This document shows, in pieces, positions 1 through 64,000 of a stretch of DNA of 64,000 nt. The stretch covers positions 620,001-684,000 of the forward strand of contig NZ_JAFBBR010000001.1 in NCBI RefSeq assembly GCF_016907295.1. The letters are read 5' to 3'. Source of the stretch: Microbacterium dextranolyticum. Lineage in GTDB: Bacteria > Actinomycetota > Actinomycetes > Actinomycetales > Microbacteriaceae. The notes under the pieces were generated by a model. It saw nothing but the letters and a program-made list of their open reading frames with translations. It had not been told where the DNA came from and did not search any database. The translations under genes and the position numbers were made by a program. The stretch's first letter is position 1; the number at the start of each line of letters is the position of its first letter.

Positions 1-222
1 ACACCAGCGCTGCCCCCGGATCCCACGGGCGCGCCCCGCCCCGCGAACACCAGCGCTGCCCCCGGATCCCACGGGCGCGCTCCGCCCCGCGAACACCAGC
101 GCTGCCCCCGGATCCCGCGCACGCGCTCACCCCGCGAACACCCGCGCTGCCCCCAATCCCGCGGTTCCGCTCCGCCCCGCGAACACCTGCACTGCCCCGA
201 TTGCCGCGGAAGAGCCCGCTCC
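1..222. repeat. Tandem 46-nt repeat array at the left edge
   Basis: Five head-to-tail units starting ACACC(A)GCGCTGCCCCC begin at 1, 47, 93, 138 and 183. The first three are nearly identical; the last two are one base shorter and increasingly diverged. The array may continue beyond the window. The stretch from about 224 to 506 is GC-rich, with short CCGCCGACC-type runs, and shows no convincing gene. Confidence 0.8.
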
Positions 223-471
223 GGTGGCCGCCGACCGCCGGCCGCCGACCGCCGACCGCCGACGGGACGACCCGGGACCCTCCTGTGCCGGGTCACCGGC
301 CCCGAGATGCCGCGCGGATCTCGGACGACCCCGAGATACGGCGCGACCCCGGTCGCGCGCCGTGAAGCCCAGCTTCGAGACCCCTCGACGCCCCACCCGC
401 GCAACCCGCGACGCAGCGCCGAGCCCCGACAGGGAGCCCCGCCGCAAAACCGCGCTGGTGGCGACGCGCCC

Positions 472-602
472 CTACGCGAGCCCCGACAGAGAGCCCCCCG
501 AACAGCCGCTACGCGAGCACCGCAGCACCCGGACGCTCCGCTACGCGAGCACCGCACCACCCGGACGCTCCGCTACGCGAGCACCACCCGGAACACCCGC
601 TC
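472..602. repeat. 32-nt repeat units derived from the phosphatase 3' end
   Basis: Units beginning CGCTACGCGAGCACC start at 507, 539 and 571, exactly 32 nt apart, with a diverged relative near 472. The third unit contains the stop codon (573-575 on the minus strand) and last codons of the phosphatase gene. The array therefore looks like tandem copies of that gene's 3' end spread into its downstream flank. Confidence 0.7.
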
Positions 603-1355
603 GACCGCGTCGATCGCGGGCGCGAGCTCGTCGGCGGACTGGGCGTACAGCTCGGCGCTTCCGCCGATGGGGTCGATGACGTCGTCGTCTTCCGGCGCCG
701 CCGGAGGCAGGACGAGCCCGCGCCGCCCGGCGATGGCGGCCAGCGCCGCCGTGATCCGCGCCCGTGAGTCGAGCGCACCGTCTGCCGCTCCGACCGACGA
801 AGCCGGCCCACGCGACCCCTCCGGCTCCACAGCCGAAGCCTCCGCCGCACCGCGCCGCCTCGACCTGAGAGACCCCAGAGACCCCAGAGCCCCGAGACCC
901 CCGAGACCCCCCAGAGACCCGAGACCGTCGGACCCCCCCAGAGCATCAACAGCACCAAAAGCACCCACGGCATCCGCCGCGGCGCGCAGCTCGTCGTCCG
1001 AGACGGCGGCGGCGAGCCGGGCGAACTCGCGGGCGGTGAAGGTCGACCGTCCGCGCGCGGGCGCGAGCTCGACGACTTCGCGGCGGTGGTCGCGGGCCAT
1101 GGCGAGCACGAGCACGGGGGATGCCAGGTGCGCCGGCGTCAGGTGGCGCGCGCGGTGGGCGGCGGTGGCATCCGCCTCGATTCCGCGGGCGATGGCGAGC
1201 TGCGCCGACTCGGGCATCATGGGCGCGCCGTCGCGGGCGCGCGTTCCGGCGCTCGAGGTGGTGACGCCGAGGTCGGCGAGGCGGCGCGCGATCAGCTGCG
1301 CGGCGAGGGGCGACCGGCAGATGTTGCCGGTGCAGACGGTGAGGATCTCGAGCAC
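573..1355 (-). CDS. Low-molecular-weight protein-tyrosine phosphatase with repeat-expanded insert
   Basis: A cytoplasmic phosphatase that removes phosphate from tyrosine via a cysteine nucleophile. The P-loop CTGNICRSP starts at residue 8, and the general-acid Asp is probably D228 in a DP pair. At 260 residues it is much longer than the usual 150-200. The extra length is a Gly/Leu-rich low-complexity stretch at about residues 132-160 followed by a polar linker, encoded by the degenerate GAGACCCC repeat at about 866-960. Homologues next to polysaccharide loci act as Wzb-type phosphatases opposing a BY-kinase. The neighbouring locus makes that role plausible, but no kinase is in the window. The family call is firm; activity with the insert is uncertain. 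Confidence 0.85.
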   Translation of the reverse strand: MLEILTVCTGNICRSPLAAQLIARRLADLGVTTSSAGTRARDGAPMMPESAQLAIARGIEADATAAHRARHLTPAHLASPVLVLAMARDHRREVVELAPARGRSTFTAREFARLAAAVSDDELRAAADAVGAFGAVDALGGSDGLGSLGGLGGLGALGSLGSLRSRRRGAAEASAVEPEGSRGPASSVGAADGALDSRARITAALAAIAGRRGLVLPPAAPEDDDVIDPIGGSAELYAQSADELAPAIDAVERVFRVVLA

Positions 1356-1416
1356 GACTGCTTCCTGAGGGGGAGGGGGACTGCGTCTCGCGGCGCGAGA
1401 CCGGTAGTTTGGCCGC

Positions 1417-2280
1417 GTGCCCGATCAGCATAGCGATGACCGACCTGCGTCCTCCGCCGCGGTAGAGCCCCCCACTCCGCCCGAGTCGACGGCCCCCGCG
1501 CCCGACGCGAGCAGCGACCCCGCGCCCGGCCCGACCAACATCCCCGACCAAGCCCCCGAAGGCCCGACCCCGCCCCGCCACCGCCCCCGGCGCGACTGGC
1601 GGCAGGGCGGTCACGCCGTGCGCCGGTGGGACCTCACCGTGCTGTCGGTCGCCCTCGTGGGCCTCGGGCTCGGCGTGGTCGCCGGCGGCGCCGTCAACCG
1701 GATCGCCGCCCCGTGGGCGCCGTTCGCCTCGAGCGTCGTGCTGTGGGTGGGCATGCTCGCCGCCATCGTCTTCGCGCTGGCACGGTCGCGCCCCGCACGG
1801 CTGCTGCGGTTCAAGCCCACCGACCTGCTGTGGGGTGTCGCCTTCGGCCTCGGTCTGAGACTGCTGCAGGGGTGGATCGCGGGCGGCGGATCGTTCCCCT
1901 CCGCCGGTGCGCTCGGCGGTGGGCTGCCCTCGTCGTGGTGGCTGACCGATGCGCTGCCGGCGGTGGTGATCGCTCCGCTCATCGAGGAGTTCTTCTTCCG
2001 CGGCATCCTGCTGGTCGTCGTCTACCAGCTGTTCCGCCGCTCGCTCGGCGGGCTGTCGGCGGGCCTCACGGCGCTGCTCGTCTCGACCGGCGGATTCGTG
2101 CTGCTGCACGCCGCGTCGGGGTCGCTGACGCTGAGGGATGCCATCGTGCTGTTCGCCGTCGGTGCGACGTGCTCGCTGGTGGTGCTGCTGACGGGACGCA
2201 TCTGGGGCGCCGTGCTCACGCACGCGGTCTACAACGCCGCCTACGTGGTGCTGATCGTCGCCGGCACCGCACTCGCGTAA
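1417..2280 (+). CDS. CPBP family intramembrane metalloprotease
   Basis: A 287-residue membrane protein starting at GTG. It has a Pro/Asp-rich N-terminal tail of about 65 residues, likely cytoplasmic, then several hydrophobic segments. The CPBP (Abi) signature is complete: EEFFFRG from residue 190, a downstream F-x-x-x-H in GFVLLHAA, and an H-x-x-x-N in THAVYNAA near the C-terminus. The family covers CAAX-prenyl-protease-like and bacteriocin-immunity proteins, and the substrate cannot be inferred. It is divergent from the phosphatase gene, separated by about 60 bp. The family assignment is secure and the role is not. Confidence 0.88.
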   Translation: MPDQHSDDRPASSAAVEPPTPPESTAPAPDASSDPAPGPTNIPDQAPEGPTPPRHRPRRDWRQGGHAVRRWDLTVLSVALVGLGLGVVAGGAVNRIAAPWAPFASSVVLWVGMLAAIVFALARSRPARLLRFKPTDLLWGVAFGLGLRLLQGWIAGGGSFPSAGALGGGLPSSWWLTDALPAVVIAPLIEEFFFRGILLVVVYQLFRRSLGGLSAGLTALLVSTGGFVLLHAASGSLTLRDAIVLFAVGATCSLVVLLTGRIWGAVLTHAVYNAAYVVLIVAGTALA

Positions 2281-2526
2281 CGCCGAGGACGCCGCACGGC
2301 GCCGAGTCGAGCCTGTGCGGCATGCGACGAGACCGCGAACATTTCATCCAAAAGTAGATGAGACGGCTCTCATGTATGCCCCTAGTATGCAAGATGCCCC
2401 CCGGCATCGCCGCGGACGGTGAGCACCACTCGTCGCCGTTCGTTCTCGACACACCGTCGACACAATCGACTGCTAGTCTCCCGCTCACGCCGGACTTTCC
2501 CCCCACCCAGCGAAGGAGCCACCGCA

Positions 2527-4104
2527 GTGTCGACCGACTTCGAGGTCGATGCGACGACGGAGTCGCTTCACAACTCACCTTCCCCCGATAGGCCACGCGG
2601 CGCACGCGTCGCGGCTCTGGGCGAAAGCGAGGCGACGAAAACTCATTCGCGCCCCGCCCTGCGCGTGGCCGACAACTGGCGTCGCCGCTTTCAGCGTCGG
2701 CTCATCGTCAGCGACCTGCTTGCACTCGTGTGGGTCGTGTTCGGCACGCAGATCGCCTGGTTCGGCTTCGGTAACGCGCAGCTCGCGATCGCCAAGGACG
2801 CCCGCATCTCTGACATCTCGTACTGGCTGTTCTCGATCATCCTGATCGTCGCCTGGATGGGCGCCTTGTCGTGGAGCGATTCGCGCAGCTACCGCGTTAT
2901 CGGAATCGGAACCACTGAGTACGTTCGCGTCGCGTCGTCCAGCTTTCGACTCTTCGGCGTCATCGCGATCATTGCATTCTTAACGCAGACGGATGTTGCG
3001 CGAGGATTCTTGCTGCTCAGCCTGCCGATCGGCGTAGTCATTCTTCTGTGGACCCGGTGGCTATGGCGTCACTGGTTGCTCTCGAAGCGCGGTCGCGGAG
3101 AGTGGTCGGCTCGGCTGCTCCTCGTCGGGTCCGAGTCCTCGGTATCTCAGATCGCTCGCGAACTGCAACGTTCGCCGAGGTCGGGCTACGTCGTGGTCGG
3201 AGCTTGCATCCCCCACGGCAAGATCGCGGACACTATCGAGGGGACCGACGTGCCTGTGATGGGCAGCGTGAACGCGGTGTCGTCGGCCATGGCTGTAGTT
3301 CGGGCAGACACGGTGGCCATCACGAGCACTGACGAACTGCCGGCCGACAAGGTGAAAGAGATCTCGTGGCACCTCGAGGCGGGGCGACAGCACATGGTGC
3401 TCGCCCCGAGCATCATCGACATCGCCGGCCCTCGTCTGCATACGCGTCCGGTGGCGGGGCTGCCCCTCATACATGTGGAGACCCCGAGATTCTCCATGGG
3501 GCAGCGCTTCGTCAAGCGCACCTTCGATCTGATCTGCGCATCGATCTTTATCGTGCTGCTCTCGCCGTTGTTGCTCGCGGTGACCATCGCCGTCTCGTGG
3601 ACGAGCACTGGGCCTCTTCTCTATAAGCAGGTGCGCATCGGCCGCAACGGCCAGCCGTTCAAGATGCTCAAGTTCCGTTCGATGCGTGTTGGTGCCGACA
3701 AGGAGCTCAAGGCTCTGCTCGAAGCACAGGGAACGAGCGAGAAGCCGCTCTTCAAGATCAAGGATGACCCCCGAATCACTCCGGTGGGCACGTTCATCCG
3801 GAAGTACTCGCTCGACGAGCTTCCACAGCTGTTCAACGTGCTGGGCGGCTCGATGAGCCTCGTCGGCCCCCGTCCGCAGATCGCGGCGGAAGTGGCTCTC
3901 TACACGGATGCCGCTCGGCGGCGGCTGCTCGCCCGCCCAGGCCTCACCGGGCTGTGGCAGGTGAGCGGACGGTCCAGCCTTGATTGGGAGGACGCGGTGC
4001 GTCTCGACCTTTACTACGTGGAGAACTGGTCGCTTGTTAGTGACCTCGCAATCTTGATGAAGACGGCGAAGGCCGTGCTCGCACCGGGGGAGTCTGCGCA
4101 CTGA
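2527..4104 (+). CDS. Polyprenyl glycosylphosphotransferase (exopolysaccharide priming sugar transferase)
   Basis: This transferase starts polysaccharide repeat-unit synthesis by moving a sugar-1-phosphate from a UDP-sugar onto undecaprenyl phosphate. Of the 525 residues, the N-terminal half carries about five membrane segments and a nucleotide-binding-like CoA domain. The C-terminal third is a bacterial sugar transferase domain with FKMLKFRSM, DELPQLFNVL, SLVGPRP and RPGLTGLWQVSGR. I chose the GTG at 2527 because GAAGGAG lies just upstream; the in-frame ATG at 2419 lacks such a site and would add a non-membrane tail. It is the first gene of the locus and overlaps the next by one base. The exact sugar is unknown. 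Confidence 0.9.
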   Translation: MSTDFEVDATTESLHNSPSPDRPRGARVAALGESEATKTHSRPALRVADNWRRRFQRRLIVSDLLALVWVVFGTQIAWFGFGNAQLAIAKDARISDISYWLFSIILIVAWMGALSWSDSRSYRVIGIGTTEYVRVASSSFRLFGVIAIIAFLTQTDVARGFLLLSLPIGVVILLWTRWLWRHWLLSKRGRGEWSARLLLVGSESSVSQIARELQRSPRSGYVVVGACIPHGKIADTIEGTDVPVMGSVNAVSSAMAVVRADTVAITSTDELPADKVKEISWHLEAGRQHMVLAPSIIDIAGPRLHTRPVAGLPLIHVETPRFSMGQRFVKRTFDLICASIFIVLLSPLLLAVTIAVSWTSTGPLLYKQVRIGRNGQPFKMLKFRSMRVGADKELKALLEAQGTSEKPLFKIKDDPRITPVGTFIRKYSLDELPQLFNVLGGSMSLVGPRPQIAAEVALYTDAARRRLLARPGLTGLWQVSGRSSLDWEDAVRLDLYYVENWSLVSDLAILMKTAKAVLAPGESAH

Positions 4105-5222
4105 TGTCGGGATTGCTGGTTCATGAGTGGATCGCATCGAGCGGTGGATCTGAAAACGTACTTGAGCGGTTCGCTTCCATATATCCAGACGCGGACATCC
4201 TTTGCCTCTGGAACGATGCGCACGCCAGATTCGATTCCTCGAGAGTATCGGAGACGACGCTGTCTAAGACGCCGCTCCGTAGGAGCAAGGCGGCTGCGTT
4301 GCCTTTGATGCCCCTTGTTTGGCGCGCCAGACGCGAGGGATTCGATTGGGCACTGGTCAGCTCTCACCTCTTCGCACACCACGTTCGGATGCCGTCAGTC
4401 GATGTGCCTAAGCTCGTCTACGTACACACGCCCGCTCGGTACATCTGGGCGCCGGAGCTCGACAGACGCGGTGATGGCTCGCTCGCACGAGCCGTGGGCG
4501 ACAGGTTCAAGAGCCTCGATCGTCGTCGGGCGGGCGAGGCACGGAGCATCGCAGCCAACAGCCACTTCATCGCCGACCGAACCCAAGAGGCTTGGCATCG
4601 CGACGCGATCGTCATTTACCCGCCGGTGAACACCGAACAGATCACAGCTATCGCCGACTGGCGAGAGATGCTAGGTGAGCGGGAGCGCGAGACCTTGGAA
4701 GCGTTGCCTCAAAGCTTCGTCCTCGGGGCTTCTCGACTAGTGGACTACAAGCGGCTCGATCTAGTCGTCAAGGCCGGCGAGTCGGTAGATCTTCCGGTCG
4801 TCATAGCTGGTTCGGGTCCTGCGCGTGCACAACTGGAGGAACAGAGCCGCCAAGCGAAGGTCCCAGTCACGTTTGTGGACTCGCCTACTACTCCTTTGCT
4901 CTACGCGCTGTACCAGAGGGCCACGGTTTTTGTGTTTCCGCCTGTCGAGGACTTCGGGATCATGCCCGTGGAAGCCATGGCGGCGGGCACCCCTGTGGTG
5001 GTCAATGCCATCGGCGGCGCCGCGGAGAGCGTGAATGCGCCGGAAGCCGGTGCAGTCTTTGTCTCGGAGGATAGACACGAACTACGGCGTGCGGTACTCG
5101 ATGCGTCATCCATCGATCCTGCTGCTGCGAGGGCTCGCGCGGAGCTCTTCAGCGCTTCTCGGTTTGACCGCGAAGTTGCCGCATGGGTAGCTACAAACGT
5201 AAAGGGAGGTGGAACCGATTGA
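4104..5222 (+). CDS. Glycosyltransferase family 4 protein (first of the locus)
   Basis: A cytoplasmic or membrane-peripheral retaining transferase that adds a sugar to the lipid-linked repeat unit. It has 372 residues in a GT-B layout. The N-terminal half has VHEWIASSGGSE, typical of acceptor domains. The C-terminal donor domain has GASRLVDYKR, AGSGPARAQLE and the E-x7-E motif in EDFGIMPVEAMAAGTPVV. The sequence resembles mannosyltransferase-like (WbaZ-type) members, but donor and linkage cannot be assigned. TGATG coupling: the ATG overlaps the stop of the priming transferase gene by one base. Confidence 0.88.
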   Translation: MSGLLVHEWIASSGGSENVLERFASIYPDADILCLWNDAHARFDSSRVSETTLSKTPLRRSKAAALPLMPLVWRARREGFDWALVSSHLFAHHVRMPSVDVPKLVYVHTPARYIWAPELDRRGDGSLARAVGDRFKSLDRRRAGEARSIAANSHFIADRTQEAWHRDAIVIYPPVNTEQITAIADWREMLGERERETLEALPQSFVLGASRLVDYKRLDLVVKAGESVDLPVVIAGSGPARAQLEEQSRQAKVPVTFVDSPTTPLLYALYQRATVFVFPPVEDFGIMPVEAMAAGTPVVVNAIGGAAESVNAPEAGAVFVSEDRHELRRAVLDASSIDPAAARARAELFSASRFDREVAAWVATNVKGGGTD

Positions 5223-5321
5223 TTAACGGTCCCGAAGCGGTGGCACGCGCAGGTGCGGGAGCAGTTCGTCACTCAAGTCGGGAAAGCACAGTTACATCCT
5301 GGACACCCCTCGGAGAAACGC

Positions 5322-6494
5322 GTGAACTCCTCGATTGAAGTCAGCACACCCGCAGAGCGCTACCAAGGACGAGAAGTCCTCGTAGTTCGACACGCTTTTC
5401 CGGTGCTATCGGAAACCTTTATTCGTCGCCAGGTAGCCGCTATGAGGCGGACGCGAGGGGTCATTTTCTGCCGAGACCAGCTTGCGAGCGATGGACCATA
5501 TGAGATCGCCGGTGGCAGCCAACTGTCCCGATTCGAGAGATTTTTCTACACTATTTTTCGGTCGACCAAGATTCCTCTCCGGCATTTGCGAGGTCGCGAG
5601 GTGGCGCTCGTTCACGCACACTTCGCCATCGAGGGTGTCTATGCGCTCAAGCTCGCGAAGAAACTCCGAGTTCCGCTTGTAGTCACTCTCCACGGCTTTG
5701 ATATCTCAATGCATAGAAGTGCTCTACTACGAAGTATGAAGCCGGCTTGGGTGAATTTTGCGCTCTTCGAAGCGAGATTGAAGAAATCACCGACGCAGTT
5801 TATTGCAGTATCGGAGCACGTCCGGCGTGCGGCGGTGGAGCGAGGTTATCCGGGCGGCCAAATTCGAACCATGCCGATTGGTGTCCCCGTAGAGCAAACA
5901 GTTACGCGTGAGCCTCGCGGCCAGTTTCTTCACGTCGGTCGACTTGTCGAAAAGAAGGGAACATCTACGCTGCTCCGAAGCTTCGCCAAGATTTCCTCAG
6001 AGACAGACTGGGAACTGAAGATCGTTGGCGATGGCCCGCTTAGAAACGAACTCGAGGCTCTTTCTCGTGAACTAGCCATCGACTCCAGAGTGGTCTTCGT
6101 GGGAGCGCAGTCGTCAGCGTATGTGCGTGAGTCGATGGAGACGAGCGGTATCCTGGTCGTACCTAGTAAGACCGCCCACAACGGAGATCAAGAGGGTCTT
6201 CCGACGGTGGTTCTCGAGGCGTTAGCCCTAGGCGTACCCGTGCTCGCTACAAGGCATGCGGGTATCCCTGAAGTTGTGGTCGATGGCCAGAACGGATGGT
6301 TGGTCGATGAGGGAGACGAAGCAGGTTTAGCGCGTACTCTGCTCGGTGTGGCAAGCATGAATGCGATTGAACTCCAGGGTTTCTTCTCCCGGGCCCGCGA
6401 GTCTGTCGAGAAGAGCCACTCCTTGGAAACGCAGACCGCGAAGCTCGAGGAGCTATATGACGAGTTAATAGAAGGTGCGCAGGTGACTAAATGA
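5322..6494 (+). CDS. Glycosyltransferase family 4 protein (second; WcaL/AmsK-like)
   Basis: A 390-residue GT-B transferase. The N-terminal motif FPVLSETFIRRQ is typical of colanic-acid-type transferases (WcaL/AmsK). The donor domain has HVGRLVEKKG, VGDGPLRNELE and EGLPTVVLEALALGVPV. I chose the GTG at 5322, preceded by CGGAGAAAC; an in-frame GTG at 5253 would add 23 residues without a good ribosome site. It lies about 100 bp after the previous gene, the largest gap in the operon up to the polymerase gene, so an internal promoter is possible. It overlaps the next gene by four bases (ATGA). Confidence 0.87.
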   Translation: MNSSIEVSTPAERYQGREVLVVRHAFPVLSETFIRRQVAAMRRTRGVIFCRDQLASDGPYEIAGGSQLSRFERFFYTIFRSTKIPLRHLRGREVALVHAHFAIEGVYALKLAKKLRVPLVVTLHGFDISMHRSALLRSMKPAWVNFALFEARLKKSPTQFIAVSEHVRRAAVERGYPGGQIRTMPIGVPVEQTVTREPRGQFLHVGRLVEKKGTSTLLRSFAKISSETDWELKIVGDGPLRNELEALSRELAIDSRVVFVGAQSSAYVRESMETSGILVVPSKTAHNGDQEGLPTVVLEALALGVPVLATRHAGIPEVVVDGQNGWLVDEGDEAGLARTLLGVASMNAIELQGFFSRARESVEKSHSLETQTAKLEELYDELIEGAQVTK

Positions 6495-7564
6495 AGCTAT
6501 TGCAAGTAGCTCGCGAGATTCGTCCGGGTGGCGGGATATGCGGTGTTGCCTACGAGCTGGAGGCCGAGTTCCAGCGCCTCGATGTTGACGTTGACCGCCT
6601 CGACTTGGAGGTCATTGGGCGTTCGCTACCAAATGTCTCGCGTAGTCGCATCATCAATAAGTTGCGACTAATGCGCGACGTAATCTGGTTCACTCATCGA
6701 GCCACTCGCGAAGTGCGAGCTTGGAAGTTGGCAAATCCGCGGGGCGTCGTTCTTACGCACGGCGACGCGGTTGTTGGCGACATCTACGTTAACCATGGGT
6801 TTCATAAGGCCGTGGTTCAACGTCGCGGATATCTTCGGGCTATCCTGGGGAACCCATTTCATATCTATCTTATGTGGCGAGAAAGGCGACGCTTCTCTGC
6901 TAGCGATCTTCGCCTGGTTGTGTCGCTTTCAGATGAAGATGCAGAGCTCTTACCGACCCTCTATCCGGGATATCGCGGATCCACGGTCGTTATCCCGAAC
7001 GGGGTAAATGTTGAGAAGTTTAGCATTGATAGTGTGGCCCGGCCCGAGAATCCCTCGCTGGTATTCATCGGTCACGAGTTCGAACGGAAAGGTCTCGACG
7101 TGGCGCTGGAGGCGCTGGTCGAATTGCCAGCGTGGAGACTTCTCATCGTCGGAGGCGATGAGTCTATGGTGGCTACATATAAATCGAAAGCCGCTCAGTT
7201 GTTTGTTCAGGACAGAGTAATCTTTCTCGGACGACAAAGTGACATCCGCCCCTTCCTCCAAGAAGCCCACTTTCTGATACTTCCGAGCGCGTATGAAGCC
7301 TCTCCGCTGGTCGTTGCAGAGGCCTTAGCCGCCGGGGTGCCTGTTATTGCGACGCCCTATGGGTCGGTGAGTCAATGGGTGGCGACCGGTGTCAACGGCT
7401 TCCTTATCGAGAAGCGGGCAGGGGACGTCATAGCGGCGCTTTCCACATTTGATGTAGAGGAATCATGGGCGGATATGAGTATCCGAGCGCGCGAGTCGGG
7501 CGCGAGGCTCTCCTGGGGGGCGGTCGCGGAGAAGTATTATCAAGAGATGGCAGCATTAAAATGA
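6491..7564 (+). CDS. Glycosyltransferase family 4 protein (third)
   Basis: A 357-residue GT-B transferase. It starts MKLLQVAREIRPGGGICG, a common N-terminal glycine-rich acceptor-domain motif. The donor domain has VFIGHEFERKGLD, IVGGDES, and the E-x7-E motif in EASPLVVAEALAAGVPVIA. The ATG overlaps the stop of the previous gene (ATGA), as does its own stop with the next start. GC content here is visibly lower than in the core genes, as is common in surface-polysaccharide loci that exchange between strains. Donor, acceptor and linkage are unknown. Confidence 0.87.
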   Translation: MKLLQVAREIRPGGGICGVAYELEAEFQRLDVDVDRLDLEVIGRSLPNVSRSRIINKLRLMRDVIWFTHRATREVRAWKLANPRGVVLTHGDAVVGDIYVNHGFHKAVVQRRGYLRAILGNPFHIYLMWRERRRFSASDLRLVVSLSDEDAELLPTLYPGYRGSTVVIPNGVNVEKFSIDSVARPENPSLVFIGHEFERKGLDVALEALVELPAWRLLIVGGDESMVATYKSKAAQLFVQDRVIFLGRQSDIRPFLQEAHFLILPSAYEASPLVVAEALAAGVPVIATPYGSVSQWVATGVNGFLIEKRAGDVIAALSTFDVEESWADMSIRARESGARLSWGAVAEKYYQEMAALK

Positions 7565-8760
7565 AGAGTCTCACTGTTGCCAGTGCGGTGTTTCCGGTCC
7601 CCGTTGATCGCGGGGACGCTCTGCGCGTAGCGGCGCTGCTGGATGCTCTTTCCGTTGAGCCGCGGTTTGCGAAATGGTCGAAAACACTAGTGGTTTCCAG
7701 AAGACCTGACACGACTGCAGACGACGTCGCCGCGCTCCGGAGGCGCTATCCAGGCTTCAACATCGTATGCACCTCCGCCTCGCTCCTACTTGGACATGGT
7801 CGGCCGGCGCGAGCTGTGAGATGGTTAGTTAGTGTCCTTGCCCGGACTCCGAATGGCATCCTTGAAAAAGCTCCCGCCCGCTTTGTTCGAGCTCGTCGCG
7901 ATCGCGGTCCCGCTGATCTCCTGTGGGTACTTGGTGAGGGTGGTGCAAGGCGACTCGCCGCCGCTGAAGCCGATCTCGTGGTTTGGGACAAAGCGAACGT
8001 TCTGGGGGCGTCCATGACATCCATGTGGGCTAACCGCGCAATCCGCACCGCTCTAGGGGTTGTCGCTGCTCGTGCGTTCGAGCGCCGCGTGCTGCGCCAT
8101 GTGGACAAAGTCGTTGTAACCTCCATCGACGAGGACATCCGGCTGCGTTCTATCTATGGAAGGTCTGCGGACGCGATCGTCGCCTCAGGAGTTCAATTGG
8201 GTGTGATCTCGAGGTCGGCGCATCGGAACGGCATTGGGTGGATGAGTTCGTTCAACTATGGTCCGAACGTCGACGGCTTACGCGCATTCCTGCAGCTTGC
8301 GTGGCCGGCTCTGGCCGATGAAGGTCATCACCTGTGGGTCGCGGGTGCTGGGGAACCGCCGGCCGATTTGAAAGCAATCATGGAGCGCGATCCTGCGATA
8401 ACGTTTAGTGGATTCGTAGCTGATCTGGACACATGGATGTCTGAGCGCGAAGCCGCCGTCGTTCCAATCTGGGCTGGAGCTGGTGTCAAGCTGAAGACTC
8501 TCACATGGCTTGCCAGCGAAACGCCTGTGATTTCTACCGACGCCGGCATTGAGGGGATTGCGGTGCGGGATGGTGAGAGTTTTCTCATTGCTTCTACTCC
8601 AGTGTCCTTCGCCGCCCGAATTAGGGATTTCTACGGTATGACGGTGAACGACCGAGAAAATCTCGGCCGCTGTGGTAGAGAATTGGTGGAGCGTGAGTTC
8701 GGGGCAGAAACGCTGTCGGTCGACTATGTGAAAAAAGTAGCGTCCTGGGCGGGTGCATGA
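7561..8760 (+). CDS. Glycosyltransferase family 4 protein (fourth)
   Basis: A 399-residue transferase with a divergent N-terminal half. The C-terminal half resembles the PEP-CTERM/EpsH1-associated group: MSSFNYGPNVDGLRAF, VAGAGEPP, and GAGVKLKTLTWLASETPVI, where a long conserved block replaces the classic E-x7-E. I chose the ATG at 7561 because it overlaps the previous stop as ATGA; the in-frame extension upstream lies wholly inside the preceding gene. It overlaps the flippase gene in the same way, so it probably belongs to the same coupled message. Confidence 0.83.
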   Translation: MKSLTVASAVFPVPVDRGDALRVAALLDALSVEPRFAKWSKTLVVSRRPDTTADDVAALRRRYPGFNIVCTSASLLLGHGRPARAVRWLVSVLARTPNGILEKAPARFVRARRDRGPADLLWVLGEGGARRLAAAEADLVVWDKANVLGASMTSMWANRAIRTALGVVAARAFERRVLRHVDKVVVTSIDEDIRLRSIYGRSADAIVASGVQLGVISRSAHRNGIGWMSSFNYGPNVDGLRAFLQLAWPALADEGHHLWVAGAGEPPADLKAIMERDPAITFSGFVADLDTWMSEREAAVVPIWAGAGVKLKTLTWLASETPVISTDAGIEGIAVRDGESFLIASTPVSFAARIRDFYGMTVNDRENLGRCGRELVEREFGAETLSVDYVKKVASWAGA

Positions 8761-10175
8761 ACCTCGCGCGACGAACCTGGGTGAATGTCTTTGCTCGCTT
8801 ATTTGGGTCTCTATCAGGGGCGTTGGCCGGCGTTTTCTTGGCGCGCGGACTCTCCGTAACAGACTTTGGTTTTCTGTCTAGCACTTTCGCCCTCGTTGGC
8901 GTCGCGACCTTGGCGTCGGATCTTGGTGTTTCGCAGACCACCACGCGCCTCGTCAGCAGGCATCCGGAGAAAAGCGCAGAGATTGGTTGGATCGGAGCTC
9001 TGCAACGAGGTAGCCTAGCTCTGCTTTTTACAGCGCTGTCGTGCCTCGTGATTCTCTCGCAGCCAGTTCCGGTGAGGATCGCGAGCATAATACTAGCGGT
9101 GTCGATCATTGCCGCTGCAGGGAATGTCGGTCAGTCCTTGCTACTAGCACGACTTCGCCCAGATCTCGTCGCAAAGGCCGGGCTTGTTCAGAGTCTGATT
9201 TGGACCCTGGGCGCCTTTTCTTGTTGGCTTCTATCCGGCGGTCCCGTCGTCTTTGCCGTGTTTTTCCTGATTTCTCAGATTGCGCAGAGCTGTGTAGTTC
9301 TTGCGCTGAGCAGAGACTTGTTGCGGGCGCCGCGCCGCGCGTTGATGTTAAGGCTTGCGAAGCCAATCATCGCGTCGTCGGTTACGGTTGGCGTCGGCGC
9401 GCTCGCCTGGGCAGCAATGCAGCGCCTGCCGATCGTCTTTGTCACTTCGACGGCCGGTGCACAGGAGGGGGCTTTTCTGGGTGTAGCGGGACGGATTCTG
9501 GACGTCCTTTTCATATTCCCGACCGTAGCAGCGGCAACGCTTCTTCCTGTGCTCGCAAATCGAGCGGGAAGTGCCAAGCAGGGTGACGTTCAGCGTCGCT
9601 CGCTTGCACTAATGACTGCCCTTGGCGCCGTCCTGGCGTTCGGTGCCAGCATCGGTGGGGGCGCCGCCGCGGTCATAATGTTCGGCTCCGACTACGTCGC
9701 GTCGGCGGCTACCGTCGCCGTCTACTCTCTCGTTGTCCTGCCGTTCGCAGTGGACTGCTACTGGGGCACTCAATTGATCGCCGCAAACCGCGGATCCGCA
9801 ATGGCGTGGACTGGTATCGTCTCGGCGTTAGTTTCCATCACGCTGGCTATTGTCCTGACGCCTACGTGGGGTGCGGTCGGCGGTGCTTTTGCCGTCCTCT
9901 TGGCGCAGAGTCTTCGCGCGCTGTGTCTTTGGATTGCTGCATCAGATCTGCGGCAGCGGGCAACGCGATGGGATCAGGGCGTTAGCGCAATTCTGGTTGT
10001 AGTTGCGGTAGGGGCAGTATCGTTCATCACAGATATCTCGCATGTCCTCGCAGTGACGCCAGTTCTTGGCATCTTGGTTGCTGGCATATCGAGTGTTGTC
10101 TTCGCTCTCATCATTATGGTGCTGTTGCAGATTCGTTGGCGCGAATTTCTCGCTGTATTCGGAAGAGGGGCCTGA
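8757..10175 (+). CDS. Oligosaccharide flippase family protein (Wzx-like)
   Basis: A polytopic inner-membrane protein of 472 residues with about 12-14 hydrophobic segments. It matches the polysaccharide-biosynthesis (MATE/MviN-like) flippase pattern: a short N-terminus, then FGSLSGALAGVFLARGL and GFLSSTFALVGVATLASDLG. It would translocate the completed undecaprenyl-linked repeat unit to the outer leaflet. It lies between transferase genes and upstream of a Wzy-like polymerase, which fits a Wzx/Wzy-dependent pathway. It overlaps the preceding stop (ATGA). Confidence 0.88.
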   Translation: MNLARRTWVNVFARLFGSLSGALAGVFLARGLSVTDFGFLSSTFALVGVATLASDLGVSQTTTRLVSRHPEKSAEIGWIGALQRGSLALLFTALSCLVILSQPVPVRIASIILAVSIIAAAGNVGQSLLLARLRPDLVAKAGLVQSLIWTLGAFSCWLLSGGPVVFAVFFLISQIAQSCVVLALSRDLLRAPRRALMLRLAKPIIASSVTVGVGALAWAAMQRLPIVFVTSTAGAQEGAFLGVAGRILDVLFIFPTVAAATLLPVLANRAGSAKQGDVQRRSLALMTALGAVLAFGASIGGGAAAVIMFGSDYVASAATVAVYSLVVLPFAVDCYWGTQLIAANRGSAMAWTGIVSALVSITLAIVLTPTWGAVGGAFAVLLAQSLRALCLWIAASDLRQRATRWDQGVSAILVVVAVGAVSFITDISHVLAVTPVLGILVAGISSVVFALIIMVLLQIRWREFLAVFGRGA

Positions 10176-10179
10176 GGCC

Positions 10180-11337
10180 ATGCGCATATTGCTTATCTCC
10201 ACTGCTGATTGGGATCATCCATTCTGGACCAACAAGCAGCATGTTGCCGTGACGCTGGCTGATTTGGGTCACGAAGTACTATATGTAGACAGCCTGGCCA
10301 TTAGGTCGATGAGTTCCGCGGATCTGACTGCCAATCGTGGTCGCATCATCCGCCGCATTAGGTCCGCGTTTCGGGCTCCTCGGATTGTTCCAGAAGGTGT
10401 GCAAGTAGTGAGCCCCCTTGTCTTGCCAGCGTGGGACAGGGCCTTTGTGAGGTTTGTTAATCGGGTGGCGTTGGCTTTTCAGAGCAGGTTTTGGCGCGTG
10501 AATCGGTTCGCCCCGGATGTGGTGCTAACTTACTCTCCTATCACGCTTGTTGCATGGCCTCGGCTCAGGTGGCCGGTCTATTACCACCTTGTGGACGATA
10601 TTTCGGCGCAACCCGGAATGCCTCAGGCTCTAATAAGGTCGGCAGAGGATCATCTTTTAGCTGAGGCGCGTCTAGTTTTTGTGACGAGCCCGGCGTTAGC
10701 AGAAATCGCAGCGAGGGTTGCGGCACCCGATCGCATAATCGAGCAAACGAACGTGGTCGGCGACGAGTGCTTCGTGTCACGCTCGGAAGTCGTGCGTCCG
10801 GTCGACTTGCCGCCTGGTCCAATCGTTGGATTTGTGGGTGCGGTGAGTGAGTACAAGTTCGACTTCACCCTGTACCGACAACTGGTGGAGCTTCTTCCGG
10901 GGGTTAACTTCGTGATCATCGGGAAGCTTGGCGAGGGGCAGATCGGTCAGGAGCTGCCGGACTTCTTTGATCTTCCGAATGTCCATTTCCTCGGCCCCAA
11001 GCCATATTCCGAGGTTCCTCATTACATGACACACTTCGATGTGGCTGTTCTTCCATGCCCCTTGAACGAGTATACGCGTGCGATGTTCCCAATGAAGTTC
11101 TTCGAGTATCTGGCAGCGGGAGCTGCCGTCGTGTCGACTAGGCTTGAGTCGATTCAAGCCTTCAGCGATGTAGCATTCTTTGCCGACTCGGCAGCGCAGT
11201 TTGGGGAGCAGATCCGCAAAATACTGGATTCTGGTAATCCCCGCGCTGCGGCCGGTGTTGACATCGCTCGTGAACACACCTATCAGTCGCGAACGGCGGC
11301 GATGATCCGTCATTTTGAGAATGTGGACCAACCGTGA
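10180..11337 (+). CDS. Glycosyltransferase (fifth; GT-B, TuaH-like)
   Basis: A 385-residue transferase. The N-terminus MRILLISTADWDHPFWTNKQ followed by LADLGHEVLYV is typical of GT-B acceptor domains with a conserved W/N-K-Q start. The middle has YHLVDDIS. The donor domain has GFVGAVSEYKFD, HFLGPKPYSEVP and MKFFEYLAAGAAVVST. The ATG at 10180 follows a GAAGAGGGG stretch four bases after the flippase stop; an in-frame start further upstream would lie inside the flippase gene. It couples to the polymerase gene through a GTGA overlap. Confidence 0.85.
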   Translation: MRILLISTADWDHPFWTNKQHVAVTLADLGHEVLYVDSLAIRSMSSADLTANRGRIIRRIRSAFRAPRIVPEGVQVVSPLVLPAWDRAFVRFVNRVALAFQSRFWRVNRFAPDVVLTYSPITLVAWPRLRWPVYYHLVDDISAQPGMPQALIRSAEDHLLAEARLVFVTSPALAEIAARVAAPDRIIEQTNVVGDECFVSRSEVVRPVDLPPGPIVGFVGAVSEYKFDFTLYRQLVELLPGVNFVIIGKLGEGQIGQELPDFFDLPNVHFLGPKPYSEVPHYMTHFDVAVLPCPLNEYTRAMFPMKFFEYLAAGAAVVSTRLESIQAFSDVAFFADSAAQFGEQIRKILDSGNPRAAAGVDIAREHTYQSRTAAMIRHFENVDQP

Positions 11338-12683
11338 CTGCGACGTCTCGCCGTCGGCCCGCCCTCATTTTTCGCTCACCTGGGCGCGCGTCAAGCTCGA
11401 CTGAGCGTCTGCTGGCGGCGGTGGTGTGTTTAGGCGTTCTGCTGCCGTCGCTGCTCGTTGTTCTCGCTGGCACCCGCTACTTGACACCCACAGGCTGGGC
11501 CTCGCCAGATAGCCCCGCGGCGAGTCTTGCCCGCAATGCTCTGCTTGGCGCGCTCCTTGTACTTCTCTTATCCAGAATGGTTGTTGCGCCGTCAAGTACG
11601 TCTAGACCGCCGTCCACGCTCCTTGTAGGGATTGCACCCGTTGTTGCAGTAGTTTCATCGCTGGCTAGTGGTGGTGATGTGGTGCCGACGGTCATCGCTT
11701 TTGTTACGGTTGTTTCCTTCTGGGTGCGACCTCCTGGCCTCGAGCTAGTTCGTCATATCGCCGGTTGGGGAGTTGTGTCCTGCGCCGTCAGCCTGCTGCT
11801 TGGTGTCGCGCTTCCGGCCTATGGGCTCATGCCCACAGTAAGCGGCGATCAGTCAGACAAGGCGATAGTCGGTGGCACCCTGCTATCTGGAATGTTCAAT
11901 CATTCGAACACGCTCGGTGCAGTTGCCGCACTGACTCTTCCGCTGGTTTTTTTGTTTCGCCGTCGCATGACAGTATTCTTGTCGATAATTTTTACGTTTT
12001 GCGCGTTGATCTGGTCGGCGTCGCGAACTTCGATGATCGCGGCGATCGCTATGGCTTTCGCGTGGTTTGTCGTCCGTCTTTTTCGGAGATCGAATCGCGT
12101 GTCTGTGGCCGTTGTCTCGTTCGTGTTGATCGCTTCATTGCTCTTGGTTGCGATTACCCCCTTTGTTACTGACGACCCGACAGCGTTCACCTCGCGTGGT
12201 CAGATTTGGATCTTTTCCCGCGGTGCTTTTGAAGCGGCTCCTATATTCGGCAACGGAGTTTCTTTCTTCCAGGACATTTGGGCTGTGAATAATGGGCTCT
12301 TCAAGGATGCTCAACACGCGCATAATTCTTTCTTGACTCAGCTCACTACCCTAGGATTGGTTGGCGGAGTCGGCCTATTTTTACTTGTCTTTATGTGCGC
12401 TCGCGTTTCCCTGGCGTATGCGCGAATAGGTGACCTTCGACTGTCTATGTATGTAGTGGTCTGGCTCGTTTTGAGTATCGGTGAGACGGTCTGGCGCTTT
12501 AATGTCACTCAACCGATGTGGCTCTTCGGAACTTTGCCTTTAATTGTCCTGGCGGCCTCGGGAGTTCCGCGTTGGATTCCTTCGCAGGCAGAGGATGGCC
12601 AATTGAGGCAGGCGCGGCCTCGTCCGTCGTGGTACCAACGGGGCGCACCGCTGGTATCCTCTGATTCTGTCGCGCATCGATAG
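11334..12683 (+). CDS. O-antigen ligase/polymerase family protein (Wzy-like)
   Basis: A polytopic membrane protein of 449 residues with about 10-12 hydrophobic segments. The Wzy_C/O-antigen ligase region includes SGMFNHSNTLGAVAAL and, in the periplasmic-loop position, AHNSFLTQLTTLGLVGG, a hallmark of these enzymes. In a Gram-positive Wzx/Wzy pathway it would polymerise flipped repeat units on the outer face of the membrane; a ligase role cannot be excluded from sequence. GTG start overlapping the previous stop. It is the last gene of the tightly coupled run; about 130 bp separate it from the dehydrogenase gene. Confidence 0.85.
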   Translation: MTATSRRRPALIFRSPGRASSSTERLLAAVVCLGVLLPSLLVVLAGTRYLTPTGWASPDSPAASLARNALLGALLVLLLSRMVVAPSSTSRPPSTLLVGIAPVVAVVSSLASGGDVVPTVIAFVTVVSFWVRPPGLELVRHIAGWGVVSCAVSLLLGVALPAYGLMPTVSGDQSDKAIVGGTLLSGMFNHSNTLGAVAALTLPLVFLFRRRMTVFLSIIFTFCALIWSASRTSMIAAIAMAFAWFVVRLFRRSNRVSVAVVSFVLIASLLLVAITPFVTDDPTAFTSRGQIWIFSRGAFEAAPIFGNGVSFFQDIWAVNNGLFKDAQHAHNSFLTQLTTLGLVGGVGLFLLVFMCARVSLAYARIGDLRLSMYVVVWLVLSIGETVWRFNVTQPMWLFGTLPLIVLAASGVPRWIPSQAEDGQLRQARPRPSWYQRGAPLVSSDSVAHR

Positions 12684-12813
12684 GAGCGCTTACTGCCTTT
12701 TTCCAGTTCCCGGTCTCGTTTGCCGCGATTTCGTTTAGAAGCTGGATGCGCGCTTCTGGTAGGAACAGTCTTGCGTGTTCTCCCCCGATTCCGTCCCCCC
12801 ACTTGGAGTTCGT

Positions 12814-14124
12814 ATGAAGCTGTCGGTCATCGGTTGCGGTTATCTCGGCGCGGTTCACGCAGCCGCGATGGCATCCATCGGACACGACGTCGTCGGTATC
12901 GACGTCGACCAGCGCAAGATCGACGCGCTGTCGAAGGGTGAAGCGCCGTTCTTCGAACCGGGACTGCAAGAGATTCTCACTGCTGGCATCGCGGCGGGCA
13001 ACCTGCGCTTCACGACCGACATGGCCGCTGCGGCTGGCGCCAAGGTGCACTTCGTCGGCGTCGGCACGCCGCAGCAGAAGGACGGCTACGCCGCCGACCT
13101 GACCTACGTCAATGCGGCCATCGATGGGCTGCTGCCTTATCTCGCCGAGGGCGACATCGTCGCGGGTAAGTCGACCGTCCCCGTGGGCACGGCCGCCGGT
13201 CTGGCGCCGCGCGTCTCTGACACCGGCGCGACGCTCGTGTGGAACCCCGAGTTCCTGCGCGAGGGCTTCGCGGTGCAAGACACCGTCGACCCCGACCGTC
13301 TCGTCGCCGGTGTACCGGCCGGCGAAGAGGGTGAGCGCGCGGCATCCGTGCTGCGCGAGGTCTACCACCCCTCCGTCGCGAAGGGCACGCCGTTCATCGT
13401 GACCGACTACGCGACGGCCGAGCTGGTCAAGGTGTCGGCGAACGCGTTCCTCGCCACCAAGATCAGCTTCATCAACGCGATGGCCGAGATCGCTGAGGTC
13501 ACCGGTGCCGATGTCACCCAGCTCGCCGATGCGATCGGTCACGACGCGCGCATCGGCCGTCGCTTCTTGGGCGCGGGCATCGGCTTCGGCGGCGGGTGCC
13601 TGCCGAAGGACATCCGTGCCTTCTCGGCCCGCGCAGAAGAGCTCGGGCGTGGCGAGTCCGTTGCGTTCCTCCGCCAGGTCGACGAGATCAACCTGCGCCG
13701 CCGCGAGCGGGCCGTGCAGCTTGTGGTCGAAGGACTCGGCGGTGCCGTGTTCGAGAAGAAGGTCACCGTCTTGGGCGCAGCGTTCAAGCCGCACTCTGAC
13801 GACATCCGCGACTCGCCCGCACTCGATGTCGCCGTGCGTCTGCATGGGCTCGGCGCGAACGTGACCGTCACCGACCCGGCGGCCATCGAGAACGCGCGTC
13901 GCATCCATCCGCAGCTCACCTACGTCGAGGATCGTGACGAGGCCATCCGCGATGCGGATGCTCTCGTGCTCGTCACCGAGTGGGACGAGTACCGCCGTCA
14001 GCTGGCTCCTGAGTACGCCGCGACGCTTACCGAAGGGCGGGTCGTCGTTGACGGTCGCAACGGCCTCGACGCGGCTGCCTGGCGCGCCGCGGGGTGGACG
14101 TACTTCGGAATGGGGCGGCCGTAA
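12814..14124 (+). CDS. ugd: UDP-glucose 6-dehydrogenase
   Basis: Oxidises UDP-glucose to UDP-glucuronate with two NAD+, providing an acidic sugar donor for the polysaccharide. It has 436 residues, the normal family length. It has a Rossmann start VIGCGYLGAVHAA, a central domain with catalytic C262 in GFGGGCLPKD, and a C-terminal UDP-binding domain with AFKPHSDDIRDSPAL and LVTEWDEYR. I chose the ATG at 12814 behind TTGGAG; an in-frame upstream ATG would add 13 unlikely residues. GC content rises back to the core level here, so the gene may be host-native and flank the variable polysaccharide block. GalU, encoded at 26369, makes its substrate. Confidence 0.92.
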   Translation: MKLSVIGCGYLGAVHAAAMASIGHDVVGIDVDQRKIDALSKGEAPFFEPGLQEILTAGIAAGNLRFTTDMAAAAGAKVHFVGVGTPQQKDGYAADLTYVNAAIDGLLPYLAEGDIVAGKSTVPVGTAAGLAPRVSDTGATLVWNPEFLREGFAVQDTVDPDRLVAGVPAGEEGERAASVLREVYHPSVAKGTPFIVTDYATAELVKVSANAFLATKISFINAMAEIAEVTGADVTQLADAIGHDARIGRRFLGAGIGFGGGCLPKDIRAFSARAEELGRGESVAFLRQVDEINLRRRERAVQLVVEGLGGAVFEKKVTVLGAAFKPHSDDIRDSPALDVAVRLHGLGANVTVTDPAAIENARRIHPQLTYVEDRDEAIRDADALVLVTEWDEYRRQLAPEYAATLTEGRVVVDGRNGLDAAAWRAAGWTYFGMGRP

Positions 14125-14214
14125 CGAGCGATCGGTCTCGTTTGTCACGGCGCCGTCGTCGTTTTCCGTTGCGCCGGTGAGCGATAGCGTCTGACAAAAC
14201 CGGGGGGAGTGTCG

Positions 14215-15066
14215 ATGACGAACGTGCAACCGGGGTGGTACCCCGACCCGAACGGCGGAGCGCACGTCCGCTGGTGGGACGGCGCCGCATGGACGGCTCA
14301 CGTTGCAGATGGGCCGAGAGCGGTATCGCCGGCCTCTGCGCGCGAGCGTCGGCCGGGTCGATCGACCCCGCGCCGTGGATCGAGCCGACGCAAGGGGCTG
14401 CTCGTCGGTGCGGGTCTCGTGCTCGGCATCGCGCTGATGGGCGGCACGATCAACGCGGTCACGCTCGCCGCGCGTTCTGCGGCCGACGCGCGTGAGCCCG
14501 TCGCGTTCGTTGCCTCGTCGGCGTCGCCCACCGCGGCATCCACACCGACACGCACGCCCACGCCGACCCACGTTCCGGTCATCACGACGCACGATGAGGT
14601 CGCGGCCGAGCCGGTGCCCTTCGAGCGCACAAGGGTCGACGATGCGTCGATGCCAGCGGGGCAGAGCGCGGTGACCACGGCCGGGCAGAACGGCGAGCGC
14701 ACGCGCACCTACCGAGTGACCCTCACTGACGGTGTCGAGACTGCGCGAGAGCTCGTCTCTGACGTGGTTACGACGGCTCCCGTTGCCGAAGTCACGTCGG
14801 TCGGCACGTACGTCGAGCCGGCTGCGCCGCCGCCTGCTGCAGCGTCGGACGGCTGCGATCCGAACTACGCCGAGGCATGCGTGCCGATCGCGAGTGACGT
14901 GGACTGCGCCGGAGGGCGAGGCAACGGCCCGGCGTACTTCGATGGCGTCGCCCGCGTCGTGGGTCGCGACATCTACAAGCTCGACGGGGATGGCGACGGG
15001 TGGGCGTGTAACGGGCTCTTCGCAGTTGAGGGTGTAGTCGAGGGTCGGCGGCTGGTTCGCGGATAG
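14215..15066 (+). CDS. DUF2510 / G5 / excalibur-domain protein, 3' end altered by IS insertion
   Basis: A surface or membrane-associated protein. Residues 1-35 are DUF2510 (QPGWYPDPNG, RWWDGAAWT). A basic stretch and one membrane segment (about 60-85) and a Ser/Pro/Thr linker follow. Then a G5-like domain (ERTRTYRVTLTDGVETARE) and a C-terminal excalibur calcium-binding motif (YKLDGDGDGWACN). I chose the ATG at 14215 because GGGGGAG sits just upstream; the GTG at 14209 overlaps that site. An ISL3 element inserted at 15014, within the codon after WACN. The original product would have read WACNGGR and stopped (stop now at 16456-16458); the present frame runs about 17 residues into the IS. The excalibur core is intact. 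Confidence 0.85.
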   Translation: MTNVQPGWYPDPNGGAHVRWWDGAAWTAHVADGPRAVSPASARERRPGRSTPRRGSSRRKGLLVGAGLVLGIALMGGTINAVTLAARSAADAREPVAFVASSASPTAASTPTRTPTPTHVPVITTHDEVAAEPVPFERTRVDDASMPAGQSAVTTAGQNGERTRTYRVTLTDGVETARELVSDVVTTAPVAEVTSVGTYVEPAAPPPAAASDGCDPNYAEACVPIASDVDCAGGRGNGPAYFDGVARVVGRDIYKLDGDGDGWACNGLFAVEGVVEGRRLVRG

Positions 15067-16439
15067 ACGTCGAGGTCTTCCAGGATGGAAGTTCTCACAC
15101 TGCCCATCTGCCGGAAGACCTCGACTTGCACCACCCTACGTTCGCGACCCCTGACCTCACCACGTTCTGCCGTCTCGATGAGCTCGGCCTCGAAGCCATC
15201 GGCCAGTTGATCGAGCCCGACCGGGCGGTACTCGAGTGCCGCGTCGTTGACGATGACCCGTGGTGTCGGAAGTGTGGCGCCGAGGGCGTGCCGCGCGACA
15301 CCGTGACGCGTCCGCTCGCGCACGAGCCGTTCGGTCACCGGCCCACGACGCTGCTGGTGCGGGTGCGCCGCTACCGGTGCGGCCACTGCCGCCGCACCTG
15401 GCGGCAGGACACGACGAACGCGGCGGCGCGGCGGGCGAAGATCTCCCGCGGCGGGGTCGGGTGGGCGCTGAAGGCGATCGTGGTCGACCACCTCACCGTC
15501 TCCCGCGCCGCGGCAGGCCTGGGGGTGTCGTGGCACACCGCGAACACCGCGATCCTCGCCGAGGGCAAGCGGCGGCTGATCGACGATCCGGCCAGGTTCG
15601 ACGGCGTCACCACGATCGGCGTCGACGAGCACGTCTGGCGTCACACCCGGTTCGGTGACAAGTACGTGACCGTGATCATCGACCTCACGCCCGCCCGCAA
15701 CAAGACAGGTCCCGCACGGCTGCTGGACATGGTCGAGGGCCGGTCGAAGCAGGTATTCAAGGAGTGGCTCGCCGCCCGGCCTGCGGAGTGGTCGAGCCGG
15801 ATCGAGGTGGTCGCGATGGACGGGTTCTCCGGGTTCAAGACGGCCGCGGCCGAAGAGCTCCCCGACGCGGTTCCGGTGATGGACCCGTTCCACGTCGTCC
15901 GCCTGGCCGGCGACGCGCTCGACCGGACCCGGCAGCGCGTCCAGCAAGACACCCTCGGGCACCGCGGTCACGCCGGCGACCCGCTCTACGGGGTCCGCCG
16001 CACCCTCCACACCGGCGCGAGCTTCCTCACCGAGAAGCAGACCGCGCGGCTCGACGCGGTGTTCGCCGCCGAGGAGCACGTCGAGGTCGAAGCGACCTGG
16101 GGCATCTACCAGCGCATCGTCGCCGCCTACCGCGAACCCGACAAGAACAAGGCGAAGGAGATGATGCGGGCGGTGATCGATTCCGTCAGCAGTGGCGTCC
16201 CCGCGATGCTGGCCGAGATTTGCCGGCTCGGTCGGACGTTGAAGCAGCGCGCCGCGGACGTCCTCGCGTTCTTCGACCTGGCCGGCACGAGCAACGGTCC
16301 GACAGAGGCGATCAACGGCCGACTCGAGCATCTCCGCGGCTCCGCGCTCGGCTTCCGCAACCTCGCGAACTACACAGCCAGGAGCCTGCTCGAGGCCGGA
16401 GGTTTCAGACCCTCCCTACACCCTTGATTCCGAAGAGCC
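15014..16439 (+). mobile_element. ISL3-family insertion sequence with 8-bp target duplication
   Basis: The element is 1426 bp. Its ends are imperfect inverted repeats: the left begins GGCTCTTCGCAGTTGAGGG, and the reverse complement of the right begins GGCTCTTCGGAATCAAGGG, with similarity over about 30 bp. The direct repeat GTGTAACG flanks it at 15006-15013 and 16440-16447, the 8-bp duplication usual for ISL3. One full-length transposase gene fills it. Matching duplications and an intact gene point to a fairly recent insertion. Confidence 0.93.
15126..16427 (+). CDS. ISL3 family transposase
   Basis: A 433-residue DDE transposase. The N-terminal zinc ribbon has CRKCGAEG and CGHCRRTW; a helix-turn-helix follows (SRAAAGLGVSWHTAN). 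The catalytic core has the first Asp in IGVDEHVWRH, the second in VPVMDPFHVVRLAGDALD and the Glu in GPTEAINGRLEHLRG, followed by GSALGFRNLANY, as expected for ISL3. The apparent start is TTG at 15126, with CCGGAAG upstream; no better start is available. The stop lies inside the right inverted repeat. No frameshift or stop was found, so the gene looks functional. Confidence 0.93.
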   Translation: MHHPTFATPDLTTFCRLDELGLEAIGQLIEPDRAVLECRVVDDDPWCRKCGAEGVPRDTVTRPLAHEPFGHRPTTLLVRVRRYRCGHCRRTWRQDTTNAAARRAKISRGGVGWALKAIVVDHLTVSRAAAGLGVSWHTANTAILAEGKRRLIDDPARFDGVTTIGVDEHVWRHTRFGDKYVTVIIDLTPARNKTGPARLLDMVEGRSKQVFKEWLAARPAEWSSRIEVVAMDGFSGFKTAAAEELPDAVPVMDPFHVVRLAGDALDRTRQRVQQDTLGHRGHAGDPLYGVRRTLHTGASFLTEKQTARLDAVFAAEEHVEVEATWGIYQRIVAAYREPDKNKAKEMMRAVIDSVSSGVPAMLAEICRLGRTLKQRAADVLAFFDLAGTSNGPTEAINGRLEHLRGSALGFRNLANYTARSLLEAGGFRPSLHP

Positions 16440-16628
16440 GTGTAACGGGGGGCGGTGAGCGTCGGGGCTCCGTGCCGTGTCGTCGTCTAGCTCGTTGCGT
16501 GACGCACGGATCTTGTGCGGCGTCAGCATCCCCCCGATGTTCGGAGATATGCGCTGCGCGTACCCGTCAGCGTACGCCTCGGCTGGCTGATCTAACGGGG
16601 CGGAGATAGTCCCGATACGGTCGAGAGC

Positions 16629-16781
16629 ATGGATACGTTTCTCGCCGCCATCATCGCCCAGATCGCCTATGTCTTTCTCGCGATCATCTTTGGAGCGCTC
16701 ATCCTGCATCTCGTCATCCGCACTGCGATCACCGCGGGCATGAAGTCGTACAAGAGGTGGGAACGCAGCGGCGACGCCTGA
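16629..16781 (+). CDS. Putative 50-residue single-span membrane protein
   Basis: A short open frame: MDTFLAAIIAQIAYVFLA begins it, a hydrophobic stretch runs to about residue 32, and a basic tail (MKSYKRWERS) ends it. This gives one transmembrane helix with positive residues on one side. The ribosome site is weak (CGAGAG). It lies alone between the ISL3 insertion and an IS5-like remnant. No family recognised; membrane-like composition and a clean frame support it, and lack of recognised homologues counts against it. Confidence 0.45.
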   Translation: MDTFLAAIIAQIAYVFLAIIFGALILHLVIRTAITAGMKSYKRWERSGDA

Positions 16782-16786
16782 AACGC

Positions 16787-17040
16787 ATGAACAACCCCGA
16801 CCTGTCGGTGCGGGCCGGCCCGGGGTGTCGCGTCGTGGTGCTGATCCCGAACCGCCCCGGCACATCACGCCTCGCTTCGACCACCGCACGCAGGCTGACC
16901 GGCGGCCGCCCCGTCGACTCTGCAAGCGGGAACAGCGGGCCGATCACAGCCCAAGCCTCATCAGAAATCTCAACGCGCGACACACCCCAAGCCTTGCCAG
17001 CGCCCACCGATCAGGGTTTAGCAACACGCACTAGGAGGCG
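16787..17040 (-). pseudogene. IS5-like transposase N-terminal remnant, internally deleted
   Basis: On the minus strand from about 16974 the frame reads VEISDEAWAVIGPLFPLAES then GRPPVSLRAVVEA, which is the N-terminus of IS5-group transposases. It then jumps directly to RRDVPGRFG, the region normally preceded by a W-R-x-x-T-G-x-P-W segment, so part is deleted, and homology is soon lost. Possible terminal repeats are TTGCTAAACCCTGATC (reading in from 17040) and TGAACAACCCCGACC (reading in from 16787). It is non-functional. Confidence 0.6.
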
Positions 17041-17050
17041 CGCGCAGAGA

Positions 17051-18790
17051 TCACTCAGCGGAGCCCTTGCGCTGGGAGCGTGCGAGCTCACTCGGCCCGA
17101 AGTCATGGTTGCTCAGTGCGAAGGCACGCTCGAGCCAGTCGGAAAGCGAAGCCTCGCTCTCGGCTTCGGTCTCGAAGATCGTGTGCTCGCGAAAACTGGC
17201 AGCAAGCTTCGTGTGGGTTTCGGCAAGACCCGCGGCTGTTTCGTGGGCCAGCAGCATCTGAACCTTTTCCAAGGCGTGTCCCCGCGCGGTCGATGCAGCT
17301 GACGCGGGCACTACGTCGCCCTGGAGAGCAGTCAGGAGCGCGCGGGACGATCTGTGTCGTGATCTCTCCTGGATGTGCGCGAGCTCACTCAGAGCACGTA
17401 CGAAGACGCTCATACGTCTCCACCCAGCGGCTTCTACCCAGCGTGATGGTGACGGGGGTGTGGCCTGTGCTTCCATGCGCGCGGCTTTAGTGGGCTTCAA
17501 GCGATGTGTACGTGCGCGTGCGACTGATTCGATAGCGCCACGAACACAGGTCATTGAATCATCAACATCCTGGAGCCACAGCACCCACGCGGACTCCATC
17601 GCCGCCGCCGCCGCACGTAAGGCCTGCTTTCGAGCACGAGCCTCGGTAGAGGTGGCAACGAGACCCGTCATCTCTGTGATGGCGCGCAAACGGATCAGCC
17701 TCCCGCGAAGCACATCCGGGTCGAACGCATCGCCCATCGTGTGTCTTTCCAGCACGAAAGCTCGCCGCGCTTCGTCTCCTGCCCGAACCCATCTTTCTTC
17801 GAGGGGCATCCATGCGTGGAAGCTCCTTAGCTCGAGTGGTGCCCCCAAGCTACGCCGAACGATTCGCCGATAAGCCTGTCCCCATTGTCTGAGTGTGGAG
17901 GAGCGTTCCGAGGTGACGAAGTCGTAGTCTGGCGGTTCGAGGAACACGCTCAGAAACGATGGCTCGACCACGTCGAAGTCAAAGGCGGAAAGAGGTGCGA
18001 CAAGCATCCGGTCGATTTCCTCGTTCTGCTGATTCGCGGCCGCGAGGCCCACGCAAACGCGGACCTGGTTCAACGGGGCGCTCGCGCATCGAACGATGAA
18101 ATCGGACACGTGTCGTCGATCAACGTCTTTGAGGTCTAGCTCGACGGCCATCGTGCGGGATCCGAGGGGGACGGATCGGCCATGCAAGATCTCGGACAGT
18201 GCAGCCCAGTCGCTCCCTACATCCGCCTCAACGAGATGAGCGGGTTGCCGTGCCCACACGTGGCGGAAGTACTCAACGTCTGTCAAGCCTTTTGGGCGGT
18301 CTATCTCGTACGAGAACGCCAGATTGTAGGTCCAGCGTTCGATGTAGCGTCTAGTGAGTGCAGCAGCTGCGTAGATGTACCCAAACCGCAGACACCACAC
18401 GATGCGTCCGTAGACATCGAGCCCTTCCCGCAACTCCGAGAGCCATATTCGTTCTATAGGTGTCGTCGGCGGAACTTCCTCTCGGAACCAGGGCGCCTTC
18501 AGCGTCTCCAGAGCCAGGTCGGCTGCGGCGATGGCGAAACCCCCTCGCCACGCGGCGGTCGGCACGCGGCCTGACGCGGCGAGTAGCGAGGCGCGAGCTT
18601 TTGACTGAGCCGCGAGGTGGAAGGGTAGCAGCGGCGGGTCAATCCGTTTGAGTTCTTCGAGAGAGTGAGGTGCGATCTCCTGCCGCGTTCGGGCCCTCTC
18701 CTCAGACCTGGCCGGCGGGACGTCGCCGTTGGAGTCTGCCCCGGCAGAGGCCGCTCGGCGCCTTGCCCTCGCCTTCCTGCCCGACCCCAT
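17051..18790 (-). CDS. Hypothetical protein, large, unrecognised
   Basis: An uninterrupted minus-strand frame of 579 residues from the ATG at 18790; in-frame starts at 18838 (ATG) and 18871 (GTG) would give up to 606. No start has a strong ribosome site. The N-terminus is Arg/Lys/Ala-rich (MGSGRKARARRRAAS). The rest is mostly helical with many Trp, Arg and Glu. An aromatic run (GRIVWCLRFGYIYAAAALTR) near residue 145 could be a buried or membrane-touching helix. There is no signal peptide and no nucleotide-binding or metal motif that I can see. Codon use is less GC-biased than in core genes, and IS remnants lie on both sides, suggesting acquired DNA. Function unknown; a defence or cargo gene is possible but unsupported. 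Confidence 0.65.
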   Translation of the reverse strand: MGSGRKARARRRAASAGADSNGDVPPARSEERARTRQEIAPHSLEELKRIDPPLLPFHLAAQSKARASLLAASGRVPTAAWRGGFAIAAADLALETLKAPWFREEVPPTTPIERIWLSELREGLDVYGRIVWCLRFGYIYAAAALTRRYIERWTYNLAFSYEIDRPKGLTDVEYFRHVWARQPAHLVEADVGSDWAALSEILHGRSVPLGSRTMAVELDLKDVDRRHVSDFIVRCASAPLNQVRVCVGLAAANQQNEEIDRMLVAPLSAFDFDVVEPSFLSVFLEPPDYDFVTSERSSTLRQWGQAYRRIVRRSLGAPLELRSFHAWMPLEERWVRAGDEARRAFVLERHTMGDAFDPDVLRGRLIRLRAITEMTGLVATSTEARARKQALRAAAAAMESAWVLWLQDVDDSMTCVRGAIESVARARTHRLKPTKAARMEAQATPPSPSRWVEAAGWRRMSVFVRALSELAHIQERSRHRSSRALLTALQGDVVPASAASTARGHALEKVQMLLAHETAAGLAETHTKLAASFREHTIFETEAESEASLSDWLERAFALSNHDFGPSELARSQRKGSAE

Positions 18791-18944
18791 GCGAGAGAGA
18801 CTAGTGCGAATGGGCGGCGACGTGGTTGAGACGCCCATATGCCATCCAGTTTCCGGATAGGAGAACTCCACGACCTAGGGTGCGTTGATCAAGAGGGTTT
18901 CGCTCTCCGCTGGGCGAGTCTTGAACGGTGACGCGACGCGAGGT

Positions 18945-19015
18945 CCGAGGTGCAGAAGCATGCCGACGCCGCCGGGGGAAGATCGACTGGGTCGTCTCGA
19001 TCGACTTATTGTTCT
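18945..19015 (+). pseudogene. IS5 (IS427-like) transposase fragment
   Basis: A short plus-strand relic reading QKHADAAG, then after a shift of frame KIDWVVSID. This corresponds to the internal HADAAG-x-IDW-x-VS-x-DST block of IS427-type transposases. No start, no end and a frame break. It supports repeated IS turnover in this stretch. Confidence 0.5.
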
Positions 19016-19102
19016 TCCCTGGGACGTTGTGAACGTGTGAGGTAGCGATGACCTCCGGGACGATGTGGGTTACCACACTCGCATCATCACATGGAGGTCT
19101 TC

Positions 19103-19617
19103 GTGACTCACGTTAATGCGCCCTTCGCTCTCGAGGGCAGAACTCGTCTTGCCAGGTTGATCGTTGTCGACGGTTGGCCGGTCCGGCGGGCTGCGGAACG
19201 GTTCCAGTGCTCGCCGGCGACCGCATCCAGATGGGCCCGCAGATTCAGGGCTGGAGAGCCGACGACGGACCGCAGCTCTCGGCCGCTGGTCTCACCGTCA
19301 AGGGTGTCGGCTCGCGTCGAAAGACGGATCGTCGCGCTGCGGTTCACGTGCCGTTGGAGACCGCACCGCATCGACTTTCACGTGGGTGCTCCCCGATCGA
19401 GCGTCGGCCGGGTCATCGCGCGCTACCGGATGCCGCTGCTGGCGCACATGGATCAAGCCACCGGGCTTCGAGTGCGCAAGCCTGCGGCGAACCGCTACGA
19501 GGTTGCAACGCCCAGGCGAGCTGGTCCACGTTGATATCAAGAAGCTCGGCCGCATCCCGAACGGCGGCGGCTGGCGCAAACTCGACCTCACCCTCGGACG
19601 CCGAGGCCTGGGCTAGT
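19103..19617 (+). pseudogene. IS481 family transposase, frameshifted and truncated
   Basis: GTG at 19103 follows a good site (TGGAGGT). The frame reads HVNAPFALEGRTRLARLIV, an HTH region (AAERFQCSPATASRWA) and DRSSRPLVSPS, all typical of IS481 N-termini. Near 19500-19515 the reading shifts to another frame, which gives PGELVHVDIKKLGRIPNGGG, the family's catalytic-domain entry, and then loses homology at 19617. The catalytic core is missing, so it cannot encode an active enzyme. Confidence 0.75.
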
Positions 19618-19714
19618 GCAGCGCCGTCGACTTCTAGCGGCTGAGGCCGTGACCGGCCATGCCACGCGCCGGCGGGTGGCCCGGGCATCCGCCCGAACCA
19701 CCCGCCTGGGGGCG

Positions 19715-20750
19715 TTACGCGCCGGAGCGAGATGCGCGGCGGCGGCGCGTGGCGATCAGCAGCAGTGTGCCGGCGAGGCCGGCCGCGGCTGCGCTCCGCT
19801 GTGGTCGCCGCCTGACGGGGGCTGCGATCCGCCGGTGTCGGGGTCGCTCGGGCCCGGGTCGACCGGCGTCGGCGGCGGGTCGGCGGTCACGACGCCGGCG
19901 CGCACGTGCGCACCGAGGCCACGGCTGTCGCTGGCATCCACCGCCACCACCGTCAGCGCACCGTTCGCCTCAGACTGCGCGTTGAGCGTGAACGTCATGC
20001 TGCGCCCCGGCACCGTCACGCGCGTGTTCGCGGCGACCGGGCCCGCGGCGAGCGTCTGCCCGCCGACCGTGCCGCCACCCGTCGTCAGCGTCGTCGCCGT
20101 CGGCGAGACCGACAGCCGCACATCGCGCAGCGACACCTCGAGCGCCGTTCCGGGGTAGAGGGTGAGCCGGTCGATCGACACCGTCGAGGCCGTCGCCGCG
20201 CTCGCCGTCGCCGCGCCGGTCAGCGCGATCTGGCCCGGGTCGCCGTCCGACACATCGGTCGGCGCCGTCGTCGAGGTGGTGCCGTCGCGATCGGCCACGA
20301 GCGCCGGATCGATCGTCGACGGACCCGTCGCCGACACCGCGAACGCGTACCGCGGCGGCAGCTGTGGCGGCGTCGACGGGGTACCACCGCCGCCGTCCGT
20401 CGGCGGCGTCGAGGTCGGAGCCTTCCAGCGCACCGTGCCGAGGCTCACCGCGGGGTAGGCACCCGTCAGGTCTTCATAGCGCAGAGCCGTGATCACGACG
20501 CTGCCGTCGCTCTGCGGCACCCGCTCGTTGAGGTGCACCAGCACCCGCGGCGTGCCCGAGGGGTCGCGTCCCGTGTACAGGTCGGTGCCGGTGTTGATCC
20601 AGATGCCGTTGACGAACACGGCCGACCCGGTGTTGCGGAACGACACGGTCGACGACCCGTCGGCGGCCACATCGAGCGACAGCCCGGCACGGTGCCGTGT
20701 CGAAGACGCGGGGGTGTCGCCGAGCGGCGACGGGGGAACACAGGCATGGG
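19715..20750 (-). pseudogene. Degraded secreted/cell-surface protein gene
   Basis: The main frame (stop at 19756) encodes a Thr/Ser/Gly-rich beta-type extracellular sequence: FVNGIWINTGTDLYTGRD, a Pro/Gly linker near 20400, several VSVSPTATTLTTGG-like strands, and a Pro/Asp-rich tail. There is no signal peptide; upstream of about 20750 the frame passes into unrelated sequence. At the 3' end a second frame, closing at 19715, encodes AAAAGLAGTLLLIA followed by TRRRRASRSGA, which is a wall-anchor-type membrane segment with a basic tail. The two frames must once have been joined, so there is a frameshift near 19790. An assembly error at the shift is possible. Confidence 0.6.
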
Positions 20751-20860
20751 TGTCTTTCTCGATCAAGGGGGTGAAGAGGGCGAGAGCCCATCGACATCTT
20801 ATTGATATTGAGACGCGTTCGCATTTAGGGAGGGTGGCGACTCGCGCGTGCACACGACGA

Positions 20861-20896
20861 ACAGCCCCGGCCCTTCCGAAGACGGGTCGGGGCTGT
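20861..20896 (-). terminator. Intrinsic-type terminator hairpin after the tandem serine-hydrolase gene
   Basis: A 13-bp stem, ACAGCCCCGGCCC with GGGTCGGGGCTGT (one mismatch), around a 10-nt loop, 26 bp past the stop on the minus strand. There is no clear T tract, as is common in actinobacteria. Confidence 0.65.
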
Positions 20897-20921
20897 CGGG
20901 TGCGGGTCGCGCCGGGCCGGC

Positions 20922-23003
20922 TCAGCGCAGCGCGCGCCTCGTGCGGCGTGCGCGCAGCGTCAGGCCGAGGCCGGCGGCCGACAGGATCGCGGCCAGAGTC
21001 ACCAGGCCCGGCAGCATCGTGGCATCCGACCCCGTGCTCGCGAGCGCGGTCGCGGCGGGCGACGAGCTCGAGGCGGCGGGGGTCGGCGTGGTCGTCGACG
21101 TCGAGCCGTCCGTGGCGGTCTCACTCGGCTCGGCCGTCGGGGTGCCGTTGCCGCCCGGCGTCTCTTTCTCGGGCGCCGTGGCCAGCACGTACGCATAGAC
21201 GGCGGCGCCGATGCGCTGCAGGAACGGGTTCGCCGTCGCCGAGATGTCGCCCTCGAAGCCCGGCTTGCCGGTCGAGAACACCGACAGCGTCAGCTCTTGC
21301 CCCGGCACGAGCAGCAGACCGATGTCGTGGCTCACCAGAGCGTTCTCACCCGTCTTGTCGGCCAGCACCGTGCTCGGAATCACCGCACCGAGCTTCGTCT
21401 TCACCTGCTGATTGCGCATCAGGCCGATGATCTTTCGCGCCGACTCGGCCGTCAGCAGATCGGGCTTCACGACGCTCCCGGTCGAGATGTCGTAGAACAG
21501 CGCCATCAGGCGGTTCACGCCGTACGGCGTCAGCCACACATCGCCGTACACGCCGACGACCGGGCCGAACATCTTGCGGCCGAAGTGCAGATCGCCCACG
21601 CCGATCCCGGCATCCGCGATCACCGCGTTGATCGCATCGACGCCGCCCACCACATCGACCAGCTTGTTCGTCGCCGTGTTGTCGCTGATCGTCACCATCA
21701 GATCGAGCATCCGCCCCACCGAGACGTCCTGCGGGAACGCGTTGTTCTGCAGCGTGCCCGACCCCGGGTACCGCTCGTCCTGGGTGATCGTGACGACATC
21801 GTCGAGCGACAGCCGGCCCGACTGCACCTGGTTCATCACCGTCGCCGCCAGCGCCATCTTGATCGCGCTCGCCGTCGTGTACCGGTCGGTCTTGCCCAGG
21901 TACACCGTGCGCGACCCGTAGTAGCCCGACAGGTCTTCGATCGCGACACCCACGTCGACGCCGGCCGCCGCCGCCTCGGCGACGATCGGGTCGAGACGGT
22001 CGGTGAGCGCGGGCCAGGCGTCGGATGCCGGGGTCGTCGCCGCGGGAACGGGCGGCTCGATCGGCTGCTGCAGCTGGTCGAAGACCAGCTTCGCCGCGCG
22101 CTGCACGTACACGTTCGCCTTGTTCAGGCCGCCCGACGCGAACGACGTCGTCACCGTCAGCGCCACCTCGCGCCCGTCGAGCAGGATGATACCGCTGTCG
22201 TGCGAGACGTCGCCGAGCTCACCCGTCTTGTTCGCCAGGTACTTGCGGGGGATGACCGCACCGAACTTCGTGTTGACCAGCTGCCCCTTCATGAGGCCGA
22301 TGATGTACTCGCTCGACGATGCGCTGAGAATCTGGTGCCGGTACAGCTTCGAGATGAGATCGGTGACCTCGTTCGCGTTGATCCAGTTCTCACCGAGCGG
22401 GGGAGTGGCCGTGTGGATCATCTTCCGACCGAACCACATCGTCTGATACCCGAGCGTCTTGATGTACGCGTTGATCGCGTCGAAACCGCCCGCGCGATCG
22501 ATCAGCACGTTCGTCGCCGTGTTGTCGCTCACCTGCACCATCAGCGTCATCAGCTCGCCGACGGTGATCTCCAGCGGGAACGACCGCGACTGCAGCGTGC
22601 CCGCGCCGCCGACGATATTCGAACTGCCCTTCGGAATCGTCACCTTCTCGTCGAGGCTGAGCCGACCGGCATCCGCCTCGCTCATCAGCAGCGCCAGCAG
22701 CGGCAGCTTGATGACACTCGCGGCCTTGACGGGCTTCTGGCTGCCCTCCGACAGGATGCCGCCGCCGTACGCGCCCGACAGATCCTCGATCGAGACGCCC
22801 ATCGTGAAGCCGTTGTCGCCCGCCTCGGCGACCAGCGCGGTGAGCTGGCTGTCGAGGTCGTCCCACAGCGTAGAAGCCGACGCCGCGTAGGCGGCAGGCG
22901 CGGCGGTGACGACCGACAGCGCCGCTGCGGCGACCGCCAGAGCGGCCGCGAGTGTGCGTGACCGGCGGCGGAAGACATGTCGGCGAAGGCGCGACGAATG
23001 CAT
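20922..23003 (-). CDS. Secreted tandem-domain serine hydrolase (class A beta-lactamase/PBP fold) with LAxTG anchor
   Basis: A 693-residue exported protein: Arg-rich signal peptide (about 1-41), two homologous beta-lactamase-type domains, a Thr/Ser/Pro linker (about 610-650), then LASTG at 654-658, a membrane segment and a basic tail. Both domains keep the three active-site motifs: S96-V-I-K99, S159-D-N161 and K259-T-G261; S379-A-I-K382, S440-D-N442 and K550-T-G552. I see no clear E-x-x-L-N omega-loop motif in either, so wall-linked transpeptidase, carboxypeptidase or esterase activity is as likely as beta-lactam hydrolysis. LAxTG is the pattern recognised by class E sortases of actinobacteria; no sortase is in the window. 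Ends at a hairpin terminator. Confidence 0.85.
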   Translation of the reverse strand: MHSSRLRRHVFRRRSRTLAAALAVAAAALSVVTAAPAAYAASASTLWDDLDSQLTALVAEAGDNGFTMGVSIEDLSGAYGGGILSEGSQKPVKAASVIKLPLLALLMSEADAGRLSLDEKVTIPKGSSNIVGGAGTLQSRSFPLEITVGELMTLMVQVSDNTATNVLIDRAGGFDAINAYIKTLGYQTMWFGRKMIHTATPPLGENWINANEVTDLISKLYRHQILSASSSEYIIGLMKGQLVNTKFGAVIPRKYLANKTGELGDVSHDSGIILLDGREVALTVTTSFASGGLNKANVYVQRAAKLVFDQLQQPIEPPVPAATTPASDAWPALTDRLDPIVAEAAAAGVDVGVAIEDLSGYYGSRTVYLGKTDRYTTASAIKMALAATVMNQVQSGRLSLDDVVTITQDERYPGSGTLQNNAFPQDVSVGRMLDLMVTISDNTATNKLVDVVGGVDAINAVIADAGIGVGDLHFGRKMFGPVVGVYGDVWLTPYGVNRLMALFYDISTGSVVKPDLLTAESARKIIGLMRNQQVKTKLGAVIPSTVLADKTGENALVSHDIGLLLVPGQELTLSVFSTGKPGFEGDISATANPFLQRIGAAVYAYVLATAPEKETPGGNGTPTAEPSETATDGSTSTTTPTPAASSSSPAATALASTGSDATMLPGLVTLAAILSAAGLGLTLRARRTRRALR

Positions 23004-23428
23004 GGAGTTCCTCTCGGGACGGGGAAGGGGGATGCGGCGGAGCGCGGGGCGAAGAACGCGACACCGCGCCGCCGAAACGATTCGAGCAAGAGCGTGTTTC
23101 GCAGACGTTTCGACACGGTCACGATGGAACGAAGCTTCTAATCAGTACATGCCGAAACAAAAGCGGATGCCCGCGCGCGAACCTCTCGTCGCGGCGCCGT
23201 GGGCGGCCCCTCGTTACGGTCTCGTGAACGCTGCGTGGACGTCGCCTGGCACTCCCGCCGTCAGTGATCAGAGACGGGCCCGATCGGGTGCACAATAGAC
23301 GCGTGACGACCTGGGAGTCGTCACAACGCACTCTCCGTCACGGTGGCGGGGCACCTCTGCGGCGCTGCGCACCCACGTGGCGGTCGCGCAGGTGAGTCGT
23401 GCGTACGCGCTTCCTTGGGGGGACGCCA

Positions 23429-23671
23429 ATGAGACGAGCCGTAGGCGAGAGAATCAGTGAGGTCTATGCGGATGCCCGCTGGCAGCCGCCGAGCACACCG
23501 ATCCGACTGACCGCCGACACCGCGCGCACCCTGCGCGCCGAAGGCATCACGATGGTGCGGGTCGCACCGTCGTTCTGGCACCGCATCACCGGCCGAGCCG
23601 GCGGCATCTCGCGCCGCGACATCTCCATCTCCCGCTTTCTGAGCGCCACCGACCACGGCCCCCGCGACTGA
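23429..23671 (+). CDS. Small hypothetical protein (80 residues)
   Basis: Starts at ATG behind TTGGGGGGAC, a plausible ribosome site; an in-frame start at 23399 would add 10 residues. The sequence is basic and soluble (VGERISEVYADARW, then TARTLRAEGITMVRVAPSFW) and ends GPRD. No family recognised. It converges with the VanZ gene 15 bp away. The 425 bp upstream, back to the serine-hydrolase start, hold no other gene that I can support; both promoters should lie there. Confidence 0.5.
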   Translation: MRRAVGERISEVYADARWQPPSTPIRLTADTARTLRAEGITMVRVAPSFWHRITGRAGGISRRDISISRFLSATDHGPRD

Positions 23672-23686
23672 GCGACCGCGGGGGCG

Positions 23687-24268
23687 TCAGGGCAGGGTCG
23701 TGCGCGAGCGCGCCAGGATCTCTGCGAACACCGCGATCAGCATGCCCAGGCACGCCCCCGCCGTGTTGGCGACCAGGTCGTGCACGCTCGGCGTGCGCGC
23801 CGCCAGCGCCAGGCCCTGCCCGCACTCGATCGCGAACGTCGTGAGGAAGGCGATCGGCAGCACCAGCCAGCGCTGCGTCGGAAGCAGGAACGTCAGCAGC
23901 AGCCCCCACGGCACGAACAGCACCACGTTCGCCCCGAACTCGATGCGGTCGTAGGTCAGCATCGGAAAGAGTCGCGTGACCGTGCGCAGGAACGGACCTG
24001 CGCCCGAATCCACCGGCACCGGCCAGAACGCGATCAGCGCGAGCGTCACCACGTAGACCACCAGCCAGGCGCGGGGCTCTCGCACCATTCGCGACGCCCA
24101 GGCCTCGGGCTGCGCCGCCGCCGTCGTGGTCGCGGCGTTAGCTGCGGCTCTCGCGGTTTGTGCGGCGGCGGCTTGTGCGGCGGCGGTCGCGGCCGCGCGG
24201 GCGGCGTCGTCGGCCGACTGCGCGGGCAGGGGCGGGCGCGGCGGAATCACCGACTGGTCTTCGCGCAT
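23687..24268 (-). CDS. VanZ family protein
   Basis: A 193-residue membrane protein. An Ala-rich cytoplasmic tail (about 1-60) precedes about four hydrophobic segments with VanZ-type signatures: WLVVYVVTLALIAFWP, FGANVVLFVPWGLLLTFLLP, FAIECGQGLAL and SVHDLVANTAGACLG. VanZ of enterococci gives low-level teicoplanin resistance, but most chromosomal homologues have no known role. I chose the ATG at 24268 because GAGGAGGTGCCG precedes it; an in-frame upstream start adds 15 residues. Divergent from the kinase-like gene. Confidence 0.82.
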   Translation of the reverse strand: MREDQSVIPPRPPLPAQSADDAARAAATAAAQAAAAQTARAAANAATTTAAAQPEAWASRMVREPRAWLVVYVVTLALIAFWPVPVDSGAGPFLRTVTRLFPMLTYDRIEFGANVVLFVPWGLLLTFLLPTQRWLVLPIAFLTTFAIECGQGLALAARTPSVHDLVANTAGACLGMLIAVFAEILARSRTTLP

Positions 24269-24344
24269 CGGCACCTCCTCGAGTGGGTTCGGGTCGCGCC
24301 GCTGCGACGTCACGATCGACCCATAGCGCCTGGGCCGAGTCCTT

Positions 24345-24390
24345 ATATATAGACGTTGGGTGAAGATCTGTCGTCATATGTAGACGTATG
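24345..24390. promoter_or_regulatory. AT-rich divergent promoter region with repeated TAGACGT
   Basis: The block between the VanZ and kinase-like genes contains TATAGACGT (24348-24356) and TGTAGACGT (24379-24387), about 30 bp apart, inside unusually AT-rich sequence. It could be a promoter with a regulator-binding repeat. No regulator gene is adjacent. Confidence 0.35.
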
Positions 24391-24439
24391 GATATGCTGG
24401 CCGCACGAGGGAGGGCGAGCCTGTGCAGAAGCACATCCG

Positions 24440-26185
24440 ATGAACCGCGGTCCGTGGCACGCCGCGACCGTGCTGACAGCCTATGGCGAGGCCGCCGTCA
24501 GCGGACGCTTCTTCACGCGCTGGAGCGCCCTGGTGTCGCTGCTCGTCGCGGTCACGATGCTCACCCCCGTCCTGCCCGGCGGCACCGCCGGCTACGCCCA
24601 GGGCATGCTCGGCTCGTTCGCCGCCTGGTGCGCGCTCGCCGTGCCGGTGCTCATCGTCGCGGCGCTCGAGCGGCGCCTCGAGACCCGCTCCGTCCGGGGC
24701 ATCCTCGTCACCGCGACCATGATCGCCGTCGCCATCGCCCGGCCGTTCGCCAACGACGCCGCCCTCCACCTGCTCTTCGGGCGCGGCTCGCACGGTGACA
24801 TCGTCGCCCGCGTCAGCACCAACCTCGTCGTCGTCGTGCTGCTCTTCTCGCTCGTCGGCGTCATCACCACCCAGTACCAGCGCGCCAGCGACAGCATCGA
24901 GCGCCTCGACGCGGCCCTCGAACGCCTCAGCGAGGCCCGGCGGGCGTTCGAGGACGAGCGCCGTGCGGCCCACGAGCTCGTGCACACCGAGGTCGCCGAC
25001 CTGCGCGCCGCGCGCGACGAGATGCTCGCCGGAACGATCGACTTCGACGCCGTGCGCGACTACTCCGACCTGGTGCGCGCCGCGAGCCACCGCTTGGAGG
25101 CCCTCGCCGACGCCCCGGCGGGCGCCCTCGACCCGGCCGCCTCGCGCGCCGCATCGGTGGCGCTGTCGGCGTCTGCGTCGGTCTCGACGGCGGTACAGGC
25201 CCCGGCGCCGAAGCCCCGCATCGTGCGCGCACTCCGGCCCACGCCGATGCTCCTCGTCGGGGCGATCTACCTGCTCACCTGCGCTCCCTTCCTCGTCTCG
25301 ACCGGCGACCTGATGGTGGTCGCGCTCGCGATCATCAGCAGCGCTGCGATGGATGCCGTCGTCACCCTGATCCTGCGCGCCGCCGGGCCGGACGGGCGGG
25401 TGCCCCTTGCCGGCTTCATCGCGACGTGGCTCGCCGGGGGAGCGTTCGCCAGCCTCGTCGCCGCCTGGCTCGCCCCCGACCTCGGTGCGCTGCTGCTGCT
25501 CGTACCCCTGGTCGCCGTGCCCGCCAGTGCCGTCGTCGTCGGGTTCGCCATCGACGCCAGTCGCCGCGCACGCGACGAAGAGAACGCCTCGACCGCCGCC
25601 CTCGCCGGCGCCGCCGGCGCGCTCGCCGCCCTGCGGACCGGCACGGGCGCGCCGCTGCAGCACGCGGCATCCACCCTGCACGGCCGAGTGCAGGGCCGAT
25701 GCGTGATCTTCGCCGCCCTGATCGACGACGCACCGCCCACAGGCGCGCAGATCGACGGATTCCGCGACCAGACCGACCTCGCCTTCGACGACGTGCTGCG
25801 TGCAGGCCGCGCCGCCGACGCGGCCTGCACGGGCGACCTCGATCGCGTGATCGACGGATGGCAGCCGCTGCTGCACCTCGACACCCGCATCGACCCCGCC
25901 CTCACCACCGCGATCGCGCGATCGGGCGTGGCGCCCCTCGTCGGCGACATCGTCAACGAAGCCCTCGTCAACGCCGTGAAGCACTCGGGCGCGCGCGCCG
26001 CCCGCATCGAGATCGTGCACGTCGACGACGACGTGCATGTCCGCGTCGCCTCGGCGGGGCAGCTGCCCCGCCCCCTCGTGCCGACCCGCCACTTCGGCAG
26101 CCGCACGCGCCTCTACCAGGACGGCCCAGACGTCGTCCTCGAGGCGGTCGTGTCGGCCGCCGGTGCCCTGACCCGTCAGGTGTGA
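24440..26185 (+). CDS. Membrane histidine-kinase-like ATPase
   Basis: About 581 residues. The N-terminal half has several membrane segments (LVSLLVAVTMLTPVLP, ILVTATMIAVAIA, LVVVVLLFSLVGVIT). A charged coiled coil follows (ERLDAALERLSEARRAFED), then a second group of membrane segments (LLVGAIYLLTCAPFLV and others). The C-terminus is a GHKL ATPase domain with the N-box in DIVNEALVNAVKHSGA. No recognisable phospho-acceptor His block precedes the ATPase, and no response regulator is nearby, so it may be an orphan or degenerate sensor. I prefer the ATG at 24440; an in-frame start at 24356 would place the promoter-like repeats inside the gene. Confidence 0.72.
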   Translation: MNRGPWHAATVLTAYGEAAVSGRFFTRWSALVSLLVAVTMLTPVLPGGTAGYAQGMLGSFAAWCALAVPVLIVAALERRLETRSVRGILVTATMIAVAIARPFANDAALHLLFGRGSHGDIVARVSTNLVVVVLLFSLVGVITTQYQRASDSIERLDAALERLSEARRAFEDERRAAHELVHTEVADLRAARDEMLAGTIDFDAVRDYSDLVRAASHRLEALADAPAGALDPAASRAASVALSASASVSTAVQAPAPKPRIVRALRPTPMLLVGAIYLLTCAPFLVSTGDLMVVALAIISSAAMDAVVTLILRAAGPDGRVPLAGFIATWLAGGAFASLVAAWLAPDLGALLLLVPLVAVPASAVVVGFAIDASRRARDEENASTAALAGAAGALAALRTGTGAPLQHAASTLHGRVQGRCVIFAALIDDAPPTGAQIDGFRDQTDLAFDDVLRAGRAADAACTGDLDRVIDGWQPLLHLDTRIDPALTTAIARSGVAPLVGDIVNEALVNAVKHSGARAARIEIVHVDDDVHVRVASAGQLPRPLVPTRHFGSRTRLYQDGPDVVLEAVVSAAGALTRQV

Positions 26186-26368
26186 CGTCGGGCCGGGCCT
26201 CGCGGCCTGGCAGGGGGCGCGACGCGGGGCCGGGGCCGCGGGCGGTGCGGGATCGTCGTACCGGGCGCGATACAGGGCCGACACGCGGGAACGATATGCT
26301 CACCCTCGACGCGTCACCCACGCGCTCGATCCCTCCGCGATCCCCCCTGTGCGCACCTAGGAGTCCTC

Positions 26369-27262
<894 letters not shown>

Positions 27263-27551
27263 GCCCCCGTCGGCGCCGCGTCGGCGCCGAGTCGGCCTCG
27301 ACGACGACCCCGACGACGACAGGACGCCCCGGCGCGGTGCGTGAGACGCCCCGCGCCGGGGCATAATGCTGTGTACGGTCGCCGCTATCGCGACCGAGCG
27401 TCCCCCCGCGCTGCAGCCAGGCTCCGGTCGTGTGCCCCCACCGACCGGTAGGCGGTCGTCGACCCCCCGCGACGACTGCCCCGCCGAGGGGTCGAAGCAC
27501 CCCTTCGGCCCCTCGGTGTGCGGAGGACGAGCGCTCCCGAACGCCGACGGT

Positions 27552-27580
27552 TTGGCCCTGGCATCCGGATGTCGTAGACT
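27552..27580 (+). promoter_or_regulatory. Promoter of the rplM-rpsI(-glmM) operon
   Basis: TTGGCC (27552-27557) and TAGACT (27575-27580) with a 17-bp spacer match the actinobacterial housekeeping consensus. A start near 27587 would leave a leader of about 150 nt before rplM. Confidence 0.6.
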
Positions 27581-27586
27581 CGACCT

Positions 27587-27735
27587 TTGGTGTCCGCCGT
27601 TCGGCGTGATCGACGACGGATGCCTCTCACGAACGTGAGCCCTCCACTGGCGTCTTTCATGGGCTTCGCCTCACGAAAGCACCCCGGAGCGGGATTCACG
27701 AACCTCTCCGTTCGATTCAAGAAAGCAGCACTACT
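27587..27735 (+). ncRNA. Possible structured 5' leader of rplM
   Basis: The 27263-27735 gap holds no gene that I can support. Its last 150 nt can form small hairpins, including CTCAC-GAAC-GTGAG at 27626-27639. L13-S9 operons in several bacteria carry autoregulatory leaders; whether this one does is inference. Confidence 0.35.
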
Positions 27736-28182
27736 GTGACGCGTACCTACACCCCCAAGGCCGGTGAAGTGACCCGCGAGTGGGTCGTCATCGACGCGAC
27801 CGACGTCGTCCTCGGACGCCTCGCCTCGCACGCCGCCCGCATCCTGCGCGGCAAGAACAAGCCCACCTTCGCGAACCACATCGACACCGGTGACTTCGTC
27901 GTCGTCATCAACGCCGAGAAGGTCGCGCTCACGGGCCAGAAGCTCCAGAAGAAGATGGCCTACCGCCACTCCGGCTACCCGGGCGGCCTCACGGCGACCT
28001 CCTACGCCGAGCTCCTCGAGAAGAACCCGGTCCGCGCCGTCGAGAAGGCGATCCGCGGCATGCTCCCCAAGAACAGCCTGGGCCGCCAGCAGCTGTCGAA
28101 GCTGAAGGTCTACGTCGGTGCCGAGCACCCGCACGCTGCCCAGCAGCCCACCCCCTACACCTTCGACCAGGTCGCCCAGTAA
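27736..28182 (+). CDS. rplM: 50S ribosomal protein L13
   Basis: A 148-residue 23S rRNA-binding protein, full length. The start [19 protein letters not shown] and the blocks [28 protein letters not shown] and [12 protein letters not shown] are typical of L13. GTG start; an AAGAAAG stretch lies upstream. It heads the conserved L13-S9 operon, with 35 bp to rpsI. Confidence 0.97.
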
Positions 28183-28217
28183 GCGCCGCTTCGAAACCAG
28201 GAATCAAGGAAACGAAC

Positions 28218-28703
28218 ATGGCGAAGATCGCTGACTCCATCGAAGAGACCCCCGAGTCCTACAGCACCGAGAGCGCGCCCGTCGAGGCCGCCGCGGCTCC
28301 CCGCCCGGTGCTCTCCGTCCCCGGCGCAGCCGTCGGCCGTCGCAAGCAGGCCATCGCCCGCGTGCGCCTGGTCCCCGGCTCGGGCACCATCACGGTGAAC
28401 GGCCGCACCATCGAGGACTACTTCCCGAACAAGCTGCACCAGCAGCTCATCAACGACCCGTTCACGGTGCTCGAGCTCGCCGGCGCCTACGACGTGATCG
28501 CCCGCATCTCCGGCGGCGGCCCCTCGGGCCAGGCCGGTGCCCTGCGCCTGGGCATCGCGCGTGCGCTCAACGAGATCGACGCCGAGAACAACCGCCCGAC
28601 GCTGAAGAAGGCCGGCTTCCTGTCGCGCGACGCGCGCGTCAAGGAGCGCAAGAAGGCCGGTCTCAAGAAGGCCCGCAAGGCTCCTCAGTACTCGAAGCGC
28701 TAA
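28218..28703 (+). CDS. rpsI: 30S ribosomal protein S9
   Basis: A 161-residue protein. An acidic, alanine-rich N-terminal extension of about 35 residues, common in actinobacteria, precedes the S9 core: [47 protein letters not shown] and [10 protein letters not shown]. It ends in the expected basic tail APQYSKR, which reaches the ribosomal P site. AAGGAAACG precedes the ATG. Six bases separate it from glmM. Confidence 0.97.
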
Positions 28704-28709
28704 ACACTC

Positions 28710-30053
28710 ATGGCGCTGTTCGGAACGGACGGTGTGCGGGGCCTCGCAAACGGCTCCCTCACCGCCGATCTGGCGCTCACCCTGGCCCAGGCGACTGCTG
28801 TCGTCCTGGGCCAGGGCCGTATCGCCTCTGCACGAAAAGCCGCCGGCAAGCGGCTCACCGCGGTCGTCGCACGCGACCCGCGCCTGTCGGGCGAGTTCCT
28901 CTCGGCCGCCGTCGAGGCCGGTCTCGCCTCATCCGGCGTCGACGTGCTCGAAGCAGGCACCCTGCCCACGCCCGCGGCGGCGTTCCTCATCGGCGACATC
29001 GACGCCGACTTCGGCGTCATGATCTCGGCGTCGCACAACCCCGCCCCCGACAACGGCATCAAGATCTTCGCGCGCGGCGGCGTCAAGCTGCCCGACATCG
29101 TCGAGCAGCGCATCGAAGAGGCCATGACCGGGCCCAAGCTGCAGCCCACCGGCGGCGACGTCGGCCGCGTGACGCGGTTCTCCGACGCCGAAGACCGCTA
29201 CGTCATGCACCTGCTGGCATCCCTGCCGCACCGCCTCGACGGACTGCACGTCGTGCTCGACTGCGCGCACGGCGCGGCATCGGGCGTCTCGCCCGAGACG
29301 TTCCGCAACGCCGGCGCCAAGGTCACCGTCATCGGCGCCGACCCCAACGGACTCAACATCAACGACGGCGTGGGCTCGACCCACCTCGACAAGCTCTCGG
29401 CCGAGGTCATCCGCGTGGGCGCCGACGTCGGCATCGCCCACGACGGCGACGCCGACCGCTGCCTCGCGGTCGACGCCGACGGCAGCATCATCGACGGAGA
29501 CCAGATCATGGCGATCCTCGCCGTGTCGATGAAGCAGCGCGGCGTGCTGCGTTCCGACACCCTCGTCGCCACCGTGATGAGCAACCTGGGCCTGCACCGC
29601 GCCATGGCCGCCAACGGCATCGCCGTCGAGACGACCGGCGTCGGCGACCGTTACGTGCTCGAGCGCATGAACGAGGGCCGCTACTCCCTCGGCGGCGAAC
29701 AGAGTGGCCACGTCATCATGAGCCGCTTCGCCACGACCGGCGACGGTGTGCTCACAGGTCTGCACCTGTGCGCCGAGATGGCCCGCACCGGCAAGACGCT
29801 GGCCGAGCTGGCATCCGTCATGACCGTCTTCCCGCAGGTGCTCGTCAACGTCCGCGGCGTCGAGCGCTCGCGCGCGACCGACCTCGACGTGCTCGATGCC
29901 GTGCGTGCTGCCGAGCTCGAGCTGGGCGACAGCGGACGCGTGCTGCTGCGCCCCTCGGGCACCGAGCCGATGGTGCGCGTGATGGTCGAAGCCGCCTCGC
30001 AGGCCGACGCCCAGCGCATCGCCGACGAACTCGCCGACGTCGTCCGCGGCTGA
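28710..30053 (+). CDS. glmM: Phosphoglucosamine mutase
   Basis: Converts glucosamine-6-phosphate to glucosamine-1-phosphate for UDP-GlcNAc and cell-wall synthesis. It has 447 residues, normal length. The N-terminus is FGTDGVRG. The phosphoserine is S108 in [13 protein letters not shown]. The metal-binding loop is [11 protein letters not shown], the sugar-binding loop EQSGHVI and the phosphate-binding loop [14 protein letters not shown]. It directly follows rpsI, as in many actinobacteria, and is likely co-transcribed with the ribosomal genes. Its substrate comes from GlmS, encoded at 33836. Confidence 0.95.
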
Positions 30054-30059
30054 CTCGCG

Positions 30060-31015
30060 CCCTGCCCGTGCGGGCGCGGGCGTGGGTTTGTGTGGGCTGG
30101 GTGCGTGGGGCTGGGTGTGTGGGACTGGGCGTGGGTTTTGGGGTCGCGTGGTGTCGCGTGGGCGTGGGTTTGTGTGGGTTTTGGGTCGCGTGGTGTCGGG
30201 CCGGCGTGGGTTTGGGGTCGCGTGGTGTCGCGTGCTCCGGGTTTGGGGTCGCGTGGTGTCGCTCGCCGGGCGGTGAGGCGGCCGCTGGCGACCCTAAACA
30301 GGTGGGCGATCCCGTCACCTTGGTGTCCTCGAACACCTTGTTGACCCCGAGGGGGCGATCCCGAAGCAGAGGGGGATGCCAGGGGGGTCGCGTCCTGGGT
30401 GTCTCGTCCCCGGGGCGGCGTGCCCGGAGGGCGCGTGCTCGGGGTTTGGGGTCGCGTGGTGTCGGGCCGGCGCGGGTTTGGGGTCGCGTGGTGTCGCTCG
30501 CCGGGCGGTGAGGCGGCCATTGGCGACCCCAAACAGGTGGGCGATCCCGTCACCTTGGTGTCCTCGAACACCTTGTTGACCCCGAGGGGGCGATCCCGAG
30601 GGGGCGATCCCGAAGCAGAGGGGGGATGCCAGGGGGGGCGTCCTGGGTGTCTCGTCCCCGGGGCGGCGTGCCCGGAGGGCGCGTGCTCGGGGTCTGGGCC
30701 GCGTGGTGTCGGGCCGGCGCGGGTTTGGGGTCGCGTGGTGTCGGGCCGGCGCGGGTTTGGGTCGCGTGGTGTCGCGTGGGCGCGGGTTTAGGGTCGCGTG
30801 GTGTCGCGTGCTCCGGGTTTGGGGTCGCGTGGTGTCGCTCGCCGGGCGGTGAGGCGGCCATGGGCGACCCCAAACAGGTGGGCGATCCCGTCACCTTGGT
30901 GTCCTCGAACACCTTGTTGACCCCGAAGGGGGGGGGGAGCCCGAGGGGGCGATCCCAAGGGGACGACACCGAAGCAGAGGGGGATGCCAGGGGGGTCGTG
31001 TCCTGAACGGCCCGC
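30060..31015. repeat. GC-rich intergenic repeat block with three ~235-nt copies
   Basis: No gene is supported between glmM and the Ppx gene. Three long copies begin GTTTGGGGTCGCGTGGTGTC at about 30241, 30476 and 30817. Each runs through GGCGATCCCGTCACCTTGG, CTCGAACACCTTGTTGACC and GAAGCAGAGGGGGATGCC. The short unit GGGTTTGGGGTCGCGTGGTGTCG also recurs between them at about 31-33 nt, and inverted forms (GCGACCCCAAAC) occur once per long copy. Copies 1 and 2 also share a downstream segment ending GCGGCGTGCCCGGAGGGCG. Confidence 0.85.
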
Positions 31016-31073
31016 CCCGGCCCGGGGCCGGGCAGGGCAGGCCCCGGACCGGACGGCCGTGGCGGGCGCCTGA

Positions 31074-32018
31074 TCAGACCGCGGGGGCGCTCCAACTGAG
31101 CGACTCGATGTAGCGCAGCAGCACGCCCTCGCGCAGAGCCCACGGGCTCACCTCGAGCTCGTCGATGTCGAGCAGGGTCATCGCGGTGTGCAGCACGACG
31201 GCGCCGGCCACGATCTGGAAGGCGCGGTCGGCCGTGATCCCGGGAAGCTCCTGGCGTGCGCTCGCGGGCAGGCGCGACAGCCGTGGGATCCACGAGCCCA
31301 GAGCGCCGCGAGGTAGCAGCATCCGTTCGCTTCCGCTCCATCCGGGCACGGGGTACCCCGCGAGCTTCGCGAGCGACCGGATCGCCTTCGACGACCCGAC
31401 GACGTGGTCGGAGCGCGGCTGGCCGGCCATCGCGGCGACGACCGGCGCCAGCGTTTCGCGCGCGTGGGCGCGCAGCACCTCGACCGCCTCTTCGCCGGGA
31501 GGATCCTGCGACAGGAACTCGACCGTCATCCGGCCCGCGCCCAGCGGCACCGAGGATGCCACGTCGGGCAGTTCGTCGGCGCCCGCGGCGATCTCGAGCG
31601 ACCCGCCGCCGATGTCGAACAGCAGGATCTGCCCCGCCGACCACCCGAACCAGCGCCGCACCGCGAGGAACGTGAACCGCGCCTCGGACTCACCGCCGAG
31701 CACCTGCAGGTCTTGGCCGAGCGCTTCTTCGATGCGTGCGATCACGTCGGCGCCGTTCGTTGCCTCGCGCACGGCGCTGGTGGCCGTCGCGAGCAGCTCG
31801 GCGACGTTCTCGCGCTCGGCGACGGCGCGCGCCTCGGACACGGCCGAGACCAGGGCATCCACCCCCTCGGCGCTGATCGAGCCGTCCTCCTGCAGGTATC
31901 GCATGAGGCGCAGGACCGTCCTCTTGCTCGTCGTGGCCTGCGGGCGCCCGCCGGGGCGGACATCGGCGACGAGCAGGTGAACGGTGTTCGAGCCGATGTC
32001 GAGCACTCCGAGACGCAT
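31074..32018 (-). CDS. Ppx/GppA phosphatase family protein
   Basis: An exopolyphosphatase / guanosine pentaphosphate phosphohydrolase-type enzyme of 314 residues with an actin-like ATPase fold. N-terminal phosphate loop LDIGSNTVHLLVADV; second loop LLFDIGGGSLEIA with VPLGAGRMT; then DHVVGSSKAIRSLA. Two Ppx-type members are usual in actinobacteria, and several are active on short-chain polyphosphate rather than on pppGpp, so I do not choose between them. Repeat-rich DNA flanks it on both sides. Confidence 0.9.
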   Translation of the reverse strand: MRLGVLDIGSNTVHLLVADVRPGGRPQATTSKRTVLRLMRYLQEDGSISAEGVDALVSAVSEARAVAERENVAELLATATSAVREATNGADVIARIEEALGQDLQVLGGESEARFTFLAVRRWFGWSAGQILLFDIGGGSLEIAAGADELPDVASSVPLGAGRMTVEFLSQDPPGEEAVEVLRAHARETLAPVVAAMAGQPRSDHVVGSSKAIRSLAKLAGYPVPGWSGSERMLLPRGALGSWIPRLSRLPASARQELPGITADRAFQIVAGAVVLHTAMTLLDIDELEVSPWALREGVLLRYIESLSWSAPAV

Positions 32019-32041
32019 CCCGCCAGGTTAGCGCCCCCTCC

Positions 32042-32105
32042 GTGCGTCCGTGCGTCCGTGCGTCTGTGCGTCTGTGCGTCTGTGCGTCTGTGCGTCCGTG
32101 CGTCC
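32042..32105. repeat. Short tandem octamer repeat
   Basis: About eight consecutive copies of TGCGTCYG (TGCGTCCG or TGCGTCTG), immediately upstream of the Ppx gene start. Slippage-prone; no coding role. Confidence 0.8.
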
Positions 32106-32116
32106 GGCCGTGCTGG

Positions 32117-32183
32117 CGAGACAAGACACCCGTGGCGAGACCGGATGCCAGGCATCCTGTCTCGGCGTGATCGTCCTGTCTCA
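32117..32183. repeat. 19-nt-period inverted-box element, CGAGACAGG family, copy 1 (2+2 boxes)
   Basis: Boxes at 32117 (CGAGACAAG) and 32136 (CGAGACCGG), 19 nt apart. An 11-nt loop follows, then inverted boxes CCTGTCTCG at 32156 and CCTGTCTCA at 32175, also 19 nt apart. Confidence 0.85.
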
Positions 32184-32263
32184 CGCGTGGCAAGCGGCGG
32201 CGACGCAGCGAGGCGCGCGGGGCTGGCGCTGGCGGCCGTGCTGGCGTGGCAGGGTATCCGGGG

Positions 32264-32330
32264 CGAGACAGGGCGTCTGTGGTGAGACAGGATGCCTGGC
32301 GCCCTGTTTCGGCGTGATCGTCTTGTCTCA
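32264..32330. repeat. 19-nt-period inverted-box element, CGAGACAGG family, copy 2 (2+2 boxes)
   Basis: Boxes at 32264 and 32283, an 11-nt loop, inverted boxes at 32303 (CCTGTTTCG) and 32322 (CTTGTCTCA). Paired changes such as GTTTCG are G-U compatible in RNA. A CTGGCGCTGGCGGCCGTG spacer joins the copies. Confidence 0.85.
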
Positions 32331-32411
32331 TGCGCCGCGTCGCGTGGCGAGCGGCGGGCGCGGCGCGGGGCTGGCGCTGGCGGCCGTGCTGGCGTGGCAG
32401 GGGATCCGGGG

Positions 32412-32497
32412 CGAGACAGGGGATCCGTGGCGAGACAGGATGCCTGGCATCCTGTCTCGGCGTGATCGTCTTGTTTCGGCGTGATCGTCCTGTCTCA
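32412..32497. repeat. 19-nt-period inverted-box element, CGAGACAGG family, copy 3 (2+3 boxes)
   Basis: Boxes at 32412 and 32431, an 11-nt loop, then three inverted boxes at 32451, 32470 and 32489, each 19 nt after the last. The right arm has gained one 19-nt unit. Confidence 0.85.
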
Positions 32498-32580
32498 CGC
32501 GTGGCAAGCGGCGGCGACGCGGCGCGGCGCGGCGCGGGGCTGGCGCTGGCGGCCGTGCTGGCGTGGCAGGGTATCCGGGG

Positions 32581-32666
32581 CGAGACAGGGCATCCGCGGC
32601 GAGACAGGGTATTCGTGGTGAGGCAGGATGCCTGGCGCCCTGTCTCGGCGTGATCGTCCTGTCTCG
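32581..32666. repeat. 19-nt-period inverted-box element, CGAGACAGG family, copy 4 (3+2 boxes)
   Basis: Three direct boxes at 32581, 32600 and 32619, an 11-nt loop, two inverted boxes at 32639 and 32658. Here the left arm has the extra unit. A GGCGCGGCGAGACGC-type low-complexity stretch leads from it to coaA. Confidence 0.85.
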
Positions 32667-32772
32667 CGCGTGGCGCGGCGCGGCGAGGCGGCGTGGCGAG
32701 ACGCGGCGCGGCGAGACGCGGCGCGGCGCAGCAGCGCGCCGCAGCGCGAGGCTGGCGGCTAGAGTGGGCGCG

Positions 32773-33720
32773 ATGTCCACCGAAGACGCGACGACCGACG
32801 TCGCCTCGCTGTACCGCGAGGTCGACCGAGCCGAGTGGGCGGCCCTCGCCCCCGGCATCCCGGCCCCTCTCACCGAGACCGAGGTCGTGCAGCTGCGCGG
32901 CATCGGCGACCGCCTCGACCTCACCGAGGTGCGCGAGGTGTACCTGCCGCTGAGCCGGCTGCTGTCGACGTACGCCGAGAACACGAAGCGACTCGGCGCC
33001 GAGACCTCCGCGTTCCTGCGCGAGCCCGACACGACGACTCCCTTCGTCGTCGGCGTCGCCGGCTCGGTCGCCGTCGGAAAGTCGACCATCGCGCGCCTGC
33101 TGCGCGAGCTCATGAGCCGGTGGCCCGGCACGCCCCGTGTCGAGCTGGTCACCACCGACGGGTTCCTGTACTCCAACGACGAGCTCGAGCGCCGCGGCAT
33201 CATGCACCGCAAGGGGTTTCCCGAGTCGTACGATCGGCGCGCCCTGGTGCGCTTTCTCACCGACGTGAAATCCGGTGCCCCCGAAGCGCGCGCCCCGTTC
33301 TACTCGCACATGCGGTACGACATCATCCCCGACGCCCTCGTCACCGTGCGCCGCCCCGACGTCGTCATCGTCGAGGGGTTGAACGTGCTCTCACCACCCC
33401 CGACGCCCAACGACGTCGCGGTCAGCGACCTGTTCGACTTCTCGATCTACGTGGATGCCGACGAGGCCGACATCGCCCAGTGGTACGTCGACCGCTTTCT
33501 CGCGCTCCGCCAAGGCGCGTTCTCGAACCCGAGCTCGTTCTTCAGAGTGTTCGCCGAGCTGTCGGACGCCGAAGCGGTCGACACCGCGATGGGGTACTGG
33601 AACGACATCAACCTGCCGAACCTGCGCGAGAACGTCGCCCCGACACGGCACCGGGCGACCCTCGTGCTGAACAAGGCCGCCGACCACACCGTCGAGAGCG
33701 TGCTGCTGCGCAAGCTCTGA
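32773..33720 (+). CDS. coaA: Type I pantothenate kinase
   Basis: Phosphorylates pantothenate, the first step of coenzyme A synthesis. It has 315 residues, matching the family. The P-loop is GVAGSVAVGKST at 94-105; further blocks are LVTTDGFLYSND, RRGIMHRKGFPESYD and VIVEGLNVL. I chose the ATG at 32773; the frame stays open upstream only through the repeat array, which is not protein-like. The repeat elements end about 100 bp before the start, so its promoter must lie in or next to them. Confidence 0.95.
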   Translation: MSTEDATTDVASLYREVDRAEWAALAPGIPAPLTETEVVQLRGIGDRLDLTEVREVYLPLSRLLSTYAENTKRLGAETSAFLREPDTTTPFVVGVAGSVAVGKSTIARLLRELMSRWPGTPRVELVTTDGFLYSNDELERRGIMHRKGFPESYDRRALVRFLTDVKSGAPEARAPFYSHMRYDIIPDALVTVRRPDVVIVEGLNVLSPPPTPNDVAVSDLFDFSIYVDADEADIAQWYVDRFLALRQGAFSNPSSFFRVFAELSDAEAVDTAMGYWNDINLPNLRENVAPTRHRATLVLNKAADHTVESVLLRKL

Positions 33721-33835
33721 CGCCGCTGTCAGCGGTGCCCGCCGCCCGACCCGCCGCCCGCCCCACTGGCCGGTGCGGCATTTTCTCCAGGTTTGTCAGG
33801 CATCCGCACAAACCCCCGAGACTACCCTGGGGACT

Positions 33836-35698
<1,863 letters not shown>

Positions 35699-35747
35699 CC
35701 GCGGGGCCGGGCCCGGGGGAGCGGAAACGCGGGGATAGGCTGGGGGG

Positions 35748-36104
35748 ATGATCGTCGGTATCGGCGTCGACCTGGTCGACATCCCACGATTCGAGCGTTC
35801 CCTGGAGCGCACGCCCCGGCTCGCCGAGCGGCTGTTCGCCCCGGCGGAGCGCGCGCTCAAGCCGCACTCGCTCGCCGCGCGCTACGCCGCGAAAGAGGCC
35901 CTGATCAAGGCTCTCGGCGGCTCGGACGGCGTGCACTGGACCGAGATCGAGATCGCCTCCGAGCCGAGCGGGCGCCCCGTCTTCTCGCTCTGCGGCGAGA
36001 CGTCGGCGACGGTGGATGCCCGGGGCATCACCGCCCTGCACCTCTCCCTCAGCCACGACGCGGGACTCGCGACGGCCTACGTCGTGGCGGAGGCATCCGC
36101 ATGA
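35748..36104 (+). CDS. acpS: Holo-[acyl-carrier-protein] synthase
   Basis: Transfers 4'-phosphopantetheine from CoA to acyl carrier protein. It has 118 residues, the usual length for AcpS. The N-terminal GIGVDLVDIPRFE carries the metal-binding Asp; RYAAKEALIKALG holds the catalytic Glu/Lys region; LSLSHDAGLATAYVV ends the domain. Preceded by GCTGGGGGG. It overlaps alr by four bases (ATGA). Confidence 0.93.
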   Translation: MIVGIGVDLVDIPRFERSLERTPRLAERLFAPAERALKPHSLAARYAAKEALIKALGGSDGVHWTEIEIASEPSGRPVFSLCGETSATVDARGITALHLSLSHDAGLATAYVVAEASA

Positions 36105-37225
36105 GCCGTCTGCCCGCCGGAGTGCTGCGCGAAGCACTGATCGACACCACCGCCATCACCGAGAACGTGCGGCACCTGCGGCGCCTCACCGACTCGCAGG
36201 TCATCGCCGTCGTCAAGGCCGACGGGTACGGACACGGCGCCGTGCGGTCGGCGGTCGCGGCCCTCGCGGGAGGTGCGAGTCGGATCGGCGTCTCGGACAT
36301 CACCGAGGCCCTCGCCCTGCGCGCCGCGGGCATCGACGCCCCGATCTTCGCCTGGCTGCACGCCCCCGGTGCCTCGTTCGTCGAGGCCGCCGCGCAGCGG
36401 ATCGAACTGGGCATCTCGAGCATGGCGCAGCTGCAGGCCGCGGCCGACGCGGCATCGCCCGACGTGCCCGTCGGCGTGCACCTGAAAGCCGAGACCGGCC
36501 TCGGCCGCAACGGCATCGCGCCTGCCGAGCTGCCGGCGGTGTTCGCCGAGGCGGCACGGCTCGAGCGGATCGGGCGGCTGCGCGTCATCGGCATCTTCAG
36601 CCACCTCTCCAACACGACCGTCGACGACGACCGGGCCGCCGTGGCGCGGTTCCGCGAGGCGCTCGCGCTCGCCGCGTCGGTCGGACTCGAACCCGAATTG
36701 CGGCACATCGCCGCCTCGCACGCGGCGATCGACCTGCCCGAGGCCCGGTTCGGGTGCGTGCGCCTCGGTCTCGCCATCTACGGGCTGTCGCCGTTCGCCG
36801 ACCGGACGTCGGCCGACCTGGGCCTGCACCCCGCGATGACCCTGCGCGGTGCCGTGGCCGCCGTGCGCCGCGTTCCGGCCGGCCAGGGCGTCTCGTACGG
36901 GTACCTGCACCGCGCCGAGACCGAGACGACCCTCGCCCTCGTGCCCCTCGGCTACGCCGACGGCGTGCCGCGCGCCGCCTCGTCGGGGGCGGCGGTGCGC
37001 ATCGCCGGCGAGACCTTCCCGGTCGCCGGGCGCATCGCCATGGACCAGTTCGTCGTCGACGTCGGCGACCACGAGGTCGCGGTCGGCGACGCCGCCGTGC
37101 TGTTCGGCGATCCGACTCTCGGCGACCCCGCGGTCGAGGTGTGGGCGGATGCCGCCGACACCGTCAACTACGAGGTCGTCACCCGCATCGGTCCGCGCGT
37201 CCCGCGGCGCGAGGTCGAGCGGTGA
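36101..37225 (+). CDS. alr: Alanine racemase
   Basis: Interconverts L- and D-alanine for peptidoglycan. It has 374 residues, PLP-dependent. The PLP lysine is K39 in VVKADGYGHG; HLKAETGLGRNGI and ASHAAIDLPEARFGCVRLG belong to the barrel; the C-terminal domain has the catalytic Tyr in VSYGYLHRAE and PVAGRIAMDQFVVDVG. It overlaps acpS, so the two are coupled. About 155 bp of GC-rich sequence without a supported gene separate it from tsaE. Confidence 0.95.
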   Translation: MSRLPAGVLREALIDTTAITENVRHLRRLTDSQVIAVVKADGYGHGAVRSAVAALAGGASRIGVSDITEALALRAAGIDAPIFAWLHAPGASFVEAAAQRIELGISSMAQLQAAADAASPDVPVGVHLKAETGLGRNGIAPAELPAVFAEAARLERIGRLRVIGIFSHLSNTTVDDDRAAVARFREALALAASVGLEPELRHIAASHAAIDLPEARFGCVRLGLAIYGLSPFADRTSADLGLHPAMTLRGAVAAVRRVPAGQGVSYGYLHRAETETTLALVPLGYADGVPRAASSGAAVRIAGETFPVAGRIAMDQFVVDVGDHEVAVGDAAVLFGDPTLGDPAVEVWADAADTVNYEVVTRIGPRVPRREVER

Positions 37226-37379
37226 CACCGCGCGCCGCCGGCGCTCGCGGCGGTGCGCGTCGGAGCGCTGCGCTGGACGGCTGCGCCCTCGACGGGCCCG
37301 GCTTCGACGGGCCGGCCGTGCGCCGGAATGCGCGCGCCGCGGCATCCGTTCTCTTCTGCGGCAGAGAAGGAGGCGCACG

Positions 37380-37889
37380 ATGACGGGACTCGATGCCTTC
37401 GTCGGCGAACGCGAGGTGGCATCGGCCGGCGACATGGAGGCGCTCGGCCGCGACCTGGGAGCGGCGCTCGGCGCCGGCGATCTGGTCGTGCTGACCGGGC
37501 CCCTCGGCGCAGGCAAGACGACGCTGACCCGCGGGATCGCCGAGGCGCTCGGCGTCCGCGGGCGCGTGCAGAGCCCGACCTTCGTGATCGCTCGCACGCA
37601 TCCGTCGCTGGGCGACGGACCGGCCCTCGTCCACGTCGACGCCTACCGGCTCGGCACCGACGGCGAGCTCGACGACCTCGACATCGATTTCGCGCATTCC
37701 GTCGTGATCGCCGAGTGGGCCGCCCCGTTCGCCGCCGCCGTCGCCGACCACTGGTGGGAGGTCGAGATCGACCGGGGCTGGTCGGGCACCGGCGTCGACA
37801 ACGCCTGCGGCACGGCGGGGCACCATGTCGCCGACATGGAGGATGCCGCGCCGCGCCTGGTCACGATCACCCGGCGCTCCCGCTCCTGA
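37380..37889 (+). CDS. tsaE: tRNA threonylcarbamoyladenosine biosynthesis ATPase TsaE
   Basis: The ATPase that resets the TsaB-TsaD complex during t6A37 modification of ANN-decoding tRNAs. It has 169 residues. The P-loop is GPLGAGKTT (40-48), followed by VQSPTFVIARTHP, LVHVDAYRLG and VVIAEWAAP. The C-terminal part is slightly extended (VDNACGTAGHHVADMEDA). The ATG at 37380 has an excellent site, AAGGAGG, upstream. It begins the tsaE-tsaB-rimI-tsaD run. Confidence 0.93.
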   Translation: MTGLDAFVGEREVASAGDMEALGRDLGAALGAGDLVVLTGPLGAGKTTLTRGIAEALGVRGRVQSPTFVIARTHPSLGDGPALVHVDAYRLGTDGELDDLDIDFAHSVVIAEWAAPFAAAVADHWWEVEIDRGWSGTGVDNACGTAGHHVADMEDAAPRLVTITRRSRS

Positions 37890-37955
37890 CCCGCTTCTTT
37901 TCCGCTCCGCGCTGACGCGGGGGACGGCAGAAACGGGGGAGATACGCTGGGGAGC

Positions 37956-38636
37956 GTGATTGTTGGCATCGACACCTCGCTCGGCACGGCCGTCGCCGTC
38001 GTCGAAGACGACGGGGTCGTGCGCGCCGAGGCATCCAGCGAGAACCCGCTCGCGCACGCCGAAGTCATCGGCACGCTGCTGCAGAACGTGCTCGCCGGCG
38101 CCGCACACGGCCCGGTCGGGGCGACGACGGCCGCCACGCCGGTCGAGGTGACGCACGTCGCGGCGGGCATGGGACCCGGGCCCTTCACGGGACTGCGCGT
38201 CGGCATCGCCGCGGCACGCGCCTTCGCCCTCGGCCGGAGTGTTCCCGTGGTCGCCGTGCCGAGCCACGACGCGGCCGCCCTCGCCCTGCTGATGCACGCC
38301 GCCCTCGCCGACCCCTTCGACGACGCGTCGCGATTCGCGGTCGTCACCGACGCACGCCGGCGCGAGTACGCCTACTCGGTCTACGACGGGCTCGACGACG
38401 ACGGCATCCCCGTGCGCGTCGCCGGCCCCGCCCTCGCCCCGCGCGACGACGTCGACGCCGTGCTCGCGGGCCTCGGCGCCGAGCGGCGCGACGTCACCGC
38501 GATCCCCGCGGCGATGGTCGCCGCCCTCGCCGCGCGCGCGATCGCCGCGGGCCGCGCGCTCACCGGCGACGAGCCCCTCTACCTGCGCGCCCCCGACGTC
38601 ACCCTGCCCGCCGCGTCGAAGCGGGTGAGCGCATGA
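37956..38636 (+). CDS. tsaB: tRNA threonylcarbamoyladenosine biosynthesis protein TsaB
   Basis: The non-catalytic partner of TsaD in t6A synthesis. It has 226 residues with an ASKHA-fold start, [19 protein letters not shown], then [18 protein letters not shown] and [20 protein letters not shown], which are standard for TsaB. GTG start with GGGGAG upstream. Overlaps rimI by four bases (ATGA). Confidence 0.93.
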
Positions 38637-39136
38637 CGCTGCGCACCGCGACCGCCGGCGACCTCACCGCGATCATGGACCTCGAGCGCACGTCCTTTCC
38701 GACGGATGCCTGGAGCGAGCCCATGATGCAGAGCGAGCTCGCCTCGCCGCACGGGCGGTACCTCGTCGACGTCGAGGCGGGCCGCGTGATCGGCTACGGC
38801 GGCGTGCGCGCCGTGCAGGGCAGCGCCGACGCCGACATCCAGACCATCGCGCTCGCCGAGGCCGCGCGTGGGCGCGGGCGGGGGCGCACCCTGCTGCGGG
38901 CGCTGCTCGAGGTCGCCCGCGAGCGCGGCGCGCGCGAGATGTTCCTCGAGGTGCGCGCCGACAACCCCGTCGCCACGGCGCTCTACGCCTCGGAGGGCTT
39001 CGTCGAGATCGGACGTCGCCCGCGGTACTACCAGCCCGACGACGTCGACGCCGTCATCATGACCCTCGACCTCGTCGCCTGGGCCGCGCACCGCGCCGCG
39101 GACGGCACCGCCCTCGACGCAGGAGCCTGCTCATGA
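38633..39136 (+). CDS. rimI: Ribosomal protein S18-alanine N-acetyltransferase family (RimI)
   Basis: A 167-residue GNAT acetyltransferase. Acetyl-CoA motif A reads [17 protein letters not shown], followed by [20 protein letters not shown] and [18 protein letters not shown], the RimI signature. Its position between tsaB and tsaD, overlapping both by four bases, is the usual actinobacterial arrangement. The S18 substrate is by homology only. Confidence 0.9.
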
Positions 39137-40218
39137 GCGCCGCCGAACCCCTCGTCCTCGGCATCGAGACCAGCTGCGACGAGACGGGCATCGGGATCGT
39201 CCGCGGGCGAACGCTCCTCAGCAACACGATCGCCAGCTCGATGGACGAGCACGCCCGCTACGGCGGCGTCGTGCCCGAAGTCGCCGCCCGCGCGCACCTC
39301 GAGGCGCTGCAGCCGACGATCGAGGCCGCGCTCGCCGAGGCGGGCGTGGCCCTCGACGAACTCGACGCGATCGCCGTCACGAGCGGCCCCGGACTCGCCG
39401 GCGCCCTCATGGTCGGCGTCGGCGCGGCCAAGGCGCTCGCCGTCAGCCTCGGAAAGCCCCTCTACGCCGTCAACCACCTCGTCGGTCACATCGCCGCCGA
39501 TCTCCTCGCCGGCGACGAGGTCGAGTACCCGACGGTCGCCCTGCTCGTCAGCGGCGGGCACACCTCACTGCTGCTCGTGCGCGACCTCGTCTCCGACGTC
39601 GAGCTGCTCGGCGAGACGATGGACGATGCTGCGGGCGAGGCCTTCGACAAGATCGCCCGCATTCTCGGGCTGCCCTACCCCGGCGGGCCCCAGATCGACC
39701 GTGCCGCCGCCACCGGCGACCCGACCGCGATCCGCTTTCCGCGGGGGCTGTCCCGGGCATCCGACATGGCGGAGCACCGCTACGACTTCTCGTTCTCGGG
39801 GCTCAAGACCGCCGTCGCGCGCTGGGTCGAACAGGCCGAGGCCGCCGGCGGCGACGTCTCGATCGGCGACGTCGCCGCATCGTTCCGCGAGGCGGTCGTC
39901 GACGTGCTGGTGACGAAGGCGCTGGATGCCTGTGCCCGCCACGACGTGCCGCGCCTGCTGCTCGGCGGCGGCGTCATCGCCAACCGGCGTCTGCGCGAGG
40001 TCGCACTCGCCCGCGCCGAGGCTGCGGGCGTCGCCGTCCGGATCCCGCCGCTGAGTCTCTGCACCGACAACGGGGCGATGATCGCCGCGCTCGCGGCGCA
40101 GCTGATCATGAGCGGCCGGCGCCCCTCGACCCTCGCCTTCGGCGCCGACTCGACCCTGCCCGTCACCCAGATCCAGATCGCCGAGCAGCCGCCCGCGGGC
40201 CCCGGGGAGGCGCGGTGA
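39133..40218 (+). CDS. tsaD: tRNA N6-adenosine threonylcarbamoyltransferase
   Basis: The catalytic subunit that transfers threonylcarbamoyl to A37 of tRNA. It has 361 residues. Start [17 protein letters not shown]; metal ligands in the H-x-x-x-H of [16 protein letters not shown]-binding region [27 protein letters not shown]; and [12 protein letters not shown] with [11 protein letters not shown] at the end. Overlaps rimI (ATGA) and the next gene (GTGA). Confidence 0.96.
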
Positions 40219-40781
40219 GTCCGGAGGACGAGCGGATGAGGGTGGGCGTTCCCGGCGCGGCGCCGCAGGCTGACCCGGCCGGCGCTCCGACTGACGTGCC
40301 GGTACCCGCCCTGGCGGACACCGAGATGCCCGCCACGCCCGCCGCCTCCTCCGCTACCCCCGCCGATGCCCCGCGGATCGCGGCGCCCTCCGAGGATGTC
40401 GCGACGGCGCAGACCGTCGCTCTGCCCGGCGAGCATCGCGGCGGCTTCCGGCGCGAGCTGACCGAACCCGTGCCGGTGACCGCGTCGGTGCACACCGACC
40501 CGGGGTGGACGCCCGCGCCCGGCCCCGACGCTGTCGTGGCCCTGCCGTGGAGCGCGGCGTGGGCGCTCGCGTTCGGCGTGGTCGGCCTCATCGTGGCCAT
40601 CTTCGTCGGGTGGGGGTTCCCGCTCGGGCTCGTCGGTGTCGTGCTCGCGATCGTGGCGCTCCGCCGCCCGTGGGAATCGCGGCAGACGGCCGTGTGGGCG
40701 CTGTGCCTCAGCGTCGCCTCGCTCGTCTACAGCGCCGGCTGGCTGTGGTGGGCGTCGACGCAGGGGCCGCTGTTCGGCTGA
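40215..40781 (+). CDS. DUF4190-type membrane protein
   Basis: A 188-residue protein. The first 110 residues are Pro/Ala-rich and disordered-looking. The C-terminal 80 hold two or three hydrophobic segments ([50 protein letters not shown]), the DUF4190 pattern. Function unknown. GTG start overlapping the tsaD stop, so it is coupled to the t6A cluster. It converges on the methyltransferase gene. Confidence 0.75.
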
Positions 40782-40817
40782 GCGCCCCCGTTCCCGCGCG
40801 GTGCGTCGGGTCTCTCG

Positions 40818-42023
40818 TCAGACGCGGTCGGCGAGAAGCGTCACCCGTCGGTCGCCGATGCGGGTCAACAGCAGGGTGGCCGATGCGGGGCCGCGCAGCT
40901 TCAGCTTCGTGCGCAGCGTCGCCGGATCGACGTCGACGCCGCGCTTCTTGATCTCGAGGGTGCCGACGCCGCGCTCGCGCAGCGCGCGCGAGAGCGCCTT
41001 GAGGTCGTTCGGCAGGTGCTCGCGGATGCGGAAGCTCTGCACGAACGGGTTCGGGCCCCCGCCCGGCGTGGTGGCCGGGGCATCCGAGGTCAGATACGCG
41101 ATCCGCGGGTCGAGCATGCCCGCGTCGATGCGGCGGGCGACCTCGCCGATCAGGCGCGCGCGGATCACGGCACCCTCTGGCTCGTGCACGTACGCGCCGA
41201 GTGCGCGCACCGGGGCGTCGTCGGCGTCGGCCGCGCCGGTGAGCTCGGCCGCGGCGCCGGCGCGCACGACGAGCGCCGCACGACGGATGCCCGGCCGCGC
41301 CAGGCGCCCCGTCCACACGACCAGTTCGATCGTCGAGCCGTCGACGCTGATCCACTGCGCCTCGGCGTCGTCGGGGATGAGCGCGCGATCGAAGGCCGGA
41401 CCCAGCTTGATGCCGGCCGGAATGCGGGCGGCCAACTGCCACACCCAGTCGAGGGGCGGCGACCACTCGCCCGCGCCCACCCGGGTCGTCTCGGCATGGC
41501 CGGCGGTGCGCCGGGCAGGATCGAGCCACACGGCATCCGCACCCGCAAGGTCGACGTCCTCGGCGCGGGCGTGCTGCACGTGCGCGGTGTCGGCGAAGGG
41601 TGCCAGGTTGTAGGCGGCCAGCGCGGCGGTGACCTCATCGGCGTCGACGGCGAGCACGTCGAGGCCGATTCCGGCGAGGGCGAGCGCGTCGCCGCCGATG
41701 CCGCAGCCGAGGTCGGCGACGCGTGCGACGCCCGCATCGCGGAAGCGCCCGGCGTGCCGCGCGCCGATCTCGAGGCGCGTCGCCTGTTCGAGCCCCGCGC
41801 GGGTGAAGAGCATCCGGTCGGCGAACGCGCCGAACTTCTGCCGCGCCCGGGTGCGCAGCCGCGCCTGACCGACCGCCGCCGAGACCAGCTCGGGGGCGAG
41901 GCCCGCCGCGCGCAGTCGCGACACCGCCGTGGCGACGCCGTCGGTCGACTCGATCGCGCCCAACTCGTCGACGAGTCGCAATCCTTCGGGGGTCAGGAGC
42001 GCGGTGAGCTCGGCGAGTTCCAT
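40818..42023 (-). CDS. THUMP-like domain class I SAM-dependent methyltransferase
   Basis: A 401-residue methyltransferase. The helical N-terminal part precedes a Rossmann domain with SAM motif I VADLGCGIGGDALALAG, then VLAVDADEVTAALAAYN and AVWLDPARRT. The C-terminal THUMP-like domain has FRIREHLPNDLKALSRAL and RGVGTLEIKKRG. The family is common in actinobacteria and is thought to modify RNA, but the target is not known. It is divergent from groS. Confidence 0.88.
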   Translation of the reverse strand: MELAELTALLTPEGLRLVDELGAIESTDGVATAVSRLRAAGLAPELVSAAVGQARLRTRARQKFGAFADRMLFTRAGLEQATRLEIGARHAGRFRDAGVARVADLGCGIGGDALALAGIGLDVLAVDADEVTAALAAYNLAPFADTAHVQHARAEDVDLAGADAVWLDPARRTAGHAETTRVGAGEWSPPLDWVWQLAARIPAGIKLGPAFDRALIPDDAEAQWISVDGSTIELVVWTGRLARPGIRRAALVVRAGAAAELTGAADADDAPVRALGAYVHEPEGAVIRARLIGEVARRIDAGMLDPRIAYLTSDAPATTPGGGPNPFVQSFRIREHLPNDLKALSRALRERGVGTLEIKKRGVDVDPATLRTKLKLRGPASATLLLTRIGDRRVTLLADRV

Positions 42024-42073
42024 CCGGCCAGCCTACGGGCGCGTGGCCTGCGCCCATCGACGGTGTCGCGCGG

Positions 42074-42100
42074 CTGGCACTCGCGTTGCACGAGTGCCAG
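42074..42100 (+). promoter_or_regulatory. CIRCE operator 1 (HrcA site) over the groS -35 box
   Basis: CTGGCACTC-N9-GAGTGCCAG is a perfect 9-9-9 inverted repeat with the CIRCE core (GCACTC-N9-GAGTGC). It overlaps TTGCAC (42086-42091), which with TAGACT (42109-42114) and a 17-bp spacer forms the groS promoter. Confidence 0.85.
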
Positions 42101-42114
42101 CCGCGCTCTAGACT
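42086..42114 (+). promoter_or_regulatory. groS promoter
   Basis: -35 TTGCAC and -10 TAGACT, 17-bp spacer. A transcription start is expected near 42121, so CIRCE operators cover both the -35 region and the start point. Confidence 0.75.
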
Positions 42115-42119
42115 TGCCA

Positions 42120-42146
42120 TTAGCACTCCACCCCGGTGGGTGCTAA
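42120..42146 (+). promoter_or_regulatory. CIRCE operator 2 (HrcA site) at the groS transcription start
   Basis: TTAGCACTC-N9-GGGTGCTAA matches the CIRCE consensus with one changed base in the right arm. It lies 46 bp downstream of operator 1 and about 50 bp before the start codon. Confidence 0.9.
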
Positions 42147-42197
42147 TCAGTCTTTTCATGTCAACGGCATAACGCCCACGCCAGAAAGAGGTAAACC

Positions 42198-42494
42198 GTG
42201 TCGGTTTCCATCAAGCCGCTCGAGGACCGCATCGTCATTCAGCAGGTCGAGGCCGAGCAGGTCACGTCCAGCGGTCTCGTCATCCCCGACACCGCCAAGG
42301 AGAAGCCCCAGGAGGGCGAGGTCGTGGCGGTCGGCCCCGGCCGCATCGACGACAACGGCAACCGCGTGCCGCTCGACGTCGCCGTCGGCGACCGCGTGAT
42401 CTACAGCAAGTACGGCGGCACCGAGGTCAAGTTCGGCGCCGACGAGTACCTCGTGCTCTCGGCCCGCGACGTGCTCGCGGTCGTCGTTCGCTGA
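42198..42494 (+). CDS. groS: Co-chaperonin GroES
   Basis: A 98-residue heptameric lid of the GroEL chaperonin. It starts [19 protein letters not shown], has the mobile loop [18 protein letters not shown], then [16 protein letters not shown], and is full length. GTG start with AGAAAGAGG upstream. It is followed by a strong terminator, not by groL, so the chaperonin gene must be elsewhere. Two CIRCE operators indicate heat-shock repression by HrcA. Confidence 0.97.
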
Positions 42495-42515
42495 GACGCC
42501 CCCACACGTACCTCG

Positions 42516-42547
42516 AAGGGTCCGGATGCCATGGCATCCGGACCCTT
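42516..42547 (+). terminator. Terminator after groS
   Basis: A perfect 16-bp inverted repeat, AAGGGTCCGGATGCCA with its complement, with no unpaired centre, 22 bp past the groS stop. It separates groS from the esterase gene. Confidence 0.85.
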
Positions 42548-42624
42548 CGTCGTTCCTCTGACCCTCTCTCGGAGCGGCCGAAGGATGTGCACGTCGGGTC
42601 GCGGCGGAGTTCTACGATCGGAGT

Positions 42625-43593
42625 ATGCCCCGGTTCGATCTCCCGCTGTCCGAGCTCGTCGACTACCGCCCGGAGATCGCGATACCGGCCGATTTCGACG
42701 ATTTCTGGCGACGGACGCTCGCCGAGGCGCGCGCTCTCGGCGGCGCCCCGATCATCGAGCGGGCCTCGACGCCGCTGACCACGGTCGAGGTGTACGACGT
42801 CACCTTTCCCGGGTTCGGCGGCGACCCGATCAAGGCCTGGTACATGGTCCCGGCGGGCACGTCGGGCCGGTTGCCCACCGTCGTCGAGTTCAACGGTTAC
42901 GGCGGGGGTCGGGGCTTTCCCGAGGAGCGTCTCGCCTTCGTCTCGAGCGGCTACGGATACCTCGTGATGGACACCCGCGGTCAGGGCTCGCACTGGGGCG
43001 GGGGCGGCGAGACCGCCGACCCGCACGGCACCGGACCGTCGGTGTCGGGCTTCATGACGCGCGGCATCGAAGACCCGCACGACTACTACTACCGCCGCGT
43101 GTTCACGGATGCCGTGCGCGCCGTCGACGCCGTCCGCACGTTCGACCGGGTCGACCCCGAGCGCGTCGCGGTGTGCGGCGGCAGCCAGGGCGGCGGCATC
43201 ACCCTCGCCGCCGGGGCGCTGTGCGACGGCCTCGTCGCCGTCATGCCCGACGTGCCGTTCCTGTGCCACTTCGAGCGCGCCGTCGGGATGACCGGCGCCG
43301 AGCCGTACGGAGAGCTGGTGCGGTACCTCTCGATCCATCGGGGGAGCGAGGAGCGCACCTTCCGCACGCTGTCGTACTTCGACGGCGCGGCGATGGCGAC
43401 ACGGGCATCCGCCCCCGCGCTCTTCTCCGTCGCGCTGATGGACCCGATCTGCCCGCCGTCGACCGTCTTCGCCGCCTACAACCGATACGCCGGCGCCGAC
43501 AAGCACCTCGAGGTCTACCCCTTCAACGAGCACGAGGGCGGCCAGGGCTACCAGTGGCGCGCGCAGGCCGCCTTTCTCGCCGCGCGGGTGTGA
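42625..43593 (+). CDS. Acetylxylan esterase / cephalosporin-C deacetylase family (CE7)
   Basis: A 322-residue alpha/beta hydrolase, the usual CE7 length. Family blocks: FDLPLSELVDYRPEI at the N-terminus, RGQGSHWGGGGETADP, the nucleophile S187 in CGGSQGGGI, MDPICPPSTVFAAYN with the acidic residue, and NEHEGGQGYQ with the catalytic His. These enzymes remove acetyl groups from acetylated sugars and from cephalosporin C. There is no signal peptide, so the protein is probably cytoplasmic and acts on imported oligosaccharides. Confidence 0.92.
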   Translation: MPRFDLPLSELVDYRPEIAIPADFDDFWRRTLAEARALGGAPIIERASTPLTTVEVYDVTFPGFGGDPIKAWYMVPAGTSGRLPTVVEFNGYGGGRGFPEERLAFVSSGYGYLVMDTRGQGSHWGGGGETADPHGTGPSVSGFMTRGIEDPHDYYYRRVFTDAVRAVDAVRTFDRVDPERVAVCGGSQGGGITLAAGALCDGLVAVMPDVPFLCHFERAVGMTGAEPYGELVRYLSIHRGSEERTFRTLSYFDGAAMATRASAPALFSVALMDPICPPSTVFAAYNRYAGADKHLEVYPFNEHEGGQGYQWRAQAAFLAARV

Positions 43594-43723
43594 CCTCGCG
43601 GCTCTTCTCGTTCCTTTTCCCCTTTCTCACCTCGGATGAGTCGAGGGGGAGTGGCGGGGATCGGTGGGTGTGTGGCAGTCCTCGTGAAGCGCGGGATGTC
43701 AGGACCGTTCTAGGCTTTGTCCC

Positions 43724-44659
43724 ATGACACCCGACGAGGCCGCCCGCAAGGAGGAGACCCTCGGCGGCGTGTACGCGTTCGTCGCGTACTTCCTGTGGGG
43801 CTTCATGCCCCTCTACTTCTTGACGCTCGCCCCGATCGGCCCGTGGGAGATCGTCGTCTGGCGCATCCTCTTCTCGCTGCTGTTCTGCGGCATCCTGCTC
43901 ACCGTCACGCGCACGTGGGGCAAGCTCTTCGCGATCCTGCGCGATCGCCGCCTGGTGTTCTGGACGGTCATCGCCGGCCTGCTGATCTACGTCAACTGGC
44001 AGGTGTTCCTCATCGGCATCCTCACCGGACACGTCATCGAAGGCAGTCTCGGTTACTTCATCAACCCGATCGTCACGGTGCTGCTCGGGGTGATCGTGCT
44101 GAAGGAGCGCCTGCGCCCCGCGCAATGGACCGCGATCGGGGTGGCGGTGGCGGCAGTCGTGGTCATCGTCGTCGCCTACGGCTCGTTTCCGTGGATCGCC
44201 CTCACCCTCGCGGCGAGCTTCGGCATCTACGGGCTGGTGAAGAAGCAGATCGGTCCCCGCGTCGACGCCATCAGCGGACTGACGCTCGAATCCCTCTGGC
44301 TCACACCCATCGCCCTCATCCAGCTCGTCGTCGTGGCGAGCACGACCGGCCTCGCGATCGGCAGCCAGGGTGCGGGGCTCGCGGTGCTCGTGACCCTCGC
44401 GGGCGTCATCACGGCCGTGCCGTTGCTGCTGTTCGCCGCGGGCGCCCGCCGCGCCCCCCTCACCGTGATCGGTCTGCTGCAGTTCGTCGCCCCGATCCTG
44501 CAGTTCATCACGGGCGCGTGGATCCTGCACGAGCCGATGCCGATCGAGCGCTGGATCGGGTTCGGCCTCGTCTGGCTCGCCCTCGTCGTCCTCACGGTCG
44601 ACTCGCTCGTCGCGGCGCGTCGCACACGCGGCGCATCGGAGGTCGTCGACCTCGTCTGA
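43724..44659 (+). CDS. rarD: EamA family transporter RarD
   Basis: A polytopic membrane protein of 311 residues with about ten hydrophobic segments in two EamA halves. RarD markers: GVYAFVAYFLWGFMPLYF, WRILFSLLFCGILL, NWQVFLIGI, ESLWLTPIALI and LQFVAPILQFITGAW. Named after a Pseudomonas locus linked to chloramphenicol sensitivity; the real substrate is unknown. ATG at 43724; only a weak ribosome site is visible. Confidence 0.9.
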   Translation: MTPDEAARKEETLGGVYAFVAYFLWGFMPLYFLTLAPIGPWEIVVWRILFSLLFCGILLTVTRTWGKLFAILRDRRLVFWTVIAGLLIYVNWQVFLIGILTGHVIEGSLGYFINPIVTVLLGVIVLKERLRPAQWTAIGVAVAAVVVIVVAYGSFPWIALTLAASFGIYGLVKKQIGPRVDAISGLTLESLWLTPIALIQLVVVASTTGLAIGSQGAGLAVLVTLAGVITAVPLLLFAAGARRAPLTVIGLLQFVAPILQFITGAWILHEPMPIERWIGFGLVWLALVVLTVDSLVAARRTRGASEVVDLV

Positions 44660-44829
44660 GCCATTCCCACAGGCCCCGCCACGGCATCCGCGCCGTTCAT
44701 AACGATTGAGCCGCGGTGCTTTTCTTCGATGCGCGCGCGAAACATCCTGGTGACACAGCAGGTTTAGCGTTCAAGCCAGACCGCGGAGCCCGTGCACCGC
44801 GCGATGTCATCGAAGAAAGGGAAGAACCT

Positions 44830-46170
44830 ATGGTTCACCGCAACAAGGCGCTCGTCGCCGTGATTGCGCTCGCGGGCGCGGCGTCGCTCGCTCTCGCAGG
44901 ATGCTCGAGCTCGGGCGGGGGCGGTTCCACATCGGCCCCCACCTCCACGGCCACGGGTTCCAGCGCGGCCGACCCGGCCGCGGCCTGCAAGCCCGGAACG
45001 CCCGCGACCGGTCCGCTCACGGTCGCGACGATCCTGCCGCAGACCGGATCGCTGGCCTACCTCAACCCGCCCGCCGAGGCCGGCTACGGTCTCGCCGTCG
45101 AAGACATCAACGCCGCCGGCGGTGTGCTCGACCAGCCCGTCAAGGTCGGCCCGATCACCGACTCCGGTGCGTCCTCCGACCTGTCGGTCTCGACCTCGTC
45201 GGCCGCGCAGATCGCCTCGTCCGACGCGCAGGTCGTGCTCGGCGCCGAGTCCTCCAGCGTCAGCCTGAACTTCGTCGACACGATCGTCTCGAAGTGCAAG
45301 GTGCAGATCTCGCCGGCCAACACGGCCACGAAGCTCTCCGGCTACTCCAGCTACTACTTCCGCACCGCTCCGCCGGACACCGTGCAGGGCTCGGCGCTCG
45401 GCAACCTCGTCGTCGGCGACGGCGTGCAGAAGGTCGCCTTCATCGTCTTCAACGACGCGTACGGCACGGGCCTGCGCGACGTCGTCGAAGACACCGTCAC
45501 CAAGGCGGGCGGCGAGGTCGTCTACGGCGGCAAGGGCAAGGGCCAGGAGTTCGCTCCCGGTCAGAAGACCTTCTCGTCCGAGGTCTCCGCGGCGCTCGCC
45601 GCGAAGCCCGACGCGATCGTGATCCTCGCGTTCGACGAGACCAAGCAGATCGTCCCCGAGCTGAAGGCCCAGGGCTTCGACCTGTCCAAGACCTACCTCG
45701 TCGACGGCAACACCGCCGACTACGGCAAGGACTTCGAAGCCGGCACCATGACCGGCGCCCAAGGCACCATCCCCGGCGCCCAGCCCGACCCCGAGTTCAA
45801 GCAGCGTCTCGTCGACTTCTACAAGAAGACCGCGAACGCCGACCTGAAGGACTTCTCGTACGCCCCCGAGTCCTACGACGCGATCGTGCTGTCCGCGCTC
45901 GCCGCCGAGAAGGGCAAGGGCACCGACGGCCCCACCATCCAGGCGAACCTCGCCGCGGTGTCGGGTGTCGGCAACGGTGAGAAGTGCTCCGACTACGCCG
46001 CGTGCCTCGCCCTGCTGAAGAGCGGCAAGGACATCACGTACACCGGCAAGGCCGGCATCGGCCCGTTCAACAGCCAGAACGACCCGTCGAGCGCCTACAT
46101 CGGCATCTACAAGTTCGACCAGAACAACGCTCCCGTCTTCCAGAAGTCCATCCAGGGTTCTGTGGGCTGA
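44830..46170 (+). CDS. Branched-chain amino acid-type ABC transporter substrate-binding lipoprotein
   Basis: A 446-residue exported lipoprotein. Signal peptide with lipobox LALAGC, lipidated at C25, then a Ser/Gly/Thr linker and a periplasmic-binding (type I, Leu/Ile/Val) domain: TVATILPQTGSLAYLNPP, AVEDINAAGG, VVLGAESSSV and VAFIVFNDAYGTGL. I chose the ATG at 44830 with GAAAGGGAAG upstream. It is the likely binding protein of the transporter encoded on the other strand at 46767-50914, although it is transcribed separately and convergently. The ligand may be branched-chain amino acids or a related compound. Confidence 0.9.
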   Translation: MVHRNKALVAVIALAGAASLALAGCSSSGGGGSTSAPTSTATGSSAADPAAACKPGTPATGPLTVATILPQTGSLAYLNPPAEAGYGLAVEDINAAGGVLDQPVKVGPITDSGASSDLSVSTSSAAQIASSDAQVVLGAESSSVSLNFVDTIVSKCKVQISPANTATKLSGYSSYYFRTAPPDTVQGSALGNLVVGDGVQKVAFIVFNDAYGTGLRDVVEDTVTKAGGEVVYGGKGKGQEFAPGQKTFSSEVSAALAAKPDAIVILAFDETKQIVPELKAQGFDLSKTYLVDGNTADYGKDFEAGTMTGAQGTIPGAQPDPEFKQRLVDFYKKTANADLKDFSYAPESYDAIVLSALAAEKGKGTDGPTIQANLAAVSGVGNGEKCSDYAACLALLKSGKDITYTGKAGIGPFNSQNDPSSAYIGIYKFDQNNAPVFQKSIQGSVG

Positions 46171-46185
46171 CGATCGCGTACGAAC

Positions 46186-46217
46186 GAAGGGGCGGATGCC
46201 ACGGCATCCGCCCCTTC
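46186..46217 (+). terminator. Terminator after the substrate-binding protein gene
   Basis: A 15-bp perfect stem (GAAGGGGCGGATGCC and its complement) around a 2-nt loop, followed by TTTCG, 15 bp past the stop. Confidence 0.85.
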
Positions 46218-46285
46218 TTTCGTACCCACCGGGCGGGGCGGTTGTGGTGCGCATTCGTGCCAGCTGGTGCTCGCCGCATGGCACG

Positions 46286-46359
46286 TACTCCGCAGTCTGT
46301 CGCGTACTCCGCATCCGTCCGCGGCATCGGGTGCGGAGTACGTGAGATTCTGCGGAGTT
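46286..46359. repeat. 19-nt-period inverted-box element, TACTCCGCA family, copy A
   Basis: Boxes TACTCCGCA at 46286 and 46305, an 18-nt loop, inverted boxes TGCGGAGTA at 46332 and TGCGGAGTT at 46351. Spacing 9-10-9-18-9-10-9, total 74 nt. A GGATGCCGTGGCATCC hairpin follows at 46378. Confidence 0.9.
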
Positions 46360-46511
46360 CGTGCGGGCCGAGGCGGTGGATGCCGTGGCATCCGCCCCTC
46401 TTGTTTGCGCGCAGTCCCGTGGGCGCGCTCGAGCCCCTTCGCGCGCATCGCGGTGCGCGCCGCCCTCGTCGACGTTGATGTGCGCGCTGGATGCCGCGAT
46501 CGCTGCTCACG

Positions 46512-46617
46512 TACTCCGCAGCTTGTCACCAACTCCGCACACGTCTAGGGCATTGGGTGCGGAGTACGTGAGATTCTGCGGAGTTCGCGCGGCCGAGACA
46601 GCGGATTCTGCGGAGTT
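46512..46617. repeat. 19-nt-period inverted-box element, TACTCCGCA family, copy B with extra box
   Basis: Boxes at 46512 and 46531, an 18-nt loop, inverted boxes at 46558 and 46577. A fifth box at 46609 lies 32 nt further on, inside a duplicated GCGGATTCTGCGGAGTTCG unit. A GGATGCCGCGGCATCC hairpin follows at about 46637; it could end livF transcription. Confidence 0.88.
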
Positions 46618-46766
46618 CGTGCGGGCCGAGACAGCGGATGCCGCGGCATCCGCCCGCACGTGCGCCGGATGCCACGGGGCGCCCGCCCCACCCATCACCC
46701 CAACCACGGCGTACGGAAGAGGCCCCGCCTCACGGCGGATCCCCCTGCCTCGCGCGGTGCGAGCGA

Positions 46767-47567
46767 TCAGTCCGTGTGCGACGCCTCGACGTCGGCGGCG
46801 AGCGTGCCGAGGTAGAGCTGGATCACCTTCGGATCCTTCGCGAGCTCGCGGCCGGGGCCCTCGTAGGCGTTGCGTCCCTGGTCGAGCACGTAGGCGCGGT
46901 CGCAGATCTGCAGGCAACGGCGCGCGTTCTGCTCGACCATGATGATCGTCACGCCCGTCTTGTTGATCTCGCGAGTGCGGATGAAGGTCTCGTCCTGGCG
47001 GACGGGCGAGAGGCCTGCGCTCGGCTCGTCGAGCAGCAGCACCTTCGGCTTCATCATGAGCGCCCGGGCCATCGCGACGGACTGTCGCTCACCGCCCGAC
47101 AGCGACCCGGCGCGCTGCTTGCGGCGCTCGCCCAGCACCGGGAACAGCTCCCAGATCTCCGCGACGCGGGTCTGGAACTCCTTCGGCCGCAGGAACATGC
47201 CCATCTGCATGTTCTCTTCGATCGTCAGTGAGGGGAACACGTTGTTCGTCTGCGGGACGAAGCCGATGCCCGCCTGCACGAGCTGGTTCGCCTTCTGGTT
47301 GGTGATGTCCTCTCCCTCGAGCGTGACGGCGCCCGAGCGCACGTTCACCAGGCCGAAGAGGGCCTTCAGCAGCGTCGACTTGCCGGCGCCGTTCGGGCCG
47401 ATGATCCCGACGAGCTCGCCGGGGAAGGCCTCGAGGGTGCAGCCGTTCAGGATGTTGACGCCGGGCAGGTATCCGGCGACGAGATCATCGGCCTTGACGA
47501 CGGGCGTCGCCGCGACGGGCGTGGCCGCGACGGGAGCATCCGCGGATGCGGGGGATGGCGTGCTCAT
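46767..47567 (-). CDS. livF: ABC transporter ATP-binding protein (LivF type)
   Basis: A 266-residue cytoplasmic ATPase of a hydrophobic amino-acid uptake (HAAT) family transporter. An Ala/Pro-rich extension of about 30 residues precedes the ATPase: Walker A GIIGPNGAGKSTLLKAL, Q-loop in GFVPQTNNVFPSLTIEENM, signature LSGGERQSVAMARA and Walker B VLLLDEPSAGLSP. Its start overlaps the livG stop by four bases (ATGA). Last gene of the operon. Confidence 0.9.
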   Translation of the reverse strand: MSTPSPASADAPVAATPVAATPVVKADDLVAGYLPGVNILNGCTLEAFPGELVGIIGPNGAGKSTLLKALFGLVNVRSGAVTLEGEDITNQKANQLVQAGIGFVPQTNNVFPSLTIEENMQMGMFLRPKEFQTRVAEIWELFPVLGERRKQRAGSLSGGERQSVAMARALMMKPKVLLLDEPSAGLSPVRQDETFIRTREINKTGVTIIMVEQNARRCLQICDRAYVLDQGRNAYEGPGRELAKDPKVIQLYLGTLAADVEASHTD

Positions 47568-48577
47568 CGTTCTTCGTCCTCCTGCTCGGCTTCGGCCTCG
47601 ACCTTGGCCTCGATCTGGGTGATCAGACCGGTCGTGACGGCGGAGTCGTCGCCGAGATCGGTGTCGTGGTACGCGCCGAGGTAGGCGTCGATGACGGCGG
47701 GGTTCTTCATGACCCGCTCGGGATCGCCCTCGGCGACCACCTCGCCCTGGGCCATGACGACGACCCAGTCGGAGATGTGGCGCACCATGTGCATGTCGTG
47801 CTCGACGAACAGCACGGTCGTGCCGTCGTTGCGGAGCGCTTGGATGTGCTCGAGCAGGCTCTGCGTGAGTGCCGGGTTGACGCCCGCCATCGGCTCGTCG
47901 AGCATGATCATCTTCGGGTCGCTCATGAGGGCGCGCGCCATCTCGAGCAGCTTCTTCTGCCCGCCCGAGAGGCTGCCGGCCATGTCGTCGCGCTTCGCGT
48001 CGAGCTTGAAGCGCTGCAGCAGCTCTTCGGCCTTCGCGATGTTCGCCTTCTCGGCCGCGGCCCACAGCGGCTTGATCAGGCCCGCGGCGAGATTCTCACC
48101 CGGGTTGCCCTTCGCGCCGATGAGCATGTTGTCGAGCACCGTCATGCGCGAGAGCGCCTTCGTCAGCTGGAACGTGCGCACCATGCCGGCGCGCGCGACC
48201 TTCGAGGCGGCGGTGCTGCCCAGGGTCTTGCCGTCGAACGACCACTTCGCGGCCTCGTCGGCGGAGGGCCCGCCGAACAGCTTCTTGGCCGACGACGGCT
48301 TGTCGAACCCCGTGATCAGGTTGAAGAACGTCGTCTTGCCGGCGCCGTTCGGCCCGATGAGCGCGGTGATCGCGCCGCGCTGCACCTCGAGGTGCTTGAC
48401 GTTCACCGCGGTCATGCCGCCGAAGCGGCGCTCGATGTTGTCGACGACGAGGATCGGGTCGGGCTTCTCCGACCCTGGAACCTCTTCGGCGGCGGCGAGG
48501 GTCATGCGGATCGCCTTGGTCACCTCCCCCGGCGGGGTCGCGACCGGGATGACGGGCTCTGCGGTCTGGTCAGGCAT
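47564..48577 (-). CDS. livG: ABC transporter ATP-binding protein (LivG type)
   Basis: A 337-residue partner ATPase, longer than the usual 250-260 because of an N-terminal extension of about 45 residues and a C-terminal Glu-rich tail (AKVEAEAEQEDEER). Walker A is LIGPNGAGKTTFFNLI, the signature is LSGGQKKLLEMARA, Walker B is MIMLDEPMAGVNP, and FVEHDMHMV holds the switch His. It also carries the extended segment between Q-loop and signature typical of LivG. Overlaps the livM 3' end by eight bases. Confidence 0.9.
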   Translation of the reverse strand: MPDQTAEPVIPVATPPGEVTKAIRMTLAAAEEVPGSEKPDPILVVDNIERRFGGMTAVNVKHLEVQRGAITALIGPNGAGKTTFFNLITGFDKPSSAKKLFGGPSADEAAKWSFDGKTLGSTAASKVARAGMVRTFQLTKALSRMTVLDNMLIGAKGNPGENLAAGLIKPLWAAAEKANIAKAEELLQRFKLDAKRDDMAGSLSGGQKKLLEMARALMSDPKMIMLDEPMAGVNPALTQSLLEHIQALRNDGTTVLFVEHDMHMVRHISDWVVVMAQGEVVAEGDPERVMKNPAVIDAYLGAYHDTDLGDDSAVTTGLITQIEAKVEAEAEQEDEER

Positions 48578-49565
48578 TGAAGCTCAACTCCTTCTTATTG
48601 CCGAGGATGCCTTGTGGCCGGAAGATCACCAGCAGCATCAGCGCCACACCGATCAGCACCCACGACAGCCACTGCGTCTGCTGCGTGTTGAGGATCGAGT
48701 CGGGGATGTACTCGCCGGCGATCTGCACGATGGCGATGCGCACGACGAAGAAGATGATCGCACCCAGCAGCGGGCCGAAGATCGTCGCAGCGCCGCCCAG
48801 CAGCATGATCGTCCACAGGTTGAAGGTGAGGGGGCGTCCGAATCCATCGGGCTGCACGGATGCCGGGAGCACGACCAGGATGCCGGCGATGCCGCCCAGC
48901 ACGCCGCCGATGACGAGCGCCTGCATCTTGTAGGAGTAGGAGCTCTTGCCGAGGCTGCGGACCGCGTCCTCGTCTTCGCGGATGCCCTTGAGCACTCGGC
49001 CCCAGGGGCTGCGCATCGCCAGCCACGTGAACAGGATCGCGATGCCGACCGCTCCCCAGGCGACCAGACGGGTCCACCAGTCGTTGCCCGAGCCCGGGTC
49101 GGTGTTGGGGTACGAGAACCACAGGATCTGCGTCGTGCCCGGCGGCAGGAACGACAGCTGCGTGAACGGTCCGCGGTACTCCGGGCCGACGAGGCCGGTC
49201 GAACCGCCCGTCACGTCGACGAGGGCGGCGAGGCGCCCGACCATGCGGACGATCTCTGCCGCACAGATCGTCACGATCGCGAGGTAGTCGCCGCGCAGTC
49301 GCAGGGTCGGGATGCCGAGAACGAAGGCGAACACGACGCAGGCGAGGATGGCGACGAGTACACCCAGCCAGAAGCCGCCGCCGTGGATGACGGTGATCGC
49401 GAAGCCGTACGCGCCCAGCAGCATGAAGCCCGCCTGGCCCATGTTCATGAGGCCCGTGAAGCCGAAGTGGATGTTGAGGCCGATCGCGGCGATGACGTAC
49501 GCCGCCGTGACGGGTGCGATCGCCGTTTCGGTGAGCTGCTGCAGCAGCGTGATCCAGAAGTCCAT
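48570..49565 (-). CDS. livM: Branched-chain amino acid-type ABC transporter permease (LivM type)
   Basis: A 331-residue permease with about eight to ten membrane segments: YVIAAIGLNIHFGFTGLMNM at the N-terminus, GAYGFAITVIHGGGFWLG, and RLRGDYLAIVTICAAEIVR, the family's cytoplasmic-loop signature, then a late LLVIFRPQGILG. The start at 49565 (MDFWITLLQQ) has an AGGGAGAGG site upstream. 11 bp after livH. Confidence 0.9.
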   Translation of the reverse strand: MDFWITLLQQLTETAIAPVTAAYVIAAIGLNIHFGFTGLMNMGQAGFMLLGAYGFAITVIHGGGFWLGVLVAILACVVFAFVLGIPTLRLRGDYLAIVTICAAEIVRMVGRLAALVDVTGGSTGLVGPEYRGPFTQLSFLPPGTTQILWFSYPNTDPGSGNDWWTRLVAWGAVGIAILFTWLAMRSPWGRVLKGIREDEDAVRSLGKSSYSYKMQALVIGGVLGGIAGILVVLPASVQPDGFGRPLTFNLWTIMLLGGAATIFGPLLGAIIFFVVRIAIVQIAGEYIPDSILNTQQTQWLSWVLIGVALMLLVIFRPQGILGNKKELSFNA

Positions 49566-49576
49566 GGCCCTCTCCC

Positions 49577-52770
<3,194 letters not shown>

Positions 52771-52776
52771 GGCCGT

Positions 52777-52815
52777 GCGGCTGCGGCTGCGGCTGCGGCT
52801 GCGGCTGTGGCTGTG
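52777..52815. repeat. (GCGGCT)n hexanucleotide repeat after guaB
   Basis: Five perfect GCGGCT copies, then GTGGCT variants, starting six bases past the guaB stop. Confidence 0.85.
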
Positions 52816-52863
52816 GTGCGACCGTGGCCGTGGTATCCCGGGTCGCCTGCCGTGTGCGGGACG

Positions 52864-52937
52864 AACTCCGCATGATGTGACGAACTCCGCATGCCCTCGT
52901 GTGATTGGGTGCGGAGTTCGTGGCTTTCTGCGGAGTT
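52864..52937. repeat. 19-nt-period inverted-box element, TACTCCGCA family, copy C
   Basis: Boxes AACTCCGCA at 52864 and 52883, an 18-nt loop, inverted boxes TGCGGAGTT at 52910 and 52929. Total 74 nt. In this copy the variable base is A/T-swapped in all four boxes together (AACTCC/GGAGTT). Confidence 0.9.
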
Positions 52938-53017
52938 CGTGCGGTGGTGGTGTTGCTGAGGTGAGGGTCCGCGACGTGAGGCGTCATCCTGGCATCCCGC
53001 TGGCGTGCGGCGTGACG

Positions 53018-53091
53018 AACTCCGCATGATGTGACGTGCTCCGCATCTTTTCGTGTGATCGGGTGCGGAGTTCGCGGCTTTCTGCGGAGCT
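53018..53091. repeat. 19-nt-period inverted-box element, TACTCCGCA family, copy D
   Basis: Boxes at 53018 (AACTCCGCA) and 53037 (TGCTCCGCA), an 18-nt loop, inverted boxes at 53064 (TGCGGAGTT) and 53083 (TGCGGAGCT). It lies upstream of the DUF559 gene. Confidence 0.88.
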
Positions 53092-53185
53092 CGTCTCCTC
53101 CTCCCCAGGCGGCGAGTGGCGCGGGTTGTCCACGGATGGCGCGGTTGCGGCATCCGTGAGCGCGACGAGTCGACAGGATGCCCGT

Positions 53186-54031
53186 ATGCACCTCGTCCCC
53201 GTCGCCGATCGCCTACGCGGCACGGCCGCGCATCGCGGGCAGCTGCGGGACGAGGGATACCGTGATGCCTCGCTACGAGCGGCGGTTCGTGACGGCGCGA
53301 TCGAGGTGCATCGCCGTTCCTGGTTCGTCTCGGCGGACGCGCCCGCCGATCTGCGCGAAGCGGCGCGCCGCGGCGGCAGGATCACCTGCACGACGCTCGC
53401 GCGGATGCGCGGGTGGTGGATGCCGGACGGTGTCGGCGACGACGTGCATCTGCACTTTCCGCCAGGATCGACGGGCCCGCGCACACCATGGGGCGGGGTT
53501 GCGCACTGGTCCCGCCCCGTCGCGCCGGTCGGACGGGCACTCATCGCGACCGTCGAGGACGCCCTCGCGCACATCGCTGTGTGCCGCCCTCCGGCAGAGG
53601 CACTCGTGCTGTGGGAATCCGCGGCCCGGATGGAGCGGCTGGCGCCGGAGGCGCTGCGCGCGATCTCGTGGCCGTCGCGTGCGGCCGTCGAGCTTGCAGC
53701 GCAGGTCACCGGGCTCGCGGACTCGGGGCTCGAGGTGCTCGTCTGCCGCCCCTTGCGGCGGTTGCGGGTGCAGGTCCGGCAACAGGCCGTGGTGGCCGGA
53801 AAGCCCGTCGATGTGCTCGTCGGGGAGTGGCTCGTCGTCCAGATCGACGGCTGGGCGCATCATTCCTCGTCGGCGCAGCGCTCGAAGGACATCGCCCACG
53901 ACGCGGAGCTGCGGCTGCGCGGCTACACCGTTCTGCGCTTCTCGTACGCGCAGGTGGTGCATGACGCGCTCGAGGTCGAGCGCACGATCCGCCGCGCTCT
54001 CGCCGCGGGGCTGCACGCGCGGCCATCCTGA
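53186..54031 (+). CDS. DUF559 domain protein with AbiEi-like N-terminus (putative nuclease-fold)
   Basis: A 281-residue protein. The N-terminal 90 residues resemble the winged-helix AbiEi-type antitoxin domain common in actinobacteria (LRDEGYRDASLRAAVRDGAI, then RRSWFVSAD). The C-terminal 100 are a DUF559/Vsr-like PD-(D/E)xK fold: KPVDVLVGEWLVVQIDGWAH, then RSKDIAHDAELRLRGYTVLR and FSYAQVVHD. No partner toxin gene is next to it. The role is unknown; a nuclease or DNA-binding function is inference. It is flanked by repeat elements C and D upstream and E downstream. Confidence 0.75.
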   Translation: MHLVPVADRLRGTAAHRGQLRDEGYRDASLRAAVRDGAIEVHRRSWFVSADAPADLREAARRGGRITCTTLARMRGWWMPDGVGDDVHLHFPPGSTGPRTPWGGVAHWSRPVAPVGRALIATVEDALAHIAVCRPPAEALVLWESAARMERLAPEALRAISWPSRAAVELAAQVTGLADSGLEVLVCRPLRRLRVQVRQQAVVAGKPVDVLVGEWLVVQIDGWAHHSSSAQRSKDIAHDAELRLRGYTVLRFSYAQVVHDALEVERTIRRALAAGLHARPS

Positions 54032-54071
54032 GCTCGGGGGCGATGTGTGCGGCGTGCCCGGTCGGGTGGGC

Positions 54072-54145
54072 GGCGCCGCAGGATGTCGCGTACTCCGCAT
54101 CCGATCGGGGGGAGGGGTGCGGAGTACGCGACGATCCGCGGAGTT
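54072..54145. repeat. 19-nt-period inverted-box element, TACTCCGCA family, copy E (outer boxes diverged)
   Basis: Inner boxes TACTCCGCA at 54091 and TGCGGAGTA at 54118 are perfect, with the 18-nt loop. Outer boxes at 54072 (GGCGCCGCA) and 54137 (CGCGGAGTT) are degenerate but at the exact 19-nt offsets. It lies between two convergent genes. Confidence 0.8.
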
Positions 54146-54174
54146 CGTGCGGGTCAGGTCTGCGCCGCGGCGGC

Positions 54175-55635
54175 TCAGTCCGTGACGGGCGTGGCGGATG
54201 CCGTGGCGCGCCCCGACGGCAGCAGGAGGGCCGCCACGACTCCGACGAACAGGACAGCCGCTCCGGTGAAGACGGCGGGGCGCGCGGCATCCACGTACAT
54301 GTCGGGTCGCAGCTGTCCGCCGGCGCCCACGAAGATCGCCGTCATCACGGCCGTGCCGAGGGCGAGTCCGATCTCGCGCACGGTGGAGTTGACCCCGGAT
54401 GCCTTGGCGTGGTCGACCACGCCGAGGGTCGCGAGCAGCGCCGTCGCCATCGGCGCGAAGACGAGTCCCATGCCGACCCCGGACAGGACGAACGGCGCGA
54501 TGAGGGAGGGGTAATCGAGGTCGGTCGACATCGCGAGGCCGATCCAGAGCAGCCCCACACCCTGCAGCAGCAGCCCGACGGTGAGCAGGGCGCGGGTGCC
54601 GACGCGCGGCGCGATCAGGCCGGCGACCGGTGCGACGAACATCGGCGCGAGGGTCCACGGCGTCGTCTGCAGGGCGGCCTCGAGCGGCGTGGATCCCTGC
54701 ACCACCTGCAGGTACTGGATGAGCAGGAAGATGGCGCCCATCGCCCCGAAGCTGAAGAGGAAGCCGACGATGTTCGTGAGCGAGAACGAGCGGTCTCGGA
54801 ACAGGCGCAGCGGCACGAGAGGGGCCCGCCCCCGCGCCTGCCATGCGATGAATCCGACGAGCAGGAGGGTTCCGGCCACGAGTTCGCCCACCACCGAGAG
54901 CGACGACCACCCATCGTCGTTGCCGCGGACGATCGCGTGGACGATGGCGAGGACTCCGCCGGCCGTCAGGATCGCCCCGAGGACGTCGATGCGGGTGCGC
55001 TCACCGAACTGATTGCGCAGCGCGAAGAAGGCGAGGGGCATCGCGACGATCGCGATCGGCACGTTGATCCAGAAGATCGCCTGCCAGTTCCACCCCTGCA
55101 TGATCGCGCCGCCGACGAGAGGACCGGCGGCGACCCCGAGCCCTGCGATGCCTCCCCAGAGGCCGATCGCCAGGGGACGCCGGGCCGGGGCAACGCCGCC
55201 CGAGATGAGCGCGAGCGACAGGGGCATGACACCGGCCCCGCCGAATCCCTGTACGGCGCGGGCGGCGATGAGCTGCCCCGGATCAGTGCTGAGGGCGGCG
55301 AGCACGGAGCCGACGCCGAAGATCGCGATGCCGGCGAGGAACACGGTGCGTCGCCCGAAGCGGTCGCCCAGCGCGGAGGCCACGAGGATCATCGACGCGA
55401 ACGCGAGCGTGTAGGCGTTCACGAACCACTGCAGCTGCTCGACGCTCGCGCCGAGTGTCTCGTGCAGCACGGGCAGCGCATTGGTCATGACGAGGTTGTC
55501 GAGGGTGGCCATGAACATGGGCACGGATGCCGCGGCGACGACGAGCCCGAAGGGGCGGCGGGGCATCGTGGCCGAGGCATCGGGCGGCGGCGCATCCGAT
55601 CGTATGGACGTCGTCGCAGTGAGCGTCTCGGTCAT
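54175..55635 (-). CDS. MFS transporter, DHA2 (14-TMS) drug efflux family
   Basis: A 486-residue membrane protein with about 14 hydrophobic segments. Family motifs: SVPMFMATLDNLVMTNALP in the first segment, WFVNAYTLAFASMIL, LGDRFGRRTVFLAGIAIFG (motif A), RAVQGFGGAGVMPLSLALI (motif B) and GPLVGGAIMQGWNWQAIFWI (motif C, drug/H+ antiporter). It probably exports hydrophobic compounds by proton antiport. The start at 55635 has AAGGGAGC upstream. It is divergent from a TetR gene and shares operators with it. Confidence 0.92.
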   Translation of the reverse strand: MTETLTATTSIRSDAPPPDASATMPRRPFGLVVAAASVPMFMATLDNLVMTNALPVLHETLGASVEQLQWFVNAYTLAFASMILVASALGDRFGRRTVFLAGIAIFGVGSVLAALSTDPGQLIAARAVQGFGGAGVMPLSLALISGGVAPARRPLAIGLWGGIAGLGVAAGPLVGGAIMQGWNWQAIFWINVPIAIVAMPLAFFALRNQFGERTRIDVLGAILTAGGVLAIVHAIVRGNDDGWSSLSVVGELVAGTLLLVGFIAWQARGRAPLVPLRLFRDRSFSLTNIVGFLFSFGAMGAIFLLIQYLQVVQGSTPLEAALQTTPWTLAPMFVAPVAGLIAPRVGTRALLTVGLLLQGVGLLWIGLAMSTDLDYPSLIAPFVLSGVGMGLVFAPMATALLATLGVVDHAKASGVNSTVREIGLALGTAVMTAIFVGAGGQLRPDMYVDAARPAVFTGAAVLFVGVVAALLLPSGRATASATPVTD

Positions 55636-55658
55636 CGCCGAGCTCCCTTCGCTTGGTT

Positions 55659-55708
55659 GTAATCGAATGATTACTTGTCGAAGGCGACTGTAGTAATCGA
55701 CTGATAAC
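55659..55708. promoter_or_regulatory. Two 16-bp inverted-repeat operators between efflux gene and tetR
   Basis: GTAATCGAATGATTAC at 55659-55674 and GTAATCGACTGATAAC at 55693-55708, 34 bp start to start. The first is a near-perfect palindrome and the second a close variant ending eight bases before the tetR start codon. They are the likely binding sites of the adjacent TetR protein and would control both divergent genes. Confidence 0.8.
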
Positions 55709-55716
55709 ATGTCAAC

Positions 55717-56343
55717 ATGAGTCCGATCGAGGCGACGGCGCCCGAGACCGCGCGGCGTATGAGTTCCGACGAGCGCCGCGAGCAGATCATCGAGGCGGCC
55801 CTCGCGGTGTTCGGCGCGCGCGGCTATGAGGGAACGACGACCGACGAGGTCGCCCGCCGCGCCGGCGTCAGCCAGCCCTACGTCGTGCGCCTGTTCGGAT
55901 CGAAGGAGAGCCTCTTCCTCTCGGCGCTGCAGCGGGCGATCGATGAAATGATGGACGCGTTCCGCGAGGCCCTGGCCGACGAGGCATCCGGCGAGCCCAT
56001 CGCGCGGCGGGTCGGGGATGCCTACATCGGCCTCTTGCGGGTGCGCGGGCTGCATCAGACGCTCTCTCACGCGTGGCTGCTGGGGTCGCACCCCGTGATC
56101 GGCCCGGCCGGACGTCAGGGATTCGCGCGGGTGTGGCGGATGTTCCGCGACGAAGCCGGCATGAGCGCCGAGGAGGCGCGAGTGTTCCTGGCCGAGGGCA
56201 TGCTCATCAACGTCATGATCGGCATGCGCATCGTCGACGACTACGGTTCCGATTCCGACATCACCGAACTCTTCCACTCGTGCTTCCCGACGAGCCTGCC
56301 CGAGGTGCTCGAGGTCGTGCCGCGCGGCGACGAACCGTGGTGA
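55717..56343 (+). CDS. TetR/AcrR family transcriptional regulator
   Basis: A 208-residue regulator. The N-terminal HTH is typical: REQIIEAALAVFGARGYEGT, TTDEVARRAGVSQPYVVRLF then GSKESLFLSALQRAI. The C-terminal ligand domain includes MIGMRIVDDYGSDSDI. The message is probably nearly leaderless, because the ATG lies just behind operator 2 and a TAACAT -10-like sequence. It likely represses the DHA2 gene and itself until a ligand binds. Confidence 0.92.
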   Translation: MSPIEATAPETARRMSSDERREQIIEAALAVFGARGYEGTTTDEVARRAGVSQPYVVRLFGSKESLFLSALQRAIDEMMDAFREALADEASGEPIARRVGDAYIGLLRVRGLHQTLSHAWLLGSHPVIGPAGRQGFARVWRMFRDEAGMSAEEARVFLAEGMLINVMIGMRIVDDYGSDSDITELFHSCFPTSLPEVLEVVPRGDEPW

Positions 56344-56404
56344 GCTGAGCGCGCGATAGTCTGGTCGGCTCTGCGCCGCCGTGGCCGGGGCGGAAGGACC
56401 CGCC

Positions 56405-58093
56405 GTGGGCTACATCGACATCGCCGCCGTCTCGTTCGTCCTGCCGGACGGGCGACCTCTGCTCGACGAGGTGACCTTCCGCGTGGCGGACGGCAAGACC
56501 ACCGCTCTGATCGGCCAGAACGGCGCGGGCAAGACGACCCTGCTGAAGATCGTCCGAGGCGAGCTCTCACCGCGGTCGGGGACCGTCACGATCGACGGCG
56601 GGCTCGGCGTCATGGACCAGTTCATCGGTCACGGCGAGGCCGGTCAGACCGTGCACGACCTGCTGATCGCTGTCGCACCGGGCCGCGTCGGCGCCGCCGC
56701 GCGGGAACTCGAGGATGCCGAGGCCGCCATCATCGAGCACGACGACCTCGACACGCAGATGCGCTACGCCGCCGCGCTGGCCGACTACGCCGAAGCCGGG
56801 GGATACGAGTACGAGACCGTCTGGGACACGTGCACGGTCGCCGCCCTCGGCATCCCTTTCGCGCGGGCACGGTTCCGCGACCTCGGCACCCTTTCCGGGG
56901 GAGAGCAGAAGCGACTCGCACTCGAGGCGCTCCTGCGCGGCCCCGATCAGGTGTTGCTGCTCGACGAGCCCGACAATTACCTCGACGTGCCCGGCAAGCG
57001 CTGGCTCGAGGAACGACTGCGCGAAACATCCAAGACCGTCCTCCTCGTCTCGCACGATCGCGAGCTGCTCGCACGGGCCGCCGATCGCATCGTCACGCTC
57101 GAGACGGGCGGCGCCGGGAGCACCGCCTGGGTGCACGGCGGAGGATTCGGCACCTACCACGCCGCGCGCGACGACCGGATGGCGCGACTCGACGAACTGC
57201 GCCGGCGGTGGGATGAGGAGCACGCCAAGCTCATCCGCTTCGTCGCCGACATGAAGGCGAAGGCCGCCGCCAGCGACGAGTTCGCGTCGCGCTATCGGGC
57301 GGCCCAGACTCGGCTGCGCCGGTTCGAAGAGGCCGGCCCGCCCGAGGAGCGTCCCCCCGCGCAGACCCTCGACGTGCGCCTGCGCGGCGCACGCACCGGC
57401 AAGCGCGCCGTCGTCGCCGAGCGGCTCGAGCTTACCGGGCTCATGCAGCCGTTCGACCTCGAGGTGTGGTTCGGCGATCGCATCGCCGTGCTCGGATCGA
57501 ACGGGTCGGGTAAATCGCACTTCCTGCGGCTGCTCGCCCGCGGTGGCACCGACCCCGACGGGCTGCTCGGCCACGTCACCGACATCGGTGCGGCGCTCGA
57601 TCCCGTCGCGCACACGGGGCGGGCCGTGCTCGGCGCACGGGTTGCTCCCGGCTGGTTCGCGCAGACCCACCGGCATCCGGAATACACCGGGCGCTCGCTC
57701 CTGGACATCCTGCACCGCGGCGACGACCGGAGGCCCGGCATGCCGCGGGATGCGGCCAGCTCGGCCCTCGACCGCTACGGCCTCGTCCGGCAGGCCGAGC
57801 AGGCCTTCGACAGTCTGTCGGGCGGGCAGCAGGCCCGGTTCCAGGTGCTGCTGCTCGAGCTCTCCGGGGCGACGCTGCTGCTGCTCGACGAGCCCACCGA
57901 CAACCTCGACCTCGTCTCGGCCGAGGCGCTGGAGGATGCGCTGCAGCGCTTCGAGGGGACCGTCCTCGCGGTGACCCACGACCGGTGGTTCGCGCGCTCG
58001 TTCGATCGCTTCATCGTGTTCGGCTCGGACGGACGCGTCGTCGAGACCGACGAGCCCGTGTGGGACGAGAAGCGGGTCACCCGGGCCCGGTGA
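56405..58093 (+). CDS. ABC-F family ATP-binding protein
   Basis: A 562-residue soluble protein with two ABC ATPase domains and no membrane segment. First domain: Walker A IGQNGAGKTTLLKIV, signature LSGGEQKRLALEALL, Walker B VLLLDEPDNYLD. A charged linker follows (LRRRWDEEHAKLIRFVADM). Second domain: VLGSNGSGKSHFLRLLA, LSGGQQARFQVLLLEL, LLLDEPTDNLDLVS. ABC-F proteins act on ribosomes; some protect against ribosome-targeting antibiotics and others are housekeeping, and the sequence alone does not say which. GTG start with GGAAGGAC upstream. It may be co-transcribed with tetR, 61 bp upstream. Confidence 0.9.
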   Translation: MGYIDIAAVSFVLPDGRPLLDEVTFRVADGKTTALIGQNGAGKTTLLKIVRGELSPRSGTVTIDGGLGVMDQFIGHGEAGQTVHDLLIAVAPGRVGAAARELEDAEAAIIEHDDLDTQMRYAAALADYAEAGGYEYETVWDTCTVAALGIPFARARFRDLGTLSGGEQKRLALEALLRGPDQVLLLDEPDNYLDVPGKRWLEERLRETSKTVLLVSHDRELLARAADRIVTLETGGAGSTAWVHGGGFGTYHAARDDRMARLDELRRRWDEEHAKLIRFVADMKAKAAASDEFASRYRAAQTRLRRFEEAGPPEERPPAQTLDVRLRGARTGKRAVVAERLELTGLMQPFDLEVWFGDRIAVLGSNGSGKSHFLRLLARGGTDPDGLLGHVTDIGAALDPVAHTGRAVLGARVAPGWFAQTHRHPEYTGRSLLDILHRGDDRRPGMPRDAASSALDRYGLVRQAEQAFDSLSGGQQARFQVLLLELSGATLLLLDEPTDNLDLVSAEALEDALQRFEGTVLAVTHDRWFARSFDRFIVFGSDGRVVETDEPVWDEKRVTRAR

Positions 58094-58160
58094 GCAGGCC
58101 GCGCTGAGCGGGCGTGGGTGCGCGCGTGTTCGTGTGTCGGGCGGCGGGTTGGGGGTCGCG

Positions 58161-58234
58161 TACTCCGCAGAATGTGACGAACTCCGCACCTGAAGCGGCG
58201 AACGGGTGCGGAGTACGTGGAATTCTGCGGAGCT
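58161..58234. repeat. 19-nt-period inverted-box element, TACTCCGCA family, copy F
   Basis: Boxes at 58161 (TACTCCGCA) and 58180 (AACTCCGCA), an 18-nt loop, inverted boxes at 58207 (TGCGGAGTA) and 58226 (TGCGGAGCT). Confidence 0.9.
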
Positions 58235-58335
58235 GGTGACGTGTGCCGGGGCTCGTGGGGCATGGCCGCGCGGGTATCGGTGCGGGTGCGGGCGTGGCTG
58301 AGCGGATGTGGAGGTCGCGGTGTGGGCGGGTCGCG

Positions 58336-58409
58336 TACTCCGCAGGATGTGACGAACTCCGCACCTGAAGCGGCGGACGGGTGCGGAGTACGTGGAATTC
58401 TACGGACTC
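58336..58409. repeat. 19-nt-period inverted-box element, TACTCCGCA family, copy G
   Basis: Boxes at 58336 and 58355, an 18-nt loop, inverted box at 58382; the last box at 58401 (TACGGACTC) is decayed. Nearly identical to copy F over about 90 nt, so the pair is a local duplication. Both lie between convergent genes. Confidence 0.88.
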
Positions 58410-58485
58410 GGTGACGTGCGCCGGGGCTTGTGGGTCGGTCAGACAGACAGTCCGCACTCGTCGGACGACCGCGCGACCGAGAGCG

Positions 58486-59619
58486 TCAGACGGATGCCAG
58501 GCGGAACGCCTCGGCGGCCCGCGCCGACGGGTCGAGCGCGAGCGCGGCGAGCGTCGCGCCGACACCGGGCGCGAACTTGAAGCCCTGGCCCGAGAACCCC
58601 GCGCCCACGACGATGCGCTCCACCCGGTCGAGCACGAACGCCTCGGTCGGCGTCGACGTGTACGTGCACGAGATCGGCACCGCCGTGTCGGGGTCGAGCC
58701 CGGGCATCCACTCCCGCACGTAGTCGCGCAGCTCATGCTGCAGCACCGGCCGGTGCGGACGGCGGTCGGGATCGACCTCGTCGCCGATGCCGTGGAAGCC
58801 GACCTTGATCCCCTCGCCGGGCGTCGGCATGCCGTACACGTTCGACGGTTGCGAGCCGGGTGTGACGAAATGGTTGAACGACAGCCACGGGCCGGCGACG
58901 AACGGCGTGAAGTGCGCCGGCGTCTCTTCCGTCACGCGAAGCGGCGGCAGAGGGATGCCCGGTCCCGAGCCCGATCCGAGCGCCGGTCCCAGCAGTGACG
59001 AGGTCCACGCGCCCGCGGTCACGACGACCACGTCGGCGCGGAGCGTCCCGGCATCCGTCACGACATCGACGCCGTCTGCGTCGGGGGACAGGGCGCGCGC
59101 CGGGATGCTCCACCGGACCTCGCCGCCGCCGGCCGTGATGCGGCGCTCGAGCTCGCGGATCGCCGCGGCGGCGCGGGCGACCCCGGCGTCGGGGGAGTGG
59201 AGGACGGTGTCTTCGAAGCGCATGCCCGGCCAGCGTCGCGCGGCGTCGGCTCCGGTGAGCAGCTCGGCGGGGATGCCGCGGGCGGTCAACCCGTCGGCGA
59301 TCCCGGCGAGGCTCGTGGCCGAGCCGCTGCCGAGCGCCGCGCCCCCGCCGTGCGAGACGAGACCGTGCAGACGCAGCAGCGGCTCGCCGTCGACGTCGCC
59401 GAGGGCATCCCAACCTTCGCGCGCGAGCGCGAGCAGGTCGAGGTAGTGCGCCTCGCCGTAAGCGTTGTTGAAGTTGCGCGTCTCGCCGTGGGACGCGCCC
59501 TCGTGGTGGCCGCGCGCGAACCGGTCGATCACGACGGGGCGTTCTCCTCGTCGAACGAGCTGCCATGCCGCGGCAAGCCCCATGATCCCGCCGCCGATGA
59601 CCACGATGCGCTGGGCCAT
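58486..59619 (-). CDS. FAD-dependent oxidoreductase (sarcosine oxidase / N-methyltryptophan oxidase type)
   Basis: A 377-residue DAO-fold flavoenzyme. The dinucleotide-binding start is IVVIGGGIMGLAAAWQLV; then RFARGHHEGASHGETRNFNN, typical of monomeric sarcosine and N-methyl-tryptophan oxidases; RADVVVVTAGAWTSSLL; and VGAGFSGQGFKFAPGVGATL at the C-terminus. Members oxidise N-methylated amino acids, giving hydrogen peroxide and formaldehyde; the substrate here is unknown. I did not find the covalent-FAD Cys of some members. GGAGGAGG precedes the ATG. Confidence 0.88.
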   Translation of the reverse strand: MAQRIVVIGGGIMGLAAAWQLVRRGERPVVIDRFARGHHEGASHGETRNFNNAYGEAHYLDLLALAREGWDALGDVDGEPLLRLHGLVSHGGGAALGSGSATSLAGIADGLTARGIPAELLTGADAARRWPGMRFEDTVLHSPDAGVARAAAAIRELERRITAGGGEVRWSIPARALSPDADGVDVVTDAGTLRADVVVVTAGAWTSSLLGPALGSGSGPGIPLPPLRVTEETPAHFTPFVAGPWLSFNHFVTPGSQPSNVYGMPTPGEGIKVGFHGIGDEVDPDRRPHRPVLQHELRDYVREWMPGLDPDTAVPISCTYTSTPTEAFVLDRVERIVVGAGFSGQGFKFAPGVGATLAALALDPSARAAEAFRLASV

Positions 59620-59782
59620 CCGTCCTCCTCCGTCGAACCCATCCTGCCGTCTTACGTCGGCGTCGGGTCAGCGCCGGTCATACGGCGACGCACGCGGGAG
59701 ATCTGCGCAGGCGGCGCGGCGCGGCGCAGGCGTCCGAGGTTGCGCGCCGGCCGCATACGCAGGCCGCACTCGGCGGCTCCCT

Positions 59783-59849
59783 CGAGAAACCGTCGCCGTC
59801 GCGAGAAACGCGCGCCGCGGTGGTTTCTCGCGGTGGATGTGGTTTCTCG
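59783..59849. repeat. 19-nt-period inverted-box element, CGAGAAAC family, copy H
   Basis: Boxes CGAGAAAC at 59783 and 59802, a 13-nt loop, inverted boxes GTTTCTCG at 59823 and 59842. All four boxes are perfect. The 59620-60085 gap between the divergent oxidase and guaB3 genes holds this and copy I and no supported gene. Confidence 0.9.
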
Positions 59850-59936
59850 CGCTCATGGTCGCGGACTTCCGGGTCGGCGCGGGCGGCTTGGCCGGCTTGG
59901 CCGGCTCGCGCGGCTCGGGGTACGGGGTGGTGCACG

Positions 59937-60003
59937 TGAGAAACCATCGCCGTCGCGAGAAACACGTGCCGCGGTGGTTTCTCGCGGTGGATGTGGTTTC
60001 TCG
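59937..60003. repeat. 19-nt-period inverted-box element, CGAGAAAC family, copy I
   Basis: Boxes TGAGAAAC at 59937 and CGAGAAAC at 59956, a 13-nt loop, inverted boxes at 59977 and 59996. The right arm is the same as in copy H, including the GGTGGATGT spacer. Confidence 0.9.
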
Positions 60004-60085
60004 CGCGTGCCCGCCCTCGCCCCGCACCGCCGCCGGGGTGTTCTGCGGGCGGTGCGGGGGCGGCGGGTAGGCTGGAGGGGTGACC

Positions 60086-61201
60086 ATGGAGATCGAGCTC
60101 GGCCGCGCCAAGCGCGCCCGCCGCGCCTATTCGTTCGACGACATCGCGGTGGTGCCCTCGCGGCGCACCCGCAACCCCGAGGACATTTCGACGGCATGGT
60201 CGATCGACGCGTTCGGATTCGAGATCCCCGTGCTGGGCGCTCCGATGGACTCGGTCATGAGTCCGGCGACGGCCATCATGCTCGGCCAGCTCGGCGGCCT
60301 CGGCGTGCTCGACCTCGAAGGCGTCTGGACTCGCTACGACGACCCCGAGCCGCTGCTCGCCGAGATCGCGTCGCTGCCGGCCGACGAGGCGACGCTGCGG
60401 ATGCAGGAGCTCTACTCCGAGCCGATCAAACCCGAGCTCGTGCGTGACCGTCTCGCCGAGATCCGCGCGGGCGGCGTCACCGTCGCCGGATCGCTCACCC
60501 CGCAGCGCACGCAGGACCTCTACGAGACCGTCGTCGCCGCCGGCGTCGACCTCTTCGTCATCCGTGGAACCACGGTCTCGGCCGAGCACGTGTCGTCGGA
60601 TGCCGCGCCGCTCAACCTCAAGAAGTTCATCTACGACCTCGACGTGCCCGTCATCGTGGGCGGCGCCTCCACGTACACCGCGGCGCTCCACCTCATGCGC
60701 ACCGGAGCCGCCGGCGTGCTCGTCGGCTTCGGCGGAGGAGCGGCGTCGACCACGCGGGCGACCCTCGGCATCCACGCCCCCATGGCGACCGCCGTGGCCG
60801 ACGTCGCCGGCGCACGCCGCGACTACCTCGACGAGTCGGGCGGACGGTACGTGCACGTCATCGCCGACGGCGGCGTGGGAACCTCCGGCGACATCGTCAA
60901 GGCGCTCGCGATGGGCGCCGATGCCGTCATGCTCGGCGTCGCCCTCGCGCGCGCCACGGATGCCCCCGGTCGCGGCTACCACTGGGGCCCCGAAGCGCAC
61001 CACGCGAAGCTTCCCCGCGGCAAGCGGGTCGAGGTCGGCCAGGTCGGTCCCCTCGAGCAGATCCTGTACGGCCCCGCACCGGTGGCCGACGGCACGGCGA
61101 ACCTTATCGGCGCGCTGAAGAAGTCGATGGCCACGACCGGGTATTCCGACCTCAAGGAGTTCCAGCGCGTCGAGGTCGTCGTCGCGCCGTACCGCGTCTG
61201 A
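60086..61201 (+). CDS. guaB3: GuaB3 family IMP dehydrogenase-related protein
   Basis: A 371-residue TIM-barrel protein of the IMPDH/GMPR superfamily without CBS domains. It begins EIELGRAKRARRAYSFDDIA and has LGAPMDSVMSPATAIMLGQ and YVHVIADGGVGTSGDIVKAL. At the position of the IMPDH catalytic Cys (GSICTTR) it reads GAASTTR, with S221. The usual chemistry is therefore doubtful; the same family in other bacteria has been given several roles. The ATG at 60086 lies five bases after GGAGGGG. It overlaps the SURF1 gene by one base. Confidence 0.9.
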   Translation: MEIELGRAKRARRAYSFDDIAVVPSRRTRNPEDISTAWSIDAFGFEIPVLGAPMDSVMSPATAIMLGQLGGLGVLDLEGVWTRYDDPEPLLAEIASLPADEATLRMQELYSEPIKPELVRDRLAEIRAGGVTVAGSLTPQRTQDLYETVVAAGVDLFVIRGTTVSAEHVSSDAAPLNLKKFIYDLDVPVIVGGASTYTAALHLMRTGAAGVLVGFGGGAASTTRATLGIHAPMATAVADVAGARRDYLDESGGRYVHVIADGGVGTSGDIVKALAMGADAVMLGVALARATDAPGRGYHWGPEAHHAKLPRGKRVEVGQVGPLEQILYGPAPVADGTANLIGALKKSMATTGYSDLKEFQRVEVVVAPYRV

Positions 61202-62115
61202 TGGCTGACGGCGACTCCTCGGCCCCTGCAGTGGCCGGGTCGGCCTCCGCAGGGGCGCCCAGCGTGGCCCCCGCCGAGGTCTTCGCGCCGACGCTGCGCG
61301 AAGTCATGCTGCGCCCGTGGTGGATCGGGATGCTGCTGTTCGCTTTGGCCGTCGCTGCCGTGTTCGCGTGGCTCGGCCAGTGGCAGCTCGGACGCTCGAT
61401 CGACACGAACCCGCCGCCTCCGGGCATCACCGAGACGGTGAAGCCCATCGTCGAGGCGCTTCCGCCGGGGCAGTACCTGCCCGAACCGCTGGTCGGCCAG
61501 CGTGTCGACGTCGTCGGTTCGTTCGTCGCCGACGATTTCGCGGTCGTCTCGTCGCGCTTCAACGACGGCGTCGAGGGGTACTGGGTGACCGCTCAGTTGC
61601 GCCTCGACTCGGCCGGCCTGCCGGTGCCGACATCCATCGCGACGGCGGTCGGGTGGACGGCGAACCGGGCGACGGCTGACGCCGCGGCATCCGCGCTCGA
61701 CGCGCTCGCCGGTTCGGCCGTGAGCCTCACGGGCCGGCTGATCTCGGATGAAGGCCCCGCCCTGCCTCCCCGCGGAGGAGCCGTGACCGACATGTCGCGG
61801 ATGTCTCCCGCGGCGCTTCTGGGGATGTGGCACGACACGACCGACCTGAACGTCTACCGGCCGTACCTCGTCGCCGACGGCGGCGATTCGCTCGCCGGCA
61901 TCGTCGCGGCATCCGGTCTCGCCGGGATCGACTCGCCGGCGCCCGCACAGGGGTCCAACGTCAACTGGTTGAACGTCTTCTACGCCGTCGAGTGGGCGAT
62001 CTTCGCGGGTTTCGCGTTCTACATGTGGTACCGCCTGGCGCGGGATGCCTGGGAGAAGGAGGTCGAGGCGCTCGAAGAGGCCGCCGGCTCCACCCCACAG
62101 GAGGTCGAAACGTAG
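61201..62115 (+). CDS. SURF1 family cytochrome oxidase biogenesis protein
   Basis: A 304-residue membrane protein. A first membrane segment at about 40-58 (WIGMLLFALAVAAVFAWLG, then QWQLGRSID, the family's W-Q-L-x-R motif), a large extracytoplasmic loop with FVADDFAVVSSRFNDGVEGY and VTAQLRLDSAG, and a second segment at about 255-280 (NWLNVFYAVEWAIFAGFAFY). SURF1 proteins help assemble haem a into cytochrome c oxidase. TGATG overlap with guaB3. Downstream, 62120-62160 has short GCCGAGCCGCAGGG repeats. Confidence 0.9.
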   Translation: MADGDSSAPAVAGSASAGAPSVAPAEVFAPTLREVMLRPWWIGMLLFALAVAAVFAWLGQWQLGRSIDTNPPPPGITETVKPIVEALPPGQYLPEPLVGQRVDVVGSFVADDFAVVSSRFNDGVEGYWVTAQLRLDSAGLPVPTSIATAVGWTANRATADAAASALDALAGSAVSLTGRLISDEGPALPPRGGAVTDMSRMSPAALLGMWHDTTDLNVYRPYLVADGGDSLAGIVAASGLAGIDSPAPAQGSNVNWLNVFYAVEWAIFAGFAFYMWYRLARDAWEKEVEALEEAAGSTPQEVET

Positions 62116-62272
62116 GCGCCGAGCCGCAGGGTGCCGAGCCGCAGGGCGCCGAGCGCCCCGGTGCTGACCGTCCCACACTGCAGGACCAGGCGTGACAGGA
62201 GTGACTCCTGACCGCTCCACGACCGGGTTCTGCGGACGTTCCTCCTGCAGATTGCGTCGCCCGCACGCCCAG

Positions 62273-62278
62273 TAGACT
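62273..62278 (+). promoter_or_regulatory. Candidate -10 box for the DUF3817-guaA unit
   Basis: TAGACT lies seven bases before the ATG of the DUF3817 gene, so the message would be nearly leaderless. No strong -35 is present at the ideal distance (GATTGC at a 17-bp spacer). Confidence 0.4.
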
Positions 62279-62285
62279 GGAACCC

Positions 62286-62762
62286 ATGCCCCAGCCCAAG
62301 CTCGCCACCTTCCCGGCGATCCGCGGAGCGCTGCGCTTCTACCAGATCGCCTCGGTCGTCACGGGTGTCATGCTGCTGTCGCTGTGCGCCGAGATGATCA
62401 TCAAGTACGGCCTCGGCTACGAGCTGTTCTTCGGCGGAACAGGTGGATTCCTCCACTTCGCCCCGGTGGTCGAGACGGCGACGGGCCACGAGTCGACCGG
62501 CGACGGCGTCAACCTGTCGCTCGGCATCCTCATCGCCCACGGCTGGTTCTACGTCGTCTACCTCTTCGCGTGCTTCCGCGTGTGGAGCCTCATGCGCTGG
62601 GGCTTCCTGCGGTTCATCATGCTCGCCCTCGGCGGCATCGTGCCGCTGCTGTCGTTCTTCATGGAGGCGCGCGTCGCCCGCGAGGTCAAGGCCTACCTCG
62701 CCGAGCGCGAAGCCTCTGAGGCATCCGTTCCTCCTCTCCCCGCCACGGAAGGCACCCGGTGA
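62286..62762 (+). CDS. DUF3817 domain membrane protein
   Basis: A 158-residue protein with three hydrophobic segments: [20 protein letters not shown], then [20 protein letters not shown] and [20 protein letters not shown]. The loop [17 protein letters not shown] is typical. The family is found next to guaA in many actinobacteria; the function is unknown. It overlaps guaA by four bases (GTGA), indicating translational coupling. Confidence 0.88.
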
Positions 62763-64000
62763 CCACCCAGACCGAGACCGCCCAGCGTCCCGTCCTCGTC
62801 GTCGATTTCGGCGCGCAATATGCCCAGTTGATCGCGCGCCGCGTCCGCGAGGCCGGCGTCTACAGCGAGATCGTCCCGCACACCGCGACGGCCGCCGAGG
62901 TCGCCGCGAAGAATCCCGTCGCCCTTGTGCTGTCGGGTGGGCCCTCCTCGGTGTACGAGCCGGGCGCGCCCTCGCTCGACCCGGGCATCCTGCAGCTCGG
63001 GGTGCCGACCCTCGGCATCTGCTACGGCTTCCAGGTGATGGCTCAGCAGCTCGGCGGCACGGTCGCCAACACGGGCCTGCGCGAGTACGGCGCGACGGAT
63101 GCCACCCTCGCCGGCGACGGCGGGGTGCTGCTGGGTGGCCAGCCCGCCGAGCAGAACGTCTGGATGAGCCACGGAGACCAGGTCGCCGAGGCCCCCGAAG
63201 GCTTCGAGGTGCTCGCCTCGACCGCGGCGACGCCCGTGGCCGCGTTCGGCAACGCCGAGAAGTGCTTCTACGGTGTGCAGTGGCACCCCGAGGTGAAGCA
63301 CTCGGACTACGGCCAGGACGTGCTCGTGAACTTCCTGCACAAGGCGGCGGGCCTTCCCGCCGACTGGAACAGCGGCAACGTCATCGCCGAGCAGGTCGCG
63401 CGCATCCGCGAGCAGGTCGGCACGGGGCGGGTGCTCTCGGCTCTGTCCGGCGGCGTCGACTCCGCCGTCTCGACGGCGCTCGTGCACGAAGCGGTCGGCG
63501 ACCAGCTCGTCGCCGTGTTCATCGACCATGGCCTCCTCCGCAAGGGCGAGCGCGAACAGGTCGAGAACGACTACGTGGCATCCACCGGCGTCCGTCTCAT
63601 CACCGTCGACGCGCGGGAGACGTTCCTGAACGCGCTTGCCGGCGTGAGCGACCCGGAGCAGAAGCGCAAGATCATCGGGCGCGAATTCATCCGTGCGTTC
63701 GAGAAGGTTCAGCAGGACCTGATCGCCGAGGCCGCGGCCGAGGGCGACCCGATCCGCTTCCTCGTGCAGGGCACGCTCTACCCCGACGTCGTCGAGTCCG
63801 GCGGCGGCACGGGCACCGCGAACATCAAGAGCCACCACAACGTGGGCGGCCTTCCCGAAGACCTCCAGTTCGAGCTCGTCGAGCCGTTGCGGACGCTCTT
63901 CAAGGACGAGGTGCGCCAGATCGGACGCGACCTCGGGCTGCCGGCCGAGATCGTCGGACGCCAGCCGTTTCCGGGGCCCGGCCTCGGCATCCGGATCGTG
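62759..64000 (+). CDS. guaA: GMP synthase (glutamine-hydrolysing), 3' end beyond window
   Basis: Converts XMP to GMP using glutamine and ATP. 414 codons are present of an expected 520-530. GTG start; the class I glutaminase domain begins [20 protein letters not shown], with nucleophile C88 in GICYGFQ and the His/Glu pair in WHPEVKH. The ATP-pyrophosphatase domain has the P-loop [11 protein letters not shown]. The sequence runs off the end at [10 protein letters not shown], in the dimerisation domain. It completes the purine set with guaB and guaB3 in this window. Confidence 0.96.

What the first reader, a model, noticed from the sequence alone, without database searches (positions are those of the whole stretch)
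32117..60003. Three unrelated box sequences share the same 19-nt-period nested inverted architecture
The WACTCCGCA elements (46-58 kb), the CGAGACAGG elements (32 kb) and the CGAGAAAC elements (59.8 kb) have different boxes and loops (18, 11 and 13 nt), yet each has direct boxes exactly 19 nt apart and inverted boxes exactly 19 nt apart. I found no named class with this layout. It may be a new class of repeat in which a shared factor or mechanism reads the 19-nt spacing while the box sequence diversifies, as in operator/repressor or element/mobilising-enzyme pairs.
Basis: partly seen in the sequence, partly recalled or inferred. Interest (0 to 1): 0.88.

Follow-up and report, generated by a model that had tools for sequence, protein, structure and literature searches.

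The report
Repeats paired with AbiEi-nuclease genes
Three families of short spaced DNA repeats scattered through this Microbacterium-like genome each match the repeats on both sides of their own gene for a DNA-binding nuclease, which points to an undescribed kind of repeat-and-enzyme pair.

Summary
In a sequence-agnostic scan of the window, all 8 exact (k=7) four-box elements fall at period 19, none at 29 other periods. A 400-kb sample of the genome gives 13 against 0; 6 of the 13 are the window's own.

Each family has a cognate gene in the same genome, flanked on both sides by elements with its box: A (ACTCCGCA) window gene 53186-54031; C (CGAGAAAC) genome 2663897; B (CGAGACAGG, degenerate copies) a paralogue of C's gene at 590704.

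Predicted structures join an AbiEi-antitoxin-like DNA-binding part to a Vsr/EDxHD-type nuclease domain. Of 81 A-type and 50 C-type genes examined, 60 and 44 have a period-19 element within 400 nt, with gene-specific boxes. Box similarity follows protein similarity, mainly that of the AbiEi-like part.

B and C are not unrelated: their proteins are 58% identical.

Inferred, not shown: that the enzyme binds, nicks and spreads the elements. It works most like REPIN/RAYT but its enzyme is not an HUH transposase. No report appeared in the open-access listings I saw.

The parts
53186..54031 (+). Cognate gene of family A: 281-aa AbiEi-like DNA-binding part (about 1-175) plus Vsr/EDxHD-type nuclease domain (about 177-281; DUF559/MTES_1575)
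   Evidence: Pfam PF04480 32.3 bits over cut-off 20.6; PF18741 33.6 bits under cut-off 38.2; AlphaFold2 model pLDDT 88.3; PDB matches 6y8q and 3r3p; E183, H226, D235 and D239 in 81 of 81 and D209 in 80 of 81 homologues
52864..52937 (.). Family A element, outer of two upstream of the cognate gene
53018..53091 (.). Family A element, inner, about 95 nt upstream of the cognate gene
54072..54145 (.). Family A element just downstream of the cognate gene (outer left box weak: 2 mismatches)
46286..46359 (.). Family A element, dispersed
46512..46585 (.). Family A element, dispersed; extra inverted box at 46609-46617
58161..58234 (.). Family A element between convergent genes (ABC-F and DAO); absent from the 6 relatives examined that keep this gene order
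58336..58409 (.). Family A element, near-tandem copy of the previous one (175 bp away)
32117..32183 (.). Family B element 1 (loop 11)
32264..32330 (.). Family B element 2 (loop 11)
32412..32497 (.). Family B element 3 (loop 11, one extra inverted box in 19-nt register)
32581..32666 (.). Family B element 4 (four perfect boxes with loop 30 = 11+19, degenerate extra box inside)
59783..59849 (.). Family C element 1 (loop 13), between divergent DAO and guaB3
59937..60003 (.). Family C element 2 (loop 13)

Best explanation
Each box family is the recognition sequence of one dedicated protein, an AbiEi-like DNA-binding domain fused to a Vsr/EDxHD-type nuclease, whose gene carries elements on both sides. 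The AbiEi-like domain reads the box (one monomer per box), and the fixed 19-nt step and mirror layout place four monomers on an element of about 80 bp. The nuclease then nicks or cuts at or near the element, and repair or copying of the cut end spreads copies to other intergenic sites. The gene stays put and is inherited vertically; the elements disperse and duplicate locally. As protein and box drift together, new families arise with the same spacing. Shown: the layout, the gene-element pairing in three families of this genome and in many relatives, the covariation of box with protein, intact nuclease-type residues, and element-free orthologous sites. Inferred: binding, cutting and copying. 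The functional logic is that of REPIN/RAYT, with a different enzyme and a different repeat.
For: Pairing for all three window families: A, C, B with degenerate flanking elements. Flank scan in 390-nt zones, up to 3 mismatches: A-type 48 of 80 upstream and 50 of 80 downstream at period 19 (39 both), other periods 13-27 0-3 of 80, zones 710-1100 nt away 0 of 81 and 0 of 77; C-type 35 of 49 and 33 of 48 (26 both), other periods 0-2, far zones 2 of 50 and 2 of 48 (the discovery genes are included). Upstream distance is nearly constant (median 105 nt A, 112 nt C) and the downstream element lies near the stop codon (median +23 and -1). Other Microbacteriaceae genera: 5 of 25 upstream, 9 of 25 downstream, other periods 0-1. 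Mantel: A n=60 rho 0.552, C n=44 rho 0.594, none of 999 permutations as high. Partial Mantel: AbiEi-like part 0.366 and 0.533 (p 0.001 each), nuclease part 0.187 (p 0.002) and -0.13 (p 0.937). Box TCTGAAGG, read beside genes of G042 and G107, proves dispersed: 18 of 366 genomes have it, G107 (22) and G042 (17) most. Element-free sites: 6 relatives keep ABC-F/DAO/guaB3 with short gaps and no elements; 7 more have ABC-F beside guaB3 and no elements. The most similar dispersed copies share 0.81-0.87 over the element with chance-level flanks.
Against: No binding or cutting was measured. No target-site duplication or exact insertion boundary was found, and relatives are too diverged for base-level empty sites. 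Dispersed copies are at most 0.86-0.87 identical, so no recent jump is visible; the closest copies are local duplications. 21 of 81 A-type and 6 of 50 C-type genes show no element, and in the A-type genes without one the nuclease residues are just as conserved. Some genomes carry arms without a close cognate found (G033 with 20 C arms; G058 with 11; G046 with 5 A arms, an 81% complete draft); 10 of 33 genomes with a close C-type protein lack the exact C box; G101 has a 72% identical partial A-type match (residues 92-278) and no A arm. Up- and downstream elements have no consistent relative orientation (42 direct, 28 inverted, 1 tie). AbiEi proteins are known autorepressors, so a pure operator role fits the binding part.
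Confidence: 0.62

Rival explanations
1. The elements are operators: the AbiEi-like protein represses its own promoter and a regulon of dispersed sites, and the nuclease domain serves another purpose (defence or repair). The 19-nt step is the geometry of cooperative monomers.
For: AbiEi of S. agalactiae binds two 23-bp inverted repeats in its promoter, and Rv2827c binds four (PMC7319586, passages). The upstream element sits a nearly constant ~105 nt from the aligned start codon. The AbiEi-like part carries most of the box covariation.
Against: A matching element also sits downstream of the gene in 50 of 80 and 33 of 48 cases. Elements sit between convergent genes (54.1 kb and 58.2 kb), where no promoter is expected. 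A and C have tens of arms in this genome, often in near-tandem pairs. The nuclease residues are nearly invariant.
Confidence: 0.22
2. A defence or addiction module: the elements mark self DNA or are sites at which the nuclease is held inactive, and DNA without them, or without the bound state, is attacked.
For: AbiEi is the antitoxin of an abortive-infection system (PMC7319586, passages), and an AbiEi-nuclease fusion joins both roles in one chain. 17 of 19 C-type proteins match a PADLOC AbiEi model.
Against: No AbiEii toxin partner beside the A or C genes (guaB, MFS, TrkA, ProC); one neighbour of the B gene is unidentified. The A gene sits at a housekeeping locus, not a defence island. Nothing tested phage phenotypes.
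Confidence: 0.08
3. Transcribed hairpins (terminators, mRNA ends or a structured RNA); the enzyme association is incidental.
For: All 12 strands folded (6 elements, both strands) are far more stable than shuffles (z -3.5 to -9.1). C-element spacers are more complementary within than between elements (6.32 against 5.19, 0 of 500 shuffles).
Against: Any inverted repeat folds. In family A the spacers are no more complementary than shuffles (6.19 against 6.37). No Rfam family at the gathering score. Terminators do not explain a fixed 19-nt direct repeat or covariation with a protein.
Confidence: 0.05
4. REP/REPIN elements moved by a RAYT (HUH tyrosine transposase) elsewhere in the genome.
For: Dispersed, palindromic, intergenic, several families per genome, as for REPINs (PMC3116915 and PMC3733652, passages).
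Against: The genes bracketed by the elements encode AbiEi-Vsr-like proteins, not HUH transposases. GTAG or CGTC tags are not seen in the consensus arms of A and C. A RAYT search of the genome was not run.
Confidence: 0.03

Closest known systems
REPIN/RAYT (REPtrons)
   Same: Short palindromic repeats dispersed between genes; a single-copy, rarely transferred enzyme gene flanked by matching repeats; several distinct repeat-enzyme pairs in one genome (PMC3116915, PMC3733652, passages).
   Different: RAYTs are HUH/Y1 transposases paired with REP hairpins that end in GTAG. Here the enzyme is AbiEi-like plus a Vsr/EDxHD-like nuclease and the repeat is a four-box tetrad with 19-nt steps.
AbiEi antitoxin operators (type IV toxin-antitoxin)
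   Different: No AbiEii toxin partner next door (A, C); a nuclease domain is fused; elements also lie downstream and in tens of copies; boxes about 9-13 nt at 19-nt steps rather than 23-bp repeats.
EDxHD homing endonucleases (I-Bth0305I) and Vsr endonuclease
   Different: Not in an intron or intein; flanked by multi-copy elements. For C, Foldseek alone gives 3r3p only E 0.61.
MITEs
   Same: Small non-autonomous palindromic repeats next to related elements that carry an enzyme gene (recalled; mentioned in PMC3733652, passages).
   Different: No transposase of a known class, no target-site duplication found, enzyme gene at a conserved locus.

Membership tests
REPIN/RAYT | Enzyme gene flanked by the repeats it is paired with | tested here: met
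REPIN/RAYT | Enzyme is an HUH/Y1 tyrosine transposase | tested here: not met
   Pfam, PADLOC and structure give AbiEi-like plus Vsr/EDxHD-like nuclease
REPIN/RAYT | Repeat is a short hairpin ending in a GTAG (or CGTC) tag, in inverted doublets | tested here: not met
   Consensus arms of A and C are two direct boxes 19 nt apart; no such tag seen in the consensus
REPIN/RAYT | Repeats shown to move | not testable with these tools
   one genome per species held; no strain pairs
AbiE type IV toxin-antitoxin | AbiEi-fold antitoxin | tested here: met
AbiE type IV toxin-antitoxin | Adjacent AbiEii nucleotidyltransferase toxin | tested here: not met
   Neighbours of A and C genes are guaB, MFS, TrkA, ProC; B gene has M24 on one side and unidentified ORFs on the other
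AbiE type IV toxin-antitoxin | Autoregulation through promoter inverted repeats | not testable with these tools
   element ~105 nt upstream is compatible
Homing endonuclease (EDxHD) | EDxHD/Vsr-like catalytic domain | tested here: met
Homing endonuclease (EDxHD) | Gene lies in, and interrupts, its own target site (intron, intein or intergenic homing) | tested here: inconclusive
   Gene lies between elements at a conserved guaB locus; no intact target allele identified
MITE | Terminal inverted repeats with target-site duplication | tested here: inconclusive
   No duplication stood out in 56 A and 81 C elements, but exact ends are unknown

The most novel reading that the evidence does not exclude
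A new class of selfish or domesticated repeat system: AbiEi-fold antitoxin domains fused to Vsr/EDxHD nucleases act as dedicated mobilising enzymes of four-box repeats, with the 19-nt step fixed by the protein and the box free to diversify, an evolutionary counterpart of REPIN/RAYT built from an antitoxin and a repair/homing nuclease.
Probability: 0.5. Interest if true: 0.92.

Novelty: categorically new. Interest (0 to 1): 0.84.

Why it matters
It gives a function-linked partner to a large group of proteins annotated only as DUF559, 'very-short-patch-repair endonuclease' or nothing (the C-type protein has no Pfam match). Relatives of the C-type protein occur in 169 of 198 genomes searched in the genus, and of the A-type protein in 142 of 198 relatives, though not all with elements. 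The set supplies dozens of natural protein/box pairs with graded divergence, which makes the question of how an enzyme and its DNA repeat change specificity together directly testable, and it may be a second, independent case of the REPIN/RAYT way of life.

Tried and rejected

Literature: searched open-access PMC text. I saw listings (capped: 15 of 9,788 papers, 15 of 40, 8 of 11, 10 of 1,001, 8 of 1,789; two searches found none) and passages of five papers (PMC3710099, PMC7319586, PMC3733652, PMC3116915, PMC3943268). None of what I saw joins DUF559/Vsr/AbiEi proteins with such repeats; subscription papers were not searched.

Limits of counts: the C cut-off of 330 bits for the Fisher test was chosen after seeing the list, and 9 matchless genomes are not named, so 20 of 165 could be up to 29. 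The A Fisher test counts full-length matches only; with the partial match in G101 it would be 3 of 4 against 5 of 194. The 80 named A-type loci are the best 80 of 233; the 50 C-type loci are 30 best plus 20 that I picked from the listing.
Full report
OBSERVATION. The window (genome positions 620001-684000 of a single 3.18-Mb contig) holds three box families. A four-box element is two direct boxes 19 nt apart, a loop, and two inverted boxes 19 nt apart. A scan that knows nothing of the box finds 8 such elements at k=7, all at period 19, none at the other 29 periods; a 400-kb sample gives 13 and 0 (6 of the 13 from the one stretch inside the window), and 0 in shuffles. Family A has 30 exact arms in the genome, C has 43, B has 3 by its exact pattern, all at 32 kb, although degenerate B-type elements also flank its gene. 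Spacing between ACTCCGCA boxes is 19 in 30 of 33 pairs with a 1-30 nt spacer. Loop length is nearly constant within a family (A 18 in 43 of 56 and C 13 in 69 of 81 distinct elements from all loci held, several genomes together; the others are 17, or a family loop plus 19 from an extra box).

THE PARTNER OF FAMILY A. Gene 53186-54031 lies between two A elements upstream and one downstream. Among 198 genomes, its two best matches outside this one (80% and 72% identity) are in G080 and G018, the two with the most A arms after the window's own (24 and 17); the next two full-length matches (61-62%, G013 and G010) are in genomes with none. A arms occur in 8 of 198 genomes (6 of them of the same genus, this one included). 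All 3 genomes with a full-length protein over 70% identical have them, and 5 of 195 others, with 1-5 arms each (Fisher p 4e-5); against this, G101 has a partial match (residues 92-278, 72%) and no arm. In both relatives an A element lies about 100 nt upstream of the gene.

THE PARTNERS OF C AND B. C elements bracket a gene at 2663897-2664880 (two upstream, three downstream). Its protein has no Pfam match. C arms occur in 60 of 366 genomes. Of the 198 genomes searched with the C protein, 33 have a match of 330 bits or more, and 23 of those 33 have C arms, against 20 of the 165 others (Fisher p 4e-11; hand tally). Exceptions run both ways: G033 has 20 C arms and G058 has 11 without a close cognate found. 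A paralogue 58% identical to the C protein, at 590704-591684, is flanked on both sides by degenerate four-box elements (2-3 mismatches over 32 positions) with CGAGACAGG boxes downstream and CGAGACACG and CGAGACAGG boxes upstream: the partner of B. So all three families of the window have their own gene in the same genome.

GENERALITY. I scanned 390-nt zones beside homologues without knowledge of the box, up to 3 mismatches. A-type genes (the window's plus 80 named loci; 80 have long enough zones) show period-19 elements upstream in 48 and downstream in 50 (both in 39); every other period from 13 to 27 gives 0-3; zones 710-1100 nt away give 0 of 81 and 0 of 77. C-type genes (50) show 35 of 49 and 33 of 48 (both in 26); other periods 0-2; far zones 2 of 50 and 2 of 48. 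Within 400 nt, 60 of 81 and 44 of 50 have at least one. In the 25 best homologues from other Microbacteriaceae genera, 5 upstream and 9 downstream. Boxes differ from gene to gene: ACTCCGCA, CTTCGCAG, TCTCGGAG, TTCTGAAGG, GATTCGGA, CTTCTGCGGC, CAACAGAT, GAAGGAGA, GAGAAACC, CGAGACGG, AGGTTGAG, GCATAAAC and more. A box read beside genes of G042 and G107 (TCTGAAGG) was then searched in 366 genomes: 18 have it, led by G107 (22 arms) and G042 (17), far more than the flanking elements alone; then G391 (11), G069 (10), G348 (6), G033 (3); 12 others have 1-2. In G069 one copy lies 165 nt upstream of an A-type gene.

COVARIATION. Box similarity rises with protein identity (Mantel rho 0.552 for 60 A-type, 0.594 for 44 C-type genes; highest of 999 permutations 0.144 and 0.301). 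Holding the other domain constant, the AbiEi-like part carries most of it (0.366 and 0.533, p 0.001 each) and the nuclease part less or nothing (0.187, p 0.002; -0.13, p 0.937). Of 24 A-type genes scoring 290 bits or more, 22 lie beside guaB (the flank of one of the other two is too short to tell), so this lineage sits at one syntenic locus while its box has drifted from ACTCCGCA to CTTCGCAG and CTTCGGAG-like forms.

DISPERSAL. The most similar copies far apart in the genome share 0.81-0.87 over the 67-72-nt body, with flanks near chance; near-tandem copies share up to 0.94 (A) and 0.99 (C). Of 14 regions of relatives that I fetched, six keep the order ABC-F, DAO, guaB3 with short gaps and no element where this genome has two A and two C elements; seven have ABC-F next to guaB3 without elements; one (G018) has its A gene and elements beside DAO. 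This shows gain here or loss there, not its mechanism. No target-site duplication was seen.

MECHANISM. Precedent: AbiEi monomers bind 23-bp inverted repeats, two in abiE and four in rv2827c (PMC7319586, passages); I-Bth0305I dimerises on a target of nearly 60 bp (PMC3943268, passages). I infer four monomers on one element, held by their AbiEi-like parts at 19-nt steps, and a nuclease action that leads to copying. REPIN/RAYT is the nearest way of working (PMC3116915 and PMC3733652, passages), but the defining HUH transposase is not what the flanked gene encodes. An operator role is the main rival and could coexist. The paper that named the MTES_1575 nuclease domain (PMC3710099, passages) calls it a Vsr-type REase fused to winged helices; the two passages seen mention no repeats.

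Noticed in passing
genome G426 (genus scan): The reversed control pattern GGAAGTCT-N11-GGAAGTCT occurs 31 times (22 and 9) in this one genome, apparently another period-19 family met by accident.
   Followed up: no
window 58161-60003; G000 510468-514357 and 2922282-2923796: A and C elements sit within a few kb of each other at several places, as if both families prefer the same intergenic regions.
   Followed up: no
L202:2924-4225 and 3124-3966: The ORFs on the far side of the B cognate gene have no Pfam match; whether either is a partner gene is open.
   Followed up: partly
window about 32040-32110: Short tandem run of GTGCGTCT/GTGCGTCC units directly left of the B array.
   Followed up: no
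L234 (record titled Planococcus sp. APC 4015): Carries an A-type gene beside a guaB 91% identical to the window's; the record is probably a mislabelled or contaminated Microbacteriaceae sequence.
   Followed up: no
G000:C1 1374970, 1452540 and loci L163, L165: Further DUF559 paralogues of this genome without detectable period-19 elements; another A-type paralogue (2539674) has GAATCGGA elements.
   Followed up: partly
loci L136 and L149: Exact four-box hits at period 26 on both sides of one A-type gene and at period 25 beside another; possibly chance, possibly a lineage with another spacing.
   Followed up: no
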